Assembly (NCBI RefSeq): GCF_018446385.1
Contig: NC_056004.1
Span: 31,254,492 to 31,318,491, forward strand
Length of the DNA: 64,000 bases
DNA from: Zingiber officinale
Taxonomy: Eukaryota > Streptophyta > Magnoliopsida > Zingiberales > Zingiberaceae
Reading direction: 5' to 3'
Positions 1 through 64,000 of the stretch are shown here, in pieces; the stretch's first letter is position 1; each line of letters opens with the position of its first letter. Made by a program: the position numbers and the translations under genes. Under the pieces are notes generated by a model. It made no database searches and was not told where the DNA came from. It was given only the letters and a program-made list of their open reading frames with translations.

Positions 1-558
1 TAATTTTTGTTTAGGATTTAAAAGTTGAATTATAGTATTAAATAAAAAAAAAAATTGATTTTTTTTATTGTGCAAGATGTGTCCAGGATAAAGTCTGACG
101 GGTAATAAAATACCCTCTCTATATATTTTTCATCCCGAAGCCTTTTTAGTACTGTCGCTTACAATCTAGCACGGAAGAAGTAAATCAGGGGGCCTTCAGA
201 ACTACCTACCGAATGTGTCAACTTGTAATACAAATGTGGCACGTAACTAAAGGATGCTAGACTCCTGAGTTGCCCGCTACGAGCACTTCCCGATTTAACC
301 TGGTGGCCGATAGAAAATTTTTGTGGGACCAAATCGATCATCTCAGGCTCGACATTATCCAGTCTGATTATTTTTTTATTTTATTTTATTTTTTTTTTGT
401 GTGTAATACAACATCATCGTACAAGGTGAGAGTGTCTAATTCTACATTTTTGTGAGTAAAAAACTGGCTCTCTGTCACGGCCCATTAGAAGCCTGTTTAA
501 TGTCAACAACAACATTGTGAATAATTCGAAATCGTAATCCAGATCCTGAATACGTCTG
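1..558. other. Intergenic, upstream of ESSS gene
   Basis: AT-rich non-coding DNA with A and T homopolymer runs near positions 45-65 and 367-400. No open frame here has a recognisable product. The last ~150 bases presumably hold the ESSS promoter and 5' UTR, but I see no clear TATA box at a convincing distance. Confidence 0.5.
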
Positions 559-921
559 ATGACTCCTCTTCCATCGAAGCCGATCGCGACGGCGGCCGGA
601 ATGGTCCGCAGACGATTGGTGGCGTCGGCGCGCACTAGGGGAGGCGGAGGGGAGGGTGCAGGGCGGTGGACCAGCCCTGGGACGGAGGAACGGCCCAAGG
701 GTTACCTCTTCAATCGGCCGCCGCTGCCCCCGGGCGAGTCGAGGAAGTGGGAGGACTGGGAGCTACCGTGCTACATCACTTCCTTCCTCACCATCGTCAT
801 CCTTGGAGTCGGCCTCAACGCGAAGCCCGATCTCACCCTTGAGACCTGGGCTCACCAGAAGGCCCTCGAGCGCCTCCGGCAACAGGAAGAAGCCGCCGCC
901 GCCGCTGCCGATTCGGAGTGA
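559..921 (+). CDS. Complex I ESSS-type subunit (NDUFB11-like)
   Basis: A 120-residue single-exon ORF resembling the plant ESSS (NDUFB11-like) subunit of mitochondrial NADH:ubiquinone oxidoreductase, a small membrane-arm accessory protein. Residues 1-25 are basic and alanine/arginine-rich, as in a mitochondrial targeting region. Residues 30-60 are Gly/Pro-rich. The conserved core starts at RKWEDWELPCY (residues 62-72). One transmembrane helix spans about residues 69-86, followed by the conserved KPDLTLETWAHQKALERL and an acidic, alanine-rich tail. Length fits the plant family, about 110-125 aa. The first ATG of the frame is used and begins a plausible N-terminus. A second ATG at residue 15 is possible but would shorten the presequence. 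The identification rests on recognition of the core, not on a search. Confidence 0.78.
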   Translation: MTPLPSKPIATAAGMVRRRLVASARTRGGGGEGAGRWTSPGTEERPKGYLFNRPPLPPGESRKWEDWELPCYITSFLTIVILGVGLNAKPDLTLETWAHQKALERLRQQEEAAAAAADSE

Positions 922-3900
922 TCCTTAGGTTTTACTTTCTATTTTCCTGGTAAATGTTTCACCTTGGATCTCGTCTTTTGTTTCCTTTGCCGAGATTCGA
1001 ACTATTTGGACCTTAGGGTTGAATAAGATAAAGTGATCATACATTTTGACTCGGTTCTTGCTGAGTGCTGCGAAGTATGAGCTTGGGAACTCATAATCTG
1101 TACTTTTCGATGCTATGACTTAGCTTCGTTAATTGAATATCGTTACAACTTTGGCATGAATGTCTACGAATATAGCTGAATGAAAATCTCATCCTGTTTT
1201 TTCCTTGATATGTCCACTTAGTTTTTGTTTTCTTTAACGGATCAGTTGAAGGATAGATTGAGAAAGAGAGAGAATATGACTTATGGATCATCTTTTTGTT
1301 ATTTTCTTTGATGGATAAAACGGAAATCTCGATACTTGAAGGCATGGGTTTTTAGCATTAGCATCCATCCTCCATAATTCATCTACTCAATATTGGGGGA
1401 GAAATTAATTTAAGCTTGTATGATATAGAAATCATCCATCTTCTCTATTTCTCTAATTTCTCTCTATATATATGTTGAAGGAAACGACTGAAACTATAAT
1501 TTCTTTATCCCTTCCCTCTGATGTTTTCTCTTCCTAAATATCCATCTTTGCAATTCATCATTCCTCTAAAAAAGACACGGCTCATACGAGCAACAAGGAA
1601 TGCAATGGATGAGAAATCGGTAGAATTTTTTCTCACCTTTGCTTTCAGACAAGTGTGGACAAAATTGAAAGAAAATTCTTGGGATAGCAAATGACTGAAG
1701 AAATCCTTCTGATAAGTTACACCGTATGCTTGCTTTTGACAATTTTTTCCCATCCTTATGAAACCTTAGCAGCACAATTGGCTAAGGGCTCACAATCACA
1801 CCACTCTATTCTTCTCTGCTGAAGCTGTTCCGGCATCTCTGATGTGAAGGTGGCCACGGTAACAGCACTTGCACAAGCATCATCCTGTGGGCACAAATGT
1901 CATTTGGGCACTTTTTCATTCTTCTTATCTTTCTCCCTGTAAACAGAGGAAATCACGCTTCTCCATAAATTTTCATCCTCCATGTAAACAATACAAACGG
2001 AAAAATTAACAAAGACACATCTAGATTCCTATCATTTCTATATTTTATACCTGTCCTACTTTCCATTGTTTGTAATTGCCTATATTAGTTGATAGATCTG
2101 CAATTTCCCAAGTCAAGTGCATTTTCATGTCTGGTGCAATTTGTTTATTTCTGTTCAATTGCAATGAACTTTAATGTTGATGATGCAAATTCACTGTGGA
2201 TACAATGAATTCTATTTGTATGTTTGCACTTTGTTCTTCTTTATTCACTTATTCTACTGGCTTGAGTCTCAGTATCAAATATAATTCAAATAATGAAGCT
2301 ATTGCATTGGCAAGGGGATAGATAAATTTATCCATCTAAGAGAAATAGGTTACAAACATATGTTCTTTTGACAATCCTAATCCAAAGAAAAGGTCACTTC
2401 CTTTGGTTTGTCCATAATTTAAACCTGTGACCTACAATAAAGCTGACGTAAAATATACTTAAAACATGTATTTCAGATCTGTGTGCTGTAAATTCCTTTC
2501 AAGCTTGATAATCTACGTGTGGATTTGTTGGTGATATTTTAGTCATGTTTTGTACTTGATTTTCTGCTACTGAATTGAGATTTCTCTAATGAAAATCTAA
2601 AGCAACTTTCTTAGTTTCAACCAACATTCCTTGTTTTATCAATGATGTTTTTGTAATTCATCTTGGAAAGTAATTAAATCATTTATTATTGAATTTAAGA
2701 GTTAGAATATGCTGACATAGTACTGAATTACACAATATATTGGCTAGATGGTGTCTAAGTTTGTGCAATCAAATCAACTATATTTTGCCTATGTTAAACA
2801 AACATGCTCATGTAGGAAATACATGACGCCGTGCAATCAAATCAACTATATTTTGCCTATGTTAAACAAACATGCTCATGTAGGAAATACATGACACGGT
2901 TAACAATTGGTGTGAAACTATAGTATACTTATATCCATAAACATGGCTGATTCATATTTTGTAAGAATATGCAATTTAAATCTTTCTTTCAGTGTTAAAC
3001 ATCCAAGCCTCAGTCCCAACTATATGGAATTGGGTAAATGGATCTTATCTTGTCTATAAGCTCTATGTAAGTGGTAATGTTTGTGCCATTTAGATATCTA
3101 TTTTCCTTCTGCTAGGCAAAAAGAAAAATCAATAGATACTTATTCAGGAATTCAGTATAGGTTTTGACTTCTCTTTGTATGTTTTCTTTGACTATTGAAC
3201 ATAGAATTCAATCCAAGAGGGGAACAGATTTGTTAATCATCCAACCACTGCTGGGATTGGATCAGTTTTTGATTAAACTTATCAGGCTTCCGTTTGTCTT
3301 TCCATTCCATTGTCTCCATTTTCTCAGTTGCGAGACCATCACTTGCATTTATCCATCTTCAGCAATTAGACTTCTCTTATAAAATAAGACTTGATTTGGT
3401 TGAAGTACACAAGCAGTGAAACCATAGTTTAAAGATAAGAATTTTGTCGAAATTTAATCTTAAGAGTCAACAATATTTGATTCATATTTAAATATGGAAT
3501 TAGGATTTCTCAGATCCTAAGTTTGAATTGAATAGGCTCAGGTTCAAGGACAATGGTTGGTCTAACTCCAACCTACCCCGAAGAGTTAGTCGAACCAAAA
3601 CTAAACCTGAGCATGAGTTGAACTCAAATTTGTAGGCACCAAGGAAATCAAATTTGAGTGATTAATCTGACTGGAGCTCAAGGTTAACCAAACCCAAATC
3701 TAAAGGATGAATCCATACCCTCGAATTAAACCAAATGATTCAGTATCCTAAGCCTTACGTTCATGTCATAAATGCATGGGCTAATCAAAATTGAACTTAA
3801 CCTAAGCTTTTCTTCTTGGTTCTTGTAGCTAGTTTACAAAAGTTGTTACAATTTACTCTCATAAACAGTATGTATTTTTTGGTAAGATCAATTGAACCTC

Positions 3901-4149
3901 TAGAATCAAAAGAATCAAACCTTTTGAAAAGTATAACTAAGAGTCGACACAAAGGGTATCATTAATTTGATCATAAAAGTCCAGAACAACTCCATCAGCC
4001 CAAGGGGGAATCCATACTACGATGCATTCTCCCTCTTTATTGCACATCTAGACATTACTACAAAGCACGACACTCCAACAATAAGTACGCCATGCATATA
4101 TGCACGAACTATGTCATGGAAAGCATTAATTAACTGATTTATCGATTAT
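922..4149. other. Intergenic spacer between ESSS and GRP
   Basis: About 3.2 kb of AT-rich DNA without a convincing gene. It holds the 3' UTR of the ESSS gene at its left end, a 65-bp direct duplication at 2763-2895, and near 3000-3050 a stretch (AAGCCTCAGTCCCAACTA...) resembling a common dispersed plant repeat. Short open frames are present, but none is conserved-looking. Confidence 0.5.
2763..2895. repeat. 65-bp tandem duplication
   Basis: The segments 2763-2827 and 2831-2895 are identical over 65 bases, separated by three bases, giving a 68-bp period. The unit starts GTGCAATCAAATCAAC and ends TACATGAC. Perfect identity indicates a recent local duplication. Confidence 0.9.
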
Positions 4150-4625
4150 TTAATTTCCTGGTTTGGCTTTATACTCAGCATCAGGAACCTCTCCAGGGAA
4201 AGAACAGCACCGGCAGCCACCATAATAACCACGGCGGCAACACCCCCACCGGCAGTAGCCTCCACCACCACCGTGTCCAGGGTAGCCACCACCATGTCCA
4301 GGGTAGCCGCCACCACCATGTCCAGGGTAACCGCCACCGCCGCCACCATGTCCCGGATAGCCATAACCGCCGCCACCATGGCCACGATCCTCAGGATTCA
4401 TCTGATCTTTAGAATCTGCATGCATGCCGCAATGTTGCGTATAATGTTTGAAGAACAAAGTAGTGCTGCGGTTAGATGTGAATGTAGGTAGAGTCGAACA
4501 GTACGTCAAGATAAATTAATATAAGTACCAGTTTTCTCAGCAAGTTCTCTAGCTGTTGTCACAAGCAAGAGGGTGGCTAGGATTAGGAGCAAACCGAACA
4601 CAAGAAAGCTAGACTTGGAAGCCAT
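4150..4625 (-). CDS. Secreted glycine-rich protein, AtGRP3-like
   Basis: Two exons on the minus strand: exon 1 at 4625-4529 and exon 2 at 4415-4150, with a 113-bp GT-AG intron between (donor ACTG|GTAC, acceptor TGCAG|ATTC). They join in frame to 120 residues. Residues 1-24 are a hydrophobic signal peptide ([20 protein letters not shown] then LVTTA), followed by RELAEKT. The middle is repeats of [10 protein letters not shown], and the end is a cysteine-rich block [17 protein letters not shown] plus an acidic/basic tail. This is the layout of plant GRPs of Pfam family GRP (PF07172), in particular AtGRP3, whose Cys-rich end binds the wall-associated kinase WAK1. A cell-wall location is inferred. 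The repeat units differ slightly, consistent with slippage. A single-exon reading from 4509 lacks the signal peptide and is rejected. Confidence 0.9.
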
Positions 4626-4679
4626 GTTTAATTAGGACGGAAAACCTTTTGATTCGTAAAGCCTTCCCTTGCAGCACCC

Positions 4680-4687
4680 TATTTATA
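4680..4687 (-). promoter_or_regulatory. TATA box of GRP gene
   Basis: TATAAATA on the minus strand, 55 bp upstream of the start codon at 4625. The short distance implies a 5' UTR of only about 25-30 bases. Confidence 0.75.
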
Positions 4688-4739
4688 AGCTTCAGAAGTC
4701 AGAATAAGACTCGTATTATTAAAGAGAGGCCATACTTGC

Positions 4740-4756
4740 CTGCATGCATGCATGAA
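4740..4756. promoter_or_regulatory. RY-type CATGCATG repeats upstream of GRP
   Basis: Overlapping CATGCA/TGCATG motifs, the RY core bound by plant B3-domain factors, lie about 55 bp upstream of the GRP TATA box. A CT/CA microsatellite (CTCTCTCTCACACACACAC) follows near 4837-4855. A regulatory role is inferred from position only. Confidence 0.4.
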
Positions 4757-5740
4757 TGATGCTTCGTTTCAACAGTGCTGGCGACGTGCAGTTGGGGGTT
4801 AGCTAGTGGTTATTAATTATCGACCTTATCCTTTCTCCTCTCTCTCACACACACAAGTAAAGGCCATATTCTTCTGTAGCACGATACATTTTGAAGGAAA
4901 CACATTTATAACACAAAACTACTGAAGTAGTGATCGTTAAAACCACATGCATTTCATTCATTGCAGGATATAGTTCGCGTGTGAGATCTGAATCTAGAGA
5001 GGCCATCAATGTGTGGTTCGAGCATTAACAGTGCACAGTTGGGAAGATGACTCCAAATCAAATTGAAGTCACCAGTACTCGAAGAGAATCCTGCAATCTG
5101 ATGCAGCAGGATTGCTAATTAGAGTGAGAGTTTAGGTTTGACGCTTCAATATTTATTTAGTATTGAGATTTGATAAAAAAGAATAGTTTCTATATTTAGT
5201 ATATCCATCAACCTACGCAAGCCAAGCACCTTGTGAATCCACCTTACCCCAATCAGCCTAGCCCCATCTACTTGACTGCTCGACTACCATAACTAGCTAA
5301 CTTAGTCGATTTAAAAAAAAAAATTAAATAAGAGTAAAAGTTTCACATATTTACAAGTTCAGTCAATCATTAAATCCATTTTAACCATTTCAGTTTACCC
5401 TTCGCTCTCATTCAGATTGGTCAGTAGATTAGAGAAACTGATCGAGTGGATACTTTCGTTAGGTTGGGCGGTCCAATTAGTTTGATCGAACTGCGCAAGT
5501 AGGATGGGTCAAATGGCTTGAGACTTATCAAGCAATGTCAGAATTTCCATAATTCATTTGCAAGAAATTAAAACACTACCCTTGTCGAGCTTGGTAGGAA
5601 GAAACCATCTGAATGCATAGATGGTTCTAAGTAACTCCAAATGAATCAAAGGGATCATTCAGTTGATGACCACTTAATGTCCCTTGCAATTTTGAATGAA
5701 TATCCCAGTTTAGTCCCTGCAGCTGTTTGTTTCTTCATAA
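4757..5740. other. Intergenic, upstream of GRP
   Basis: AT-rich DNA with no recognisable gene. It includes the distal GRP promoter and ends where the pararetrovirus-like sequence begins. The left junction is not sharp: the first clearly viral residues are downstream of 6.4 kb. Confidence 0.4.
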
Positions 5741-6419
5741 TTGTTCCTTACAAAAGACTATGCTATTTTTCTCTCTACTCTTATTGTATCTCCAATTGTT
5801 TCTGACTATCTTTCTACCATCCAGAAGCGTGGTGGTACCCTTACAACCCAAAGACCTACCTCTATTTCCACCATGTCTAATAAGGATATACCTTTAACAT
5901 CCATCTCTATTATTGATAATGATACATGCCACTGTATAAATAAGATTTCATGTAAAGGTTCCTGTTTACTAACGAAGAAACTATCATGTGCATTGGCATT
6001 CCATGAACTATAGAAAAACTAACAATATTTGGTTGAACAAGCTTTTATAAAAAAAGAAACTTTTATAGAAAATTCTAGTAACTCAAACTTAAACCTTCAA
6101 AAAGATTTACTTTCTCCCACATATTTACTACACTTACTAAAGACACAACTAGACTTAGATTCTTTGATATCATGATTAGAAAAATTAGATATCATAAGCA
6201 AGAATCCTGCCAAATATTGGTAACGAGATAAGATCTACTGCAAATTAGTAATAATAAAGTCAGACCTTACTATAAAAACCCAAGACTTAAGATACACCAA
6301 TTGGGAAGTAGAAGAATGCACAATGCATATCAAATAATTACTAGCTCTCTGAGCAATCCGAAGATCTACTTCTAGACATAAAAGTTCAGCATTTATAGTA
6401 AATAAAGGATCTAAACAAA

Positions 6420-6835
6420 AATATGGACAGCTCAGGATAATGATAACTGTCAAAAAGACGAATGAATATAAGATACTTGATAAAGACCAACTTCTAAAAA
6501 AAATACAAAACTTAAAATGGTACTCAAAATTCGATATAAAATCAGGATTTTAATAAGTTAAGATGCATCCTGATTTTATAAAATGGACGACCTTCTCATG
6601 TCCAGAATGACACTTTGAATGGTTAGTCATGCTATTTGGACTTAAGGTAACACCTCCAAGCTTCCAAAGAAAAATGAATGATATATTTAGAGATACCTCT
6701 TTATTCACGTATATGTATATTGACAACATCTTAGTTTTCTCAAAAACAAAAGAGGAACATTGCTCTCATCTCCATATGATCTTTAACCTATTTGAAAAAC
6801 ATGGTATCCCACAAAAAGATGAAACTAGCCACTAA
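6420..6835 (+). pseudogene. Caulimovirid reverse transcriptase remnant
   Basis: Reverse-transcriptase fragments of the pararetrovirus. The region around 6520-6560 holds the conserved KFDIKSGF-like block. The region 6629-6835 is an open stretch with the MLFGLKVTPPSFQRKM block and the catalytic box, here YIDN instead of YxDD: the second catalytic aspartate has been replaced. Stops separate the blocks. The domain would copy pregenomic RNA to DNA in a live virus. Here it is non-functional. Confidence 0.85.
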
Positions 6836-7129
6836 ACATATTGAATTTCTAGGAGCAAAAATCAGACAAGGAAAAATTTCAATTTAGCCTCATATTACTT
6901 CCAAAATCTTGACTTTCCCAGACAAAATGGAAGACACAAAGACACTTAGAGCTTTCTTAGGACTTCTAAATTATACCCGACAGTATTAAAAAATATAAAA
7001 AAAATTAGTGGGTCATTATACAATAAGACATCAAACATAGGATAGAAACATTTTAAACAACAATATATGGAACTAGTGAGACGAATCAAATTAATGGTTA
7101 AAAGTATTCCATTCTTAACACTTTCACTA

Positions 7130-7510
7130 GACACTGATTACTTGGTGATAGAAACAGATGGATGTGAATTAGGATGGGGGGAGTATTATTCAGAAAAACC
7201 TTAAAATATGATCCTAAAACCACAGAAGCTTTATATAGATATGCTTTTGGAAAATATAAAGAGAAAATACATTTGCCTTGATTCATTCATGCTTTTTATT
7301 TGCAATAAGAAAGAAATTACCATTGGAATTAACTATGAAGCAATTGTAAAATATAGCCAGCAAACAAACGGATTAAGAAAAACTCTAAGCACCAAAAGAT
7401 GACTTAAATTTACGGACACAATTATAAACAAAGAATTAAAAATCAATTGGGAGCATATTAATGGAATAAACAATTCTCTAGAAAATACTTTATCTAGACT
7501 TTTACATTAA
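7130..7510 (+). pseudogene. Caulimovirid RNase H remnant
   Basis: Downstream of RT and in several frames, segments resemble the RNase H domain of caulimovirids. The 7208-7402 frame carries the FICNKKEITIGINYEAIVK stretch that corresponds to the F-x-LRTDCEAIV region of badnaviruses. The following bases keep the weak W-H-I-x-G-x-x-N-x-L-x-D/N-x-LSR ending. In-frame stops show decay. Confidence 0.65.
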
Positions 7511-7738
7511 ACTTCACTACATATTTCAGGATTATGGATAGATAAAAGAAGGTATGAACTTTTGCCACAAAAATCATGAGGTTTGGCAACCAAGACTTAC
7601 AACAATTCACACAATATAAGGACCAGTTACACTTCCCATTACAAGAAAAACTTGACCATATACAAAATTGCCTACTTGACAACATCTGGAGCATCCCTAC
7701 AATACTAGGAAGTTTTAGTTACAAAATTACGGTGATCA

Positions 7739-8005
7739 ATGCACTTTTTGACAATAATACAAAGAACGATGGGCAAGAAATTCTCTTATTACATAGTCTT
7801 TTCTGAATCACAAGTTGGAGTCTACCATGATTGGGATGAAGTCAACCTAGCAATACAAGGATGTGAACATCTCTCTTACAAAGGCTTTTACTCTCTTAAA
7901 GAAGCTTTCACTTCTGCCAAGGCCAACCTAGACCCTAACTATTTCATCAGTACTTTACTAAACATAGAGAAAAAAATTCCCAATGGCAGCTATTCAGACA
8001 GATAA
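7739..8005 (+). pseudogene. Viroplasmin / RNase H1 N-terminal-like domain
   Basis: An open frame of 88 codons whose residues 12-58 match the Cauli_VI (viroplasmin) fold shared with the N-terminal hybrid-binding domain of RNase H1: a YYIVF strand, GVYHDWDEV, a conserved glycine-cysteine, then YKGFYSLKEAF. It lies just after RNase H. Its presence separates this virus from typical badnaviruses, where the domain is not usual at this place. It is one of the longest intact stretches of the copy. Confidence 0.7.
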
Positions 8006-9130
8006 AACATATGCCCAAGTCGTTGTTGAACCTGAGCCTAAAACAATGGACAAATAACCTTTAAGCCTAATCCATAGGCCTAATTGCCTGACTTTAGCAC
8101 AACTTAAAGTCAAAGCGGCCAGTACATCAGGATAACAAACTTTAAAATCTATAATATTGGGCTTCCCCAACAACATTCTTGAAGACATTCGTAGAAAAAT
8201 CAATATTTCAAACTTTTCTGGACTTATGTGAGTTACTCAAAATCCTACATACAAGTCCACCATAATGTATGACCATAGTCTATGAAGCCAAGTTCAGCTA
8301 TAAACTTAAGCGTCAAAAACTTTCCAAAATATGTGACCAAACTATGAATTATGGTTGCCCATGCTAATTACTTTACTCTTTTAGATTAATTACTTTACTC
8401 TTTTAGAAGAACAAATATTGATTATGAAAAATATGTTCCGCAAAACTTTCGAGGAAAATTAATTACCCCCTTTACTCTAATGGACTATGGACTTTTACAT
8501 AAACTTTGGGTTCGTGATTTGGACTTTGTAAAAGACTATCCTAAGAAATTAGGTGATATCTTGGCTCAAACCCTTAAGAAGAAACTTTTGTCATATGTAC
8601 CTTTGATAGTTCTCCTCCAGAATGGATAGATTTAAAAATTAAGCTAGCTAGACACCTGATTAAAATAGATATTCATGAAATGAATGAACTCTAGCTAGAT
8701 ATATCAGAATATCCTTCTAAGTCATATCTAAAATGGACAACACCCGTTGACCCTGCTAATCAACTAAAGCACTAGCGAGTTTCTGTCCAAGGAAACAATT
8801 GATTCTGGGATCAAGATCATAACCCCTCAGAATATCTTCTAGTTGGTGAAATATATATAAAGAAAATCTATTATCCCACAGATATGGATACACAATTTTT
8901 TTTCCTTTCAACTTTACTACTCAACACAAGACTCTGTACCAACACTATAGAAAGAAAAATGTAAAATGGATAGGAAAGAAAATGACCAGCTTAGCCAGAT
9001 GTGCTACAGCATATTTAGAGCCCCAGAAAAGAGATGATACTCAGGTCCAGGCCACCAACTCTAGAGACCTGTTACTAGACTCTATTGGAGAACAAAACTT
9101 GGATAATATGCTAGAACCCTGAAGAAGGCA
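8006..9130 (+). pseudogene. Degenerate pararetroviral frames, unassigned
   Basis: Coding-like but stop-riddled sequence between the viroplasmin-like domain and the viral promoter. Segments around 8415-8560 and 8780-8900 have protein-like composition, but I cannot assign a function. A short direct repeat of ATTACTTTACTCTTTTAGA occurs at about 8369-8406. By position it could be the extra ORF found after ORF3 in tungro-like viruses. Confidence 0.45.
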
Positions 9131-9136
9131 TAAGCA

Positions 9137-9378
9137 ATGACGTCTTGATACCAAAAACGTAAGCCATGACGATATGAAGCATTATTTTCCATTGACAACA
9201 TTACCCAGTAATAGACAACTTTACTCACGGATAGCAACTTTATTCTCCACTATCTCACTTCATTCTCCATTTTCCTGATACCTCACGTCCATTAAAATTG
9301 TCCCCCCTAACTCTTCCTAAAGCAAACACCTCATCTTTCTTCACCCCAAAGTAAACTCTACCTCTCCTTCTATAAATA
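9137..9378 (+). promoter_or_regulatory. Pararetroviral promoter: as-1-like element and TATA box
   Basis: TATAAATA at 9371-9378 is preceded by an as-1-like pair, ACGTAAGCCATGACG at 9157-9171, plus a separate TGACGTC at 9138-9144. The as-1 layout (two TGACG-type half-sites 12 bp apart) is the known TGA/bZIP binding site of the CaMV 35S and badnavirus promoters. Here the first half-site reads AACGT instead of GACGT. Spacing of about 200 bp to TATA is longer than in CaMV. Confidence 0.65.
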
Positions 9379-9589
9379 CCTCTCTTCTACAAATGCTGAA
9401 GGCATCAAAGAAGTGTGCAAGAGTGAAAGTGTGTTTCCAGTTTTTTTTGTAAGTATCTCCTGTAATGTCCTTGTAATTTCCTTATGTAAGTCTATAACTA
9501 GATAAGTAAGTCTGTAATTAGCCAAGTTAGTTTGTATGCTTTCAATTTCCTAGTTTGTATGATTTCCTATAAAATTCCTATGGAAACTT

Positions 9590-9595
9590 AATAAA
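9590..9595 (+). terminator. Pararetroviral poly(A) signal AATAAA
   Basis: AATAAA lies about 210 bp downstream of the viral TATA box, as expected for a terminally redundant pregenomic RNA that is polyadenylated on its second pass. The sequence ahead is rich in TTTGTATG-type elements that act as upstream enhancers in caulimovirids. Confidence 0.6.
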
Positions 9596-9885
9596 AAGGC
9601 TCTCTTTTCCTCTCTTTGTCTTCAAAAGTTAGAAATTGTCTTGTGGTTTAAGCTTGTAAAACATGTACTGACTAAGTTGAGCAGCAAGAGCTACTGAAAT
9701 TTCGTTATAAGACCCATAAAAGTCAAGGTAAAATTTGAGCAATAAGACATAACTAATAAGAAGAAAAAAATAAGGAAAATATCCTAGTTTTTAGCAATTA
9801 TTGTTCAAAATCACTGTTTAAGATTATTGTTTAGAATTACTGTTCACATTCACTGTTCACAAGAGGTACTAAATGCTTGAAAAAT

Positions 9886-9897
9886 TAGTATTAGAGC
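9886..9897 (+). other. Primer-binding site, tRNA-Met type, decayed
   Basis: TAGTATTAGAGC differs from the caulimovirid minus-strand primer site TGGTATCAGAGC at two positions, both explicable as C-to-T or G-to-A change. It lies downstream of promoter and poly(A) signal, in the order expected for the leader. It marks position 1 of the viral genome convention. Confidence 0.6.
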
Positions 9898-10835
9898 TAT
9901 AATATCTTTGGACCATCATGAATGACTTCTAATTCTAAGGACTTTTCGGACTTTTAGAAATTAGATTTTTTAGATCTAGCTCTTCAAGTCCTAGCTCAAA
10001 AAATTGTTACTCTAGATCAACATACACACGATTGTTATTTTAGATCTAGAACGGATAATTATTGTCTTTATACTGATAGTGAACACTTAAATACAATCAC
10101 TGACCTACTACTTTAGGAACCAACTTAGAGTCTCAACAAAGTCAAACTAAGATCCTATTGGAAAAAATCTATCACTTTAAATCAACAAACACAAATACTA
10201 AGTGATTTAAAAAGAAATATTGATTTCTTAAAAGACGCTCAAGACTCATTGAATAGAAGATTTAGCTAACTCAATTTACTTAGTATTCCTACTAAGAAAG
10301 AAATCTTAAACCTTTTAAAACTGATCACGGAAATAAACCTAAAAATTAGGGACTTCAATCTAAATATTTTGAGCTCTAGTCTAAAACTATTTTACTTTAG
10401 ATTCAAGAACTAATTGAAATACATAAAACTCAAATAACAGATGAATTGAAGAATATACATACTACACTTGAGGAGATCAAATATAAATGAACAAACTAAA
10501 CTTTGAAAATACGTATTATGAAGAAGCCTTGGAATTTTCAAAAACCCAAGAGAACGACTATTGTAAGATTGAGTTAATTGGACAAGGAAACTAAGTGTTA
10601 ATTCAACAAAATAATACTATACCAGCCCTTCTAGCATCATTACACCACTGACTGATTTTACTAGAAAATAAACTACTTTAAGTTGAAACACAAATTCAGA
10701 AAATCACTGAAGCTACCGAGTGGAGAGAAAGTATAAAAACTTTAACAAAGGACTTAAGTAAACTATCTACATGAAATATTATCCCTATAAGGCACCCTAT
10801 AACTTATTCCTTCTTAACTTATACCAAGAAACACA
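9898..10835 (+). pseudogene. Pararetroviral coiled-coil frames
   Basis: Stop-interrupted, Lys/Leu/Gln-rich sequence with heptad-like leucines (for example around 10130-10300 and 10640-10770). By position just ahead of the movement protein it would correspond to the small virion-associated or ORF1/ORF2-type products of bacilliform caulimovirids. No specific motif was recognised. Confidence 0.45.
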
Positions 10836-11462
10836 ATGAATCTAGCACAAATACAGACTGAGTCATTCATAGGCCCCTCACAAATAGTAAGAAGACAAAC
10901 GAAGTCAAATACGACTTCCTGGTTAAACAATATCATAACTAGATGGCGTAGTATTTCAACTTATCTATTAGAATATCTGATAAATGTAGAAAGAAACATA
11001 ACAACTTTCTTAAATGAACAACTTAATTTACTACATCCTAGGAGATTATATAATAAAGGAATATTATCCTTTACTACATCACTCTATCGTTATCATAGAA
11101 CACAACTGCTTCATCTTCCAAATGGAGGAAAAGAAAGACTGAATCTCATGACTGAAAATTCAGCAAGAGCACTTCTACAATGAAGACATAATTATATACA
11201 TCTAGGATTAATTGTATTTGGCCTTAGAGGCTTAACAAGAAAGAGCATAGGAGCCAAAGTCTTACTAGTACTACTATACAACACTAGATTTTTAGATGAT
11301 GCAAAAGCAGTCATAGGACTTATTGAAGTAGACATGAACAACAACTTAGGTATTACCTATTTCTGCCCAAACATCAATATGACCATTCCAGATTTTATTA
11401 AGCACACTAAAATCTTAGTCCAAGCCAAAGGCTATGGAAGATTCCAAAGACATAATGTGTAA
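10836..11462 (+). pseudogene. Caulimovirid movement protein remnant
   Basis: A 115-codon open stretch from 10836 to 11183, then a stop, then a continuation to about 11462. The second part contains the 30K-superfamily signature: a GLRGLTRKSIGAK block followed by a strand with a conserved aspartate after FL, then a GITYFCPN segment. In live viruses this part of the ORF3 polyprotein forms tubules for cell-to-cell movement. The stop at 11181-11183 and later ones break it. Confidence 0.7.
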
Positions 11463-12239
11463 ATTGACATAATCTTCTTGGGAAAAACTATGACTCAAAT
11501 AAATAATAGTTTTAAGATACAAAGTAATAACATCATTGAATCTCTTACAACAAAAGAAATTTATTTCCTAAAACTAAGAGATTTCTTGTCTGAACCCCTA
11601 GCATGACCAGACTGGAATATCAGTCTTGTAAATCTAGTACAAAGTCTTCATCCTACAGATAGATTTAATTATGCATAAAGATATGCACGATGCCCTAACT
11701 GTTAGGTTTAGTGACTATAAACCATCAACTTCATAAAATGAAGAAAATGAAATTTTCAACTTAATGTATATAGAAGAAATAGAAGATTAAACTTTCCTAG
11801 AAATTGAACAAACTAGACAAATGTTACAACAACTAGGAAAGAAACACCAACAAATAACTAACTGACTCCTATATCAAACAATAATATGAATTGTATGTTT
11901 CAGCAAGAGCCACAACAAGGTTTTTTTGATGATTTAGATTAATTTTTATACATGCTAGCAGAAATGATAACTTATCTAACCCTAAAAGAAATAAATGAAC
12001 TTGAGGAATTTGAGAAGCAACAACAGCAAAAGCTTAACAATGACTTGGAATTATACTTTGATGATGAACAAAATATCATTGCTAGAAAACAACTTAACAA
12101 ATTAAACCTCATGAACTCAACATAATCTACAATTACATCTGCCACATCTAGGCCACTAATAATCTAGTATCTAGAAAGTTCTATAAGAACTACAGATTAT
12201 GGACATGACCACCCACCAAGAACAGAAATAACTCCATAT

Positions 12240-13035
12240 ACAAATAATAATCCCTTACTTTGAATTATAGGGAAAAGAAGGCCATCAAAAATTACTTATT
12301 TTGGAAAAAATAGTACTTCTAAATATAGATGAGTGTAATGACCCCCAGATGTATGATACCTATCTAGAACAACGTGCCCCCAGGGCGTAGCACAGACGGT
12401 GGGCGCATGGTATCTCTTGCGTAATGGCCAGGGGTCGATTCTCAGGAACTGACGACCTGGGGTTTACCCCGCCATGCGCATATGGCATGTGTACCTGCAT
12501 GAACCTCTCTCCATATCCGTGGGGCCGGCACTAGGAGGGCCGCTAAGGTAGCGGATCTACCTATCTAGAACAACGAATTATCTTTTTCAACAAATATTAC
12601 CAAGCCAGATATGAACTTGACATAGAAACGGGTGAAGCCATGATGCGTATAGGAGAAAATTACTTAGGTGATGTAACTAGAGCTACATGGGAAGTCTACA
12701 AAGTAAAATTTTTAGAAGAAATAGCTTGTATAGTAGCTCAGGTAAATAACATCTTAAACTTTTGTTATACCATCCATAGACTTTTAAAAGCCAGAGATGC
12801 TAATACAGGATTAGATATATAACAAAGGGAAGCAATAAGAGACTTAGAACAACTTCAACTATTTAGTTGAAACTGGATCAAACCTTTCTATAATGATTTC
12901 CTAGCACTTAATGCAGTCTCAGAAAATTATTGTAATCCGGAATTAGGCAAAATACTTTTTAATAAATTACCAGTAGACTTAGACAAAGAAATTCACAAAT
13001 CTTGGACAGACTTTAAAATAACACCCCAATGATAA
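12240..13035 (+). pseudogene. Caulimovirid coat-protein remnant with SINE insertion
   Basis: The 12640-12822 frame and the sequence after it resemble the caulimovirid coat-protein core: a GDVTRATWEVYK block (the G-x-A-R-x-W-W-E-x-Y region), then RDLEQLQ and an ELGKILFNKLP block. Frame breaks separate them. A SINE with an 18-bp target duplication interrupts the region at 12375-12557, so integration of the virus predates the SINE. Confidence 0.6.
12357..12575 (+). mobile_element. tRNA-derived SINE with 18-bp target duplication
   Basis: A 183-bp insert (12375-12557) flanked by perfect copies of TACCTATCTAGAACAACG at 12357-12374 and 12558-12575. The head carries pol III promoter elements: an A-box-like TAGCACAGACGG (12389-12400) and a B-box-like GGTCGATTCTC near 12435. 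The body ends CCGCTAAGGTAGCGGATCTACC, without a poly(A) or poly(T) tail. The long exact duplication indicates LINE-type target-primed insertion. A second, truncated member lies at 27626-27685. Confidence 0.9.
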
Positions 13036-13660
13036 CATAGGAGTTTGAATCCAACATATCATTTCCATTCATAAGGAAAAATGTACATATATACAAATAC
13101 AAAAACAACTTAAAAATTAACAATATGGTTTATGTTGTCAAATATATACTCTGCAATAATATGGATTGAACCAACATAAGTACAAACAGATAAGAAGGCT
13201 GGCCATTCAGCCTAAACCCAAATTCAACCCAAATTCAAGCCTAGAAAAGCCTACTATTTAAGAAAAAGTAAGGAAAATAAGCCTTATTTAAATAAAAATA
13301 AACATGTTAGGAGATTTAAACTAAAGAAAACATATGTCAATACTATAACATATTTTTGCATGTAATGAACCAAGACATCTCTCTTCTGCATATCCAAATA
13401 GAAAAAAGTTATATACAAGAGAGGTTAAATTAGTCTCCTGTACTAATTTAGATTTAATAGAAATAAAAGAGGATGTGTCTGATACCTATTTGATCTACTT
13501 TATTGTTTCTGAAGAGGACATGGAAGAAATAACTACTTCCTCTTATTATAGACTCGTCAACTCATTCCTAAACACCCTATATACCATGGCAGAAAAATAC
13601 ATAATCCATAGTGAGACATTCCAGCTAGAAATTGAGGACTTAATAGAACAATAAGAGGAC

Positions 13661-13858
13661 TTGAACCTTATGTTTACACGCTCCATACCACATACTACTT
13701 TAATAGAACTTGACTTACTAGAATGTTTCCATGAATGGACCCTAAAAATAGAAGCATATAATGTTCCTTGTTTCCTATGTGGGTTTTATCCTACCATAGA
13801 AAAAAGAGGAACTTGTAAGTTCTGCAGGAGACAAATTTGTAACATATGCTTAGAATAA
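13661..13858 (+). pseudogene. Caulimovirid zinc-finger segment of ORF3
   Basis: A 65-codon open stretch ending in a cysteine array with exact spacing C-x2-C-x11-C-x2-C-x4-C-x2-C. This second cysteine motif, between coat protein and protease, is a recognised hallmark of badnaviruses and relatives. All six cysteines are intact although surrounding frames are broken. Confidence 0.8.
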
Positions 13859-14095
13859 ACGTTTAGCATCCTTATACCTACTACTCAACAATATGAGAGA
13901 GTACAAGAAACATGCTTCTTGAAACAAGAGTTGCAGTTTTAGAAACTCGACTCAATCTACTAGAAGTCGAGCTAGCTAATCTCCAGCAAATCTCTGTCCC
14001 TATAGCTGACAATTGAGGTAAAGGAATTGTGATAAATAAACCAACATCGAATATTGAATTAGTTTCCATAAAAACTCCCAGTATTTGTAACATTG

Positions 14096-14274
14096 GACGA
14101 ACGACTGATATCATAGTTCTTTGTCTAGTAAATATGCACGAAAATGAATTTACACTACATGTCTATCTTCACAGTGGAGCCATTAATTCAACAATTGATG
14201 AACCCACTATACTCTCAATCATACCTCAAGAACTCATTAAAATGGATCATACCTCAAGAACTCATTAAAATGGA

Positions 14275-14276
<2 letters not shown>
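14096..14276 (+). pseudogene. Caulimovirid aspartic protease remnant
   Basis: The frame 14029-14268 shows a retropepsin-like strand and active-site loop, but the D-T/S-G triad reads H-S-G at about 14170, so the catalytic aspartate is lost. A 28-bp perfect tandem duplication (14219-14246 and 14247-14274) follows and ends the viral sequence, immediately before the AT tract. Confidence 0.6.

Positions 14277-14312
<36 letters not shown>
14277..14312. repeat. (AT)n microsatellite at viral junction
   Basis: About 17 uninterrupted AT units directly at the right end of the pararetrovirus copy. Endogenous rice tungro-like and other caulimovirid copies are known to sit at AT-dinucleotide tracts, so this probably marks the integration point. 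Confidence 0.9.
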
Positions 14313-14313
<1 letters not shown>

Positions 14314-15300
14314 CGCATGTCCCATGCTATGGTGCATCAGTTAGACCTTCCAAACGATTAATCAAACATCTAAGGAAATTTATGTGAGAATGAACTAGTC
14401 ACCTCAATAAGTAATCAATTCGAAGAACTAGATATTTGGATTACCAAAAAAATTGTGGCACATTTGTTGATTAACTGAATTTTTGAATAGTTGTTGCATT
14501 ATTTTTTTACATTGTCATCCCGAGTTATGGTGCAGCGGTAGGGCATCTATGTAGTTTCAAGAATCCATGGTTCGATTCCCAATTGTGATGTACTATAGGA
14601 CATTTTTATTTAGTGAAATGACAAACTTGAGATGTTGGACTTTGGAATTGGTATAAAATGTGCCTTGGGTTTTGATTTACTTGATTAGACCTTCTCATTT
14701 TTTGTTGTAAATTGTGGTGCAGTTGCGATCTTTGTTAACCACATCAGGATTTATAGCTTGATTAATTAGTGGGAATGTTAATTAAAAATAAAATATAATT
14801 TTGTGTAATCATATGATAATAATAATTGGGAAGTTTAAACATAAAAAAGACAGTGAAATTATTGATGAACAAATAATACATAATTTAAAACAACTTAACT
14901 ATAAATCCACTAACTCTTGAACATTAACTTAATAATATAAGCATTAACCTATTAACTTCTCAACCACTGGTTCAACAAGGAATGCTTTTATGAACCCGTC
15001 AGATATAGAATTATTTTTTGAAAAAAAAATTCTGATTTGTCCTGTTATTGCGATGTTATCTAATCTAGACCTTATCTTAAATAGATGAATAATGATGGTG
15101 GCTGATGTGGCGATTAGTAGAGGCCTCAATGTTAGGGATGTCAACGGATCATATTTTATATCCTCCGTATTCATTCCATCTATTATATCCATTATCATGC
15201 ATATTTCCATATCCATAGAGTATTTAACTTTCATCCCCATCTATCCATCTATTAAACATAGTCATTTAATCGTGGAAGACGTAGGTCATGTAGTCGTTTA
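14313..15300. mobile_element. AT-rich spacer with tRNA-like SINE candidate
   Basis: No coding gene seen. At 14528-14538 TGGTGCAGCGG matches a pol III A box, and at 14569-14579 GGTTCGATTCC is a perfect B box, 41 bp apart. The rest does not fold as a tRNA, so this is probably the head of a SINE distinct from the one at 12375. A partial echo (CTATGGTGCATCAGTTAGACC) lies at 14325-14350. No target duplication was found. The remainder is AT-rich filler. Confidence 0.45.
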
Positions 15301-15580
15301 TTTCAAACATGGTCAACATAAGCGTCCATCTTGGAACACATGGAAGGGGGGGGGGGTCACACATTTATCTAGACTGGAGGACTCCATCACTTTCATCTTT
15401 CCTTAACCCCTTGGCTAACTTGTGGGTCGGAGTGCCGATTCTAATCTCGACTCCCATTTTAACCCCTTCTCTTGAGTTGTCTATAGACCTTTTGGACAAC
15501 CCATCATATAACCTACAATCATCTCCAACCAGATCACAGTCTCAAACAAGAACAAATTGACACTGTCTATAGGAATCACA
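15301..15580 (+). mobile_element. End of Ty3/gypsy LTR and decayed primer site
   Basis: TTGACACTGTCTATAGGAAT at about 15557-15576 aligns with the usual Tat-type gypsy leader TTGGCGCCGTCTGTGGGAAT, with mostly C-to-T and G-to-A changes. The sequence to its left should therefore be the 3' part of the 5' LTR. Its left limit is not identifiable. A run of nine or more G lies near 15346. Confidence 0.5.
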
Positions 15581-18500
15581 TGAACTAAGATGTTGAAGTC
15601 GTGGAACCCGGGAGAACTATCGAAAATCCCAACTTCACTAGTGATGTGGCTCAAGGAGAAACTATCACCATGGCCCGAGGAGACTTCCAAATACTAATTG
15701 ACCAAGTAGTGCAACAGGCTCTCCAAAGACTTTCTCCAACAAACACGACTCATAAAGAGGCACCCAAGGCCTGGACCAAGGTGCATCCTATTCCTAGTTA
15801 AATATCGGTGACTCTAATAGACCCTCTTCCTGCTGCTTTCACCAAGAAACATAGCAAGATTATGATCCTGTCTGAAGAACACTCAGATGGATCAATGGCG
15901 GGAGAAACACCTCCTTAAAAGCGCAAAGAATCCTTGCCCGTTGACGAGAGGAACCCTCAGAGCACCCCTTTCTTAAGAAACATTCTGGATGATGAATTGC
16001 CTTTAATTTTCAGACTCCTCAACTCGGGGAATATTCAATGTCGACCGACCCCGAAGATCACTTAGGTATGTTTGAGAACATCACCCCTATTACACCAATA
16101 TACGGATTACGTCAAGTGCAGAGTTTTCCTAACAACTATTTCCATCTCTGCTCTATGGTGGTTTAACTGACTACCATCCTTCTCCATCTGAATCTTCGCC
16201 AACTTCAATGTCATATTTTTGCACTACTTCATAAGTAGTAAGAGGTATTATAAGACACCTCTCAACCTATTTGCTTTAAAGCAAATAGCCAAGTAAACAT
16301 GAGAGAATACATACCATGGTTTAATGAGGTTGCTTTTGACGTGCCCTTAGCCACCTATGTTGTTAGAGTGTATACTGAAAGTCTAAGCTTTTGTAAACAT
16401 TTATTTTAAATAAATAATCACATTTGGTCAAATTGTCTACATTTAGTTGTAGTTGTTCAATTATTTATATTGTAGATAACATAGTATGTGGTGTCACATA
16501 CAGAAGATGATGTTATCAGTACCTTATAAATTATAAACAGTAGCTCACAACCAAAATGGAAAGGAACAAACCATTGGAAGGTCGTAGTGTAATTAGGAAT
16601 TAGTTTATCTTGACTATATAATTACACTAGTACACTTAGAGTGTATTGAGTAGGACCATTAGAGGTCGTTTCTTTTATACTGACTTTATAAAGGAGCAAA
16701 GACCTCAGTTATTATGAAAGTGTGTGCTCTTAATTCTAATATAATAACAAGCACATATATTTAATATTTATTTCTTTAATTTATCAATGGGTGAGATTTA
16801 GTTCGATAAATCAATAAACCCGATAAGTTGGGAAATGATATCACTTATAGTGTGTGTTGTTGATTATAGAAGGAAACTGTGTCCTAGAAATCTAGGTTGA
16901 TAATGTCCCCAAGATGAGCTCATAAGGATTGTCATGTTAAACCCTGCAGGTGGACTCAGTCCGACATGACGATAAGGTTGAGTGGTACTATTCTTGGATT
17001 AAGATATTAATTAAATGAGTTGTCAGTAACTCACTTAATTAGTGGACATTCGACATCTTAAACACAGGGAGACTAACACACTCATAATAAGAAGGAGCCC
17101 AAAAATGTAATTTGGGATTGGTGCGGTAGTTCAATAATAGTTCTCTAGTGGAATGAATTATTATTGATAAAATTAAGTTGTGTGTTCGGGGCGAACACGG
17201 GATGCTTAATTTTATCGGGAGACCAAAATCAATTCCTCCTCTCGGTCCCTATCGTAGCCTCTTATTTATAGAGTACTATACCCACCTTCGTACCCATGGT
17301 GTAGGGGCCGACCAAGCTAGCTTGTGGTTCAAGCTAGGGCCGGCCAAGCCTTGGTTCATGGGTGGCCGGCCCTAGCTTGAACCCAAGCTTAGGTGGCCGG
17401 CCCCCCATTAAATTTAAAAGAATTTTAATTTTAAATTTTTCTTATGTGAAAGATATAATTTAATTGGAGAGATTAAAAATTAAAATATCTCTTTTTAAAA
17501 GGATCTACAAAATATTAAAGAAAGAGATTAGATCTTTTTCTTTATTTGTAGATTGGAAAGATATTTTATTTTTTCTCTTTGTAAATTATTCACATGTTGA
17601 AAAATTAAAATTATAAAAATTTCTTTTTATCAACCATGAAGGGATTTTTAAAGGGAAATTTTATTTTTAAAATTTCCGAAGACAAATAAGGAATTTTTAA
17701 TTGTTGATTAAAAATTGTCTTGTTTGATCTCCATGAGGTGGCCGGCCATTACAAGGTTAATTGGGAAATTTTATTTTATTTTTCTCAATTAATTCATGTC
17801 AAGGAAAGTTAAGGAAATTTTATTATAATTAAATTTCCTTATTTGCCAAAGCTAAGGAATATAAAAGAGGGGGTTGGGGTGCCTTCATGACACACAACTT
17901 TTATTATTCTTCTCCCTCTCTTCTTCCTTGGTGTGGCCGGCCCCTTCAAGTTCTCTATTCTCCTTGTTGTGGCCGAACCTTCTCTTCCTCTAGGAGATCA
18001 AGTGGTGGCCGGATTCAAGCTTGGAGAAGAAGGAGAGAAAGCTTTATCCCTTGGAGCATTGGCGGTGTTTTCTCTTCATCCTTGGAGGAGCTATTGACTT
18101 GGCCGAACCTTGCAAGGAGGAGAAGAAGGTGTATTGGTGGTTTCTCATCTCGGAAGATCGTTGCCCACACAACGTCCGAGGTTAGAAGAGTAATACGGTA
18201 GAAGATCAAGAGATCTTTCTAAAAGGTATAACTAGTATTTTTCCTTTCCGCATCATACTAGTTATTTTTGGAAATAATACCAAATACAAGAGGCATACGA
18301 TTTTAGTATTTCGAATTTATTTTCGATGTTGTGTTCTTTTGGTTTTTCTTTTCCTTGTGATTTGATTGTTCTTTTCGGTTGACCTAAAGTTATTTAAGGA
18401 AATTAAATATTAGTTTTCCTTAAAAGGCTTTGTCTAGTCGGTAGTGGTTGCTCCCATATCCAAGAAGGTCATGTGCCTCGCCACGTCAGAACTGGAAGCC

Positions 18501-20060
18501 AATTTTGGAAATTAATATTTAATAGAATTAATAACTTAGGTGATTTGGATCGAAAGTGTTAAGTTCCGCAGGAGATCCAAGTCTAAACCTAAAAGAACAA
18601 ATAGATTAAACTTTGGATCAAACGTGTAAAGTTCCGCAGGCGATCCAAGTTTAATTTAAAAGAACACATGGTAGTTAGGAAAAGGTTCAGACCTTTGTAC
18701 AAAATTTTTGTACAGTGGAACCATTAGGTTTTCCGAGTAGCAACCAACAAGGTGCACATGAGTGCTTTCTCTCAAGGCTTGCAGGAAGGAGGCTTCTTCC
18801 GATCTCTAGTGAAAAGCCTCAACACATTTTAATCACTCCTAGGTTGAGCCACAAAGTACATTAATGTCGAGGAAGCTCAGTCCGCAAAGAAAAAGGAAGC
18901 TAATATGTTGATGCCCACGATAGCCTGACCCGAATGCAAAGCCCCCCTGCCACCTTCAAGGTACAAAGAATAGTTCACTAATCACAACTTTGCTCCATTT
19001 TAGACCCGGGGGAGAACGGTGCGAATTGTGTAGGTAGTCCTGACTTCTCACCTTGGCCCAATGGGTCGAATGGTGAGGAGTTGGAGTGATATTGCAATTT
19101 TCACTGCTCTTGTGGGCACTTTACCCATAAGTGCCGACAATATGCTAGAGAAGTCTATCTTATAGCCGTGGAATGCTTGCCTACCCAATGATCACCTCCA
19201 AGGCTAGCTCAATGATCATCCTCTCTGTCCACTCATGATTAGAACTCAAAGAAACAAAGAAATTCTCGAAGGGATATGCCTCCAAGAAGGAGGTCTCAGA
19301 AAATAGCTCAGCATAAATAGAAAATTCACCTCGAGATCGCTAGAGAGAATCCCCTACCTTGAGGAGATATCAACATAATCTTGGGGGAATCGATTGATAG
19401 AGATTCTAACTAGGGTCAAATGAATCATTGTCGAAGACTCGAGAGCTATGGGATTGGTACCAAGCCTTAGCGAGAGGTAGGTCCCCCGATCAGTTTTGGT
19501 GCGCAGGACCCGAAAGGGATAGCTACTCCTCACGAATATGCACTAGTAGTATGGGCTCTTATAGCTAACTACAACTTGGCGAGAGTCTTCGTCGACACAG
19601 AGAGCTTGGTGAATGTACTCTTTAAGAAGACCTTTGACTAGATGTAGATAGATCGTCATGAGTTATGCCCTATCTCAATGGCACTATTTGGGTTCACTAG
19701 GCACGAAGTTGAGTTGCTGGGGGCAGATTAATATTCTACTATTCTTAGGAGAAGAACCTCATAAGCGAACTCAGACTGATGTCTTCATCGTGTTGATGAC
19801 TCGTCCACTTAAATCGTCATCTTGGGATGACCCACACTAAGCTTATTCTGAGTCATAGTGTCCACATATTACTAGAATATGAGGTTCCCTATGAATAACC
19901 AGGTGGACAAATTCAGAGGTAATCAGACTACTACAAGAAAATGATATGTCAAGGTGGTGCGAGTTGACTTGTGGAAAAGTCAAAGAACCAAAGGAGTTGA
20001 GATCCAGCTCGTTAATAACATCCCTTTGTATCAGTCGATCGGGGGACGTGAAGAAGTATC
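15581..20060 (+). pseudogene. Truncated Ty3/gypsy (Tat-type) gag-protease
   Basis: Degenerate gag and protease of a gypsy element, interrupted by a solo LTR (16361-18749). Left part: an acidic leader and MARGDFQILIDQ (15670 on), then the DPEDHLGMFEN / QYTDYVKCRVFLTT-type gag core at about 16040-16130 and an REYIPWFNEVAFDVP block before the break. After the insertion gag resumes with SAFSQGLQEGGFFRSLVK and EEAQSAKKKEA. A zinc knuckle YCNFHCSCGHFTHKCRQY lies at about 19090-19145. The protease follows at about 19500-19850, with active site FVDTES (19588-19605), where DTG has become DTE. The copy stops at 20060, where the next element begins, and no RT or integrase is present. Confidence 0.8.
16361..18749 (+). 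mobile_element. Solo LTR, 2.39 kb, inserted in gypsy gag
   Basis: A TG...CA-bounded unit (TGTTAGAGTGTATAC ... AGCAACCAACA) splits one gag reading. No internal region is present, so it is read as a solo LTR. TATAAAA at 17860-17866 puts U3 at about 1.5 kb. Five perfect GGCCGGCC palindromes occur at 17338, 17364, 17395, 17740 and 17935. Two related units of about 75 bp carrying TTCCGCAGGMGATCCAAGT lie at 18555-18660. Flanking pentamers (TATGT and AGGTG) do not match, so target duplication is not demonstrated. The frame at 17887-18201 is probably not a gene. Confidence 0.7.
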
Positions 20061-21156
20061 TGTTGGAGCACTCCAAATGGTCCGTGGGACCATGTGTTTT
20101 GGTGTTTAGGCAAAGGGTTTAAGTTAGGTTCACTCTTGTTATTTGATATATGTACTTGAGTTGTGCAGGACTGTAGAATACACATGTGACTCAGGTTGAC
20201 GACTTCGGGTTTGGTGAAGGATGGAGCATCCGAGGGACTGTGGACAAAGCAGCGAGGACAAGGGCCGAGGGAAGCGACTTTGAGGCATACACGAAGGATG
20301 ACATTGGGGACGAGCCGCGGGCTTGAATGCATCCTAGGGACCAGAGCCAAAGGAAGTAAGCTTGAAGGCAAGAGGGCAAGGCTGCAAAGAAGCATCAAGT
20401 GAGTCATAAGGGTGAGGGTATGAGTGCACTAGAGATTGTACTCGGAGTAAAATCCTAGGGTTAGGGGTTTACTATATCGCTACTGTAGCAGTACTGTAGT
20501 GCTACTGTAGCAGTCAACTGCATGTTTTAGCAGTCGACTGGTGCAGTCGACTGGGTGCGAACAGAATGGTTCTGTTCGTTCGGTCAATGTGGATCAGTCG
20601 ACTGCATGTTTTGGCAGTCGACTGCAAGTTTTAGTAGTCGACTGGTATCGAGCCGTTGGGATGTAACGGTCGAATTTCCACAGAGGACAGTCGACTGCAT
20701 GTTTTGGCAGTCGACTGGTAGGCGGGGTTTTCAACCTGCGACCTATATAACCAAATCTTGGGAGTTTGGTTATAGTTGATGAAATAGAGGTGGTTAACCC
20801 CTATTAGTAGTCTACTTATGCCCTAGCTTGTAAAGAGTCTTTGGTGAGAGTTGTGGTGAGGTTTCTCCACCCACAAGAAGCTACGTGAGCTAGCCGGAGG
20901 TCTTCCGGGGAGTAATATATCGACAGATAGGGATCGTCCACCTTACGGACACGCCGTGGAGTAGCATCTTTATCTCCGAACCACGTAAATAATCGTGTAG
21001 CTTGGTTTGCATTCTTTCTTATCTTTAGTTTAACTTCCTTTAGCTTGTTTGCTTTTGTATATTCCGTTGCGCATACTAACAAGTGTAGGAAGAGCGATCG
21101 ATTCGGGGGTGTCGTCTATCCAACCCCCCTTCAAGCCGGTCGTCCGATCCCTTACA
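20061..21156 (+). repeat. 5' LTR of element A (C-type LTR)
   Basis: 1096 bp, TGTTGGAGCA...CCCTTACA, about the length of the two LTRs of element C (43840-44933, 55037-56124) and clearly homologous to them. Promoter TATATAA is at 20744-20750. Upstream of it six exact CAGTCGACTG palindromes and two one-base variants lie at 20511-20717. Minor frames inside (for example the minus-strand one at 20012-20407) recur in all three LTR copies only because the LTRs are homologous. Confidence 0.9.
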
Positions 21157-21157
21157 A

Positions 21158-21168
21158 GTGGTATCAGA
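21158..21168 (+). other. Primer-binding site of element A
   Basis: GTGGTATCAGAG directly after the LTR matches the 3' end complement of initiator tRNA-Met, the usual primer of Copia elements. Confidence 0.85.
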
Positions 21169-21211
21169 GTGAGGACGCTCTCCGTTGGACTAACCGCCAA
21201 GGAAGCACAAG

Positions 21212-21875
21212 ATGACCAGCTTGATTGAACCGCTAAAGTTTGAAGGCGGAGGCTTATGGGGCATCACATATTGGATGATGAAGATGGAGGTCTTCTTCAA
21301 CACGGATTGAGACACCATGATGGTGGTCAAAGAGCCGTTTGAAGTACCGAAAGATAAGAAAGAGAAGAAGCTCCGACCACGATATTGGACGGAGGAGCAA
21401 ATCTCACGATCAAAGGTAATATCAATTTTAATTGATATGTTGCCTAATGATGTTGTGAGTCGTGTAGGTAAATATGAAAATTCCCATGAATTATGGAGCA
21501 AAGTGAAGAAATTTCCATGGGAGGAATTCTTGCCTACACAAGAAGAAGAAGAATAAGAGTACTTTTGCAAAGACCAATGTGACTAAGACTTCTAAGAAGT
21601 CTAATAATGTCACAAAGAAGGTCACAAGGGAGACCATCCCTAGAATTGACCTAGTAAAGGTGACGAAGGCTCCAAAAAGGCGAAACAAAGCCACAAATAA
21701 GGTTACAAGGGGAGTTATCCCTAGAGTTGACCTAGTAGAAGTGACCAAGGCTTCTAAGAAGCCTAGAAAGGTTCTTAGGAAGGTATCTAGGGAAGTTATC
21801 CCTAGTGAGTACCTAGAGCACCCAAGGAGCACTAATAGGTTTTGGGTTCCTAGGAGCATCTTCTCTACACCCTAG
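21212..21875 (+). pseudogene. Gag remnant of element A, internally deleted
   Basis: Starts MTSLIEPLKFEGGGLWGITYW, the N-terminal Gag (UBN2/DUF4219-like) of the element C family. A TGA at about 21308 replaces the tryptophan of the NTDWDTMMVV block seen in C. The frame runs on to PTQEEEE at 21556. The zinc knuckles and coiled coil are missing: the sequence jumps to a basic C-terminal part at 21579-21875 with three copies of VTRxxIPRxDLVxVTKA and the ending REVIPSEYLEHP..FWVPRSIFSTP, almost the same as the end of Gag B. No pol follows. Confidence 0.85.
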
Positions 21876-24800
21876 ATGGGTTTAGAGAGTGTTAACTCCA
21901 ATTGGAAGGGTAATCAACCCAACCTTGTTAAAGTTGACACTTGAGAGCATTTTCAAGGTTATTATTAACCTTTGAAAATGAAAAGGATTATTGGGTTACT
22001 CTTTGAAAGAGTAAAATATGTCAAAAGTTGAGGAGTTGAATCTAATTTAAATTGACACACTTGAGAGAAGCAAAAAAAAATGCCAAATTGGGAATTCGGA
22101 TTTTCTTATGGAATTAAGGAAAATGTAAATCTTAATCCAAATTGTTACCCTTGGAAAGAGTAACATGTGCCAAAACCTAAGAAAATTAGATTTAATTTAA
22201 CTTGGCACAATTGGGATAACATAAGAAATACCAAATTAGGGTTTTGGTATTTTCTTAGGGTAATTAAAGGAAAATCTAAGTCCTAATGTAAGATGTTTAC
22301 TCTTTGGAAGAGTAAAATATGTCAAACTTTGAGGATTTGAACTTAATTTAAATTGACACATTTAGAAAAGGATAAGAAATGCCAAGTTGGGGTTTTAGCA
22401 TTTTCTTAGAAGGTTAAAGGCGAATCTAAGCCTTAATTTGATTTCATTTACTCTTTGAAAGAGTAAAATGTGCCAAGTCTTGAGAAATTGGATTTAAATT
22501 TAAATTGGCACAAATGCAAAAAGAAATACCAAGTTGAAAATTTGGTATTCTATTGAGGGGTTAAGAGAAAATTTAAACCTTAATCAAACTAATTACTCTT
22601 TGAAAGAGTAAGTTGTGCCAAACTTTGAGGAATCACATTTAATGTAAGTTGGTACACTTGGAAAAAGGGTGAGAAATGTCTAGTTGAGATATTAGTATGA
22701 TCTTGAGGAATTAAGAGTAAACTTAAGTCTCAATCTAAACGTTTAATCCTTAAGAGGAGTAATTTGTGTCAAACAAAAATTTGAGGATTGAATTCTTAAT
22801 CTCAATTGGCACAAATAGAAAAGGGTAAAAGAAATGTCAAGTTGGGTTTTGGCATTTCTTCAAGAAATGGACAATTTAGGCTTAATTTTAAGGTTTTAGC
22901 TAAGGTTTAAGGATACTTAGATAGATTATCTAGGTATATTTTATTTATGCTAAAATGTCATGATTGCTTGCTTGTCACATGTCATGACATCATGTGTCAC
23001 ATTCATTTTTATTATGAAAAATATAAAAATACCATATCATGTCATACATACATCGTGTAGCTATAGCATGTTTTTTCTTTTGAAAATTACTTATTTTGAT
23101 GTATGTCATGTAACATTATGGATTATGTTAATTTCCTTGTAATTAAGGACAAAAGGCATTTATTAAGAATGGTAAATATCCCAACAAGTGTGATTCCACC
23201 AAATGATATCCTAGGTGGATGATCATAAGTCTCATAATGCCTAGATAGATATGCATGATCCCTTAGTTAAAGTAAAACCAAATATACATCTTACAAAGAA
23301 CTATAAGGTGACTTGTATGTGTTTTAATACACATTAGATACAAGTGAGATGTTAGGATGGTGAACAAAACCCAAGATGTTGATTTAGTGCATCTTGTTGA
23401 GTTTTAGGTTCATCAAAACACATAGTTATATGTTTTCCAATCATTGGGAAAGCTAATGTACAAGTCATGTGCATTGAGCCCAAAGAACATGGTTGGATAT
23501 TGGTTTTGAAAATGATTTTAAAATACTTTTGGAAAACCTTGGTGAAGACTATCTTTTGATAGTGATCATCATTGAAAAGTTAGACACAAATTAGGAGAAA
23601 ACATTGAAGTTTTCAAGAGTTTTCAAATTTGTGTCAATCCTTGAAAATAGGAAGTATTTTCATAGAAAACTATTTTTTCCTGATAAAGTATACCCTAAAT
23701 AATGTCTACATGAGTTTTCATGATTTTTAGAATTTTGTAGAATTTTTGGGGAGTTTCTGAAATTCACTGAAAGTAAATTTCAGAATTTTAGTATTCCAAT
23801 CGATCGGGTGATCGATTGAAAGCGGTTTTCTCGCAAGCAGAAGCTTACTGGATTGATCCACCAATCGATCCAAGCAGCGTGAATCAATCCATTGATCGAT
23901 TAACATGCTGAATATGGTTGAAAAAGGTTGTTTTTAGTGATTTAAGCCAATCTTCATCTAGGTAACCACTCCAAACCCCTTGGAATATATTTGTATGCAT
24001 TTAGAGGGAGTTTTCATGATGAAATCAAGTATGGTTTGGTTAAGAAAAACCAAAGTGAAGTTTAGGATAAGGTTTAGTTTCAATTCTGAATTTTGGAACC
24101 TTAAAACTTCAAATTTTGATTTTCAAAAGTCATTAACCATTCCTAACCCTTTGAAATACATTTGTATACACTTAGGGGGAGTTTTCTCGATGAAAACAAG
24201 CATGGATTGGTTAACATAGACTTAAGTGAAGTTTAGGGTGAGATTTGGCTTCTTTATTGCATTTTGAACCTCAAAACTTCGAGTGTTGGTTTCCTAACTG
24301 TTTAGGAACTCCAAGTCATTGTTGGTGCAATGATAGAAGTTTACCATATTTTTAGGGGGAGTTACTCTTTGAAAACATAAAAATCTTTTCAAAGACCTTG
24401 GAAGGGGGATAAACCTTCGTGATGAAGTAATACTCAGGGTCGAATATTGGGGAGCAATGGAAGATTGGTTATCTTCATTGCTAGGATGATAAATGCTCTC
24501 GGATGAGCATTGAGAAGTAGATTACTGCTCAAGGGGGAGCATTGGGTTAATGAAGGGGATCGAACCTTCATTGGTAAAGTGAAAAATGCTCTTGGATGAG
24601 CATTGAGAAGAAGATTACTGCTCAAAGGGGGAGCATTAAATATAATGAATGGGAGTTTCATTGGGGAGTTGATGCATGCTCTAGGATGAGTATTGTGAAG
24701 TGAAGTAGAGCTCAAGGGGGAGCTTTGGAGATAATGAAGAATATGAGATCTTCATTGTGGGGTTGTTGACAACATGTGAGGTTGTAAACAACGAAAAGTT

Positions 24801-25144
24801 ATCTCTTATGGAGAAGAGTTTGTTTTCTTGGTTTGATGTGTGACAAAGGGGGAGAATGGAAGGTTAAGTTAGGTTTTCATCCCAAGTAGGGGGAGTTTGC
24901 CCTCTAGGAAAGGGGGAGAATGGAGGAAACCTTCATTCATGCCTTGTCATGAAGAGGTTAAGGGTATGGGATTTAGCCTTGGTATAAAGAAGATGTTAAG
25001 GCTATGTGATTTAGCCTTGTCATAAAGAAGAGGTTAAGGCTATGGGATTTAGCCTTGTGATAAAGAAGAAGTTAAGACTATGGGATTTAGTCTAACTTAA
25101 AGGTATTAACTTGAGGCATTGCCAAACATCAAAAAAGGGGAGAT
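21876..25144 (+). mobile_element. Non-coding internal region of element A
   Basis: 3.3 kb without coding potential, homologous to the internal region of element B read in reverse (48481-50543). It holds diverged units of about 150-180 bp at 21990-22870 bearing the inverted repeat TTACTCTTTGAAAGAGTAA. A cluster of CAATCGATC..GATCGATTG dyads lies at 23797-23910. Three units of about 120 bp with GCTC..GGATGAGCATTGAGAAG and GGGGGAGCATT follow at 24440-24740, then four units of about 46 bp (AAGGCTATGGGATTTAGCC) at 24955-25095. The purine tract CAAAAAAGGGGAGAT ends at 25144. Confidence 0.8.
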
Positions 25145-26839
25145 TTTTGGGGCAATTTCCCTAGGTCAAGTTTGACAAGGTTGACTAAGTTTGAGTTGAG
25201 CCAAGCTTGAGTCAGGATTTGAGTTTTGATGTTTGACAATATAAGGAGATTGATGAAGTAATCGTCCGATTATGGAGATGGTCACAGGGTTGACCAGGTT
25301 GATGAGAATACAAGTCAAGTAGGTCAAGGTTGACAGGAGACTTGACTGGGAAAGTCCTAACTCGAGGTTAGGCGTATGGAAGTCCTAACTGGAGTTTAGG
25401 CAGTGGTGGAAGTCCTGACTGGAGTTTAGGCAGTAGTGGAAGTCCTAACTGGAAGTTAAGCAAATTGAAAAATCCAAGTGTGAACTTGGAAAAGGAGAAA
25501 GTCCCAGTGAGGAGCCAGGCATTTGGGAAGTCCTGGTGAGGAGCCAGGCAACTGAAAGTCCAAGTGTGATCTTGGCAAAGGAGGAAGTCATGGTGAGGAG
25601 CCAGGCAATTGGGAAGTCTTGGTGAGGAGCCAGGCAACGGAAAGTCCAAGTGTGATCTTGGCAAAGGTTGTAAGTCCAAGCATGTGGTCTTGGCAAGGTA
25701 AGTCCTAGTGTGACTTGGCAAGGAGAACTCGATAACTAGGATGAGGCCGAAGGAAGCTCTTGAAGGCAATACGTGAAGGATAGGGAGATATCCGAGGGGC
25801 GGAAGGTTGATGGAGGAGGCTAGAAGGCTAGTTCAAGGTTGGTCGGGTATGGTCGGATGCTAGGCATGATGTACCAACAGGTCATGGATTGACCGGATGT
25901 TGGTTTTAGGGGCTTTGGACTTGATTGGGCAAGTCCACAAGAGCTGGATCGATCAACCAATCGATTGGCTCATGCTCAATCGATCGGTTGATCGATTGGG
26001 AGAGTACCCGCGACAAAGGGTTCTCCTAATCGATCCATGGATCGATTGGGAGGCTTTGCCGATCGCACAGAAAGCCTCCTAATCGATCCGCCGATCGATT
26101 GGGAGCCTCCAATCGATCGGCTGATCGATTGGGAGGTTAGATTTTCGTGCAATCTCTGGAAATCGCACGAAACACAGTAATTCGATTGGGCAATCGATTC
26201 AGGGGATTTCCAGAGAGCACAGAGGCGCTCTGGATCGATCGGACGATCGATCCAAAGCCTCCCCAATCGATTGGGAACAATCCAATCGATTAGGATTCGA
26301 CCGTTGGCCCAGATAAAGGCATTGGCGTGCGATTTCTTCGGCAAAAATCTCATTCCTTTCTATACGAGCTTGAAAGGGCGATTTTCACAGGTTCTCCATA
26401 GCTCTTCCCGCCAGTCTTGAAGGTTCTTGGAGGCACATCCAAGTCAAGAGGCGAGTTACAACAAGAAGAAGAAACTAGGGTTAGAGTTTATTGTACAAAT
26501 CTTGTAAGATTTCCCTTGTATTTGCTTCTCTTTATATTCTTGTTGTATTGTGAGCTTGTAAGACTTCTCCGCCTTCGGTAGTTACCGTAAAAGAGGGTTT
26601 TCATAGTGGAGGGTGTGTGAGTGTATGGATTCTTGGACTAGTCACTTCTTCTTGAGGTGGATATCAAGTAAATCTACGTGTTAGCGTTGTAGTGTGTTGT
26701 TTCTTGTATTTTCCGTTGCACATCATCACAAGAAGCAATCATCAACAAGATGAAGCAAACGACGCAAGGAGCGCGATGAAACGCTATTCCCCCCCCCCCC
26801 CCCCCCTCCCCTCCTCTAGCGGGCACAAAGGTCCTAACA
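25145..26839 (+). repeat. 3' LTR of element A (D-type LTR)
   Basis: 1.7 kb from TTTTGGGGCAATTTCC to GGTCCTAACA, placed just after a polypurine tract. Its start aligns with the LTR start of element B (TGTTGGTGCAAC) and it does not resemble the 5' LTR at 20061. Inverted-repeat modules of the form GGAAGTCC-arm-spacer-arm lie at 25355-25720. AATCGATC..GATCGATT dyads lie at 25947-26293, ahead of a degraded TATA (TATACG, 26361). A C18 run lies at 26789-26806. The flanking pentamer ATTAG does not match GTATC at the 5' end. Confidence 0.8.
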
Positions 26840-27600
26840 ATTAGTAGTTATTAATTTTAAGTAATTTAGTTAAAAAGAGTGTGTGTGTAGATGTAAGTGC
26901 AATTATGATTCGGGACGTCCGCATGCTTGGACACGTATATAAAAAAAAATAGGGACGTCACAGCCTACTCCCCGTTCTCTCTCGATTAGTTTATACCGAT
27001 CAGACTGGCCATGAAAGAACCAACATTAGCTTGCTGGGTTGCTCATGGAATTCTACCCCCTCTCCTCTAGGAGATCGCCACAGCCCATTTAGGCATTATA
27101 AAAGAGTGGGACTTCTGCAAGAGACCCATCTTTAAGTTAATAGTATAATATGTCTTCCAGCCTATGAGCTCATCTCACCATTAATACAACTCGTGGATTT
27201 ATCATATAGTCAAAAGATCGTATATGTGTACAGATACGTAATATACCCTTCTCATACCTGTGATGTGATTATCAGATATAGTAAGCATAATGATTGGACA
27301 AGTTGACTGATAGACAGATAATGTCTCGTTAAATATGGGAATTATGAGAGGTATTATAGAAGAGGGTCCTCCGGTACAAGTGCGTGCACACATACTCAAG
27401 TCTTCTCCTACTTTTTTCTATTTTGCACCACTATTTTGCCACCATAATTTTTAACTTAATCATTCATAAGGGACCCCAGCCGACTTATTGATAACTTCAC
27501 TCCTCCTTTTGCTAGTGTTTATAGGTGATTTCTCGAGTTCTTGAGTTGAGGTCTTATTCTCGATCCATATTCCAACCAACTCACCAACAGCCCACTATCC
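26840..27600. other. Intergenic with gypsy-like LTR remnant
   Basis: No gene. The stretch ATTATGAGAGGTATTATAGAAGAGG (27340-27364 region) and the following TCTTCTCCTAC.. resemble 60795-60900 (GTTATGAGAGGCGGTATAAAGAGGGGG), so both may be remnants of one LTR family around its TATA box. GT repeats occur at 26878-26890. Confidence 0.35.
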
Positions 27601-27604
27601 ATCG

Positions 27605-27706
27605 TTTTAAGATGGGATCAATTGTTACCTCCCTCCATATCCGTGGGGCCGATACTAGGGTGGCCGCTAAGGTAACGGATCTACCTTTTAAGATGGGATC
27701 AATTGT
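27605..27706 (+). mobile_element. 5'-truncated SINE, 60 bp, with 21-bp target duplication
   Basis: Bases 27626-27685 match the last ~60 bp of the SINE at 12375-12557 (CTCCATATCCGTGGGGCCG...GCTAAGGTAACGGATCTACC) with a few differences. They are flanked by perfect 21-bp repeats at 27605-27625 and 27686-27706 (TTTTAAGATGGGATCAATTG plus T). The promoter half is missing, so this is a dead-on-arrival insertion produced by incomplete reverse transcription. It confirms the 3' end of the family. Confidence 0.88.
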
Positions 27707-28788
27707 CCTCCTCGATCTAGAACAGTCCATGTCCAGAATAAAATCTGCTAGCTGAAACAAGTATAAAACCTCTCATCTGCAGTTCGATTTAACTTTAAAT
27801 TACATATTTCAAATCAAACCAAACACTTTGGAACCCGACGGCAGCGGTCGATCTTTTGCGCGATAAGCATCCTGTTGCTGCACAGGCAAAAAAGCATTAA
27901 AGCAGATTGGCAGTGTCTTCCCGTGCCCTGCCCTCCACACAGCCAGCACCCACATCATGCACCATTTCCATGCAGTCATCATGCCCCAAATCATACGACG
28001 CCACCAGGACTGAGGACAACCTTGCCAAATTATTATTCGAGGGGCCAAGCCAACCCCCGAACAACAAAATAGGACACTGGGAAAAATGATTAATAGTACA
28101 AGAGAGCATGCAGCTTGTAATCATCTCCATCCCACAAAAGGTACAGCCCCACTCGCCGTTGCCGTGGCCTTGACCCAAAAGGCGACGAGCAAGCTCGCTG
28201 GTTAGCGCTAGCTCCTCGGCCAGGGCGTGCCTGCCTGCCTCTTCCGTGTCTTCACTTTTTTTTGGCTTTTCATCTCGATCTTCATCGATGGAGAGTTAGG
28301 TGGCCGGCCGTGAGAGAGGGGGCATCATTAAGCCTCTCCGTTGGCGTGCCTTTTGACGGCAGCCATTTGCACTTCCATGGGCTTACGTAATTAAATTAAT
28401 GTTTTTTTTTATAATTCAAATGTTTAAATTCCCTCCCTTTCTTTCCTTAAATCACTTGTCAGATAAAATTGAAATACAATTTATAAATATTTAAAAGTCG
28501 ACTTTTAAGGATGGTATGCATATATAATTGTTGGATTTTTTTAAGAGAAATGAAGACAAGTGCTTTGGCTTTCCATGGAAGAAAATTTGAGAGAATGGGC
28601 TATGGTTGGGCTAATCTGTCTCGATCCATGCAAATTTCAATATGGCTCAAGGCATTGTAACTAACCACCCGTCCTTTGAATCGTAGTTATGACGCACGAA
28701 AGATTTTCTTTCAATGGGATAAAAAATTATGAGGAGCCCTTGTATTTCTGAATTTACCAGGTGGATGAAATATGATAAAAGTATATTA
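27707..28788. other. Intergenic, moderately GC-rich patch
   Basis: 27840-28380 is richer in GC than its surroundings and has overlapping small frames on both strands, none with recognisable motifs or domain-like composition. A GGTGGCCGGCCG stretch is at about 28300. The rest is AT-rich. No gene is supported. Confidence 0.4.
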
Positions 28789-30271
28789 TGTAATAGTCCT
28801 CGGGTCAATATTGACTAATTTGATTAGACTCGAGCTTAGGATCAAATACTTATTTGGGAAGTATTAATTGGAGGTTGGGTAACGAGAAATCATAACTAGA
28901 GGTTAGGAAACGAAAAAGTTCTAGTGAGTAAAGCTACACAGTAGAAGTCTTAACGGAAAATTAGACATAAAAAAAGCTCTAGTTAGTGAAGCTAGATAGT
29001 GGAAGATATAGTTGGGAACTAGGCAATGGAAGTCCTTGTAGGGCTAGGTAGTGAAGACCTAGTTGAAAACTAGACAGTAAAAGTCCTAACGAGACTAGGC
29101 AGTGAAGACCTAGTTGGGAACTAGGTAATGGAAGTCCTAGTGAGGCTAGACAAGGGAAAAGTCCAAGTGGGTCAAAAGTTGACCAGACACTTGATGATCG
29201 AAAGTTCAATGAGAGTTGGTACAAGATATAAAGTTCAAGTGAGTCAAAGGTTGACCAGACACTTGGTGAAGAGGTCATAGAAGGTCAAAGTTGATCAGAT
29301 ACTAGTCTCAACGAGTCATGATTGACTGGATGTTGGGCAAAAGAACTATAAAATCTAATTCCATATGTTGAGCCAATAGATTGGGAGGTTGATTTGCCAC
29401 AAATAAAAAGTGTTGAATCGATTAGGTAGATCGTCTAATCGATTGGTAATTGTTTTAATCGATTAGGTTAATTGCCTAATCGATTGGGAGTTATTTTCGT
29501 GAAGTACAAAAAAGTGTTGAATCGATTAGGCTAATTGATTCAGCATGGCCCAATCGATTAGGGTAATCGATTGAGAGCTTTGTCGTGACAATATAGAAGG
29601 TGTTGGGATCGATTGGGCAGTCAATTAAGTTTAAACCATTAATTGATTAGGGTCTTTTCGTGATAGCATAGAAAGCCTTGGAATCGATTGAGGCAATCGA
29701 TTACAAGCTTCCTAATCGATTGGTATGACTCATCAATCGATTAACCTTTTGAAAAAGAGTCGTTCTGTAAGTTTTTGAATGATCGCTTGACATTACAATC
29801 AATTAGGGGTAAGTCTAATCAATAAGGAGGTGTTTTCCAGCCCAAAAGAAATCCTAGGAAAAAAGTTTCATGAGGTGTTCGAGCTGCCAGTTCTTGGTAA
29901 TTCTGGAGTGAAGTGCGGCTACATTTTTAAGTCAACAAGAAATATTTCAAATAACAAAAGATCAAGAGTAAAGTGTTCGTTGTATTTGTTTTTGCTTCTT
30001 TGTTCTTATTATATTCTCATATTCTTTTTTTTTTTATATATTCTCGTGTTTTAGTTTGTACGAGTCTTCTCTACCTTCGGAAATAAGAATTTCTCATAGT
30101 GCATCTAGGAGAGTGAAGAGCGGGCCCTTGGTTTAGTCACTTCAAGGAGGTGGATACTAAGTAAAAAGAAGATATTAGCATTGCTTTAAATTTTTAGTTG
30201 CAAATCAAAATCAAAATCAAAATCAAAGAAGCGATCAAAATTATTCACCTCCCTCCCTACATATCCTAACA
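28789..30271 (+). repeat. Solitary D-type LTR
   Basis: Resembles the LTR at 25145-26839 in layout: opening block with GGTCAATATTGAC, modules GAAGTCCTAG..CTAG and CCTAGTT..AACTAG at 28850-29160, nested CAAGTG..GGTCAA..TTGACC..CACTTG modules to 29330, then TAATCGATTAG/CAATCGATTG dyads at 29414-29745. It ends CCTCCCTCCCTACATATCCTAACA at 30271. No internal region or matching partner is adjacent, and flanking pentamers do not match, so it is an old solo or truncated LTR. The frame at 29830-30054 is not considered a gene. Confidence 0.7.
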
Positions 30272-31620
30272 AAGGTCGTCCGTCTCCAATATTGTTGGGT
30301 TTGTAAAGATCTGAATATCTAGATTTTCAATAAAAAAAATATGGCTTAAGTCAAGCCAAGTCAATTGATCTTAATCAAATCACATTCGGCTTCGGCTTGA
30401 CTTGGGCTCCGACCTTGAACATTTAAGTCATAATAGGTCACGTTGATTGACCTACCTAATTAGTAGGATAAGTAGAATAAGTTTGCTCTTGCTAAGCCGA
30501 GAATTTTAAATTTGCTCTTGTCGATGAGTTTTAAAGTATCTCTCTTAAAATGAATTGAAAACATTACGACCTCTCTTTTCCTTTACCCCTGACTCAGTCG
30601 ACTAAGCATTCAGTTAAAATAGACCAATTGAATTGAACAAATTAAAAATCAAATAAATCAAAAAATTTTAAACTCTTAGTCAGTTAAAATAGATCAATTG
30701 AATTGAACAAATTAAAAATCAAATAAATCAAAAAATTTTAAACTAACCTAATCGATTAAATTTTCCAATAAAAATCTAACAAATTGAACCGATTAAATAT
30801 CAGTTAATTCGATTTTTGGTCGAATTAATCGAATTAACTAAAATTTTAAAACTAAATTAATCAAGTTTAGATTTTATTAATTAATTACATATTTTATTTA
30901 ATTAATTATATTTTAAATAAAAAATAATCAAATTAATATTTATTTGGTTTATCACTTTAATCGAATTACAAATTTTAAAATTAAAATTAAACCGAATTAA
31001 TCGAAAATTAAACTAAATTTTATAAAAATAAAAATTATTAATCAAACTAAATTTCTAAATTCGATGAATTCAATTCAATTAATTTAATTTTATTAAATTT
31101 TTACTCATCTGCTCCACCATCAAAATTACTAATGATTTCATTTCATTTAGTTAAATAACTTATTTTATATTTTTAATTTATGCAATCGATTCAATTTGTA
31201 CTCTAACATATTTGATTTTTTCCATACAATCAGTTTTTTTTATTTTCTAAAATTCCAAAATTTTAACGTATAAGATAAACAAATGATCCAATTTCTTTAG
31301 CTCATTCAATTTTTTTTAATTCATTCTTCCTTAGCTCATAAAGCCATATAAATTGTTCGATTAAAAAGATTTATTTGTTTGATTTATATATTTTACCTAA
31401 TTTCTTTAACTTAGCTTATTAAATCTGGTATAATTCATCTAAGTTTTAACTTATCCTCGTATTCACTTTTATTTTATATTTTAAAAATTAATATTATTTT
31501 AACAAATGAAATGAGTGACATGCAATTAGGATTTAATTTTATTAGAAAATATGCTGCAGGATAGGTGTGAAGAAGTTTTTATTTTATTTTTATAGATTGT
31601 AAAATAAAATAAAAAATTAT
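30272..31620. other. AT-rich intergenic with duplication
   Basis: Very AT-rich. A 64-bp unit (CAGTTAAAATAGAYCAATTG...AAATTTTAAACT) is repeated at 30611-30674 and 30681-30744. The following 300 bp are rich in GAATTAATCGAATTAA-type self-complementary words, as in eroded foldback elements. No gene seen. Confidence 0.5.
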
Positions 31621-32300
31621 AATACTATAATAATCGAGCTTGGCTGCGGGCAGGGGAGGGCCCCACGTCTGCGCCTGCCGCTGCGGCGGAAGAGCGTCGG
31701 CTTTGACCGGCCGGCGGCTCAGCCCTGCGCTCCGCCGTACCATGATGCGATGCCCCTCCAGCGTCGTCCGCCTGCATGCCCGTCTCGGGCGTCGGGCATG
31801 GTGCGGTCACCTTCCGGTGAGCAAAGAGGAGTGGCGACCGGAACAATCAGGCGCGAATAATTGCCGCGGCGCAGAAAATCTGATTGAACTGAGCCACAGT
31901 TGGACGGCGAGATGGGGGCGACGGGCCAGACTGGCTGGGTCAAACGTACCAATCATTGCGGCTGTCCCCGAGAGCCCGGACAGAGGACGCGATTCCCTCC
32001 CTCGCAAGAACACAGCACACCGAAGCTCCACAGCACCTGCCCGACGCGTGTCAAGTGTCGGGTGTTACAGTTTGATTTCAAGACTTCAATTCAAAATGAT
32101 GGTCGGAGAGAGAGAGAGGGGGAGAGGGCGAGATATCAAAAACGATCTGACAGCGTGGCAGAGATTTGGGTGGCGTGGGATGTCGGATGGGATTTGCCAC
32201 TCAGACTGACCCCAGATTCGAATGTTTTTACCAAAAGTACGTCTAAATTGACAAATACCCAAAAAGTACATTTTATTTTCTTATTTACTTTATAGGCACT
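31621..32300. other. Isolated CpG-rich island, no recognised gene
   Basis: About 580 bp of CG-rich DNA with an abrupt border to AT-rich flanks. A 189-codon frame (31640-32209, +) and overlapping minus-strand frames are open, which high GC alone can cause. The translation is Arg/Ser/Gly-rich with no known domain. It could be a gene fragment carried by a transposon, a promoter-first-exon remnant, or a filler segment. A GA-rich run lies at 32104-32128. Confidence 0.35.
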
Positions 32301-32604
32301 CGCTTTTATGTAAATTTCAAATACCCTCTTTGCTTAATTTGCTTCGATAATCAACATTTGACTAATTGAATCTATCAATGGGTTTTCATTTGGTGTCATT
32401 GTACTAATGATTTTGCAACCTTTGCTAACAAATTGAAAAGTTTAAAACTTCCAAAATTGCATATCTCTTTAAAGAATTCTTTTTCAAGTGATTATCAGTC
32501 GAACTTAATGTTACGATATATATGAACTACAGATTGAAAAATAGCTGGTTTCATTTTTTTTTTTTAACTCGATTTATAATAAAAGCATGAAATGAAGAAT
32601 CTTA

Positions 32605-33066
32605 AAGCGGAGCATCTGGTAAACTAGAGATGTGGCTTGAAGATTAATAAGGAGAAGATGTCCTGTGATCCTGTACTCCGAACAATTTTAGTGTCGGATT
32701 AGGAAGAGGACTCTTGTGTCCTTTCTGCTCGGTCTTGTTCATCTGAGAGCGTGTTGAATAATATACGGTGGTAGGGGATTGATGTGTTCGGCGCATCTTG
32801 AAAGGCGCCAGTCGATTTGTTGTTTAGCTTGCGAACAGTTACATTTTTCGCTCAGGCCCTGAGCTCAGCTTGTTGTCCTGTCGACTCCACGAGGCCGTTT
32901 GCTTGGTAGTCGGTTGCTGCCTATTGCTGCTCTACTATTTTTATGACTCGGACTTGTATCAACAACTCTAAGTTTTCTTGTGTCAATGTTACCATGGTAA
33001 GTCGTCCAGTGTTCTCCATCTTCACGTTTTGACTACAAGTAAAGTTCCCACAGACGATGTCAAATA
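32605..33066 (-). mobile_element. Second primer site and gag 5' fragment beyond left LTR
   Basis: GTTCCCACAGACGATGTC (about 33044-33061) repeats the primer-site region found at 42099-42118. The sequence down to about 32700 parallels 41735-42060, including the ACCATGGTAAG around the gag start. It is joined at about 32696 to a piece (32605-32695) that matches the LTR interior around 42150-42230, so most of a second element was deleted. Confidence 0.7.
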
Positions 33067-33896
33067 TAACCCTGTCCGAAAGCGGAGAAGATAGCAAGCT
33101 GGGGATGTGGCTCGAAGGTTGATGAGGAGAAGATTCCACGCGGTCATGCAACAAGAACAACGTTAGTGTCGGGCTGAGAAAGAGTTTCCGACATTGGTCC
33201 TCTGACACTCAAGTCAGTGATCTATACAAATGAAGAGTAGTAGAAACTATAGCTAGAGTGTGTGAAATAAAGAAGTTGCACATACCTCTGTCTGTAGATG
33301 GGAACCTCTTTTATAGTTTCACTGTAGTGTCTGTACATGCATCTCAAGACGTATACACATTTTCCAAAGTGTCCTAGGTAAAGACAAGTAAAAAAGTGTC
33401 CCTGACACCTTTTCATAATTAGACATGTAAATTTCTGATGTGACGTGCTAAAAACTTTTAAAGTACAATTTATATGTTGGACATGCTTTGTTGCCAACAG
33501 TACAAATATCCAAAAGAGTACGAGGAGATATGTAGGTGGGCTCCACTATTGGCCTATCGAACCCTGCTTGGATTGTCTATTCCCGTTCGACTGTGCCGCT
33601 CAGAGCTGCTAGCTTGTCCCCTTCTCCACTTCCTGACTATCAATGGTTACCTTCGTTTGACCGGCCGTAAAACCCGATCAACTAGGACTAGAAGCTCATT
33701 ACTTAATGCTTACCTCTTAACTCTAGTTGCCCGCTACTGGAGGATGGTCGTTCAGCACCCTCGCCCTACCGATAGAGGCTCCTGCTCATCCAGTCTGATA
33801 AGCCGCCCAGGGCTTTTGACCATTTTTGACATTGACCTCCATGTTAGCAGGCCTTTTCCCCCTTTTATCCCTTTTTTATGAGGCATCTCTTCATCA
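33067..33896 (-). repeat. 3' LTR of gypsy element (minus strand)
   Basis: About 830 bp, homologous along its length to 42124-42955 with many substitutions, so the element is old. One boundary has TGACC mutated to TAACC. Frames within it (for example 33222-33497 minus and 33474-33881 plus) have counterparts in the other LTR and are not host genes. Confidence 0.8.
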
Positions 33897-34855
33897 TCAC
33901 ATCACAAGCCTTCCCCACAAGTCTAGTCGAAAGAGACTATAAGTTTGACCCGATTGATTAAACATTTGGTGTTCTCCGTGAATACTCTCGCCGACCAGAC
34001 ACACTGGGATTTAAAGCAGCCGCTCGGCTGTCACAATATTTATACTATTCTTTAAGAAGCTGATCTCTTCCTGGTCTGGCACTCTAGGGTTTAGAGTCAC
34101 CACTTGACTTTCATAGTTCCCTTTACTTACTAAAAAGATGAATTTTCCCTCACTGGGCGTACTAGAGTTCAGAGCCGCCACTCGACTATGACGTGCACGC
34201 CTCCTGCCTCTTGCCGTTTGTCAAGAAGTTGACTTTTCTCTAACCGGAGATGCTAGGGTTTAGAACCGTCGCTTGACTATGATAGACAACTTTAGTCATC
34301 TTTGTGCTTTTTCTGATCAATATCCTGATTGACTGTACACCAGGGTTGATGCTACTCAGATCTATCATGGCCAACACTTAGTCATTTTTTAACTTCCTTC
34401 TGATCTTTGCTTCGACCATGCACTCCCACATAGTGCCTTTTGATTACCGTTGATGTCACCATAATTTCTCAAAACTTGTTCAAATCCCTAACTATTAATG
34501 TAAAGCATGCTTGGTCATGCCCTTTAATCATGCACTTTTTCTCCTTATTAATGTCACTTGTAATCAAATGTCATGCGTCACTTTTCCTTGCCACCACATG
34601 TGTGATATGACAGATAACTATTTGGATTTGATGTGATGATTGTCTTTTCAAAATCAAAGGCTCAGATTAAGTCTCGTTTTCCAAAACCCTTGATCGGACG
34701 GCAGGGGAAACCGCAAACAAGGTTGTAAACCCATAACTTCCTCTATCACCGTCTCTCGTCTTCGTTCTTCGTCTCCTTATCTTCTGCTGCTTGCTCTCGC
34801 TCCATCACCGACAATCTTTCTCTAGTAAGTTTCTTCTTCTTTCTCCTTTTGATCT
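33897..34855. repeat. Tandem repeats inside gypsy element
   Basis: About three diverged units of about 105 bp at 33985-34290 share CTAGGGTTTAGARYCRCCRCTYGACT and a following TTGACTTTTC segment. The remainder up to 34855 is the upstream region of the antisense ORF and contains pyrimidine-rich stretches near 34740-34840 that could be its leader. Confidence 0.65.
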
Positions 34856-37244
34856 TTGATTTCTGCCCCTTGCTCTATGGCTTGCTCTCATTTCCCACTC
34901 CTGGTTGTCTCCGAGTTGTGGTATACTTCCACTAAATCCAAGTTTAATGGTGACGAGATCGACCAAATGAAACTAACTTATCATTTTCCCGACAATTACC
35001 AAATCATCATTCCTTCTGCCAATGCTTGCCCTCATACACCTCCAAACGGTTTTCTTCCCTTCTTCAAAGACCAGTTCTTTGTCGGCCTATGCTTTCCCAT
35101 CCATCACTTCTTCGTGGAAGTTTGCAGATACTTTCATATTCCTTTGTATCAATTAGTACCCAATTCCTTTATACTACTGTGTGGGGTTATTGTATTATTC
35201 CGTCTATAGAGGATTCCCTTGGTGGTCCGCATGTTTCACTACTTTTACTATCCAAAGCTGTCTGAGTCAGGCACTTTCCTTTTTCAAGCCTGAGTATGCG
35301 TTGTTTGTTTTGATAAAATGTCCTCCTCCAATAAGCACTGGAAAAAATATTACTTCTTCGTTCGTCTCCCCAGCCGACCTGTCTTTCTGACAGGCTAGTA
35401 GATAGAATAGTTGAAACCTGCTCCACTCGAGAGATATCAAGGCCAGCCGGATTACTTCCAAGCAGTCATGAGTCTGGCAGGTCAGAAGTACCATATACAC
35501 AAACTACTTTTGAAAGAAGTCTTGTATGTGTTCGGGCTAAGCCCTATCCGAACTTGGCTACCCGTTCCTCTAGGTACATCATTTTTCTTCATGTCATCTT
35601 TGAATCTAACTAATTTCTCTCTCTGTTTTGTAGATCAAATCATAAATAGAGTGTTACTGAGCGGCAAGTGTAGGCTTACCGATGTGGAGATCAATGCTAA
35701 AGGAGTGGTCGAGCTGAAGAGTCACGGTTTACTATCGGTCAAGCATTCCGAAGAGTCGACCAATGAAGTAGGGGGAAGCTATCAGTCAGCGATGCAGTGG
35801 TGAACACAGGTGAGCTACCACCTGAGCGCTCCTCTATGGTGCCGACCATGGTACTGTTAAATTCAAGCACCTCTGGCGAGCCGCTAATCCAACACCGCAA
35901 AAGGCACCGAGCGGAGTCTTCCTCTCTCTCGGCAACTTTGGCCTTATAGTCCCTCGTTCACGCAACAGCTCCCCGACCTCCGTCTGAGGGAGGTGAGACT
36001 TCTTCTTCTACAATTCTCGAGAGGGAGGTTGTCCTACCAACTCCTCCTTTTGACCGGACTCCCTCTTTGTTCGAGATGTCGATTGAGATGATATTCGAGC
36101 AGCCGATCACCTATCTGTCACCCCCACCGGTCAGCACAGAAGCCCCTACATCCATTATTCGTTTCTCTCTTGTGTCCAAGTCCAAAGGTAGGCCACCTTA
36201 GAGCCTTCGGATCCGAGTGGTCGTAGAGATATCAGGGTCATCCTCCGCTTGCCAACCGATGAGTGATGACATCCAAATGACGTCAAGTCGCGCTCCCCAA
36301 AGTTCCAAATTATAATTCAAGGTCCCCTGGTGCAGACCTAGGAAGACGATAGGGCCAGAGCGGTAACCATTCTGCCCGGGAAGCTTGCTGACAACTTTAG
36401 TCAAAAATCGATCAGCGTAAGTTTAGCCGGCATCTTTTGTTCACTTTTCTCGATTGGCAATAACTGGCTTCTTTCAAGTTACAGTTCTAGATGGAAAGTC
36501 TGGCTATGTGTCAGAGGTTGACCTTCCTGGAGCACAAAAACCAATAGCTGCGAGCCCCGGTTAGGCAAACAAACATCTCATGGGCTCGAGTTGAGCAGTT
36601 AACTGCGGAGGTAACCCAACTTAAAAAAAGATTTAGACATGAGCTTTGAGCAATTGATGGGGTTCGAGCGGGCGCTCACGGTGGAGAAGAATAAAAATCA
36701 TAATTAGGCCCTCCAACTCGATCGGTTAACAAAGCACGCTCACCACTTTAAGTCAAAGATAAATTTTACCAACATTAGGAAACTCCGAGCCATTAAAAAT
36801 CTGGATATCAAAAACAAGGAGGCTCGAGTCTTGACAAAAAAGCTTGAAGAGGCAGAAGCTACTTTAGCGACCGAGCAAGATAGCCAACCACGAAGCAGAT
36901 GGTGAGTGAGCTCCAGCTCGAGGAGCATAAACGAATAATTGATGAGAAAGATGCCAAGATGGTCCCTGAAGGCTGAGTTGAAGGTGTCCAAGGCTGAATT
37001 TAATAAGTTCAAGGAGGAGGAGCCCGATCGGCTAGAATCTTTCAGGGTGAAGTACCTTTGCTCCCTCGATTTTAACCAAATGTTCACTGATCGAACTCTC
37101 CATCTCTTTGATTACGATATTGATGGCACCTTCCAACAACTGAAGGACAGTGATCACCACTCCCTCAAGCTTTCAAACAACATTATTAAGAGGGAGAAGA
37201 TTGTGGATTTGCTCCCTGACGATGTGCTAAACTACCTTGTGTAG
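34856..37244 (+). pseudogene. Antisense ORF of Tat gypsy element (Transposase_28-like)
   Basis: On the strand opposite to gag-pol, broken frames reproduce the extra ORF known from Tat-lineage gypsy elements. The 34856-35209 frame has the N-terminal domain often labelled 'putative gypsy type transposon' (PF04195): YHFPDNYQIIIPSANACPHT, then GLCFPIHHFFVEVCRYF and QLVPNSFILLCGVIVLFR. Middle parts at 35411-35803 and about 36500-36900 are charged and coiled-coil-like. The 36939-37244 frame gives the C-terminus. Several shifts and stops interrupt it. Function in live elements is unknown. Confidence 0.7.
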
Positions 37245-37439
37245 TTTTCTCAATAAGTTTATTAACCGTCTCTTGTACCCACCCAAAGCACTCTGTAAAA
37301 ATTTCATAAGTATGAATCCATACATTCCTGTTCGATGCTTTTGAGTTCTCTGTTATGGAGTCTTGCGATCTTTTACCTTATCCTTAGTGTAGCAAACTTG
37401 ACTTTCTGTCCGTGCAATATGTACAATGGAAGTTGAGCT

Positions 37440-38330
37440 CAGCCGAGTGGCACATGTGTCTTGAGCAATTAGTGCGAGTGCTTCACTGGCTTATATCCTG
37501 TCCAAGCGGCACACGAGTCTTTAACACTTAGCGTGAGAGCTTTGCTCGTTTATACTTGGTCGAACGGATCAAGAGTATGGAGGTGTGAGAGCTTGTATCA
37601 CTTATAACTCACATGAATGGTGCGAGAGTCTTTGACACTTAGGCATAAGAGCTTTGCTCACTTATAAGTTGGTCAAATGGCTCAAGAGTCTAGAGGCATG
37701 AGATATTAGCTCACTTATAACTCACCCGAACGATATGAGATTCTTTGACACTTAGGCGTGAGGGCTTTGCTCGCTTATAACTTAGTCGAATGACTCAAGA
37801 GTCTAGAGGCGTGAGAGATTATCTCACTTATAACTCACCCAAGGCTCAAGAGTTTGGAGGCGTGAGAGCTTAGCTCACTTATAACTCGTCCAAATGGGTC
37901 GAGAGTCTTTGACATTCAGGCACAAGGGTTTTGCTCGCTTATAACTTGTCCGAACGGCTCAAGAGTCTGAAGGCATGAGAGTTTAGCTCACTTATAACTC
38001 ACCTAAACAATGCGACAGTCTTTGACACTTAGGCACGGGGGCTTTGCTCACTTATAGTTTTGTCGAATAGCTCAAGAGTTTGGAGGCATGAGAGCTTAGC
38101 ATACGCCTGAATGGTGTGAGAGTCTTTGACACCTTTAGCGTGAGGGCTTTGCTTGTTTATAACTTGGCTGAATAACTCAAGAGTCTGGAGGTGTAAGAAC
38201 TTAACTCACTTATAACTCACCTGAACGGGTCGAGAGTCTTTGACACCTTTAGCGCGAGGGCTTTGTTTGCTTATAACACAGCCGAGCGGCATGTGACTCT
38301 TTGACATTTAGCGAATTTTCATTTAAACTT
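37440..38330. repeat. Tandem array of ~110-bp units in gypsy element
   Basis: Seven to eight diverged units share GCGAGAGTCTTTGACACTTAGGC, GAGGGCTTTGCTCGCTTATAAC and CTCAAGAGTCTGGAGGCGTGAGAG blocks. The array lies between the antisense ORF and the integrase, as in other Tat-type elements with expanded untranslated tandem repeats. Confidence 0.85.
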
Positions 38331-38399
38331 TCTTATATTCAAATAAATAGTCTTACAATTCACATGAATTATATTGTAGGCTTACTATCTGACCCGATA

Positions 38400-39510
38400 A
38401 GGTGCTGTAGATGGTTCGTATTCCATGGTCGATCTAGCTTCCTTCCATTCTCATCCTACAAATAATATGACCCCGAGCTGAGCTTCTATATCACTTTATA
38501 CGGTCCATCCCATGGGGCCTTCAGCTTGGTGATGTCCTCGACCAGCTTGACTCTTTTTCAGACTAAGTCATCGACCTGTAATGATTTGAGATTCACCCTC
38601 ATGTTTAGCTTCATCCTCTGTTGATACGCCATCAGCCGAACGACTGCTTTATCTCTGATTTCGTCTATCAAGTTTAGTTCCATGAGTCATCACTCTGGGT
38701 TATCTTTGTTATGCAACTGTCGCCGATTAGACTCTACGCCAATATCGACTAGCACTACCGCTTCTCCTCCATACACCAAGTGGAATGGAGTTATACCAGT
38801 GGCATTCCGAGGGGTGGTGTGATAGGCCCATAGCACACTCGACAGTTCATCAGCCCAGCTTCCTCCCACGTGGTCAAGTTGAGCTATAAACCCTATGAAT
38901 ATTTCTCTATTAGTGACTTCCGCTTGGCCATTGCTTTGGGGGTAAGCTACTGAAGTAAAGGTTTACGTGATACCATAGCCTGCACACCACTCTTTGAGCC
39001 TCCATCCTTAAAATTGTCTTCCATTGTTGGAGACAAGTTTGTGAGGGGTGTCGAATTAGCACACAATGTTCTGCCACAAGAACTTAATAATCATTTGTTC
39101 AGCTATCTTGGCAAGCAGTTTAGCCTACACTCATTTAGAGAAGTAGTCCATAGCCACGAGAAGAAGTTTCCTCTATCCAGTCGCTAAGGGGAAGGGTCCA
39201 ACAATATTCATGCTCCACTAGTCAAACGGATAGGAGACAATAGATGCCTTCAGTTCTTCTGTGATCTATGTGGTATGTTTTGATATTTCTGACAAGATAA
39301 GCAGGTTACTACCATCTCAGCAACATCATCTTGCAAAGTAGGCCAGAAATAGCCCGCCAACAGGATTTTCCTTGTCAATGAATGATCACTCGGATAACTA
39401 CCACAAGAGCTTTGGTGAACTTCTTGCAGGATGAATTGAATGTCTTCTGATCCGATATACTTTAGCAAGGGTCTCTTGAAGACACTTTTGTATAGGTGAT
39501 ATCCAACCAA
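38400..39510 (-). pseudogene. Gypsy integrase remnant
   Basis: Minus strand. The 39250-39510 frame contains the HHCC zinc-binding domain: a histidine in LQEVHQSSCG, a second in SDHSLTRK, then LLAGYFWPTLQ and CLSCQKYQN. Downstream (39250-38700) the catalytic core is readable across stops: a MDYFSK block, a VAYPQSNGQAEVTNR block, and an AYHTTPRNATGITPFHLVYGGEA block at about 38790-38720. The core would insert cDNA. Stops make it inactive. Confidence 0.85.
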
Positions 39511-39699
39511 TGTGAATCGTCTGACTCTCTTTTTTATTAATCGAGTCTACTCCCGGTCGGCTAATGCACTGCCTGATTGGAGAAATTCAATCAAAGGTGT
39601 CCTCCAATGGCTAGAAGCTTCCATTTCAACTATTCTTTCTATGTGAGCCACCAACATTACCTGCTAGATTGGCTTATCTAATAACATAGGGCTTAAGGA

Positions 39700-40170
39700 A
39701 CTTGCTAACTTGGCTAATTCATCTGCATACTGGTTGTCTGCTCGGGAGATCTTTTGCACGATTACCTCTTGGAGTCCCGCCTTTAACTTCTTGAAGACCT
39801 CAACATATAATTTCAACCTGACGTTATTTATTTTGAACGTGCATGAGAGTTGATGGGCTGCCAGTTGGTAAAACGAGTTGATAAAAACTCAGGTGGCTCC
39901 CACGTGTCTGGCTGCTTGCAGATCGACGATCAGTGCTTTGCACTCCGCCTCATTATTTATAGGTTGTGATGAAGGTAGTGACCTCCGTTTGACAAGGATG
40001 CACCTTTCTTCATAGACCAGCATGGGAGGCTCCTCTAGAATTATGTTTATCTCAAATTGTTGGGCCTTCTCAGTGGCTCGTGACTCAGTTTTCATTATTT
40101 CCACATAACACCAGCAAGCCGACCAAGTTATCCACAGAAATCTTGATCTTTTGGCAAAATGTGGAGACAA
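39700..40170 (-). pseudogene. Gypsy RNase H remnant
   Basis: The 39889-40170 frame carries NNEAECKALIVDLQAARHVGAT, written in two parts as NNEAECKALI and VDLQAARHVGAT, the conserved NNxAEYxAL..GL..A centre of Tat RNase H. The first catalytic region is degraded. It directly follows protease sequence, so the RT domain that should lie between them has been deleted. Confidence 0.8.
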
Positions 40171-40620
40171 CTACTCGAAATTCATTCAACACTAGTTGAC
40201 CTAATATTACATTATAGGCAGACAGAGCATTCATCATGATGAAATTTGTCATTCTTGTCCTCTTGAACGGCTCCTCTTCGAGTTATATGGTTAGCCGCAT
40301 CTGGCTGATCAGCAATACTTCATTACATGTAAATCCATATAAGAGTGTTGTCATGAGTTGCAGCTCGCTTTGGTCGATTTGTAGTTGATCAAATGTCTTC
40401 TTGAATATAATGTTCACTGAACTACTTATATCTACAAAAGTTCAGTGAATATTATAGTTAGCAGTTACCGCTCAGATGATCAAGGCATCATCGTAAGGGA
40501 CTTTTACTCCCTTTAAATTTTGAGGGCCAAAACTTATCTCTAGCTCCTCGGCTCTCTCTTTGTTGCATCCAATAGCATGGATTTCCAACCATCGGGCATG
40601 TGAATTGCAAGCCCGGTTAA
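40171..40620 (-). pseudogene. Gypsy protease remnant
   Basis: Readable across stops: PYDDALII, then FVDISSSVNIIFKKTFDQL, where the usual VDTGSS active site has become VDISSS, and NVILGQ near the end. The active-site change shows loss of function. Confidence 0.7.
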
Positions 40621-40899
40621 AATCACCATCGGCCGGACCCCCTGTAATCATACTGATGTCTCCCCAAGCGGCGTCGCTATGATTCTTTTTTTCCCGAGCC
40701 GATGGACATGACCGCTCGACAGAGGCTCGGGCAGGCCTTTCATAATCTCTTTGTTAGGGTTGCTGAGGAAGCTGCTTAGATGCCGGCCTACCCTCCCCGT
40801 GTTGTACTCCCGACCGATAGTGATGGTGGTGGTCAAGAGACGGGGATTAATAGAAAAATCTTGGAGGAGTCAGTCATCGTGACCGTAGTTTAAGATGAT

Positions 40900-42052
40900 A
40901 ACAATCCTTAGTGTGAGTCACTGAACGATGATAGGAGCAAAAGAGCGACGCCCACAGTCAATAATCAATAAATTTTAGTTGTTCTACCTCACCATGTTGG
41001 ACTATATGGGCTTTGGGCTCCTGATGTTGCTAAGTGGTGTCTGCTCAGGTCCCTTCGGTGGTTGGTGGACATGAGCCGTTCGACGCTCCTTGGCGACCGT
41101 CGGCTCGAAAATTACTTCTTGCTTTAGAGATGACTGTGTCTCCTCTACATTAATGTACTTGGTAACCCACCTGAGCACTGGTCAAAATCTCTTGGGAGCT
41201 TTTGGATGAGAGATCGAAAGAAGTCGCCATCCATAAGTCCCTGGGGAAAAGAACTTACCAAGATCTCTCGAGTGGCCGATGGGATGTCCATGGCTACCTG
41301 GTTGAACCTCTTGATGTAAGCTCGTAATGCTTCCTTGGGCCCTTATTCGACTGCAAACAGGTTAACGTTCGTCTTCTGATAGCGGCGGCTACTTGTAAAA
41401 TACTGTAGGAAAGTCATTTGGAAGTCCTTGAAATTGTTGATGAATTCGATCGGCAAGCGCCTAAACCACCTCTGCGCCAATTTAGAGAGTGTGGTGAGAA
41501 ATACTCAGCACTTTACTTTATCGATGTACTGATGGAGTGTGGTCATATTATTAAATTTGATGAGATGGTCTTTCAGGTCTATCGCCCCCGTGTACTCTCC
41601 AATCGTTAATGGTCTATAGTGAGGTGGCAGTTGGTCATCCAGGATTTCATGAGAGAAGTGTTTATTGATCTTCTCGGGAGAATCATTGAGTTGGGGTGCT
41701 TTGCCTTTCCGCCAATCCCGAACGGGCGCATCCACTGAAGAGGACCCTTGTGTCCTTTATGCTCGGCCTTGCTCTTCTGAGGGTGTGCAGAATAATGCGT
41801 GATGGTAGGGGATTGGCACGTTCGGCGTATCCCGGAAGGCACGTTCGGCTCATCCAAGAAGGCGTAGGTCGACCTATTGTTTGGCTTGCGAAAGGCAGCA
41901 TTTTTTGCTCAAGCCCTGGGATCAGCTTGTTGTCTTATCGATGCCACTAGGTCATTTGCTTGGCAGTTGGCTAATGCCTGATGCTACTCCACTATTTTCG
42001 TAGCTCAAGCTTGTATCAATAACTTTAAGTCTTCTTGTGTTAGTGTTACCAT
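40900..42052 (-). pseudogene. Gypsy gag remnant
   Basis: Starts at the ATG complementary to 42050-42052 (MVTLTQE...). The 41505-41735 frame has the gag core with HYRPLTIGEYTGAIDLKDHL and the ATLHQYTDGVKC-like region. About 41170-41440 continues the capsid part across stops. A zinc-knuckle trace (KDCYHLK) is at about 40880-40910. Confidence 0.75.
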
Positions 42053-42098
42053 GGTAAGTCATCCAGTATCCTCCATCTTCACGTTTCAGTAAAAGATG

Positions 42099-42123
42099 AA
42101 GTTCCCACAGACGATGTCAAATA
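42099..42123 (-). other. Gypsy primer-site region
   Basis: Reverse complement reads TTTGACATCGTCTGTGGGAAC, a decayed form of the Tat-type TTGGCGCCGTCTGTGGGAAC that follows the 5' LTR. Confidence 0.65.
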
Positions 42124-42955
42124 TGACCTTGTCCGAAAGCAGAGAAGATAGCAAGCTTGGGATGTGGCTTGAAGGTTGACGAGGAGAAGACTCCACGCGG
42201 TCGTGCAACAAGAACAACGTTAGTGTCGGGCCGAGAAAGGGTTTCCGGCATTGGTCCTCTGACACTCAAGTTAGTGATCCATAAAAATGAAGAGTCATAG
42301 AAAACTGTAGCTAGAGCGTGTGAGATAACGAAGTTGTGCATACTTCCGCCTGTAGATGGAAACCCTTTTTTATAGTGTCACTGTAGTGTTTGTGCACGCA
42401 TCTCAAGATGTATGCATGCTTTCCAAAATATCCTAGGAAGAGATAAGTCAAAAAGTATCTCTGATACCTTTCCGTAATTGGATTTGCAAATCCTTGATGT
42501 GATGAGCTAGAAACTTCTAAAGTACGATTTACATGTTGGACATGCTCTGTTGCCGGCGGCACAAACATCCAAAAGAGTACGAGGAGATATGTAAGTGGGT
42601 CCCACTATTGGCCGATTGGACCCCACTCGGATTGGCTGTTCACGTTCGACTATGCCGCTTGGAGTTGCTAGCTTGTCTCCTTCTCCACTTCCTGACTGTC
42701 AGTGGTTACCTTCATCCAACCGACCGTAAAGCTCGATTGGCTAGAACTGGAAGCTCATTGTTTACTGCTAACCTCTTAACTCTAATTGCTCGCTACCAAA
42801 GGATGGCCATTCGGTACTCTCGCCCGACCGAATGGGACTCCCGCTCTTCCGGTCCAGTTGGCCCGTAGGGCTTTTGACCATTTTTGAATTTGACCTCCAC
42901 GTTAGCAAGCCTTTTCCCCCATTTCCCCTTTTTTTGGTGGGACTCCTCTTCATCA
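42124..42955 (-). repeat. 5' LTR of gypsy element (minus strand)
   Basis: About 832 bp, pairing with 33067-33896. The primer site and gag follow on its left, fixing the orientation. The right border (CTTCATCA) adjoins the broken D-type LTR that begins the nested region. Confidence 0.8.
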
Positions 42956-43839
42956 CCGCTTCATAACGCTTGGATTTTACTTAGTATTCGCCTTCTTAAA
43001 GTGACTAATCCAAAATGTCACTCCTCGCACACAACTCTACTATAAAACCTTCTCTTGATCAGAAATGAAAGCAAATACAATGAATACAAAAAACTTTACA
43101 TGAATCTTTATTTCTTATCGTTTGAAAATGTCTCTTGATCAGTTGGAAATACAATAGCAATTCGCTTCAAACTTCTCAAGAACTAGCTACTTCAAAACAT
43201 CGTGAAACCTCCTTTTGTAGGATTTGTCTCGAGCTGAAAAGCACCTCTCAATTGATTAATCTTATCCTTATAGGGTTGTAAATGAACTAAGCGTTCATGA
43301 GCAAGCTTGGTGTTTGGCTTGGTAAGAGCTTGTTTATGTTCATTCAATATACATAAGATTAATTAAACAAACAAGTTTGAACAACTCATCAAACTAAACA
43401 AACAAGCTTGAACATGTATGTGTTCAGCTCGTTAACGTTCATGAACAACGTTCATGAACAATGTTCATGAACCATATTCATTAATAAAACTCTTTTCAAA
43501 ATGCTAAATAAATAATAAAATAAATAAATAAATAAATAAGTTTTAATTATCAAGCTCAATAACTAATTAAACAACTGAAAGTTTCAAACAATCAAACAAG
43601 CTTGAATTGAGAGCTCAATAATATCTAAATGAACCAAGCTCGAACCAAACTCAAGTCAAACTTGAACTAATCTCAAGCCAAGCTTGAATTTAGAGTTCGA
43701 TAACATCTAAACGAACCAAACTCAAGCTCATAAAAAATAAACCAAGCCAAACTTGAACAATCATTTTAAAAGCTTGGCTTATTTTAAGTTTGGCTCGATT
43801 ACCTTATCAAACAAGCTTGAACATCCCAAAGCTCGGCTT

Positions 43840-44933
43840 TGTTGGTTGATCGATGGCTGGCTTGAAGGGGGGTTGGATAGACGGCACCCCCAAATCCTCG
43901 CTTCCTACACTATTGTTAGCTTGCGCAGCGGAATACAAACAAAAACAAACAAGCTAAACTAAAAGCAAGACAAAGAAAGGAAATGCAAACCAAGCTACAC
44001 GTTCGTTTAACGTGGTTCAGAGATTAGGGCTCCTACTCCACGGCGTGTCCTTGAGGTGGGCGATCCCGATCCGTCGGTGGATTAACCCCCGGCAAACTCC
44101 GGCTATCTCAAGTAGCTCCTTGTGGGTGGAGAAACCTCACCACAACACCAACTAAGACTCTTGAGACTAGTAGACTACTAATTAGGGTTTACCACCACTA
44201 ATTTCGTCAACTCTAACCAAGCTCCCAAGCTTTGGTTATATAGGTCGCGGGTTGAAAACCCCGCCTACCAGTCGATTGCCAAAACATGCAGTCGACTGTC
44301 CTCTGTGGAAATTCGACCGTTACATCCCAACGGCTCAATACCAGTAGACTGCTAAAACTAGCAGTCGACTGCTAAAACATGCAGTCGACTGTTAAAACAT
44401 GTAGTCGACTGATTCACATTGACCGAACGAACAGAACCACTCTGTTCGCACCCAGTCGACTGCACCAGTCGACTGCTAAAACATGCAGTCGACTGCTACA
44501 GTAGCGCTACAGTACTTCTACAGTAAAGCCCTAAAATTAGGATTTTACCCCGAGTACAATCTCTCGTGCACTCGTACCCTCACCCTTATGACTCACTTGA
44601 CGCTTCTTTGCAGCCTTGACCTCTTGCCTTCAAGCCTACTTTCTTTGGCTCTCGTCCCTCGGATGCATTCAAGCTCGCGGCTCGTCCCCAATGTCATCCT
44701 TCGCGTATGCCTCGAAGTAGCTTCCCTCGGCCCTTGTCCTCGCTTCCTTGTCCACGGTCCCTCGGATGCTTCATCCTTCACCGGACCCGAAGCCATCAAC
44801 CTGAGTCGCATGTGTATCCTGCAAACCTGCACAACTCAAATACACATATCAAGTACAAGGGTGAACCTAACTTAAACCTTTTGCCCAAACACCAAAACAC
44901 ATGGTCGCACGGACCATTGAGATTGCTCCAACA
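43840..44933 (-). repeat. 3' LTR of element C
   Basis: 1094 bp. Six exact CAGTCGACTG palindromes plus three one-base variants at 44269-44495 lie upstream (in sense) of TATATAACC at 44234-44242. It ends CCAACA next to the polypurine complement ATCTCCCCTTTTTT. Confidence 0.92.
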
Positions 44934-45998
44934 ATCTCCCCTTTTTTGATGTTGGCAATACGTTTAAGTTAGGGAAAACATAATAGCAAAAAAATATGCT
45001 AAAACAAATGGACTTACGTTACTAAGGCTACACACTTGGATTTACACCGCCGAATGAACTTACATTGCCAAGGCTATACACTTGGACTTACATCGCCAAA
45101 TGGACTTACGATGCCAAGGCTACACACTTAGACTTACTCCGCCGAATCACAAACAATGAAACATGCATTTGAACCTATCCCAAGGCTCCCCCTACACATA
45201 CGCTCCCCAATGAACTAGGATTTTTACAACGGGCTTTTTAAGAACATATCCCAAGGCTTCCCTATGCAAAGACACTTTCAGGTTTTCCCAACTAAACTTT
45301 ACTCCTCCCCCTTTGCCTAACATCCAAAAGTTCTCCAACAATATCCCAATTATTGAAAACTTGTCATCCAAATTAACCCTAAACTCATGTATTAATCCCC
45401 CATGGATTTCATACACATATAAGAGCTGACCCGGTCAAAATCCAGTACTGAAAATACTTTCAGACTGGTATCAGTCGACTGCCAGAAGTACCAGTCGACT
45501 GCCCCCATGAAAACGAGCTTACAGAGACATTCTGTGCTCATGAACAGTGTTACCAGTCGACTGGTACACTATTCATGAAAAAATTAGCTTTTTCTGGCCA
45601 ACTTCAGAAATGCGCCAGAAATTCCACAGACCTCCAAAAAATCCCAAATTTTGTGGAGATGTCTATTATATCAATGTCTACTTGGGGGAAAATATATATA
45701 AAAATATATCTATCACCAATCTCAAGATTGACATAAAATATAAAACTAGCTAAAAAGTTCAATTGAACCTTGACCTAAAGTCCTAGTTTTGGCTTCCTCT
45801 TGATGTATTTTCCCATACTAACCCATAATGCATCCCTAGCATTGGTTTATATGACATCTATACATCCAAAACCAATTATCATACTATATGACCCCAATGT
45901 CATATTTCTAAGCATGAAACATAACCCATGTGTGTCAATTCCCTAGGTTTGAGATTCAAGTCAGTCTCCAAACCACTTTGCACATTCCATGACTTAAC
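44934..45998 (-). mobile_element. Non-coding internal 3' region of element C
   Basis: Contains three units of about 53 bp (GGACTTACRTYGCCAAGGCTACACACTT) at 45010-45150 and a second set of CAGTCGACTG palindromes at 45472-45481, 45503-45512 and 45554-45563. The last is the centre of a 16-bp perfect palindrome, TACCAGTCGACTGGTA (45551-45566). No coding potential. Confidence 0.8.
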
Positions 45999-46529
45999 CT
46001 AGACTCCCAAGTAAAACCCACTTGAGATCCATTGGCCATGGGTCCCAAATTGACTCTTTGACCTCCCTCTAGAGCTCTTAACCTTAGCCACCTCCCTAGG
46101 TGGCTCACCCACAATGGCTAGGCCACATCGGTGCACCTCCGGTGACACTTGACCTACAAACCTAACTTTCTTAACCTTGGACACTTTGTCCTTGGTTAAT
46201 TTTTCCTTACCTTTAAATGGCTTTTCCTTGCCATTTATTGGCTTTTCCTTGCTATAGTCATATGCAACCCTAGCATAAGACTTTCCCTTAGCTTTGGATG
46301 ATCCTCCCTTGCCATGATCATTTGCCACCCTAGCATATGATCTCTCTTTGGCCTTTGAGGTACTAGATCGGTATCCCAAACCCGATATATCATTGTTGGG
46401 TCTTTGGCTACCCAACACCATACCTAAACCCTTAGATCCAACATTGAATCTTTCTAGGGTTTTCTCCAACTTATCAAGCTTTGCCTTCAAAGCTTGATTT
46501 TCCCTTTCTAAGTTCCTAACCCTAGAGTC
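45999..46529 (-). pseudogene. Gag C-terminal part of element C
   Basis: In the minus-strand frame, gag proper starts at RVRNLERENQALKAKLDKLE, a leucine-heptad coiled coil, followed by SYARV repeats, Lys-rich KEKPxxGKEKP repeats and VRFVGQVSPEVHRCG. The frame's first 18 residues (MGSAIHTPPSLAVRRIPT) come from the LTR of inserted element B. The other gag half is at 53842-54983. Confidence 0.85.
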
Positions 46530-48480
46530 TGTTGGGATCCTTCGTACGGCTAGAGAGGGGGGGGTGTGAATAGCCGACCCCAAATCGATCGCGTTTCTTC
46601 CTACGATTAGGTTAGTTGCAGCGGAAATACAAGGAAGAAACTAAGAAGAAGAAATCAAACCTCAACGCAAGGATGTAACGAGGTTCGGAGATTAGGGCTC
46701 CTACTCCTCGGCGTGTCCGTAAGGTGGACGAGACCAGTCAATCCGTCGGTGGATGAGTCCCCGGAGAACCGGCTAATACAATATACTCCTTGTGGGTGGA
46801 GAAACCTCGCCACAAACGTTTGCAACAGCAAACAAAGAGTACAAGTACAAAGAATAAGCAAGAAATACAATAAGAATACACAAGCACTCTACCAATCTTG
46901 CTTTCTCGTCGACTGGAGTCCGGATGAAGCAGCAGCTTCAAAAACTCTAACAGCAGCAGCTGTTCCAGTCGGGGAAGCTCACGCGAAGCTTTCGGAAGGA
47001 ACTCAACAGAGCTCTTATCGCAGCCCACAAATCTTCAGCAGAAGAGAAGAAGGAAGGAAGAACTATCGCGCAGAGAAGCTCTCGACCCCTTTATACCGCG
47101 AAGAAGCAGCGAAGAAACTAGTCGTTGCGTCGCAACGGCTAGAACCCTGATCGGTCGTGGACCGATCAGTAACATCATCGGTCGCATACTGGGGAAGAAG
47201 CCTATGCTTCTGTTCCGTCCCCGATCGGTCCATGGACCGATCAGAAACGGACCAGAAGCGAGAAGAGAATCCTGATCGGTCTACGGACCGATCGGGCTTC
47301 TTCTCCGCCGCCATCGATCTCCCGATCGGTCTCGGGCATCGATCGATAACCATCGTAGCATCGATCGGTCACCGATCGGTCACCGCACCGATCGATGAGC
47401 CATGATCATTGGATCGGTGCGGCCCGATCCAAACTTTTCACCCTAAACCTAAGACTTCCACACCAACATCCGGTCAACCTTGACTGTTGGTACATCATGC
47501 CTAGCATCCGGTCACTCCCTTGACCTGCTAGCACTTCCCGCTAAGTGTCCGGTCAATCCTTTGACCCACTTAGACTTTTCAACACCGTAAGTCCGATCAT
47601 CCCCGATCCATCTGGATTTTCCTTGCCCGGTTTCACTCACGGGACTTTCCAACCGCCTAACATCCTAGTTAGGACTTTCCCACCGCCTAACATCCCAGTA
47701 GGACTTTCCCACCGCCTGGTTTCACTCACCGGGACTTTCCACACCGCCTAACATCCCAGCTTAGGACTTTCCAACCGCCTAACATCCAGCTAGGACTTTT
47801 CCACCGCCTAACATCCCAGCTTAGGACTTTCCCACCGCCTGGTTTCACTCACCGGACTTTCCACACCGCCTAACATCCCGCTTAGGACTTTCTCACCGGC
47901 TTCACTCACAGACTTTCCCGTGCCAAGTCTCCATACTTGGACTTTTCGCCAAGCTCCCTGCTTGGACTTTTCCGCCAAGTCTCCATACTTGGACTTTTCC
48001 AATGCCAAGCTCCCTGCTTGGACTTTCGCGCCAAGCCCCCTGCTTGGACTTTTCCAGTGCCAAGTCTCCATACTTGGACTTTTCCAATGCCAAGCTCCCT
48101 GCTTGGACTTTTCGCGTGCCAAGCTCCCTGCTTGGACTTTTCCAGTGCCAAGTCTCCATACTTGGACTTTTCCAATGCCAAGCTCCCTGCTTGGACTTTT
48201 CGCGTGCCAAGCTCCCTGCTTGGACTTTTCCCGAATCAGGTCAACCAGGTCAACCTTGACCTAAGGTTGCACCTACAATCTCCCGAACACCTATTCTTGT
48301 CAAACATCAAGAATACAACTCTCTCACAAGAGTCAAACATCAACATGCAACTCAACTAGGTCAATCTTGACCTAAGGTTGCATCAACAATCTTCCCAAGT
48401 CAAACATCAAAATACAACTCGAGTCAAGTCAACTCGAGTCGGGTCAACCAGGTCAACCTTGACCTAAGGTTGCACCAACA
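46530..48480 (-). repeat. 3' LTR of element B
   Basis: 1951 bp. TATAAA on the minus strand at 47090-47095. GATCGGTC-type dyads at 47147-47430. Inverted-repeat modules at 47463-48232, with 11 CCAAG-type modules against 5 in the other LTR, which accounts for the ~170-bp length difference. The first ~380 bp match the 5' LTR exactly by eye, whereas the middle differs often, mostly at CTG and CAG words. Frames such as 47902-48210 are readings of the repeats, not genes. Confidence 0.9.
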
Positions 48481-50543
48481 ATCTCCCCCTTTTTGATGTT
48501 TGACAAAACCATAATCAAGTTAGGTTAACCCGATAACCTAACTTAGGTTTTCCAACCATCTTCCAATGTCCAATGTTCTTTCCTTGAACATTCTCTGGAC
48601 ATTCTCCCCTTAGGTTAACCCGATAATCTAACTTGGGTTCTCCAATAATTCTCCCCCTTTTTGACACACATCAAAAAGTATTCCAATGTTCTTCCTCGAA
48701 TATTCCTTGACATTCTTCCCTTAGCTTAGGTTAACCCGATAACCTAGCTTGGGTCCTCCAATAATTCTCCAATGAACACTCTCCCCTTTTTGACACACAT
48801 CAAAAAGAAAAGGAGGATATCAGGGTCAAGAGTTTCTTCCTAATGAAAGTCCCATACCTTTCATTGAAACTCTTAATTTCCCCCTTGATACTAAACTCAA
48901 CAACCAACTTAGTGATAATTCCATATCACTCAAGTCTTTAGGAGTAAAAACTCCCCCTAAAAGTCAACTCCCCTTGACAATTAGGTAAAAACTCCCCCTA
49001 AAGGTCAACTCCCCCTTGACCATTGCACCAACAATGTCTTGGAGAGTTTCAAACCTTTAGAAATCCACAAAACCCAATTTTCAGCTGAAATTTCAGACCA
49101 ACAGTCGAAATTCAGCACGCTCGATCGGTCACCGACCGATCAGATCCCATTGGATCGGTCCCCAGATCGATCCACATTCACTGGGATCGGACTGCCTCAC
49201 TGCCTCTTACTGGATCGGTCTCCGGACGGATCCACACCTCCCTGGATCGGTCCAGTGACCGATCCACTCCTTTCTGGATCGGTCCAGTGACCGATCTAAG
49301 CTCCCTTATCAGAATTCCTGAATTTCCTTTACCCGAAATTCAGAAACCCATAAACAATTCCAAAAAAATTTCAAAAATTATGAAACTTTGAGGATACACT
49401 CCTCATAACATATACAATCATGGAAAAATAGTTTTCTATGAAAATAACTTCCATTTTTCAATCTTGATACAAAGTTCAAAAACTTTGAAATAGTTCAAGT
49501 TTTAACTCAACTTTGTATCACAATGTTCAATGATGAATGCTATCACTAGGAAAGCTTCATCAAGGTTTTTCAAATCAATTTTAAAATGCTTTTAAAATCA
49601 TTTGAATTTAGGACCATAATCTTAGGGCTAGATGCACATGACTTGTACACAAGCTTTCCCTATGATCCTCCATTTCTTGAGTTAGGCTCATCTAGGTACA
49701 AGAACTATGCACCTTGATCCTAATTCATGATCCTAATATCTCACACACATCTAAGGTGTATCAAACACATCCATGACAATTTTGATGTGAGATATGGGTT
49801 TAGGTATCTTAGACTAAGGTCTCATGCATTTTCTAAACACAAATTTGATCTCAATATCAAAATGTGTTTTTCATCCTTAAATCAATTCAATTGATTATTA
49901 ATGCAAGAGATGATGACATGGCATAAATGATATCATAAATGGAAAACATGTGCCAATGTCATGATGTCATGGCATAAAGTATGAAACTTAACTAGAGCAT
50001 GGCATATAATAACCTAAGCATTATCATGACATTTCAAATGATCATAAATTAAATATGATGTCATGACATGGCATATGGCAAACAACCATGGTAAGTTAAC
50101 ACAAATAAGATACCTAGATTACCTATCTAAGTATCCTTAATCACTTAGTTAACTTAAATTCTAATCCTAGATTGCCCAAAGTGCTCCAAGAAAATGTCAA
50201 AACTCAAATTGGCATTTCTTGATCTCTTGTTTGATTTATACCATTTTAAAAATTTTACAAGAGTAGCACTTCTAAATTAAGGCCCGGATTGCCTTGATTA
50301 CCTAAGAGAATATCAAAATCCCAATTTGATATTTCTCTAGGTTTTTCCAAATTGTGTCAATTTAAAGTAAGATTAATATATTCTCACTTTGGCACACTTT
50401 ACTCTTCCAAGGAGTGAATGATAAAGATTATTCCATTTCATTTTCAAAGGTTCCCAAAAACCTTGAAAATGCTCCTTGAGTGTCAATTTCCTCAAAGTTG
50501 GGTTAACTACCCTTCTTATTGGAGTTGACACTCTCTAACCCAT
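48481..50543 (-). mobile_element. Non-coding internal region of element B
   Basis: No coding potential. The purine tract complement ATCTCCCCCTTTTTG lies at 48481-48495. Blocks with CTCCCCCTTTTTGACACACATCAAAAAG recur near 48650, 48780. A second set of GATCGGTC..GACCGATC dyads lies at 49123-49296. The 50160-50420 part holds one or two of the units seen many times in element A at 21990-22870. Confidence 0.8.
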
Positions 50544-52055
50544 CTATGGGGTAGAGAAAATGCTCCTAGGAACCCAATACCTACTTGAGCTCATTGGGTT
50601 CACTAAATATTCACTAGGGATAACTTCCCTAGCAACCCTCCTAATGACCCTCTTAGGCTTTAAAGCCTTGGTCATTTGGGACTCATCAAGATCAACTCTA
50701 GGGGTGACTCCCCTTGTGACCTTGGTGATGGTCTTCCTAGCCCTAAATTTTGTTCCATAATCGAATGGAACATTATGATAAGTGGGCTTGACCACTTGGG
50801 ACTTAGGTTTGTGACCCAAACCTTTCTTGTCCTTGGGCTTTGAGATTTGACCCTTAGACCCTAGAGTTGACTTCTCTAAATTCTTTAGGGCCTTTTCTAG
50901 AGTGTTAAGTCTTGACCTTAAGACTTGATTTTCTTTCTCTAAAACCTCAAGTTTTAATTTATCATTCTTTCTTGAGGTGTTCCTAGGCATATGTCTAGTT
51001 GTCTTGGGGTTTCTACCTAGGTTCTCCTTAGCCTTAGATGAGTTAATCCTAGGGTTGACCTTCCTAGTATTGTTCTTATCTAAGCTAAGATGTTTAGCAC
51101 CTAAGCACACATGTTGATTTCTATGATTATCATGCTTATCATTCTTGACAATTGCAATAAGACTACTAGCATGTATCTTATTAGAAGTGCAAGAATGAAC
51201 CTTAGAGGATACCTTAGGGTTTGCCTTCGCTCCCCCTTTACACGTGCTTGGTCTTTTGTCCTTGTGAGATTGCCTCCCCCTTGGACATTGACTCCTATAG
51301 TGTCCCCATTGCTTGCATTGGAAGCACACCACGTGCTTCTTGCTCTTGCATGTCGGGACTCCGGTTTCCTTGACCTTTGGTGCCGGTGGAGTCTTTCTAA
51401 CCCTCTTTGGACACTTACTCTTGTAGTGCCCAAACTTCCTACACTCAAAACACATTATGTGTAGTTTGCTTGAAATCACAGTGTTTGAGTTACCTAGGGT
51501 TGTGGATGTAGATGAGCTTTCTTCTTCATCCCTTCCGGAGGTAGATGCCTCTTCTTGCTCCGATCTTGAACAAGAGCTCTCCTCCTCTTCTTCCTTGGAT
51601 GTTGAGTAGCCCTCAACTCCCAATTCGCTTCCTCCATGATGTGAGCTACTTGGCTCACTAGGCTCCTCTTCATGGAATTTTGCCAAATTGTTCCACAATT
51701 CCTTGGCGTTGTTGTACCTATCTATCTTGCACAAAACATTATTAGGTAAAGAAAATTCAATAATTTTTGTTACCTCGTCATTGATTTCGGATTGTCGGAT
51801 TTGCTCTTTCGTCCACTCCTTCTTCTTGATAGGTTTTCCTTCCTCATCCATCGGAGGGGAAAACCCTTCTTGTACACAAAACCAATTTAACATATTAGTC
51901 CTAAGAAAATACATCATCCTTACCTTCCAATATGTGAAGTTGTCGTGAGACTCGTAGAAGGGTTGAATCGTGACATCTTCTCCATAGAGATCCATCTCTA
52001 GCCCGTGCTCCCCCGGGTGTTGATCCGTCGAAGAGCGGCCTCGCTCTGATACCAC
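50544..52055 (-). CDS. Gag of retrotransposon B, intact, 503 residues
   Basis: Encodes a Copia-type Gag, expected to form virus-like particles that package element RNA in the cytoplasm. The likely start is near MDLYGEDVTIQPFYES (residue 22), because the first residues overlap the primer site. An N-terminal UBN2/DUF4219-like domain carries NFTYWKVRMMYFLR (residues ~40-55) and the ELWNNLAKFHE region (~120). A Ser/Glu-rich acidic linker follows. Two CCHC zinc knuckles, CFECRKFGHYKSKC and CFQCKQWGHYRSQC, bind RNA. Then a basic region, a coiled coil (KLEVLEKENQVLRSRLNTLE) and the ending VPRSIFSTP. No protease or pol frame follows, so the protein stands alone. An intact frame in such a repeat-rich place suggests recent activity or selection. 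Confidence 0.9.
   Translation of the reverse strand: MVSERGRSSTDQHPGEHGLEMDLYGEDVTIQPFYESHDNFTYWKVRMMYFLRTNMLNWFCVQEGFSPPMDEEGKPIKKKEWTKEQIRQSEINDEVTKIIEFSLPNNVLCKIDRYNNAKELWNNLAKFHEEEPSEPSSSHHGGSELGVEGYSTSKEEEEESSCSRSEQEEASTSGRDEEESSSTSTTLGNSNTVISSKLHIMCFECRKFGHYKSKCPKRVRKTPPAPKVKETGVPTCKSKKHVVCFQCKQWGHYRSQCPRGRQSHKDKRPSTCKGGAKANPKVSSKVHSCTSNKIHASSLIAIVKNDKHDNHRNQHVCLGAKHLSLDKNNTRKVNPRINSSKAKENLGRNPKTTRHMPRNTSRKNDKLKLEVLEKENQVLRSRLNTLEKALKNLEKSTLGSKGQISKPKDKKGLGHKPKSQVVKPTYHNVPFDYGTKFRARKTITKVTRGVTPRVDLDESQMTKALKPKRVIRRVAREVIPSEYLVNPMSSSRYWVPRSIFSTP
52044..52054 (-). other. Primer-binding site of element B
   Basis: Minus strand TGGTATCAGAG, two bases after the 5' LTR, complementary to the 3' end of initiator tRNA-Met. 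Confidence 0.9.
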
Positions 52056-52056
52056 T

Positions 52057-53836
52057 TGTTGGGATCCTTCGTACGGCTAGAGAGGGGGGGGTGTGAATAG
52101 CCGACCCCAAATCGATCGCGTTTCTTCCTACGATTAGGTTAGTTGCAGCGGAAATACAAGGAAGAAACTAAGAAGAAGAAATCAAACCTCAACGCAAGGA
52201 TGTAACGAGGTTCGGAGATTAGGGCTCCTACTCCTCGGCGTGTCCGTAAGGTGGACGAGACCAGTCAATCCGTCGGTGGATGAGTCCCCGGAGAACCGGC
52301 TAATACAATATACTCCTTGTGGGTGGAGAAACCTCGCCACAAACGTTTGCAACAGCAAACAAAGAGTACAAGTACAAAGAATAAGCAAGAAATACAATAA
52401 GAATACACAAGCACTCTACCAATCTTGCTTTCTCGTCGACTGGATTTACCCTAACAGCAGCAGCTGTTCCAGTCGGGGAAGCTCACGCGAAGCTTTCGGA
52501 AGGAACTCAACAGAGCTCTTATCGCAGCCCACAAATCTTCAGCAGAAGAGAAGAAGGAAGGAAGAACTATCCCTGTAGAAGCTCTCAGCCCCTTTATACC
52601 TGCGAAGAAGGAACAGCGAAGAAACTAGCCGTTGCGTCGCAACGGCTAGAACCCTGATCGGTCTGTGGACCGATCAGGCAACATCCTGATCGGTCTGCAG
52701 ACCAATCAGGGAAGAAGCCTATGCTTCTGTTCCGTCCCTGATCGGTCCATGGACCGATCAGGGAACCTCCTGATCGGTCTACGGACCGATCAGGCTTCTT
52801 TCTCCGCTGCCACTGATCTCCTTCTGATCGGTCTCCAGACCGATCAGATAACCATCAGTAGCATACTGATCGGTCACTGATCGGTCACCAGACCGATCAG
52901 ATGAGCCATGTATCATTGGATCGGTCTGCAGCCCGATCCAAACTTTTCAGCCCTAAACCTAAGGCTTCCACACCAACATCCGGTCAACCTTGACCTGTTG
53001 GTACATCATGCCTAGCATCCGGTCACTCCCTTGACCTGCTAGCACTCCCCGCTAAGTGTCCGGTCAATCCCTTTGACCCACTTAGACTTTTCAACACCAG
53101 AAGTCCGATCATCCCTGATCCATCTGGATTTTCCCTTGCCTGGTTTCACTCACCAGGACTTTCCAACTGCCTAACATCCTAGTTAGGACTTTCCCACTGC
53201 CTAACATCCCAGTTAGGACTTTCCCACTGCCTGGTTTCACTCACCAGGACTTTCCACACTGCCTAACATCCCAGTTAGGACTTTCCAACTGCCTAACATC
53301 CCAGTTAGGACTTTTCCACTGCCTAACATCCCAGTTAGGACTTTCCCACTGCCTGGTTTCACTCACCAGGACTTTCCACACTGCCTAACATCCCAGTTAG
53401 GACTTTCTCACTGCCTGGCTTCACTCACCAGGACTTTCCTCGTGCCAAGTCTCCATACTTGGACTTTTCGCGTGCCAAGCTCCCTGCTTGGACTTTTCCA
53501 GTGCCAAGTCTCCATACTTGGACTTTTCCAATGCCAAGCTCCCTGCTTGGACTTTTCACGTGCCAAGCTCCCTGCTTGGACTTTTCCCGAATCAGGTCAA
53601 CCAGGTCAACCTTGACCTAAGGTTGCACCTATAATCTCCCGAACACCTATTCTTGTCAAACATCAAGAATACAACTCTCTCACAAGAGTCAAACATCAAC
53701 ATGCAACTCAACTAGGTCAATCTTGACCTAAGGTTGCATCAACAATCTTCCCAAGTCAAACATCAAAATACAACTCGAGTCAAGTCAACTCGAGTCGGGT
53801 CAACCAGGTCAACCTTGACCTAAGGTTGCACCAACA
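52057..53836 (-). repeat. 5' LTR of element B
   Basis: 1780 bp. Sense order: TGTTGGTGCAACC with GGTCAAGGTTGACC W-box-like dyads, CCAAG-type modules (53440-53590), CCTAAC- and CCTGGT-type modules (53140-53440), nested modules with GGTCA..TTGACC cores (52973-53140), GATCGGTC dyads (52654-52939), then TATAAA (52593-52598). The R-U5 part is the ~530 bp to 52057. Confidence 0.92.
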
Positions 53837-53841
53837 GAGTC

Positions 53842-54983
53842 AACATGTCCACCATGGGCATTCATAGACCTACCCACTTTTCTAGGCGTATGTCTCCCCT
53901 TCTTGGGATTAATGCCTTGGGTCTCCCTAGGTCTATTGTTTCTAGATTTTCATGCATAGATTTCCTAGGGTTTTGATCAACAATTACCCTACTTCTATCA
54001 TGATATCTAAATCTAAAATTTTTCATTGCTACATGATGATAATCATTATTTTTCCTAGCATGCATGGAGGAATTTAAATTTGACTTTAAATTTAAATTAG
54101 GGTTTACCTTACCCTTTACCTTTGGAGCTCCCCCTTGACATGAGCCTCCATTCTTCCTCCACTTCTTTTCCTCCTTCTTCAAATGTGTCAACTTTTTGAT
54201 CTCTTTCTTCTTTGGGCATTTGGTGTGGTAATGACCCCGCTCACCACACATGAAGCACACTATGTGCTTTTTCTCCTTCTTCTTCCTATAACTCAAATTA
54301 GATTCAAAATAAATTGAATTGAGTTTAGGAGATACCTTATTCTTACCCATAGGACATCTATTCTTGTAGTGTCCCTTCTCATTGCACCCGAAGCATATTA
54401 TATGGTCTTTTGACTTCACTTCGGTGGAGGTGCTTGCTAGGTTGATTTCCAAGACTTCTTCTTCTTCTTCACTTGTCTTGGATTGTTCTTCAATCTTTGA
54501 GGATGTCTCCTCATCCACACTAGTGGATGTCATTTCTTCATCCTTCTCCTCTTTCTCCTCAGAAGTTGAGTGCTCTTCACCTTCCTGTTGCTCCTCCTCT
54601 ACTTGAGCTTATTCATCCGTTTTTCGGATTTTTCTTCTTCTTGTGTAGGCATAAGTTCTTCCGATTGAGCCTTCTTTATCTTGCTCCACAAATCGTGAGC
54701 ATTCTCGTATTTACCTACAAGGCTCATTACGTCATTAGGTAAAATATCAATTAATATTGATATTACCTTGTCGTTTGCCTTTGACCGAGAGGTTTGCTCC
54801 TCTATCCAATGTCATGGTCGGAGCTTCTTCCTTTTCTTGTCCTTCGGGACTTCGAATGGCTCTTTGACCACCATCATGGTGTCCCAATCCGTGTTGAAGA
54901 AGACCTCTATCTTCATTATCCAATATGTGATGTCCCATAAGCCTCTACCTTCAAGCTTTGGCGGTTCAATTAAGTCGGTCATC
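53842..54983 (-). pseudogene. Gag N-terminal part of element C
   Basis: Starts at the minus-strand ATG near 54983 (MTDLIEPPKLEGRGLWDITYW). The DTMMVVKEPFEVPKDK block matches element A. At 54812-54814 a TGA stop replaces the CGA of element A, consistent with deamination of a methylated C. Downstream, 53862-54533 is open: Ser/Glu-rich linker, two zinc knuckles CFGCNEKGHYKNRC and CFMCGERGHYHTKC, Lys-rich region, and an end at VD where element B was inserted. It continues at 46529. Confidence 0.88.
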
Positions 54984-55023
54984 TTTGCTTCCATGGCGGT
55001 TAGTCCAATGGAGAGCGGCCTCG

Positions 55024-55034
55024 CTCTGATACCA
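55024..55034 (-). other. Primer-binding site of element C
   Basis: Minus strand TGGTATCAGAG next to the 5' LTR border at 55037, complementary to initiator tRNA-Met. Confidence 0.88.
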
Positions 55035-55036
55035 CT

Positions 55037-56124
55037 TGTTGGATGATCGGTGGTCGGCTTGAAGGGGGGTTGGATAGACGGCGCCCCCAAATCCTCACTT
55101 CCTACACTATTGTTAGCTTGCGCAGCGGAATACAAAAAAAAACAAACAAGCTAAACTAAAAGCAAGACAAGGAAAGGAAATGCAAACCAAGCTACACGTT
55201 CGTTTAACGTGGTTCAGAGATTAGAGCTCCTACTCCACGGCGTGTCCTTGAGGTGGACGATCCTGATCCGTCGGTGGATTAGCCCCCGGCAAACTCCGGC
55301 TATCTCAAGTAGCTCCTTGTGGGTGGAGAAACCTCACCACAACACCAACCAAGACTCTTGAGACTAGTAGACTACTAATTAAGGTTTACCACTACTAATT
55401 TCGTCAACTCTAACCAAGCTCCCAAGCTTTGGTTATATAGGTCGCGGGTTGAAAACCCCGCCTACCAGTCGACTGCCAAAACATGCAGTCGACTGTCCTC
55501 TGTGGAAATTCGACCGTTACATCCCAACGGCTCGATACCAGTAGACTGCTAAAACTAGCAATCGACTGGTGCAGTCGACTGCTAAAACATGCAGTCGACT
55601 GATCCACATTGACCGAAGGAACAGAACCATTCTGTTCGCACCCAGTCGACTGTGCGGTCGACTGCACCAGTCGACTGCTAAAATATGCAGTCAACTGCTA
55701 CAGTACTGCTACAGTAAAACCTTGAAACTAGGATTTTACTCCGAGTACAATCTCTCGTGCACTCGTACCCTCACCCTTATGACTCACTTGACGCTTCTTT
55801 TCAGCCTTGACCTCTTGCCTTCAAGCCTACTTCCTTTGGCTCTCGTCCCTCGGATGCATTCAAGCCCGCGGCTCGTCCCCAATGTCATCCTTCGTGTATG
55901 CCTCGAAGTAGCTTCCCTCGGCCCTTGTCCTCGCTGCCTTGTCCATGATCCCTCGAATGCTTCATCCTTCACCGAACCCGAAGCCATCAACCTGAGTCGC
56001 ATGTGTATCCTGCAAACCTGCACAACTCAAATACACATATCAAATACAAGGGTGAACCTAACTTAAACCCTTTGCCCAAACACCAAAACATATGATCGCA
56101 CGGACTATTGGGATTGCTCCAATA
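55037..56124 (-). repeat. 5' LTR of element C
   Basis: 1088 bp, close partner of 43840-44933. Six exact CAGTCGACTG palindromes and four one-base variants at 55466-55697, TATATAA on the minus strand at 55433-55439. The terminal CCAACA has become CCAATA. Confidence 0.92.
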
Positions 56125-57150
56125 GGCTTGGCTTGGCTCGTTTACAGCTCTATTTCCTTAATTGATTTTCATGTCATATCGATCATTCAAAACCTACAGA
56201 ATGATTTATTTTCGCACATCCAATCAATTGGTGAGTCACACCAATTGATTAACAACTTATAATCGATTAACCCAATCAATTTAGAAGTTTTATGTATGTG
56301 AAAAGCACATCAATGGATTGGGGCAATCGATTTGAGCTACTAAATTAATTAAGCTAATCAATTAAACAACCTTCTATTCTCTTCGCGAAAATACAACCCC
56401 AATTGATTGGCTTGCTAAATTGTTTGCCCCAATCAATTTAGCAAGCTTCTATTCGCTCGCGAGAAACCTTCAATTGATTGAAACTTGCTCAATTGATTGA
56501 AACTTGCTCAATTGATTCAAGCAACAAACCTAGAATTCCAGGTTTAGGGTTTACCAATTGATCACCAGTCGATTTCTACAATTTTAGTCTTTCTGAGACT
56601 GAAATTATATCTTGCCTGATATCCGGTTGACCTCAACCTATTAGGACTTCCCCTACTCAACATCTAGTTATCCGTGACCTATTGGGACTTTCTAATGCCT
56701 AACATTCGATCATCCTTGATCTGTCAGAGCTTCTTCTCTAAGTATTTGGTCCTCCTTGATCTACTTGGACTTTCCTTGTCAACTTCCCGTTAGACTTTTG
56801 ATCACCGAGTATCCAATCAACCTTTGACTCACTCAAACTTTCTCACCAAGTATCCGATATTCCTATACCTACTTGGATTTTACTCTTGCTAACCTTTCCA
56901 TTGGATTTCCCTTACCTAATCTTCAGTTAGGACTAATCACTCGATAGCTTCTCACACTTCCCTAATCTTTAGTTAGGACTTCACGTTACCTAATTTTCAG
57001 TTAAGACTTTTTTCTTGTCTAATCTCAGTTATGACTCTCTATTACCTAACATCCAATTAAAATTTCCATTATTCAACCTCTAATTAGGACTTCCTGAGTC
57101 AAGTATAAGAGTCTCCTTTGATCTACTCTTACTCACATATTGTCAAATAT

Positions 57151-57999
57151 CAAAACTCAAGTTTGAGTCAATCCAATTGGACTTCTGATCACCAAGTGTC
57201 TAGTTAATTTTTGAACTATTCGGACTCTCTCACCAAGTATCTACTTCTCCCTTACTTGGTTTTGCTCTTGCTAAACTTTCCGTTGGACTTCTCTTACCTA
57301 ACTTCAATTAGGATTAGTTACTTGGTAGACTTTCTACCCTTGTCTAATTTTCAATTAACTCGAGTCAATCCGAACTTATTTGACTTGATCAATCGTGAAT
57401 CAAAGACGATTACATCAGTGCTTAATCCTCGATTAAAATCAAGATACTCCCTGAATAAATTAATTACTCCTGTGTAATATTTATTTGTTCTATGATCATC
57501 ATAATAAATAAAAGAATGACTCATCCTAATCTCGGTTAGTTTCATGAATATTTCCCAAACTAGGTGCTCATTTTAACTTATCATAATTAGTAGTTAAACT
57601 GATAGATTATTGATTAGAAGTCACAAGGTGTTGGGTCCTGTGAGATGCTATTTTTGATCAAAATGGTCATTGTTAGATTGTTGCTTTTGCAAGCAATTCT
57701 GATAGCTATGCTGGTCTTTAAATTGATAAGGGTTATAGTGTATGCTCATTGAATATTGTAAAGATCAATAACGAATTAAATAATTAAAGGGAGTGACCAA
57801 TTATTGATACTAATTGGGCAAAAAAAAAAAAAAAAGAAGACCCTGTTTAAAATAGGGTATTAAAATAGAGGTATTTTTAAGAGAAAATGAAATGTTTTTA
57901 AAATACTCTTACATAAAATGTACTTTCAATAATAAAAAAACTAAAAGTTATCTTAGTTTTTTCTCAGTATAATAACATTACATGTCTTCATTTTTTTTA
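57151..57999. other. Partial LTR-block copy and AT-rich spacer
   Basis: 57180-57400 repeats part of the 56780-56960 block (GGACTTCTGATCACCAAGTGTC...ACTTTCTACC). The rest is AT-rich with an A16 run near 57820. No gene seen. Confidence 0.45.
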
Positions 58000-58640
58000 G
58001 GGTAAACTATTCTAAACTTCATACCTACAAATTTAGCTTTGTTCTCAATTTTTACCTTTGAAAAAATTTATTGTCACTTTTTAATATGCAAATTTTATTT
58101 ATTTCAACTTTCTTTTAACTCTCTAATGTTCACCGATTTACTTAATTATTCTTATTTTTATTTTTTAGATATAAAATGTTTAAAATGAGATATAATTTCT
58201 CTAAATCCAACTAATTTAAATTAAAATCTAGTATATTTTCTATTAACTTAAGCATGATTCTTTTTCTGTCTAATTAATTCATTGATATACTCGATTCTAA
58301 TTAAATGATGCTGAATTATATAAAAATAATGATATAATTCCTTCTAAATTCAGTATCATTTAACTAAAATCTAGTATATCAATCGATTTGTCAAGTAAAA
58401 AAATTGTGTTCAATTTTATAAAAAAATATATTAAATTTTAGTTTAAATGTAGTGTATTTAAGAAAAATTATATTTTTTAGACTCTTTTAATAAAAAAATA
58501 AGAATAATTAGGTAAATAGGTATGAATTAGTGGTTGAAAGGAAGTTAAAGAAAAAAAATACATGCAGAGAATAGAATAAATTTTTTCTGATAAAAAAATT
58601 GAACATAAAGTTAAATTTACTATTAAAAATTCGGTAATTC
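58000..58640. repeat. AT-rich foldback element
   Basis: The left arm (TTTAGCTTTGTTCTCAATTT..., TTACTTAATTATTCTTATTT) pairs with the reverse complement of the right arm (AAATAAGAATAATTAGGTAA..., AAATTGAACATAAAGTTAAA) over most of the unit. The AT-rich centre holds diverged copies of AAATCTAGTATATTTTCTAT. It is probably a non-coding foldback or MITE copy. A related one lies at 61690-62480. Confidence 0.6.
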
Positions 58641-60300
58641 TTGTTGGCCAGAATTTGGCCAGCTAGAATTTTTTATCCTCCAATTAAAATGCATGCATGT
58701 ACATGCATGTAATTAATGTACACAGATGATATTACTAAAATACCCATGTATACACTTACATGTATTAATTTTAGCTGACCAGATTCTGATCATTTAGCAT
58801 TACCCTTAAAAATTTTAGATAATTTACTGTCATTTCAGCGAGAAAACATAACAAAAACAAAATTTAGAAAAGTACTACAGCACCGCCTGGAATTGCCATT
58901 AATGAGCTCTTTATTGTTACTCCGAAAATAAAAACAAAGATTCGACTGGATTTCCATCGACAACATTGGCAATCCTTGGCGATTAATAACAAGGATAAAA
59001 GTTGGCGAGCCCTTCGCCATCCCATCCATCGGCCGTAGACTGCGATTTGTTAGCTGCAGCAGCAGCAGCACAGCGCTGAGCACTAGGAGAGCAGCAGTAG
59101 CCATGGCTAACAGCATTTGTAGCATCTCAACAAAAGATTTCACTGGTAAAAGCCCTTGAAACCAGCGCCGGCGGCACTTTCCGAACAACACTGATCATCC
59201 ATCAAAGTAAAACAGCATTAAGACCGATCTTAGAAGTTTTTTCATTAATCATCTGGTAAATTATACTAGTATTTTGTTGTTTAATAGAAAATATAATTTT
59301 TAAATATAAAATATATTAGTATTTTGTTGTTTAAAATAGTTTTGTGTAAAAATAATTTATGATTGATTTTTTTAAAGTTATTTAAAAGATTATAATGATT
59401 GAAAATTTTAATTTTATATGAGCAAGCTGTTGTTTTATATTGAATTATGTTTTGAAAGTGACGAAATGAGTACACCAGTGATTTTTTAGATAAAAGAGAA
59501 AGTATCGATGTTATATTTCAGACACATTTGACAGGGAATGAGAGTAAAATAGTATTGATGGGTAAAATATTTAGGAAAATAAATAAAACGATCAGTTTGA
59601 GTTTGAATGGTAATAGGGATGATTTTTTTAAAGATTGATTTTTAAATGTGCGTAAATTAAATTATATTTTAAATTTACTTGATATGTGAATCAGGACAAG
59701 GTCATTTACCTTAAAGATTAATTGGGTAAAACTTAAACATCTAGGTTATTAAAAAAAATATTGGTGGAATAAAATGAAATCCAATGGAATGAAATCATTT
59801 TTAAAAAGGAAAAAAAATCTGGCTAGTAAAATGGTTTATTTATGTTTAAACTGACATGGTTGATGTAACAGTTTATTTATGTTTAAAATGGTTTATTTAG
59901 AAATTATTAATTTGTCTTGACTATCTGACACGTACAGTTTCTTCATAGCCTTCACACGCTTGACTTTATTAGTCCATTCCGCATGTGTAGTCCATTCAAT
60001 TCACCTTTATTAGATCTAGCACGCTTGACTTCATTAGTCCATTCAATTCACATTTATTAGATCAAACCAACTTGACCGACTCATCATATTTGCTTAATTC
60101 AATCGTTAGCTTGCTCGGCATTGATCAATCAACATGACTAGCCAAATATAATTAACATGTCCCTATTTACTTATCCTGCGATGGATAGAATAGGACCCTA
60201 AAGTTGGGTTTAATATCAAGAAATTCAGTTGATATAATGGTCAAAGTTAAGAAAAGATTAAGGCTCGAAACTAGTAATATATCATCAGAGTGATTGTCGA
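58641..60300. other. AT-rich spacer; one unsupported small ORF
   Basis: A 118-codon minus-strand frame at 58835-59191 has a Leu/Ala-rich hydrophobic stretch (MATAALLVLSAVLLLLQL, about residues 30-47) followed by unremarkable sequence. The (CAG)n-like run at 59058-59070 accounts for part of it. I do not recognise the product. The rest is AT-rich and non-coding. Confidence 0.35.
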
Positions 60301-61060
60301 ATTTTTAATATTAACTCGATTGAACTTAGAGCCGGGCGAATTTATGGGACTTAGCTTTCTATTTTTCATGAACATAATTATCAGATCATAGTCGATCGAC
60401 CTCGGAGCTAATCGGACCTACGAGATTCAGCTCCTCACTTTTCCAATATAAGGTTCTCAATATAAATCCGATCGGATTTAGAACAGATTGATTCCTAGGG
60501 ACTCAACTTCCTACTTCTTTCGAGCACGACTGCTAGTATATTTCCGGTCCGTCCAAGGGTCGGTCAAGTCTTAGGGACAACTCCCCACCTTATCGGAGCA
60601 CGACTCTCGGTATGTTTTCGGTCAGCCCAAGCATTGGCCCGACGCCTTATAGGAGGCAATATTGTAAGAGAATCACAATAACATGTTAGAGAGTAACAAC
60701 TACTTATCAAGGAATATTCCACTACTCTGACGTATACAACCTTCACTACCTAACATATTATAACACTAGACATTTTCTGTCGTCTCATTATCATAGAGGT
60801 TATGAGAGGCGGTATAAAGAGGGGGTCATCTCCGTTGGCCAGATATGTTTAACACACGTAAAAAAACGTCCTCATACTTTGCATTACGCACACGCTCCAC
60901 TATTCATCGTCTACTCCACTTTTCGCTCGACCACCATACTAGTTTGAGCGTCGGAGAATCTGCACTAAAGACCTCCTTTCTAGTTCTTGCTCTAACGTTT
61001 CATTTACTCTTTATTTTGTGTATAGAGAGGAAGAATGAGCCTATTTTTTTTCTAATTTAA
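60301..61060 (+). mobile_element. LTR-like remnant
   Basis: CG-richer block with GGTCGATCGACC-like words at 60385-60400, TATAAAGAGGGGG at 60812-60824 preceded by TTATGAGAGGCGG, and a pyrimidine-rich continuation. It resembles the promoter part of a gypsy LTR and shares words with 27340-27420. No boundaries or internal region found. Confidence 0.4.
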
Positions 61061-61689
61061 GATCTTCTCTCAGTTGAGGTCAAATTGTAAATCTTCTAGT
61101 TCAAAATTTTTTAGATCAAAAGAGATCTTATTCATTCATTAATTAGGTAGACTTAACCCCACCAATTAAATAAATAAATCCAACCTATCCAACTAATAAA
61201 TGAGTAGATCATGACTGATCAAAAATCCTGGATAAGAGGATCTCTATCCCTCCTAGTTAACAATAGACCATCTATCTACCGTTTTTAGACAGGATGAATA
61301 TAATTGCTCATTAAAAACTATTTTACTATTATACCCTTCTCCAGGATTAATGATCCAACTCGAGTCTAGTTGTGTTCGAACATAACCTACCACACACATA
61401 TTTTAATACAAAAATCTTAAAACAAAGCACGCCGTGGATTATTATGCGGCTTCAATCATGATCATGATGCCCGATGCGGCGACTCACCTACCTCAAGTCT
61501 TTTTCGTTCCCACTGCTTTTCCCCTTCTTCCCATTTGTCCCCTGCCCTCACAATCCTACGTGGAAATATGCCCACGGAAGGGGGAAAAAACGCACACACA
61601 AGCGGGCAAAATTAGGAATGTGAATTCTGAATAATTCGATTAATTTTTTTATCTTAATAATTGAGTAATAAATAGGAGAAAAATCTTTT
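61061..61689. other. Intergenic spacer
   Basis: No recognisable gene. The 61434-61634 frame is not protein-like. Confidence 0.4.
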
Positions 61690-62480
61690 AATATATCTTT
61701 AATTTTACATGCAGTTCTCATCTTAAAAAAAAAAAAAAATTATTTTCACTCTTTGCATATAGAGATTCATCTATTTTAATTTTTTCATATAAATATCATT
61801 ACTTAATTATCGTTCATATTTTTTAGATATAAAAAAAATCTAAAAATAAATATAATTTCTTTTAAATTCAGTACTTTAAAATAGAATCGAGTATATTTTC
61901 TATCAGATTGAACACTTTTTTTCCTACTTAACATAATTCATTCTATAAATTCAGCATCATTTAAAGAAAATCTAATATATTTTTCATCCACTATTTAAAG
62001 AGAATTTATTATATTTTTCATCCAATTTAGATGAAAAAAGAATCGTGTTTAATTTGATAGAAAATATATTAAATTATAATTATACGTGCTGAATTTAAGA
62101 GAAATTGTATTTATTTTTATACTTTTATACCTAAAAATATGAGAGGTAATTAAATAAATTGATATCCATTATGTTCGGGTAGGGTGTGGAAAATTAAGTA
62201 CGTTTTTTCCACTTAATATAAGTTCTCCTAAATTCAGCATCATTTAAAGAAAATCTAATATATTTTTCATTCAATTGAGCACTATTTTAAAAAAAATCTA
62301 ATATAATTTTCATTCAAATGAGATGACAAAAGAGTCAGATTCAATTTGATAGAAAATATGTTAAATTATAATTTAATGTATTGAATTTAAGAAGAATTAT
62401 ATTTACTTTTTAGACTTTTTATATTAAAACTATGAGAAGTAATTAGGTAAATTGACATTCATTTACTCAGTGAATGAAAA
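61690..62480. repeat. AT-rich foldback repeats, related to 58000-58640
   Basis: Two or three inverted and direct copies of blocks such as AAATCTAATATATTTTTCATTCAA and TTTGATAGAAAATATATTAAATT in opposite orientations, bounded by TTACTTAATTA and TAATTAGGTAA-like words. It appears to be one foldback element with a partial internal duplication at 62210-62450. Confidence 0.55.
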
Positions 62481-63580
62481 TAAAATTTTTAGCACTGGGG
62501 AATAATGCATGTAAAGTTTTATTTATGATTAAAGATTGCATGTAAATTTTTTCATAATTCATCATTATCCTTCTCTCTATATATAATTTAATTTAATTTA
62601 ATCCTAAAATTTTAATAAATTATCAATTCAGATGAATCCTGGTCAATTCTAATACCATCCGAAAATACTCCAATCTGAATCCTGATCAATTTTAATATCA
62701 TCCGAAAATACTCCAATCTGAATTCGATGCGATTCTAAATTCAAACCTAAAAATCTTCAATTGAATTATCGGATTGGATTTATTTTTGGCTTTCGTAGGT
62801 AGGATGGATAAGCGGGCATCGGACGGGCGGAGTTCGGAATAAGTGCGGCACACGGCTCGTCAGGTGCGCCATCAATAGGTGGCGCCCATTTAAGTCTCTG
62901 TGGCCTGCCGCGTGACCTCGTCACGCCATTGGCGCACCATTATGCTGCGTTATAGCTCGGCGAGGGTGCCATGAACGCCCCGCTCGCGCTGAGCTTGTGA
63001 ATCCGCCCCCGGTCAATTCAATTAGTTATTAAATGAGGTTTCATGGACGCATTCATCATGCGTGCATGCATGCATGCAACCGAATTATCAGAGGTCGATG
63101 ATGGGCCGGAGGAGGCAACCATAATTTACTGCACAAGGCAGTGCTGGCAAAAGAGCTCGCAAGCCTAAAGCTCGCCTCATCGCCTCGCCTTCCACCACGT
63201 GATTGCATTCATTAATTTGCCCATTGGGGGAAAAAAAACAACGAAGAAAAACTATCGGGACATGTAGAGACGATATGATGAGGGTGCGCCCATGGGAAAT
63301 ACAGCGGCAATCATGGCTTATCATTGTGTAGCGTATGATAAGAAGGAATGATGATTAACGTAATTATTATGGTCTTCTGTGTTTTGTTTTTTTTAATTAG
63401 CGTTGAAATGAAATTGTGGAAACATGGTTTGATGGCTAAATTTGATGGTGTTTTGGCTTTTGGGTTGGGGTGGGTCACGTGTGTCAGTCTTTGTCAACCA
63501 ATGCTTTGTCGGTCAAAACTATGGCTGCTCTGCTCTGCTCCTCTTCTCTTCTCAGTTCTCTGCGCTGCAGCGCCTGACGC
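62481..63580 (+). promoter_or_regulatory. Upstream region of HD-Zip II-like gene
   Basis: Non-coding. A GC-rich patch lies at 62790-63010 and a TGCATGCATGCATGCA run at 63062-63078. G-box hexamers CACGTG occur at 63196-63201 and 63476-63481, the second about 100 bp before the TATA box. HD-Zip II genes are commonly induced by shade through PIF factors that bind G-boxes, so these are plausible control sites, by inference. The small frames in this stretch are not genes. Confidence 0.45.
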
Positions 63581-63582
63581 TC

Positions 63583-63589
63583 TATAAAA
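63583..63589 (+). promoter_or_regulatory. TATA box of HD-Zip II-like gene
   Basis: TATAAAA, 119 bp upstream of the ATG at 63708, implying a 5' UTR of about 90 bases that is CT-rich near 63605-63680. Confidence 0.75.
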
Positions 63590-63707
63590 CCACCTAACCA
63601 AAAGCCTTCCCTCATTCCTCATCACCTCGCTGCTTGCTTCGTTTTGCTCCTCGGGCTTCTATTTCTTGTTTGTCTCTCTAGGGCTAGCTGTGCGTTTGTT
63701 GGCATTG

Positions 63708-64000
63708 ATGGAACTGGGGCTGAGGCTGGGGGAGGCGCCGGCGGGTAGGCCCTTCTGGGCGGCGGAGCCGGCGAAGAGAGGGAGAGGGAGTCTGGGGCTC
63801 GTGCTCGGGATGGGATTGGGGGTTGGTCGCTGCTCGGTCGAGGAGGTGCAGGAAAATGAGGACGCGATGGAGGAGAAGGAGATGGAAGGGGAAGTGGAAG
63901 TGGAAGAGGAGGAGGAAGAGGAGGAGGAGGAGAGCCGTTTCGCCGAGCCGGCACTGCAGCTTAACCTCCTTCCCCTCTTGCCTCTTTCGGGCCAGCCTTC
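63708..64000 (+). CDS. HD-Zip class II-like transcription factor, N-terminus (partial)
   Basis: An open frame of 97 codons without stop, running off the window. It starts MELGLRLGEAPAGRPFW, close to the MELGLSLG start of monocot HD-Zip II proteins (rice HOX11/HOX27 type), whose LxLxL motif is an EAR-type repression element. A second leucine-glycine stretch (LGLVLGMGLGVG, residues 29-40) follows, then an acidic run of about fifteen Glu (residues ~64-78), then ALQLNLLPLLPL. The homeodomain and leucine zipper would lie beyond the end, so the call is inferred from the N-terminus and start context only. The poly-Glu run is unusually long for the family. Codon use is GC-rich, unlike the nearby repeats. 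Confidence 0.6.
   Translation, partial: MELGLRLGEAPAGRPFWAAEPAKRGRGSLGLVLGMGLGVGRCSVEEVQENEDAMEEKEMEGEVEVEEEEEEEEEESRFAEPALQLNLLPLLPLSGQP

Follow-up and report, generated by a model that had tools for sequence, protein, structure and literature searches.

Why would retrotransposons that have kept only gag carry the same palindromic box in two separate places, the LTR and the non-coding linker that precedes the 3′ LTR? This question is raised by three elements (A, B and C) in the 64,000-nucleotide stretch analysed here, referred to as the window.

Gag-only elements and their box arrays

B, C and, in its 3′ half, A derive from Sirevirus-type Copia retrotransposons and are gag-only (Table 1). 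B is inserted into the gag of C, and each of the two has its own target-site duplication. Gag frames with a zinc knuckle are present in B and C. Seven pieces scanned with Pfam revealed no recognisable pol frame in any of the three elements, none of which contains an envelope-like frame between array and LTR. A protein collection yielded no homologue of the B gag at E 1e-3 among 6070 candidates. The elements are TR-GAGs by definition, with gag as the sole domain in an LTR element; the B insertion splits C, and A is chimeric, with a C-type 5′ LTR that does not agree with the linker and 3′ LTR of the element and with flanks that show no matching target-site duplication.

Table 1 Features of elements A, B and C in the window.
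Feature	Positions	Strand	Evidence
A 5′ LTR, C type, C boxes ~20531-20717	20061..21151	+	LTR comparison
A linker array, AATCGATC-N4-GATCGATT type	23797..23910	+	
A linker downstream of array: eight AGGGGGAG tracts and terminal AGGGGAG	23911..25145	+	
A 3′ LTR, without partner LTR in the window, ends approximate	25146..26840	+	junction features
A box array, 3′ LTR	25947..26293	+	
C 3′ LTR	43840..44933	-	LTR pair 93% identical; duplication GGCTT
C box array, 3′ LTR, six exact CAGTCGACTG, upstream of TATATAA	44269..44495	-	
C linker downstream of array: AGGGGGAG twice and terminal AGGGGAG adjoining 3′ LTR	44934..45471	-	
C linker array, three exact CAGTCGACTG at 45472, 45492 and 45554; two 20 bp apart	45472..45563	-	
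C gag piece left of B insertion, Pfam match absent	45999..46529	-	ORF
B 3′ LTR, nested in C	46530..48480	-	LTR pair; duplication GAGTC
B box array, 3′ LTR	47147..47430	-	
B linker downstream of array: five AGGGGGAG tracts, last at 3′ LTR	48481..49122	-	
B linker array	49123..49296	-	
B gag frame of 510 aa between stops, CCHC zinc knuckle	50544..52076	-	ORF and Pfam
B 5′ LTR	52057..53836	-	LTR pair
B box array, 5′ LTR, upstream of TATAAA	52654..52939	-	
C gag piece right of B insertion, with zinc knuckle	53862..54608	-	ORF and Pfam
C 5′ LTR	55037..56124	-	LTR pair; minus-strand primer site at 55023
C box array, 5′ LTR, six exact CAGTCGACTG, upstream of TATATAA	55466..55697	-	

Several Sirevirus hallmarks can be recognised. 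The polypurine octamer AGGGGGAG lies ~10 bp before the 3′ LTR and is followed by AT/TG, exactly so in B and with one G fewer in C. The 3′ LTR junction of A deviates (AGGGGAG, then ATTTTTGG), and for this reason A alone is not a clean Sirevirus case. Polypurine tracts follow the array in all three elements (the terminal one is degenerate in A and C), and the terminal tract is bordered by an inverted repeat that matches at 14/14 positions in B and 16/17 in A and has a longer imperfect arm in C. Before the array, two tracts are found in B, both inside gag, and none in A or in the left piece of C. The junction CA/A(T or G)TGG followed by the primer site TATCAGAGC is present in B and C; the primer site of A, TATCAGAGT, is one letter off. 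In B and C, the polyC signal is a stretch of 6 to 8 C residues about 32-35 nt from the LTR end; in A, the stretch numbers 6 or 18. The arrays, one set in U3 and one in the linker, are very probably the RM boxes of Sireviruses, palindromes that occur in many copies upstream of the LTR TATA box and in the linker, with one consensus per element (PMC2829016).

An earlier note, made from the window alone, had placed box arrays in the LTRs and internal linkers of B, C and the 3′ half of A, and the motif positions were confirmed. All 21 exact copies of CAGTCGACTG in the window belong either to C-type LTR arrays (18, six per C LTR plus six in the A 5′ LTR) or to the C linker (3). The 11 exact GATCGGTC-N(3-5)-GACCGATC dyads are divided between the B LTRs (3 + 5) and the B linker (3), and the six exact ATCGATC-N(1-5)-GATCGAT dyads between the A 3′ LTR (5) and the A linker (1). 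Positions of linker 8-mers in the LTR arrays follow the same division, with A scoring 21 in its own LTR array versus 1-4 in those of the other families, B 44 versus 0-11, and C 22-27 versus 0-3. Two LTR fragments with A-like boxes, D and E, are also matched by the A linker 8-mers, with scores of 20 and 19. Agreement within an element, as the note had described it, holds for B, C and the 3′ half of A and fails for A as a whole, the 5′ LTR being C type.

In total, the window contains 211 exact dyads (arm at least 7, spacer at most 8) versus an average of 50 over 20 shuffles. At 21 dyads, bin 14251-14500 is the densest; it covers a TA repeat at 14278-14311 and is unrelated to the arrays. The B LTRs also hold other tandem arrays, with units of 29-62 nt.

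Concordance, geometry and the linker slot

Box type goes with the family, and the LTR and linker of a family share one core. Among 30 loci of the source genome picked without regard to motif, a limited sample in which copies within a family are not independent and only about three box types were seen, 26 carry the same core cleanly in LTR and linker, none is discordant, and four were unscorable or ambiguous. The pairing score is 119, whereas 10,000 random pairings give 60.8 (sd 11.6, maximum 102). The family-specific core that the note had described from three elements is thereby extended beyond them, and the many discordant members that it had named as counter-evidence did not appear. The C-type box was also found in the linker of 20/20 elements chosen by their C-type LTR.

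Some loci are less clear. L037 is a partial mismatch, with five C boxes in the linker and one C box plus two other palindromes in the LTR. L029 was left out of the concordant set because its upstream boxes lie outside the linker slot, and L062 was not counted because a and b half-sites are equally frequent in its LTR (9 each; 3 and 6 in the linker). The b boxes of L042 are located past the LTR end. Where the polypurine tract has another prefix, the linker of 7/8 loci is free of A, B and C boxes, and in 6 of those 7 the LTR lacks them as well.

Concordance is a family-level property. The linker of a given copy matches its own LTR and that of a relative about equally (5.14 versus 4.80 in A, 3.36 versus 3.66 in B), and individual copies show no sign of exchange.

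What the two sites have in common is the core and its geometry. Facing half-site pairs are separated by a 4-nt spacer in 51/51 linker and 60/65 LTR cases in A, and in 36/40 linker and 47/56 LTR cases in B (a set that includes L029). The spacer letters and the flanks are free, and the positions adjoining the core are occupied by different bases in linker boxes and in LTR boxes (B, p = 7e-8; A, p = 1.5e-12). The C palindrome is perfect and has no spacer; therefore, no single geometry covers all families.

The linker arrays lie in a slot that is homologous between families; they are not fragments captured from an LTR. When the boxes are masked, the linker surroundings are unrelated to the element's own LTR, with matches at shuffle level, and the captured fragment that the note had listed as a refuting case was thus looked for with a negative result. 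The upstream flanks of the linker arrays are related between families, scoring 142 for A-B (shuffle maximum 24), 34 for A-C (19) and 24 for B-C (21). The slot lies between gag and the polypurine-tract cluster, and the array of family C2 occupies it as well. All four families examined (A, B, C1 and C2) have intact arrays and matching LTR and linker boxes.

The relation to the TATA box varies. TATAWA follows the LTR array in 11/13 B-type LTRs, and 13/14 sampled A-type LTRs have none within 150 nt past the last box; in the window's A 3′ LTR, only GATAAA is found there. The placement of the array before TATA, general in the earlier note, is retained for B and C and lost for the A type. No TATA box follows the linker arrays (0/27), and a TATA promoter in the linker was rejected on this sample. 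All 28 A- and B-type loci (L029 and L035 included) show a CpG excess in the linker array, which is absent from the window's C linker (0.61 versus 0.59). Because the core contains CG, this excess is partly circular and counts as weak support.

A possible shared factor and its rivals

It is possible, with a chance we judge to be about even, that one sequence-specific factor reads both arrays and that the cores are refitted locally under selection for match. The boxes would be putative binding sites of a dyad-recognising factor, either a host transcription factor or a protein of a helper element, whose targets would be the LTR promoter and the linker and whose role would most likely be that of an activator or an anti-silencing anchor. 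A change in the recognised core would be followed by local repeat turnover that refits both arrays, with no LTR-to-linker copying. Concordance, a shared core and geometry with free flanks, the homologous slot and the TATA position of the B type all speak for such a factor. The same arrangement in nine published Sireviruses (PMC2829016) points the same way, as does the precedent of VANC in Arabidopsis VANDALs, where family-specific motifs are read in several non-coding regions of an element. Against it stand the absence of a TATA box after the linker arrays, the partial mismatch of L037 and the C palindrome without a spacer, as well as the very stable RNA folding predicted for both arrays, a feature the model does not require.

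That folding belongs to the main rival, RNA structure, which we consider unlikely. The arrays could act as hairpins for packaging or dimerisation, or as sources of small RNAs used in host silencing. In the genomic RNA, both U3 and the linker are close to the 3′ end, and folding z-scores are -6.1 for the B linker, -14.1 for the B LTR and -7.2 for the C linker, with 0 shuffles as stable. Passages on maize Sireviruses present the LTR palindromes as hotspots of small RNAs for which strong structure is predicted (PMC5311732, PMC10760457). However, a lone CAGTCGACTG is incapable of forming its own hairpin, and a role in RNA makes a promoter-proximal site unnecessary. Stable folding is common to all dyad arrays, and the z-scores therefore have no discriminating power. 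Variation in the C-linker alignment is too low to judge RNA pairing by compensatory change.

Less probable still is that the linker array is an inherited relic of the box cluster that precedes env in complete Sireviruses, where it would serve as an internal promoter or enhancer for that gene. The array is found in the same place as in the published env-bearing elements, after the coding region and before the polypurine-tract cluster, an internal promoter is the role of the linker boxes favoured by the authors of that study (PMC2829016), and each family may have lost env separately. The arrays of A, B, C1 and C2 are nevertheless intact and LTR-matched, no envelope-like frame follows them in A, B or C, and no TATA box comes after the linker arrays. 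Had env already been absent from the common ancestor, its loss would have preceded the core changes.

We regard it as very unlikely that the arrays have no function and are self-spreading palindromic repeats seeded at both sites from one source. The other tandem arrays of the B LTRs would fit such spreading, but it does not readily account for separated sites with one core and one spacer length in different flanks, and such repeats do not arise everywhere, as the loci with another tract prefix demonstrate. Exchange between the sites, whether by capture of an LTR fragment or by conversion or template switching that homogenises both arrays, is highly improbable: the core is common to both sites and the strong divergence between B's two LTR arrays indicates that these regions change fast, but the box flanks differ systematically, the masked surroundings are unrelated, own and relative's LTRs match equally well, so that per-copy exchange is unsupported, and the slot is homologous between families. 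Of the two explanations offered in the earlier note, shared function or exchange, shared function fits better.

A further extension of the shared-factor reading, which we hold to be doubtful, draws on analogy with VANC. The boxes would form the address of a trans-supplied, sequence-specific factor that plays the part of VANC for retrotransposons. At promoter and linker alike, and independently of env, gag-only families would need this address for transcription or to avoid silencing, and a core switch in both arrays would found a new compartment with a different factor.

Comparison with known systems

The earlier note knew of no described LTR system with this pairing, a claim that fails because Bousios et al. 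described the pairing of LTR and linker boxes in nine Sireviruses in 2010 (PMC2829016). In that study, linker boxes were found only in the nine env-bearing elements and were absent from the four without env, an association and not a definition. Sequence similarities extend to individual boxes. The Osr10 box CGGTCTGACCG has the arms of B with a shorter spacer, and the Tnd-1 box ACAATCGATTGT includes the A core (PMC2829016). The CGG-CCG core is present in B as CGGTC..GACCG and is lacking in A and C, as it is in Tnd-1. Unlike the published RM boxes, the linker boxes reported here occur without envelope and pol.

Passages on TR-GAG elements (PMC6022998) likewise describe LTRs, a primer site, a polypurine tract and gag as the only recognised frame, and make no mention of box arrays. 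The maize palindrome clusters (Bousios et al. 2016; via PMC5311732, PMC10760457) are also located in the LTR regulatory region; the passages that describe them cover the LTR, whereas the arrays here are found in the linker as well. The VANC motifs of Arabidopsis VANDALs (PMC5735166, PMC10398659) are subfamily-specific, fast-changing tandem repeats in several separate non-coding regions. VANDAL is a DNA transposon with an element-encoded protein that binds the motif and removes methylation; no candidate for such a protein was found for the boxes here, and only the arrangement of the motifs is comparable, the motifs themselves being unrelated.

That LTR and linker boxes are paired, in association with the envelope gene, has thus been known since 2010. 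What is new is that the pairing is kept, and matched within families, in gag-only elements without an envelope gene. Three LTR-matched box types in a homologous slot of such elements therefore weaken the tie to that gene. Gag-only elements are abundant in this one genome, with 16,155 exact polypurine/LTR junctions of the type seen in B. A wider search for C-type junctions gave 2,928 sites. Natural box types with a fixed spacer geometry make the question of the Sirevirus box reader testable.

Structure and box arrays of the gag-only elements

The window contains three gag-only, Sirevirus-type Copia elements (A, B and C) and two LTR fragments (D and E). No pol frame was recognised in A, B or C among the long frames listed or in the seven pieces scanned with Pfam, which represent a subset of the frames. 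A gag with a CCHC knuckle is present as one frame in B and one piece in C. The assignment to the Sireviruses is suggested by hallmarks, the genus-placing reverse transcriptase being absent from the elements. The hallmarks comprise a primer site, with CA/AGTGG spacing, for the initiator tRNA, AGGGGGAG tracts bunched near the 3' LTR, a terminal tract bordered by an inverted repeat and a polyC run close to the LTR end. The same hallmarks are described for published Sireviruses (PMC2829016). A departs from two of them, the terminal tract and, by one letter, the primer site. It is a chimera of two families, in which the 5' LTR and the beginning of gag are C-like and the 3' half is different, and probably originated by recombination or deletion between two insertions.

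Features of the window
Feature	Coordinates	Strand	Remarks
C element	43840-56124	minus	duplication GGCTT; gag interrupted by B
B element	46530-53836	minus	duplication GAGTC; sits within gag of C
B LTRs	46530-48480; 52057-53836		first 360 and last ~360 bases nearly identical
A element	20061 to ~26840	plus	C-type 5' part joined to different 3' part; flanks unmatched
Fragment D	28780-30285	plus	LTR-like; about ten boxes of AATCGATT type, with tandem units upstream; no recognisable linker
Fragment E	56125-57400	minus	LTR-like; adjoins C insertion; carries CAATTGATTG and related boxes
Old direct repeat pair	32703-42956		~80% identical, ~9 kb apart; perhaps a degraded Gypsy element
113-bp tandem array	37476-38311		within the direct repeat region
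Integrase_H2C2 match	39253-39546	minus	within the direct repeat region
Reading frame	550-918	plus	weakly matches ESSS subunit of complex I, under curated cut-off; perhaps part of a host gene

Each family carries its own short dyad motifs (boxes), arrayed in the LTR and in the linker, the non-coding region between gag and the 3' LTR. The arrays were found where the earlier note had placed them. The window has 211 exact dyads, whereas 20 shuffles averaged 50; a single bin, covering a TA repeat, accounts for 21 of the 211. The C dyad CAGTCGACTG occurs 21 times in the 64 kb, 18 times in C-type LTRs, 3 times in the C linker and nowhere else, and the exact B and A dyads are likewise restricted within the window. 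To compare the arrays, 8-mers from each linker array were looked up in every LTR array. The agreement within an element that the earlier note had claimed for A (3' half), B and C was borne out, with linker 8-mers best matched by the element's own LTR: 21 against 1-4 in the others for A, 44 against 0-11 for B, and 22-27 against 0-3 for C. Fragments D and E, whose boxes are A-like, also share 8-mers with the A linker (20 and 19, respectively).

The two B LTRs diverge in the middle, which consists of tandem units and the box array: there are large insertions and numerous single changes, frequently CG in place of CAG or CTG. These could reflect conversion from another copy, or base-calling or polishing error at methylated CHG sites. 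Similar changes are seen in the linker boxes of one locus elsewhere in the genome (L021).

Concordance across the source genome

A C-type 30-mer, allowing at most 3 mismatches, matches 11,717 sites in the source genome, which comprises 211 contigs (3.09 Gb). Exact polypurine/LTR junctions of the kind searched for number 16,155; reversed controls gave 0 in both searches. As test loci we took the initial 30 junctions of contig C1, irrespective of boxes; they were not drawn randomly genome-wide. Counts of the half-sites a and b classified 14 loci as a/a and 13 as b/b, with 0 discordant and 3 unclassified. L029 was dropped because its boxes proved to lie outside the conserved linker slot, the place of the box array. 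The concordance extends beyond the first three elements, with 26/30 loci of this contig C1 sample cleanly concordant and 0 discordant; the copies are not independent, and the independent units in these counts are about three box types. Of the 26 concordant loci, 24 have both flanking linker blocks; in L040 and L051 only the downstream block was found. A motif-agnostic pairing score over all 30 loci was 119; 10,000 random pairings gave 60.8 (sd 11.6) and at most 102.

Besides L029, three loci were left unscored. L035 has a b linker and an LTR with 14 b and 8 a half-sites, and in L058 unrelated repeat sequence takes the place of the linker. L037 has five C boxes in the linker and a poor, mixed LTR (one C box, CAATCGATTG, CCGTCGACCGG); it is possible that its two sites are drifting apart. 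In the A-type element L042, B-type boxes directly follow the 3' LTR end, as if it had inserted into a B-type array.

The linker contained one or more exact C boxes in 20/20 elements picked for a C-type LTR, a junction or linker match being used where self-comparison found the LTR only in part. Among loci with another tract prefix, 7/8 had linkers free of A, B and C boxes, and the LTR side was also box-free in 6 of these 7. In L064 a few boxes of types b and a lie on the LTR side at a depth of at least ~950 nt, perhaps outside the element. The eighth locus, L062, resembles B but gave mixed counts and was left unscored.

Relationship between LTR and linker arrays

The upstream linker blocks are conserved up to the point where the boxes begin. 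Their flanks score 142 between A and B (shuffle maximum 24), 34 between A and C (19) and 24 between B and C (21), the last being marginal taken alone, and the slot of C2, a further family, also matches A and B. Sequence similarity thus indicates that the linker slot is homologous between families. The downstream linker flanks of the window's three families show no match above shuffles.

The box-masked linker neighbourhood shows no relation to its own LTR, the core-adjacent bases of linker boxes are unlike those of LTR boxes, and single copies match their own LTR no better than a relative's. These results argue against exchange between the two sites, one of the two readings offered in the earlier note. 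The two arrays therefore seem to be of separate origin, with only the core and its geometry in common. Facing half-site pairs are separated by a 4-nt spacer in 51/51 linker and 60/65 LTR cases for A, and in 36/40 and 47/56 for B (L029 included), while the spacer letters vary.

Possible function and relation to known systems

Since the core is shared and the geometry fixed, with spacer and flanks free at both sites, we infer that a dimeric DNA-binding factor may select these features at two sites, one of them beside the promoter. A serious rival is that RNA hairpins formed by the arrays are the functional feature: the modelled array folds are very stable, and both sites lie within the 3' part of the transcript. 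In maize Sireviruses, LTR palindrome regions are described as small-RNA hotspots with strong predicted structure (PMC5311732, PMC10760457). The idea that linker boxes act as an internal promoter, raised in 2010 (PMC2829016), is not supported in these families, as no TATAWA follows within 120 nt of the linker array in any of 27 loci. The linker arrays are CpG-rich in otherwise CpG-poor linkers at 28/28 A- and B-type loci, and no CpG excess is present in the window's C linker. This richness would fit continued maintenance, though the argument is partly circular.

The pairing of LTR and linker boxes is a real, well-supported feature of a kind already known. The earlier note had thought it undescribed; Bousios et al. 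(2010, PMC2829016) report palindromic repeated motifs upstream of the TATA box in the LTRs of 13 Sireviruses, with one consensus per element. Linker motifs are described there for the nine with an envelope gene and are absent from the four without. Among the papers listed in literature searches, no report of linker boxes in envelope-less elements was seen. The new aspects are that the pairing occurs in gag-only families which are abundant and have no envelope gene, that the linker slot is homologous and the core types are matched, and that the evidence speaks against exchange between arrays. By analogy, the nearest working precedent for such an arrangement is provided by the VANC targets of Arabidopsis, described as subfamily-specific motifs that recur in several non-coding stretches of a single element (PMC5735166, PMC10398659).
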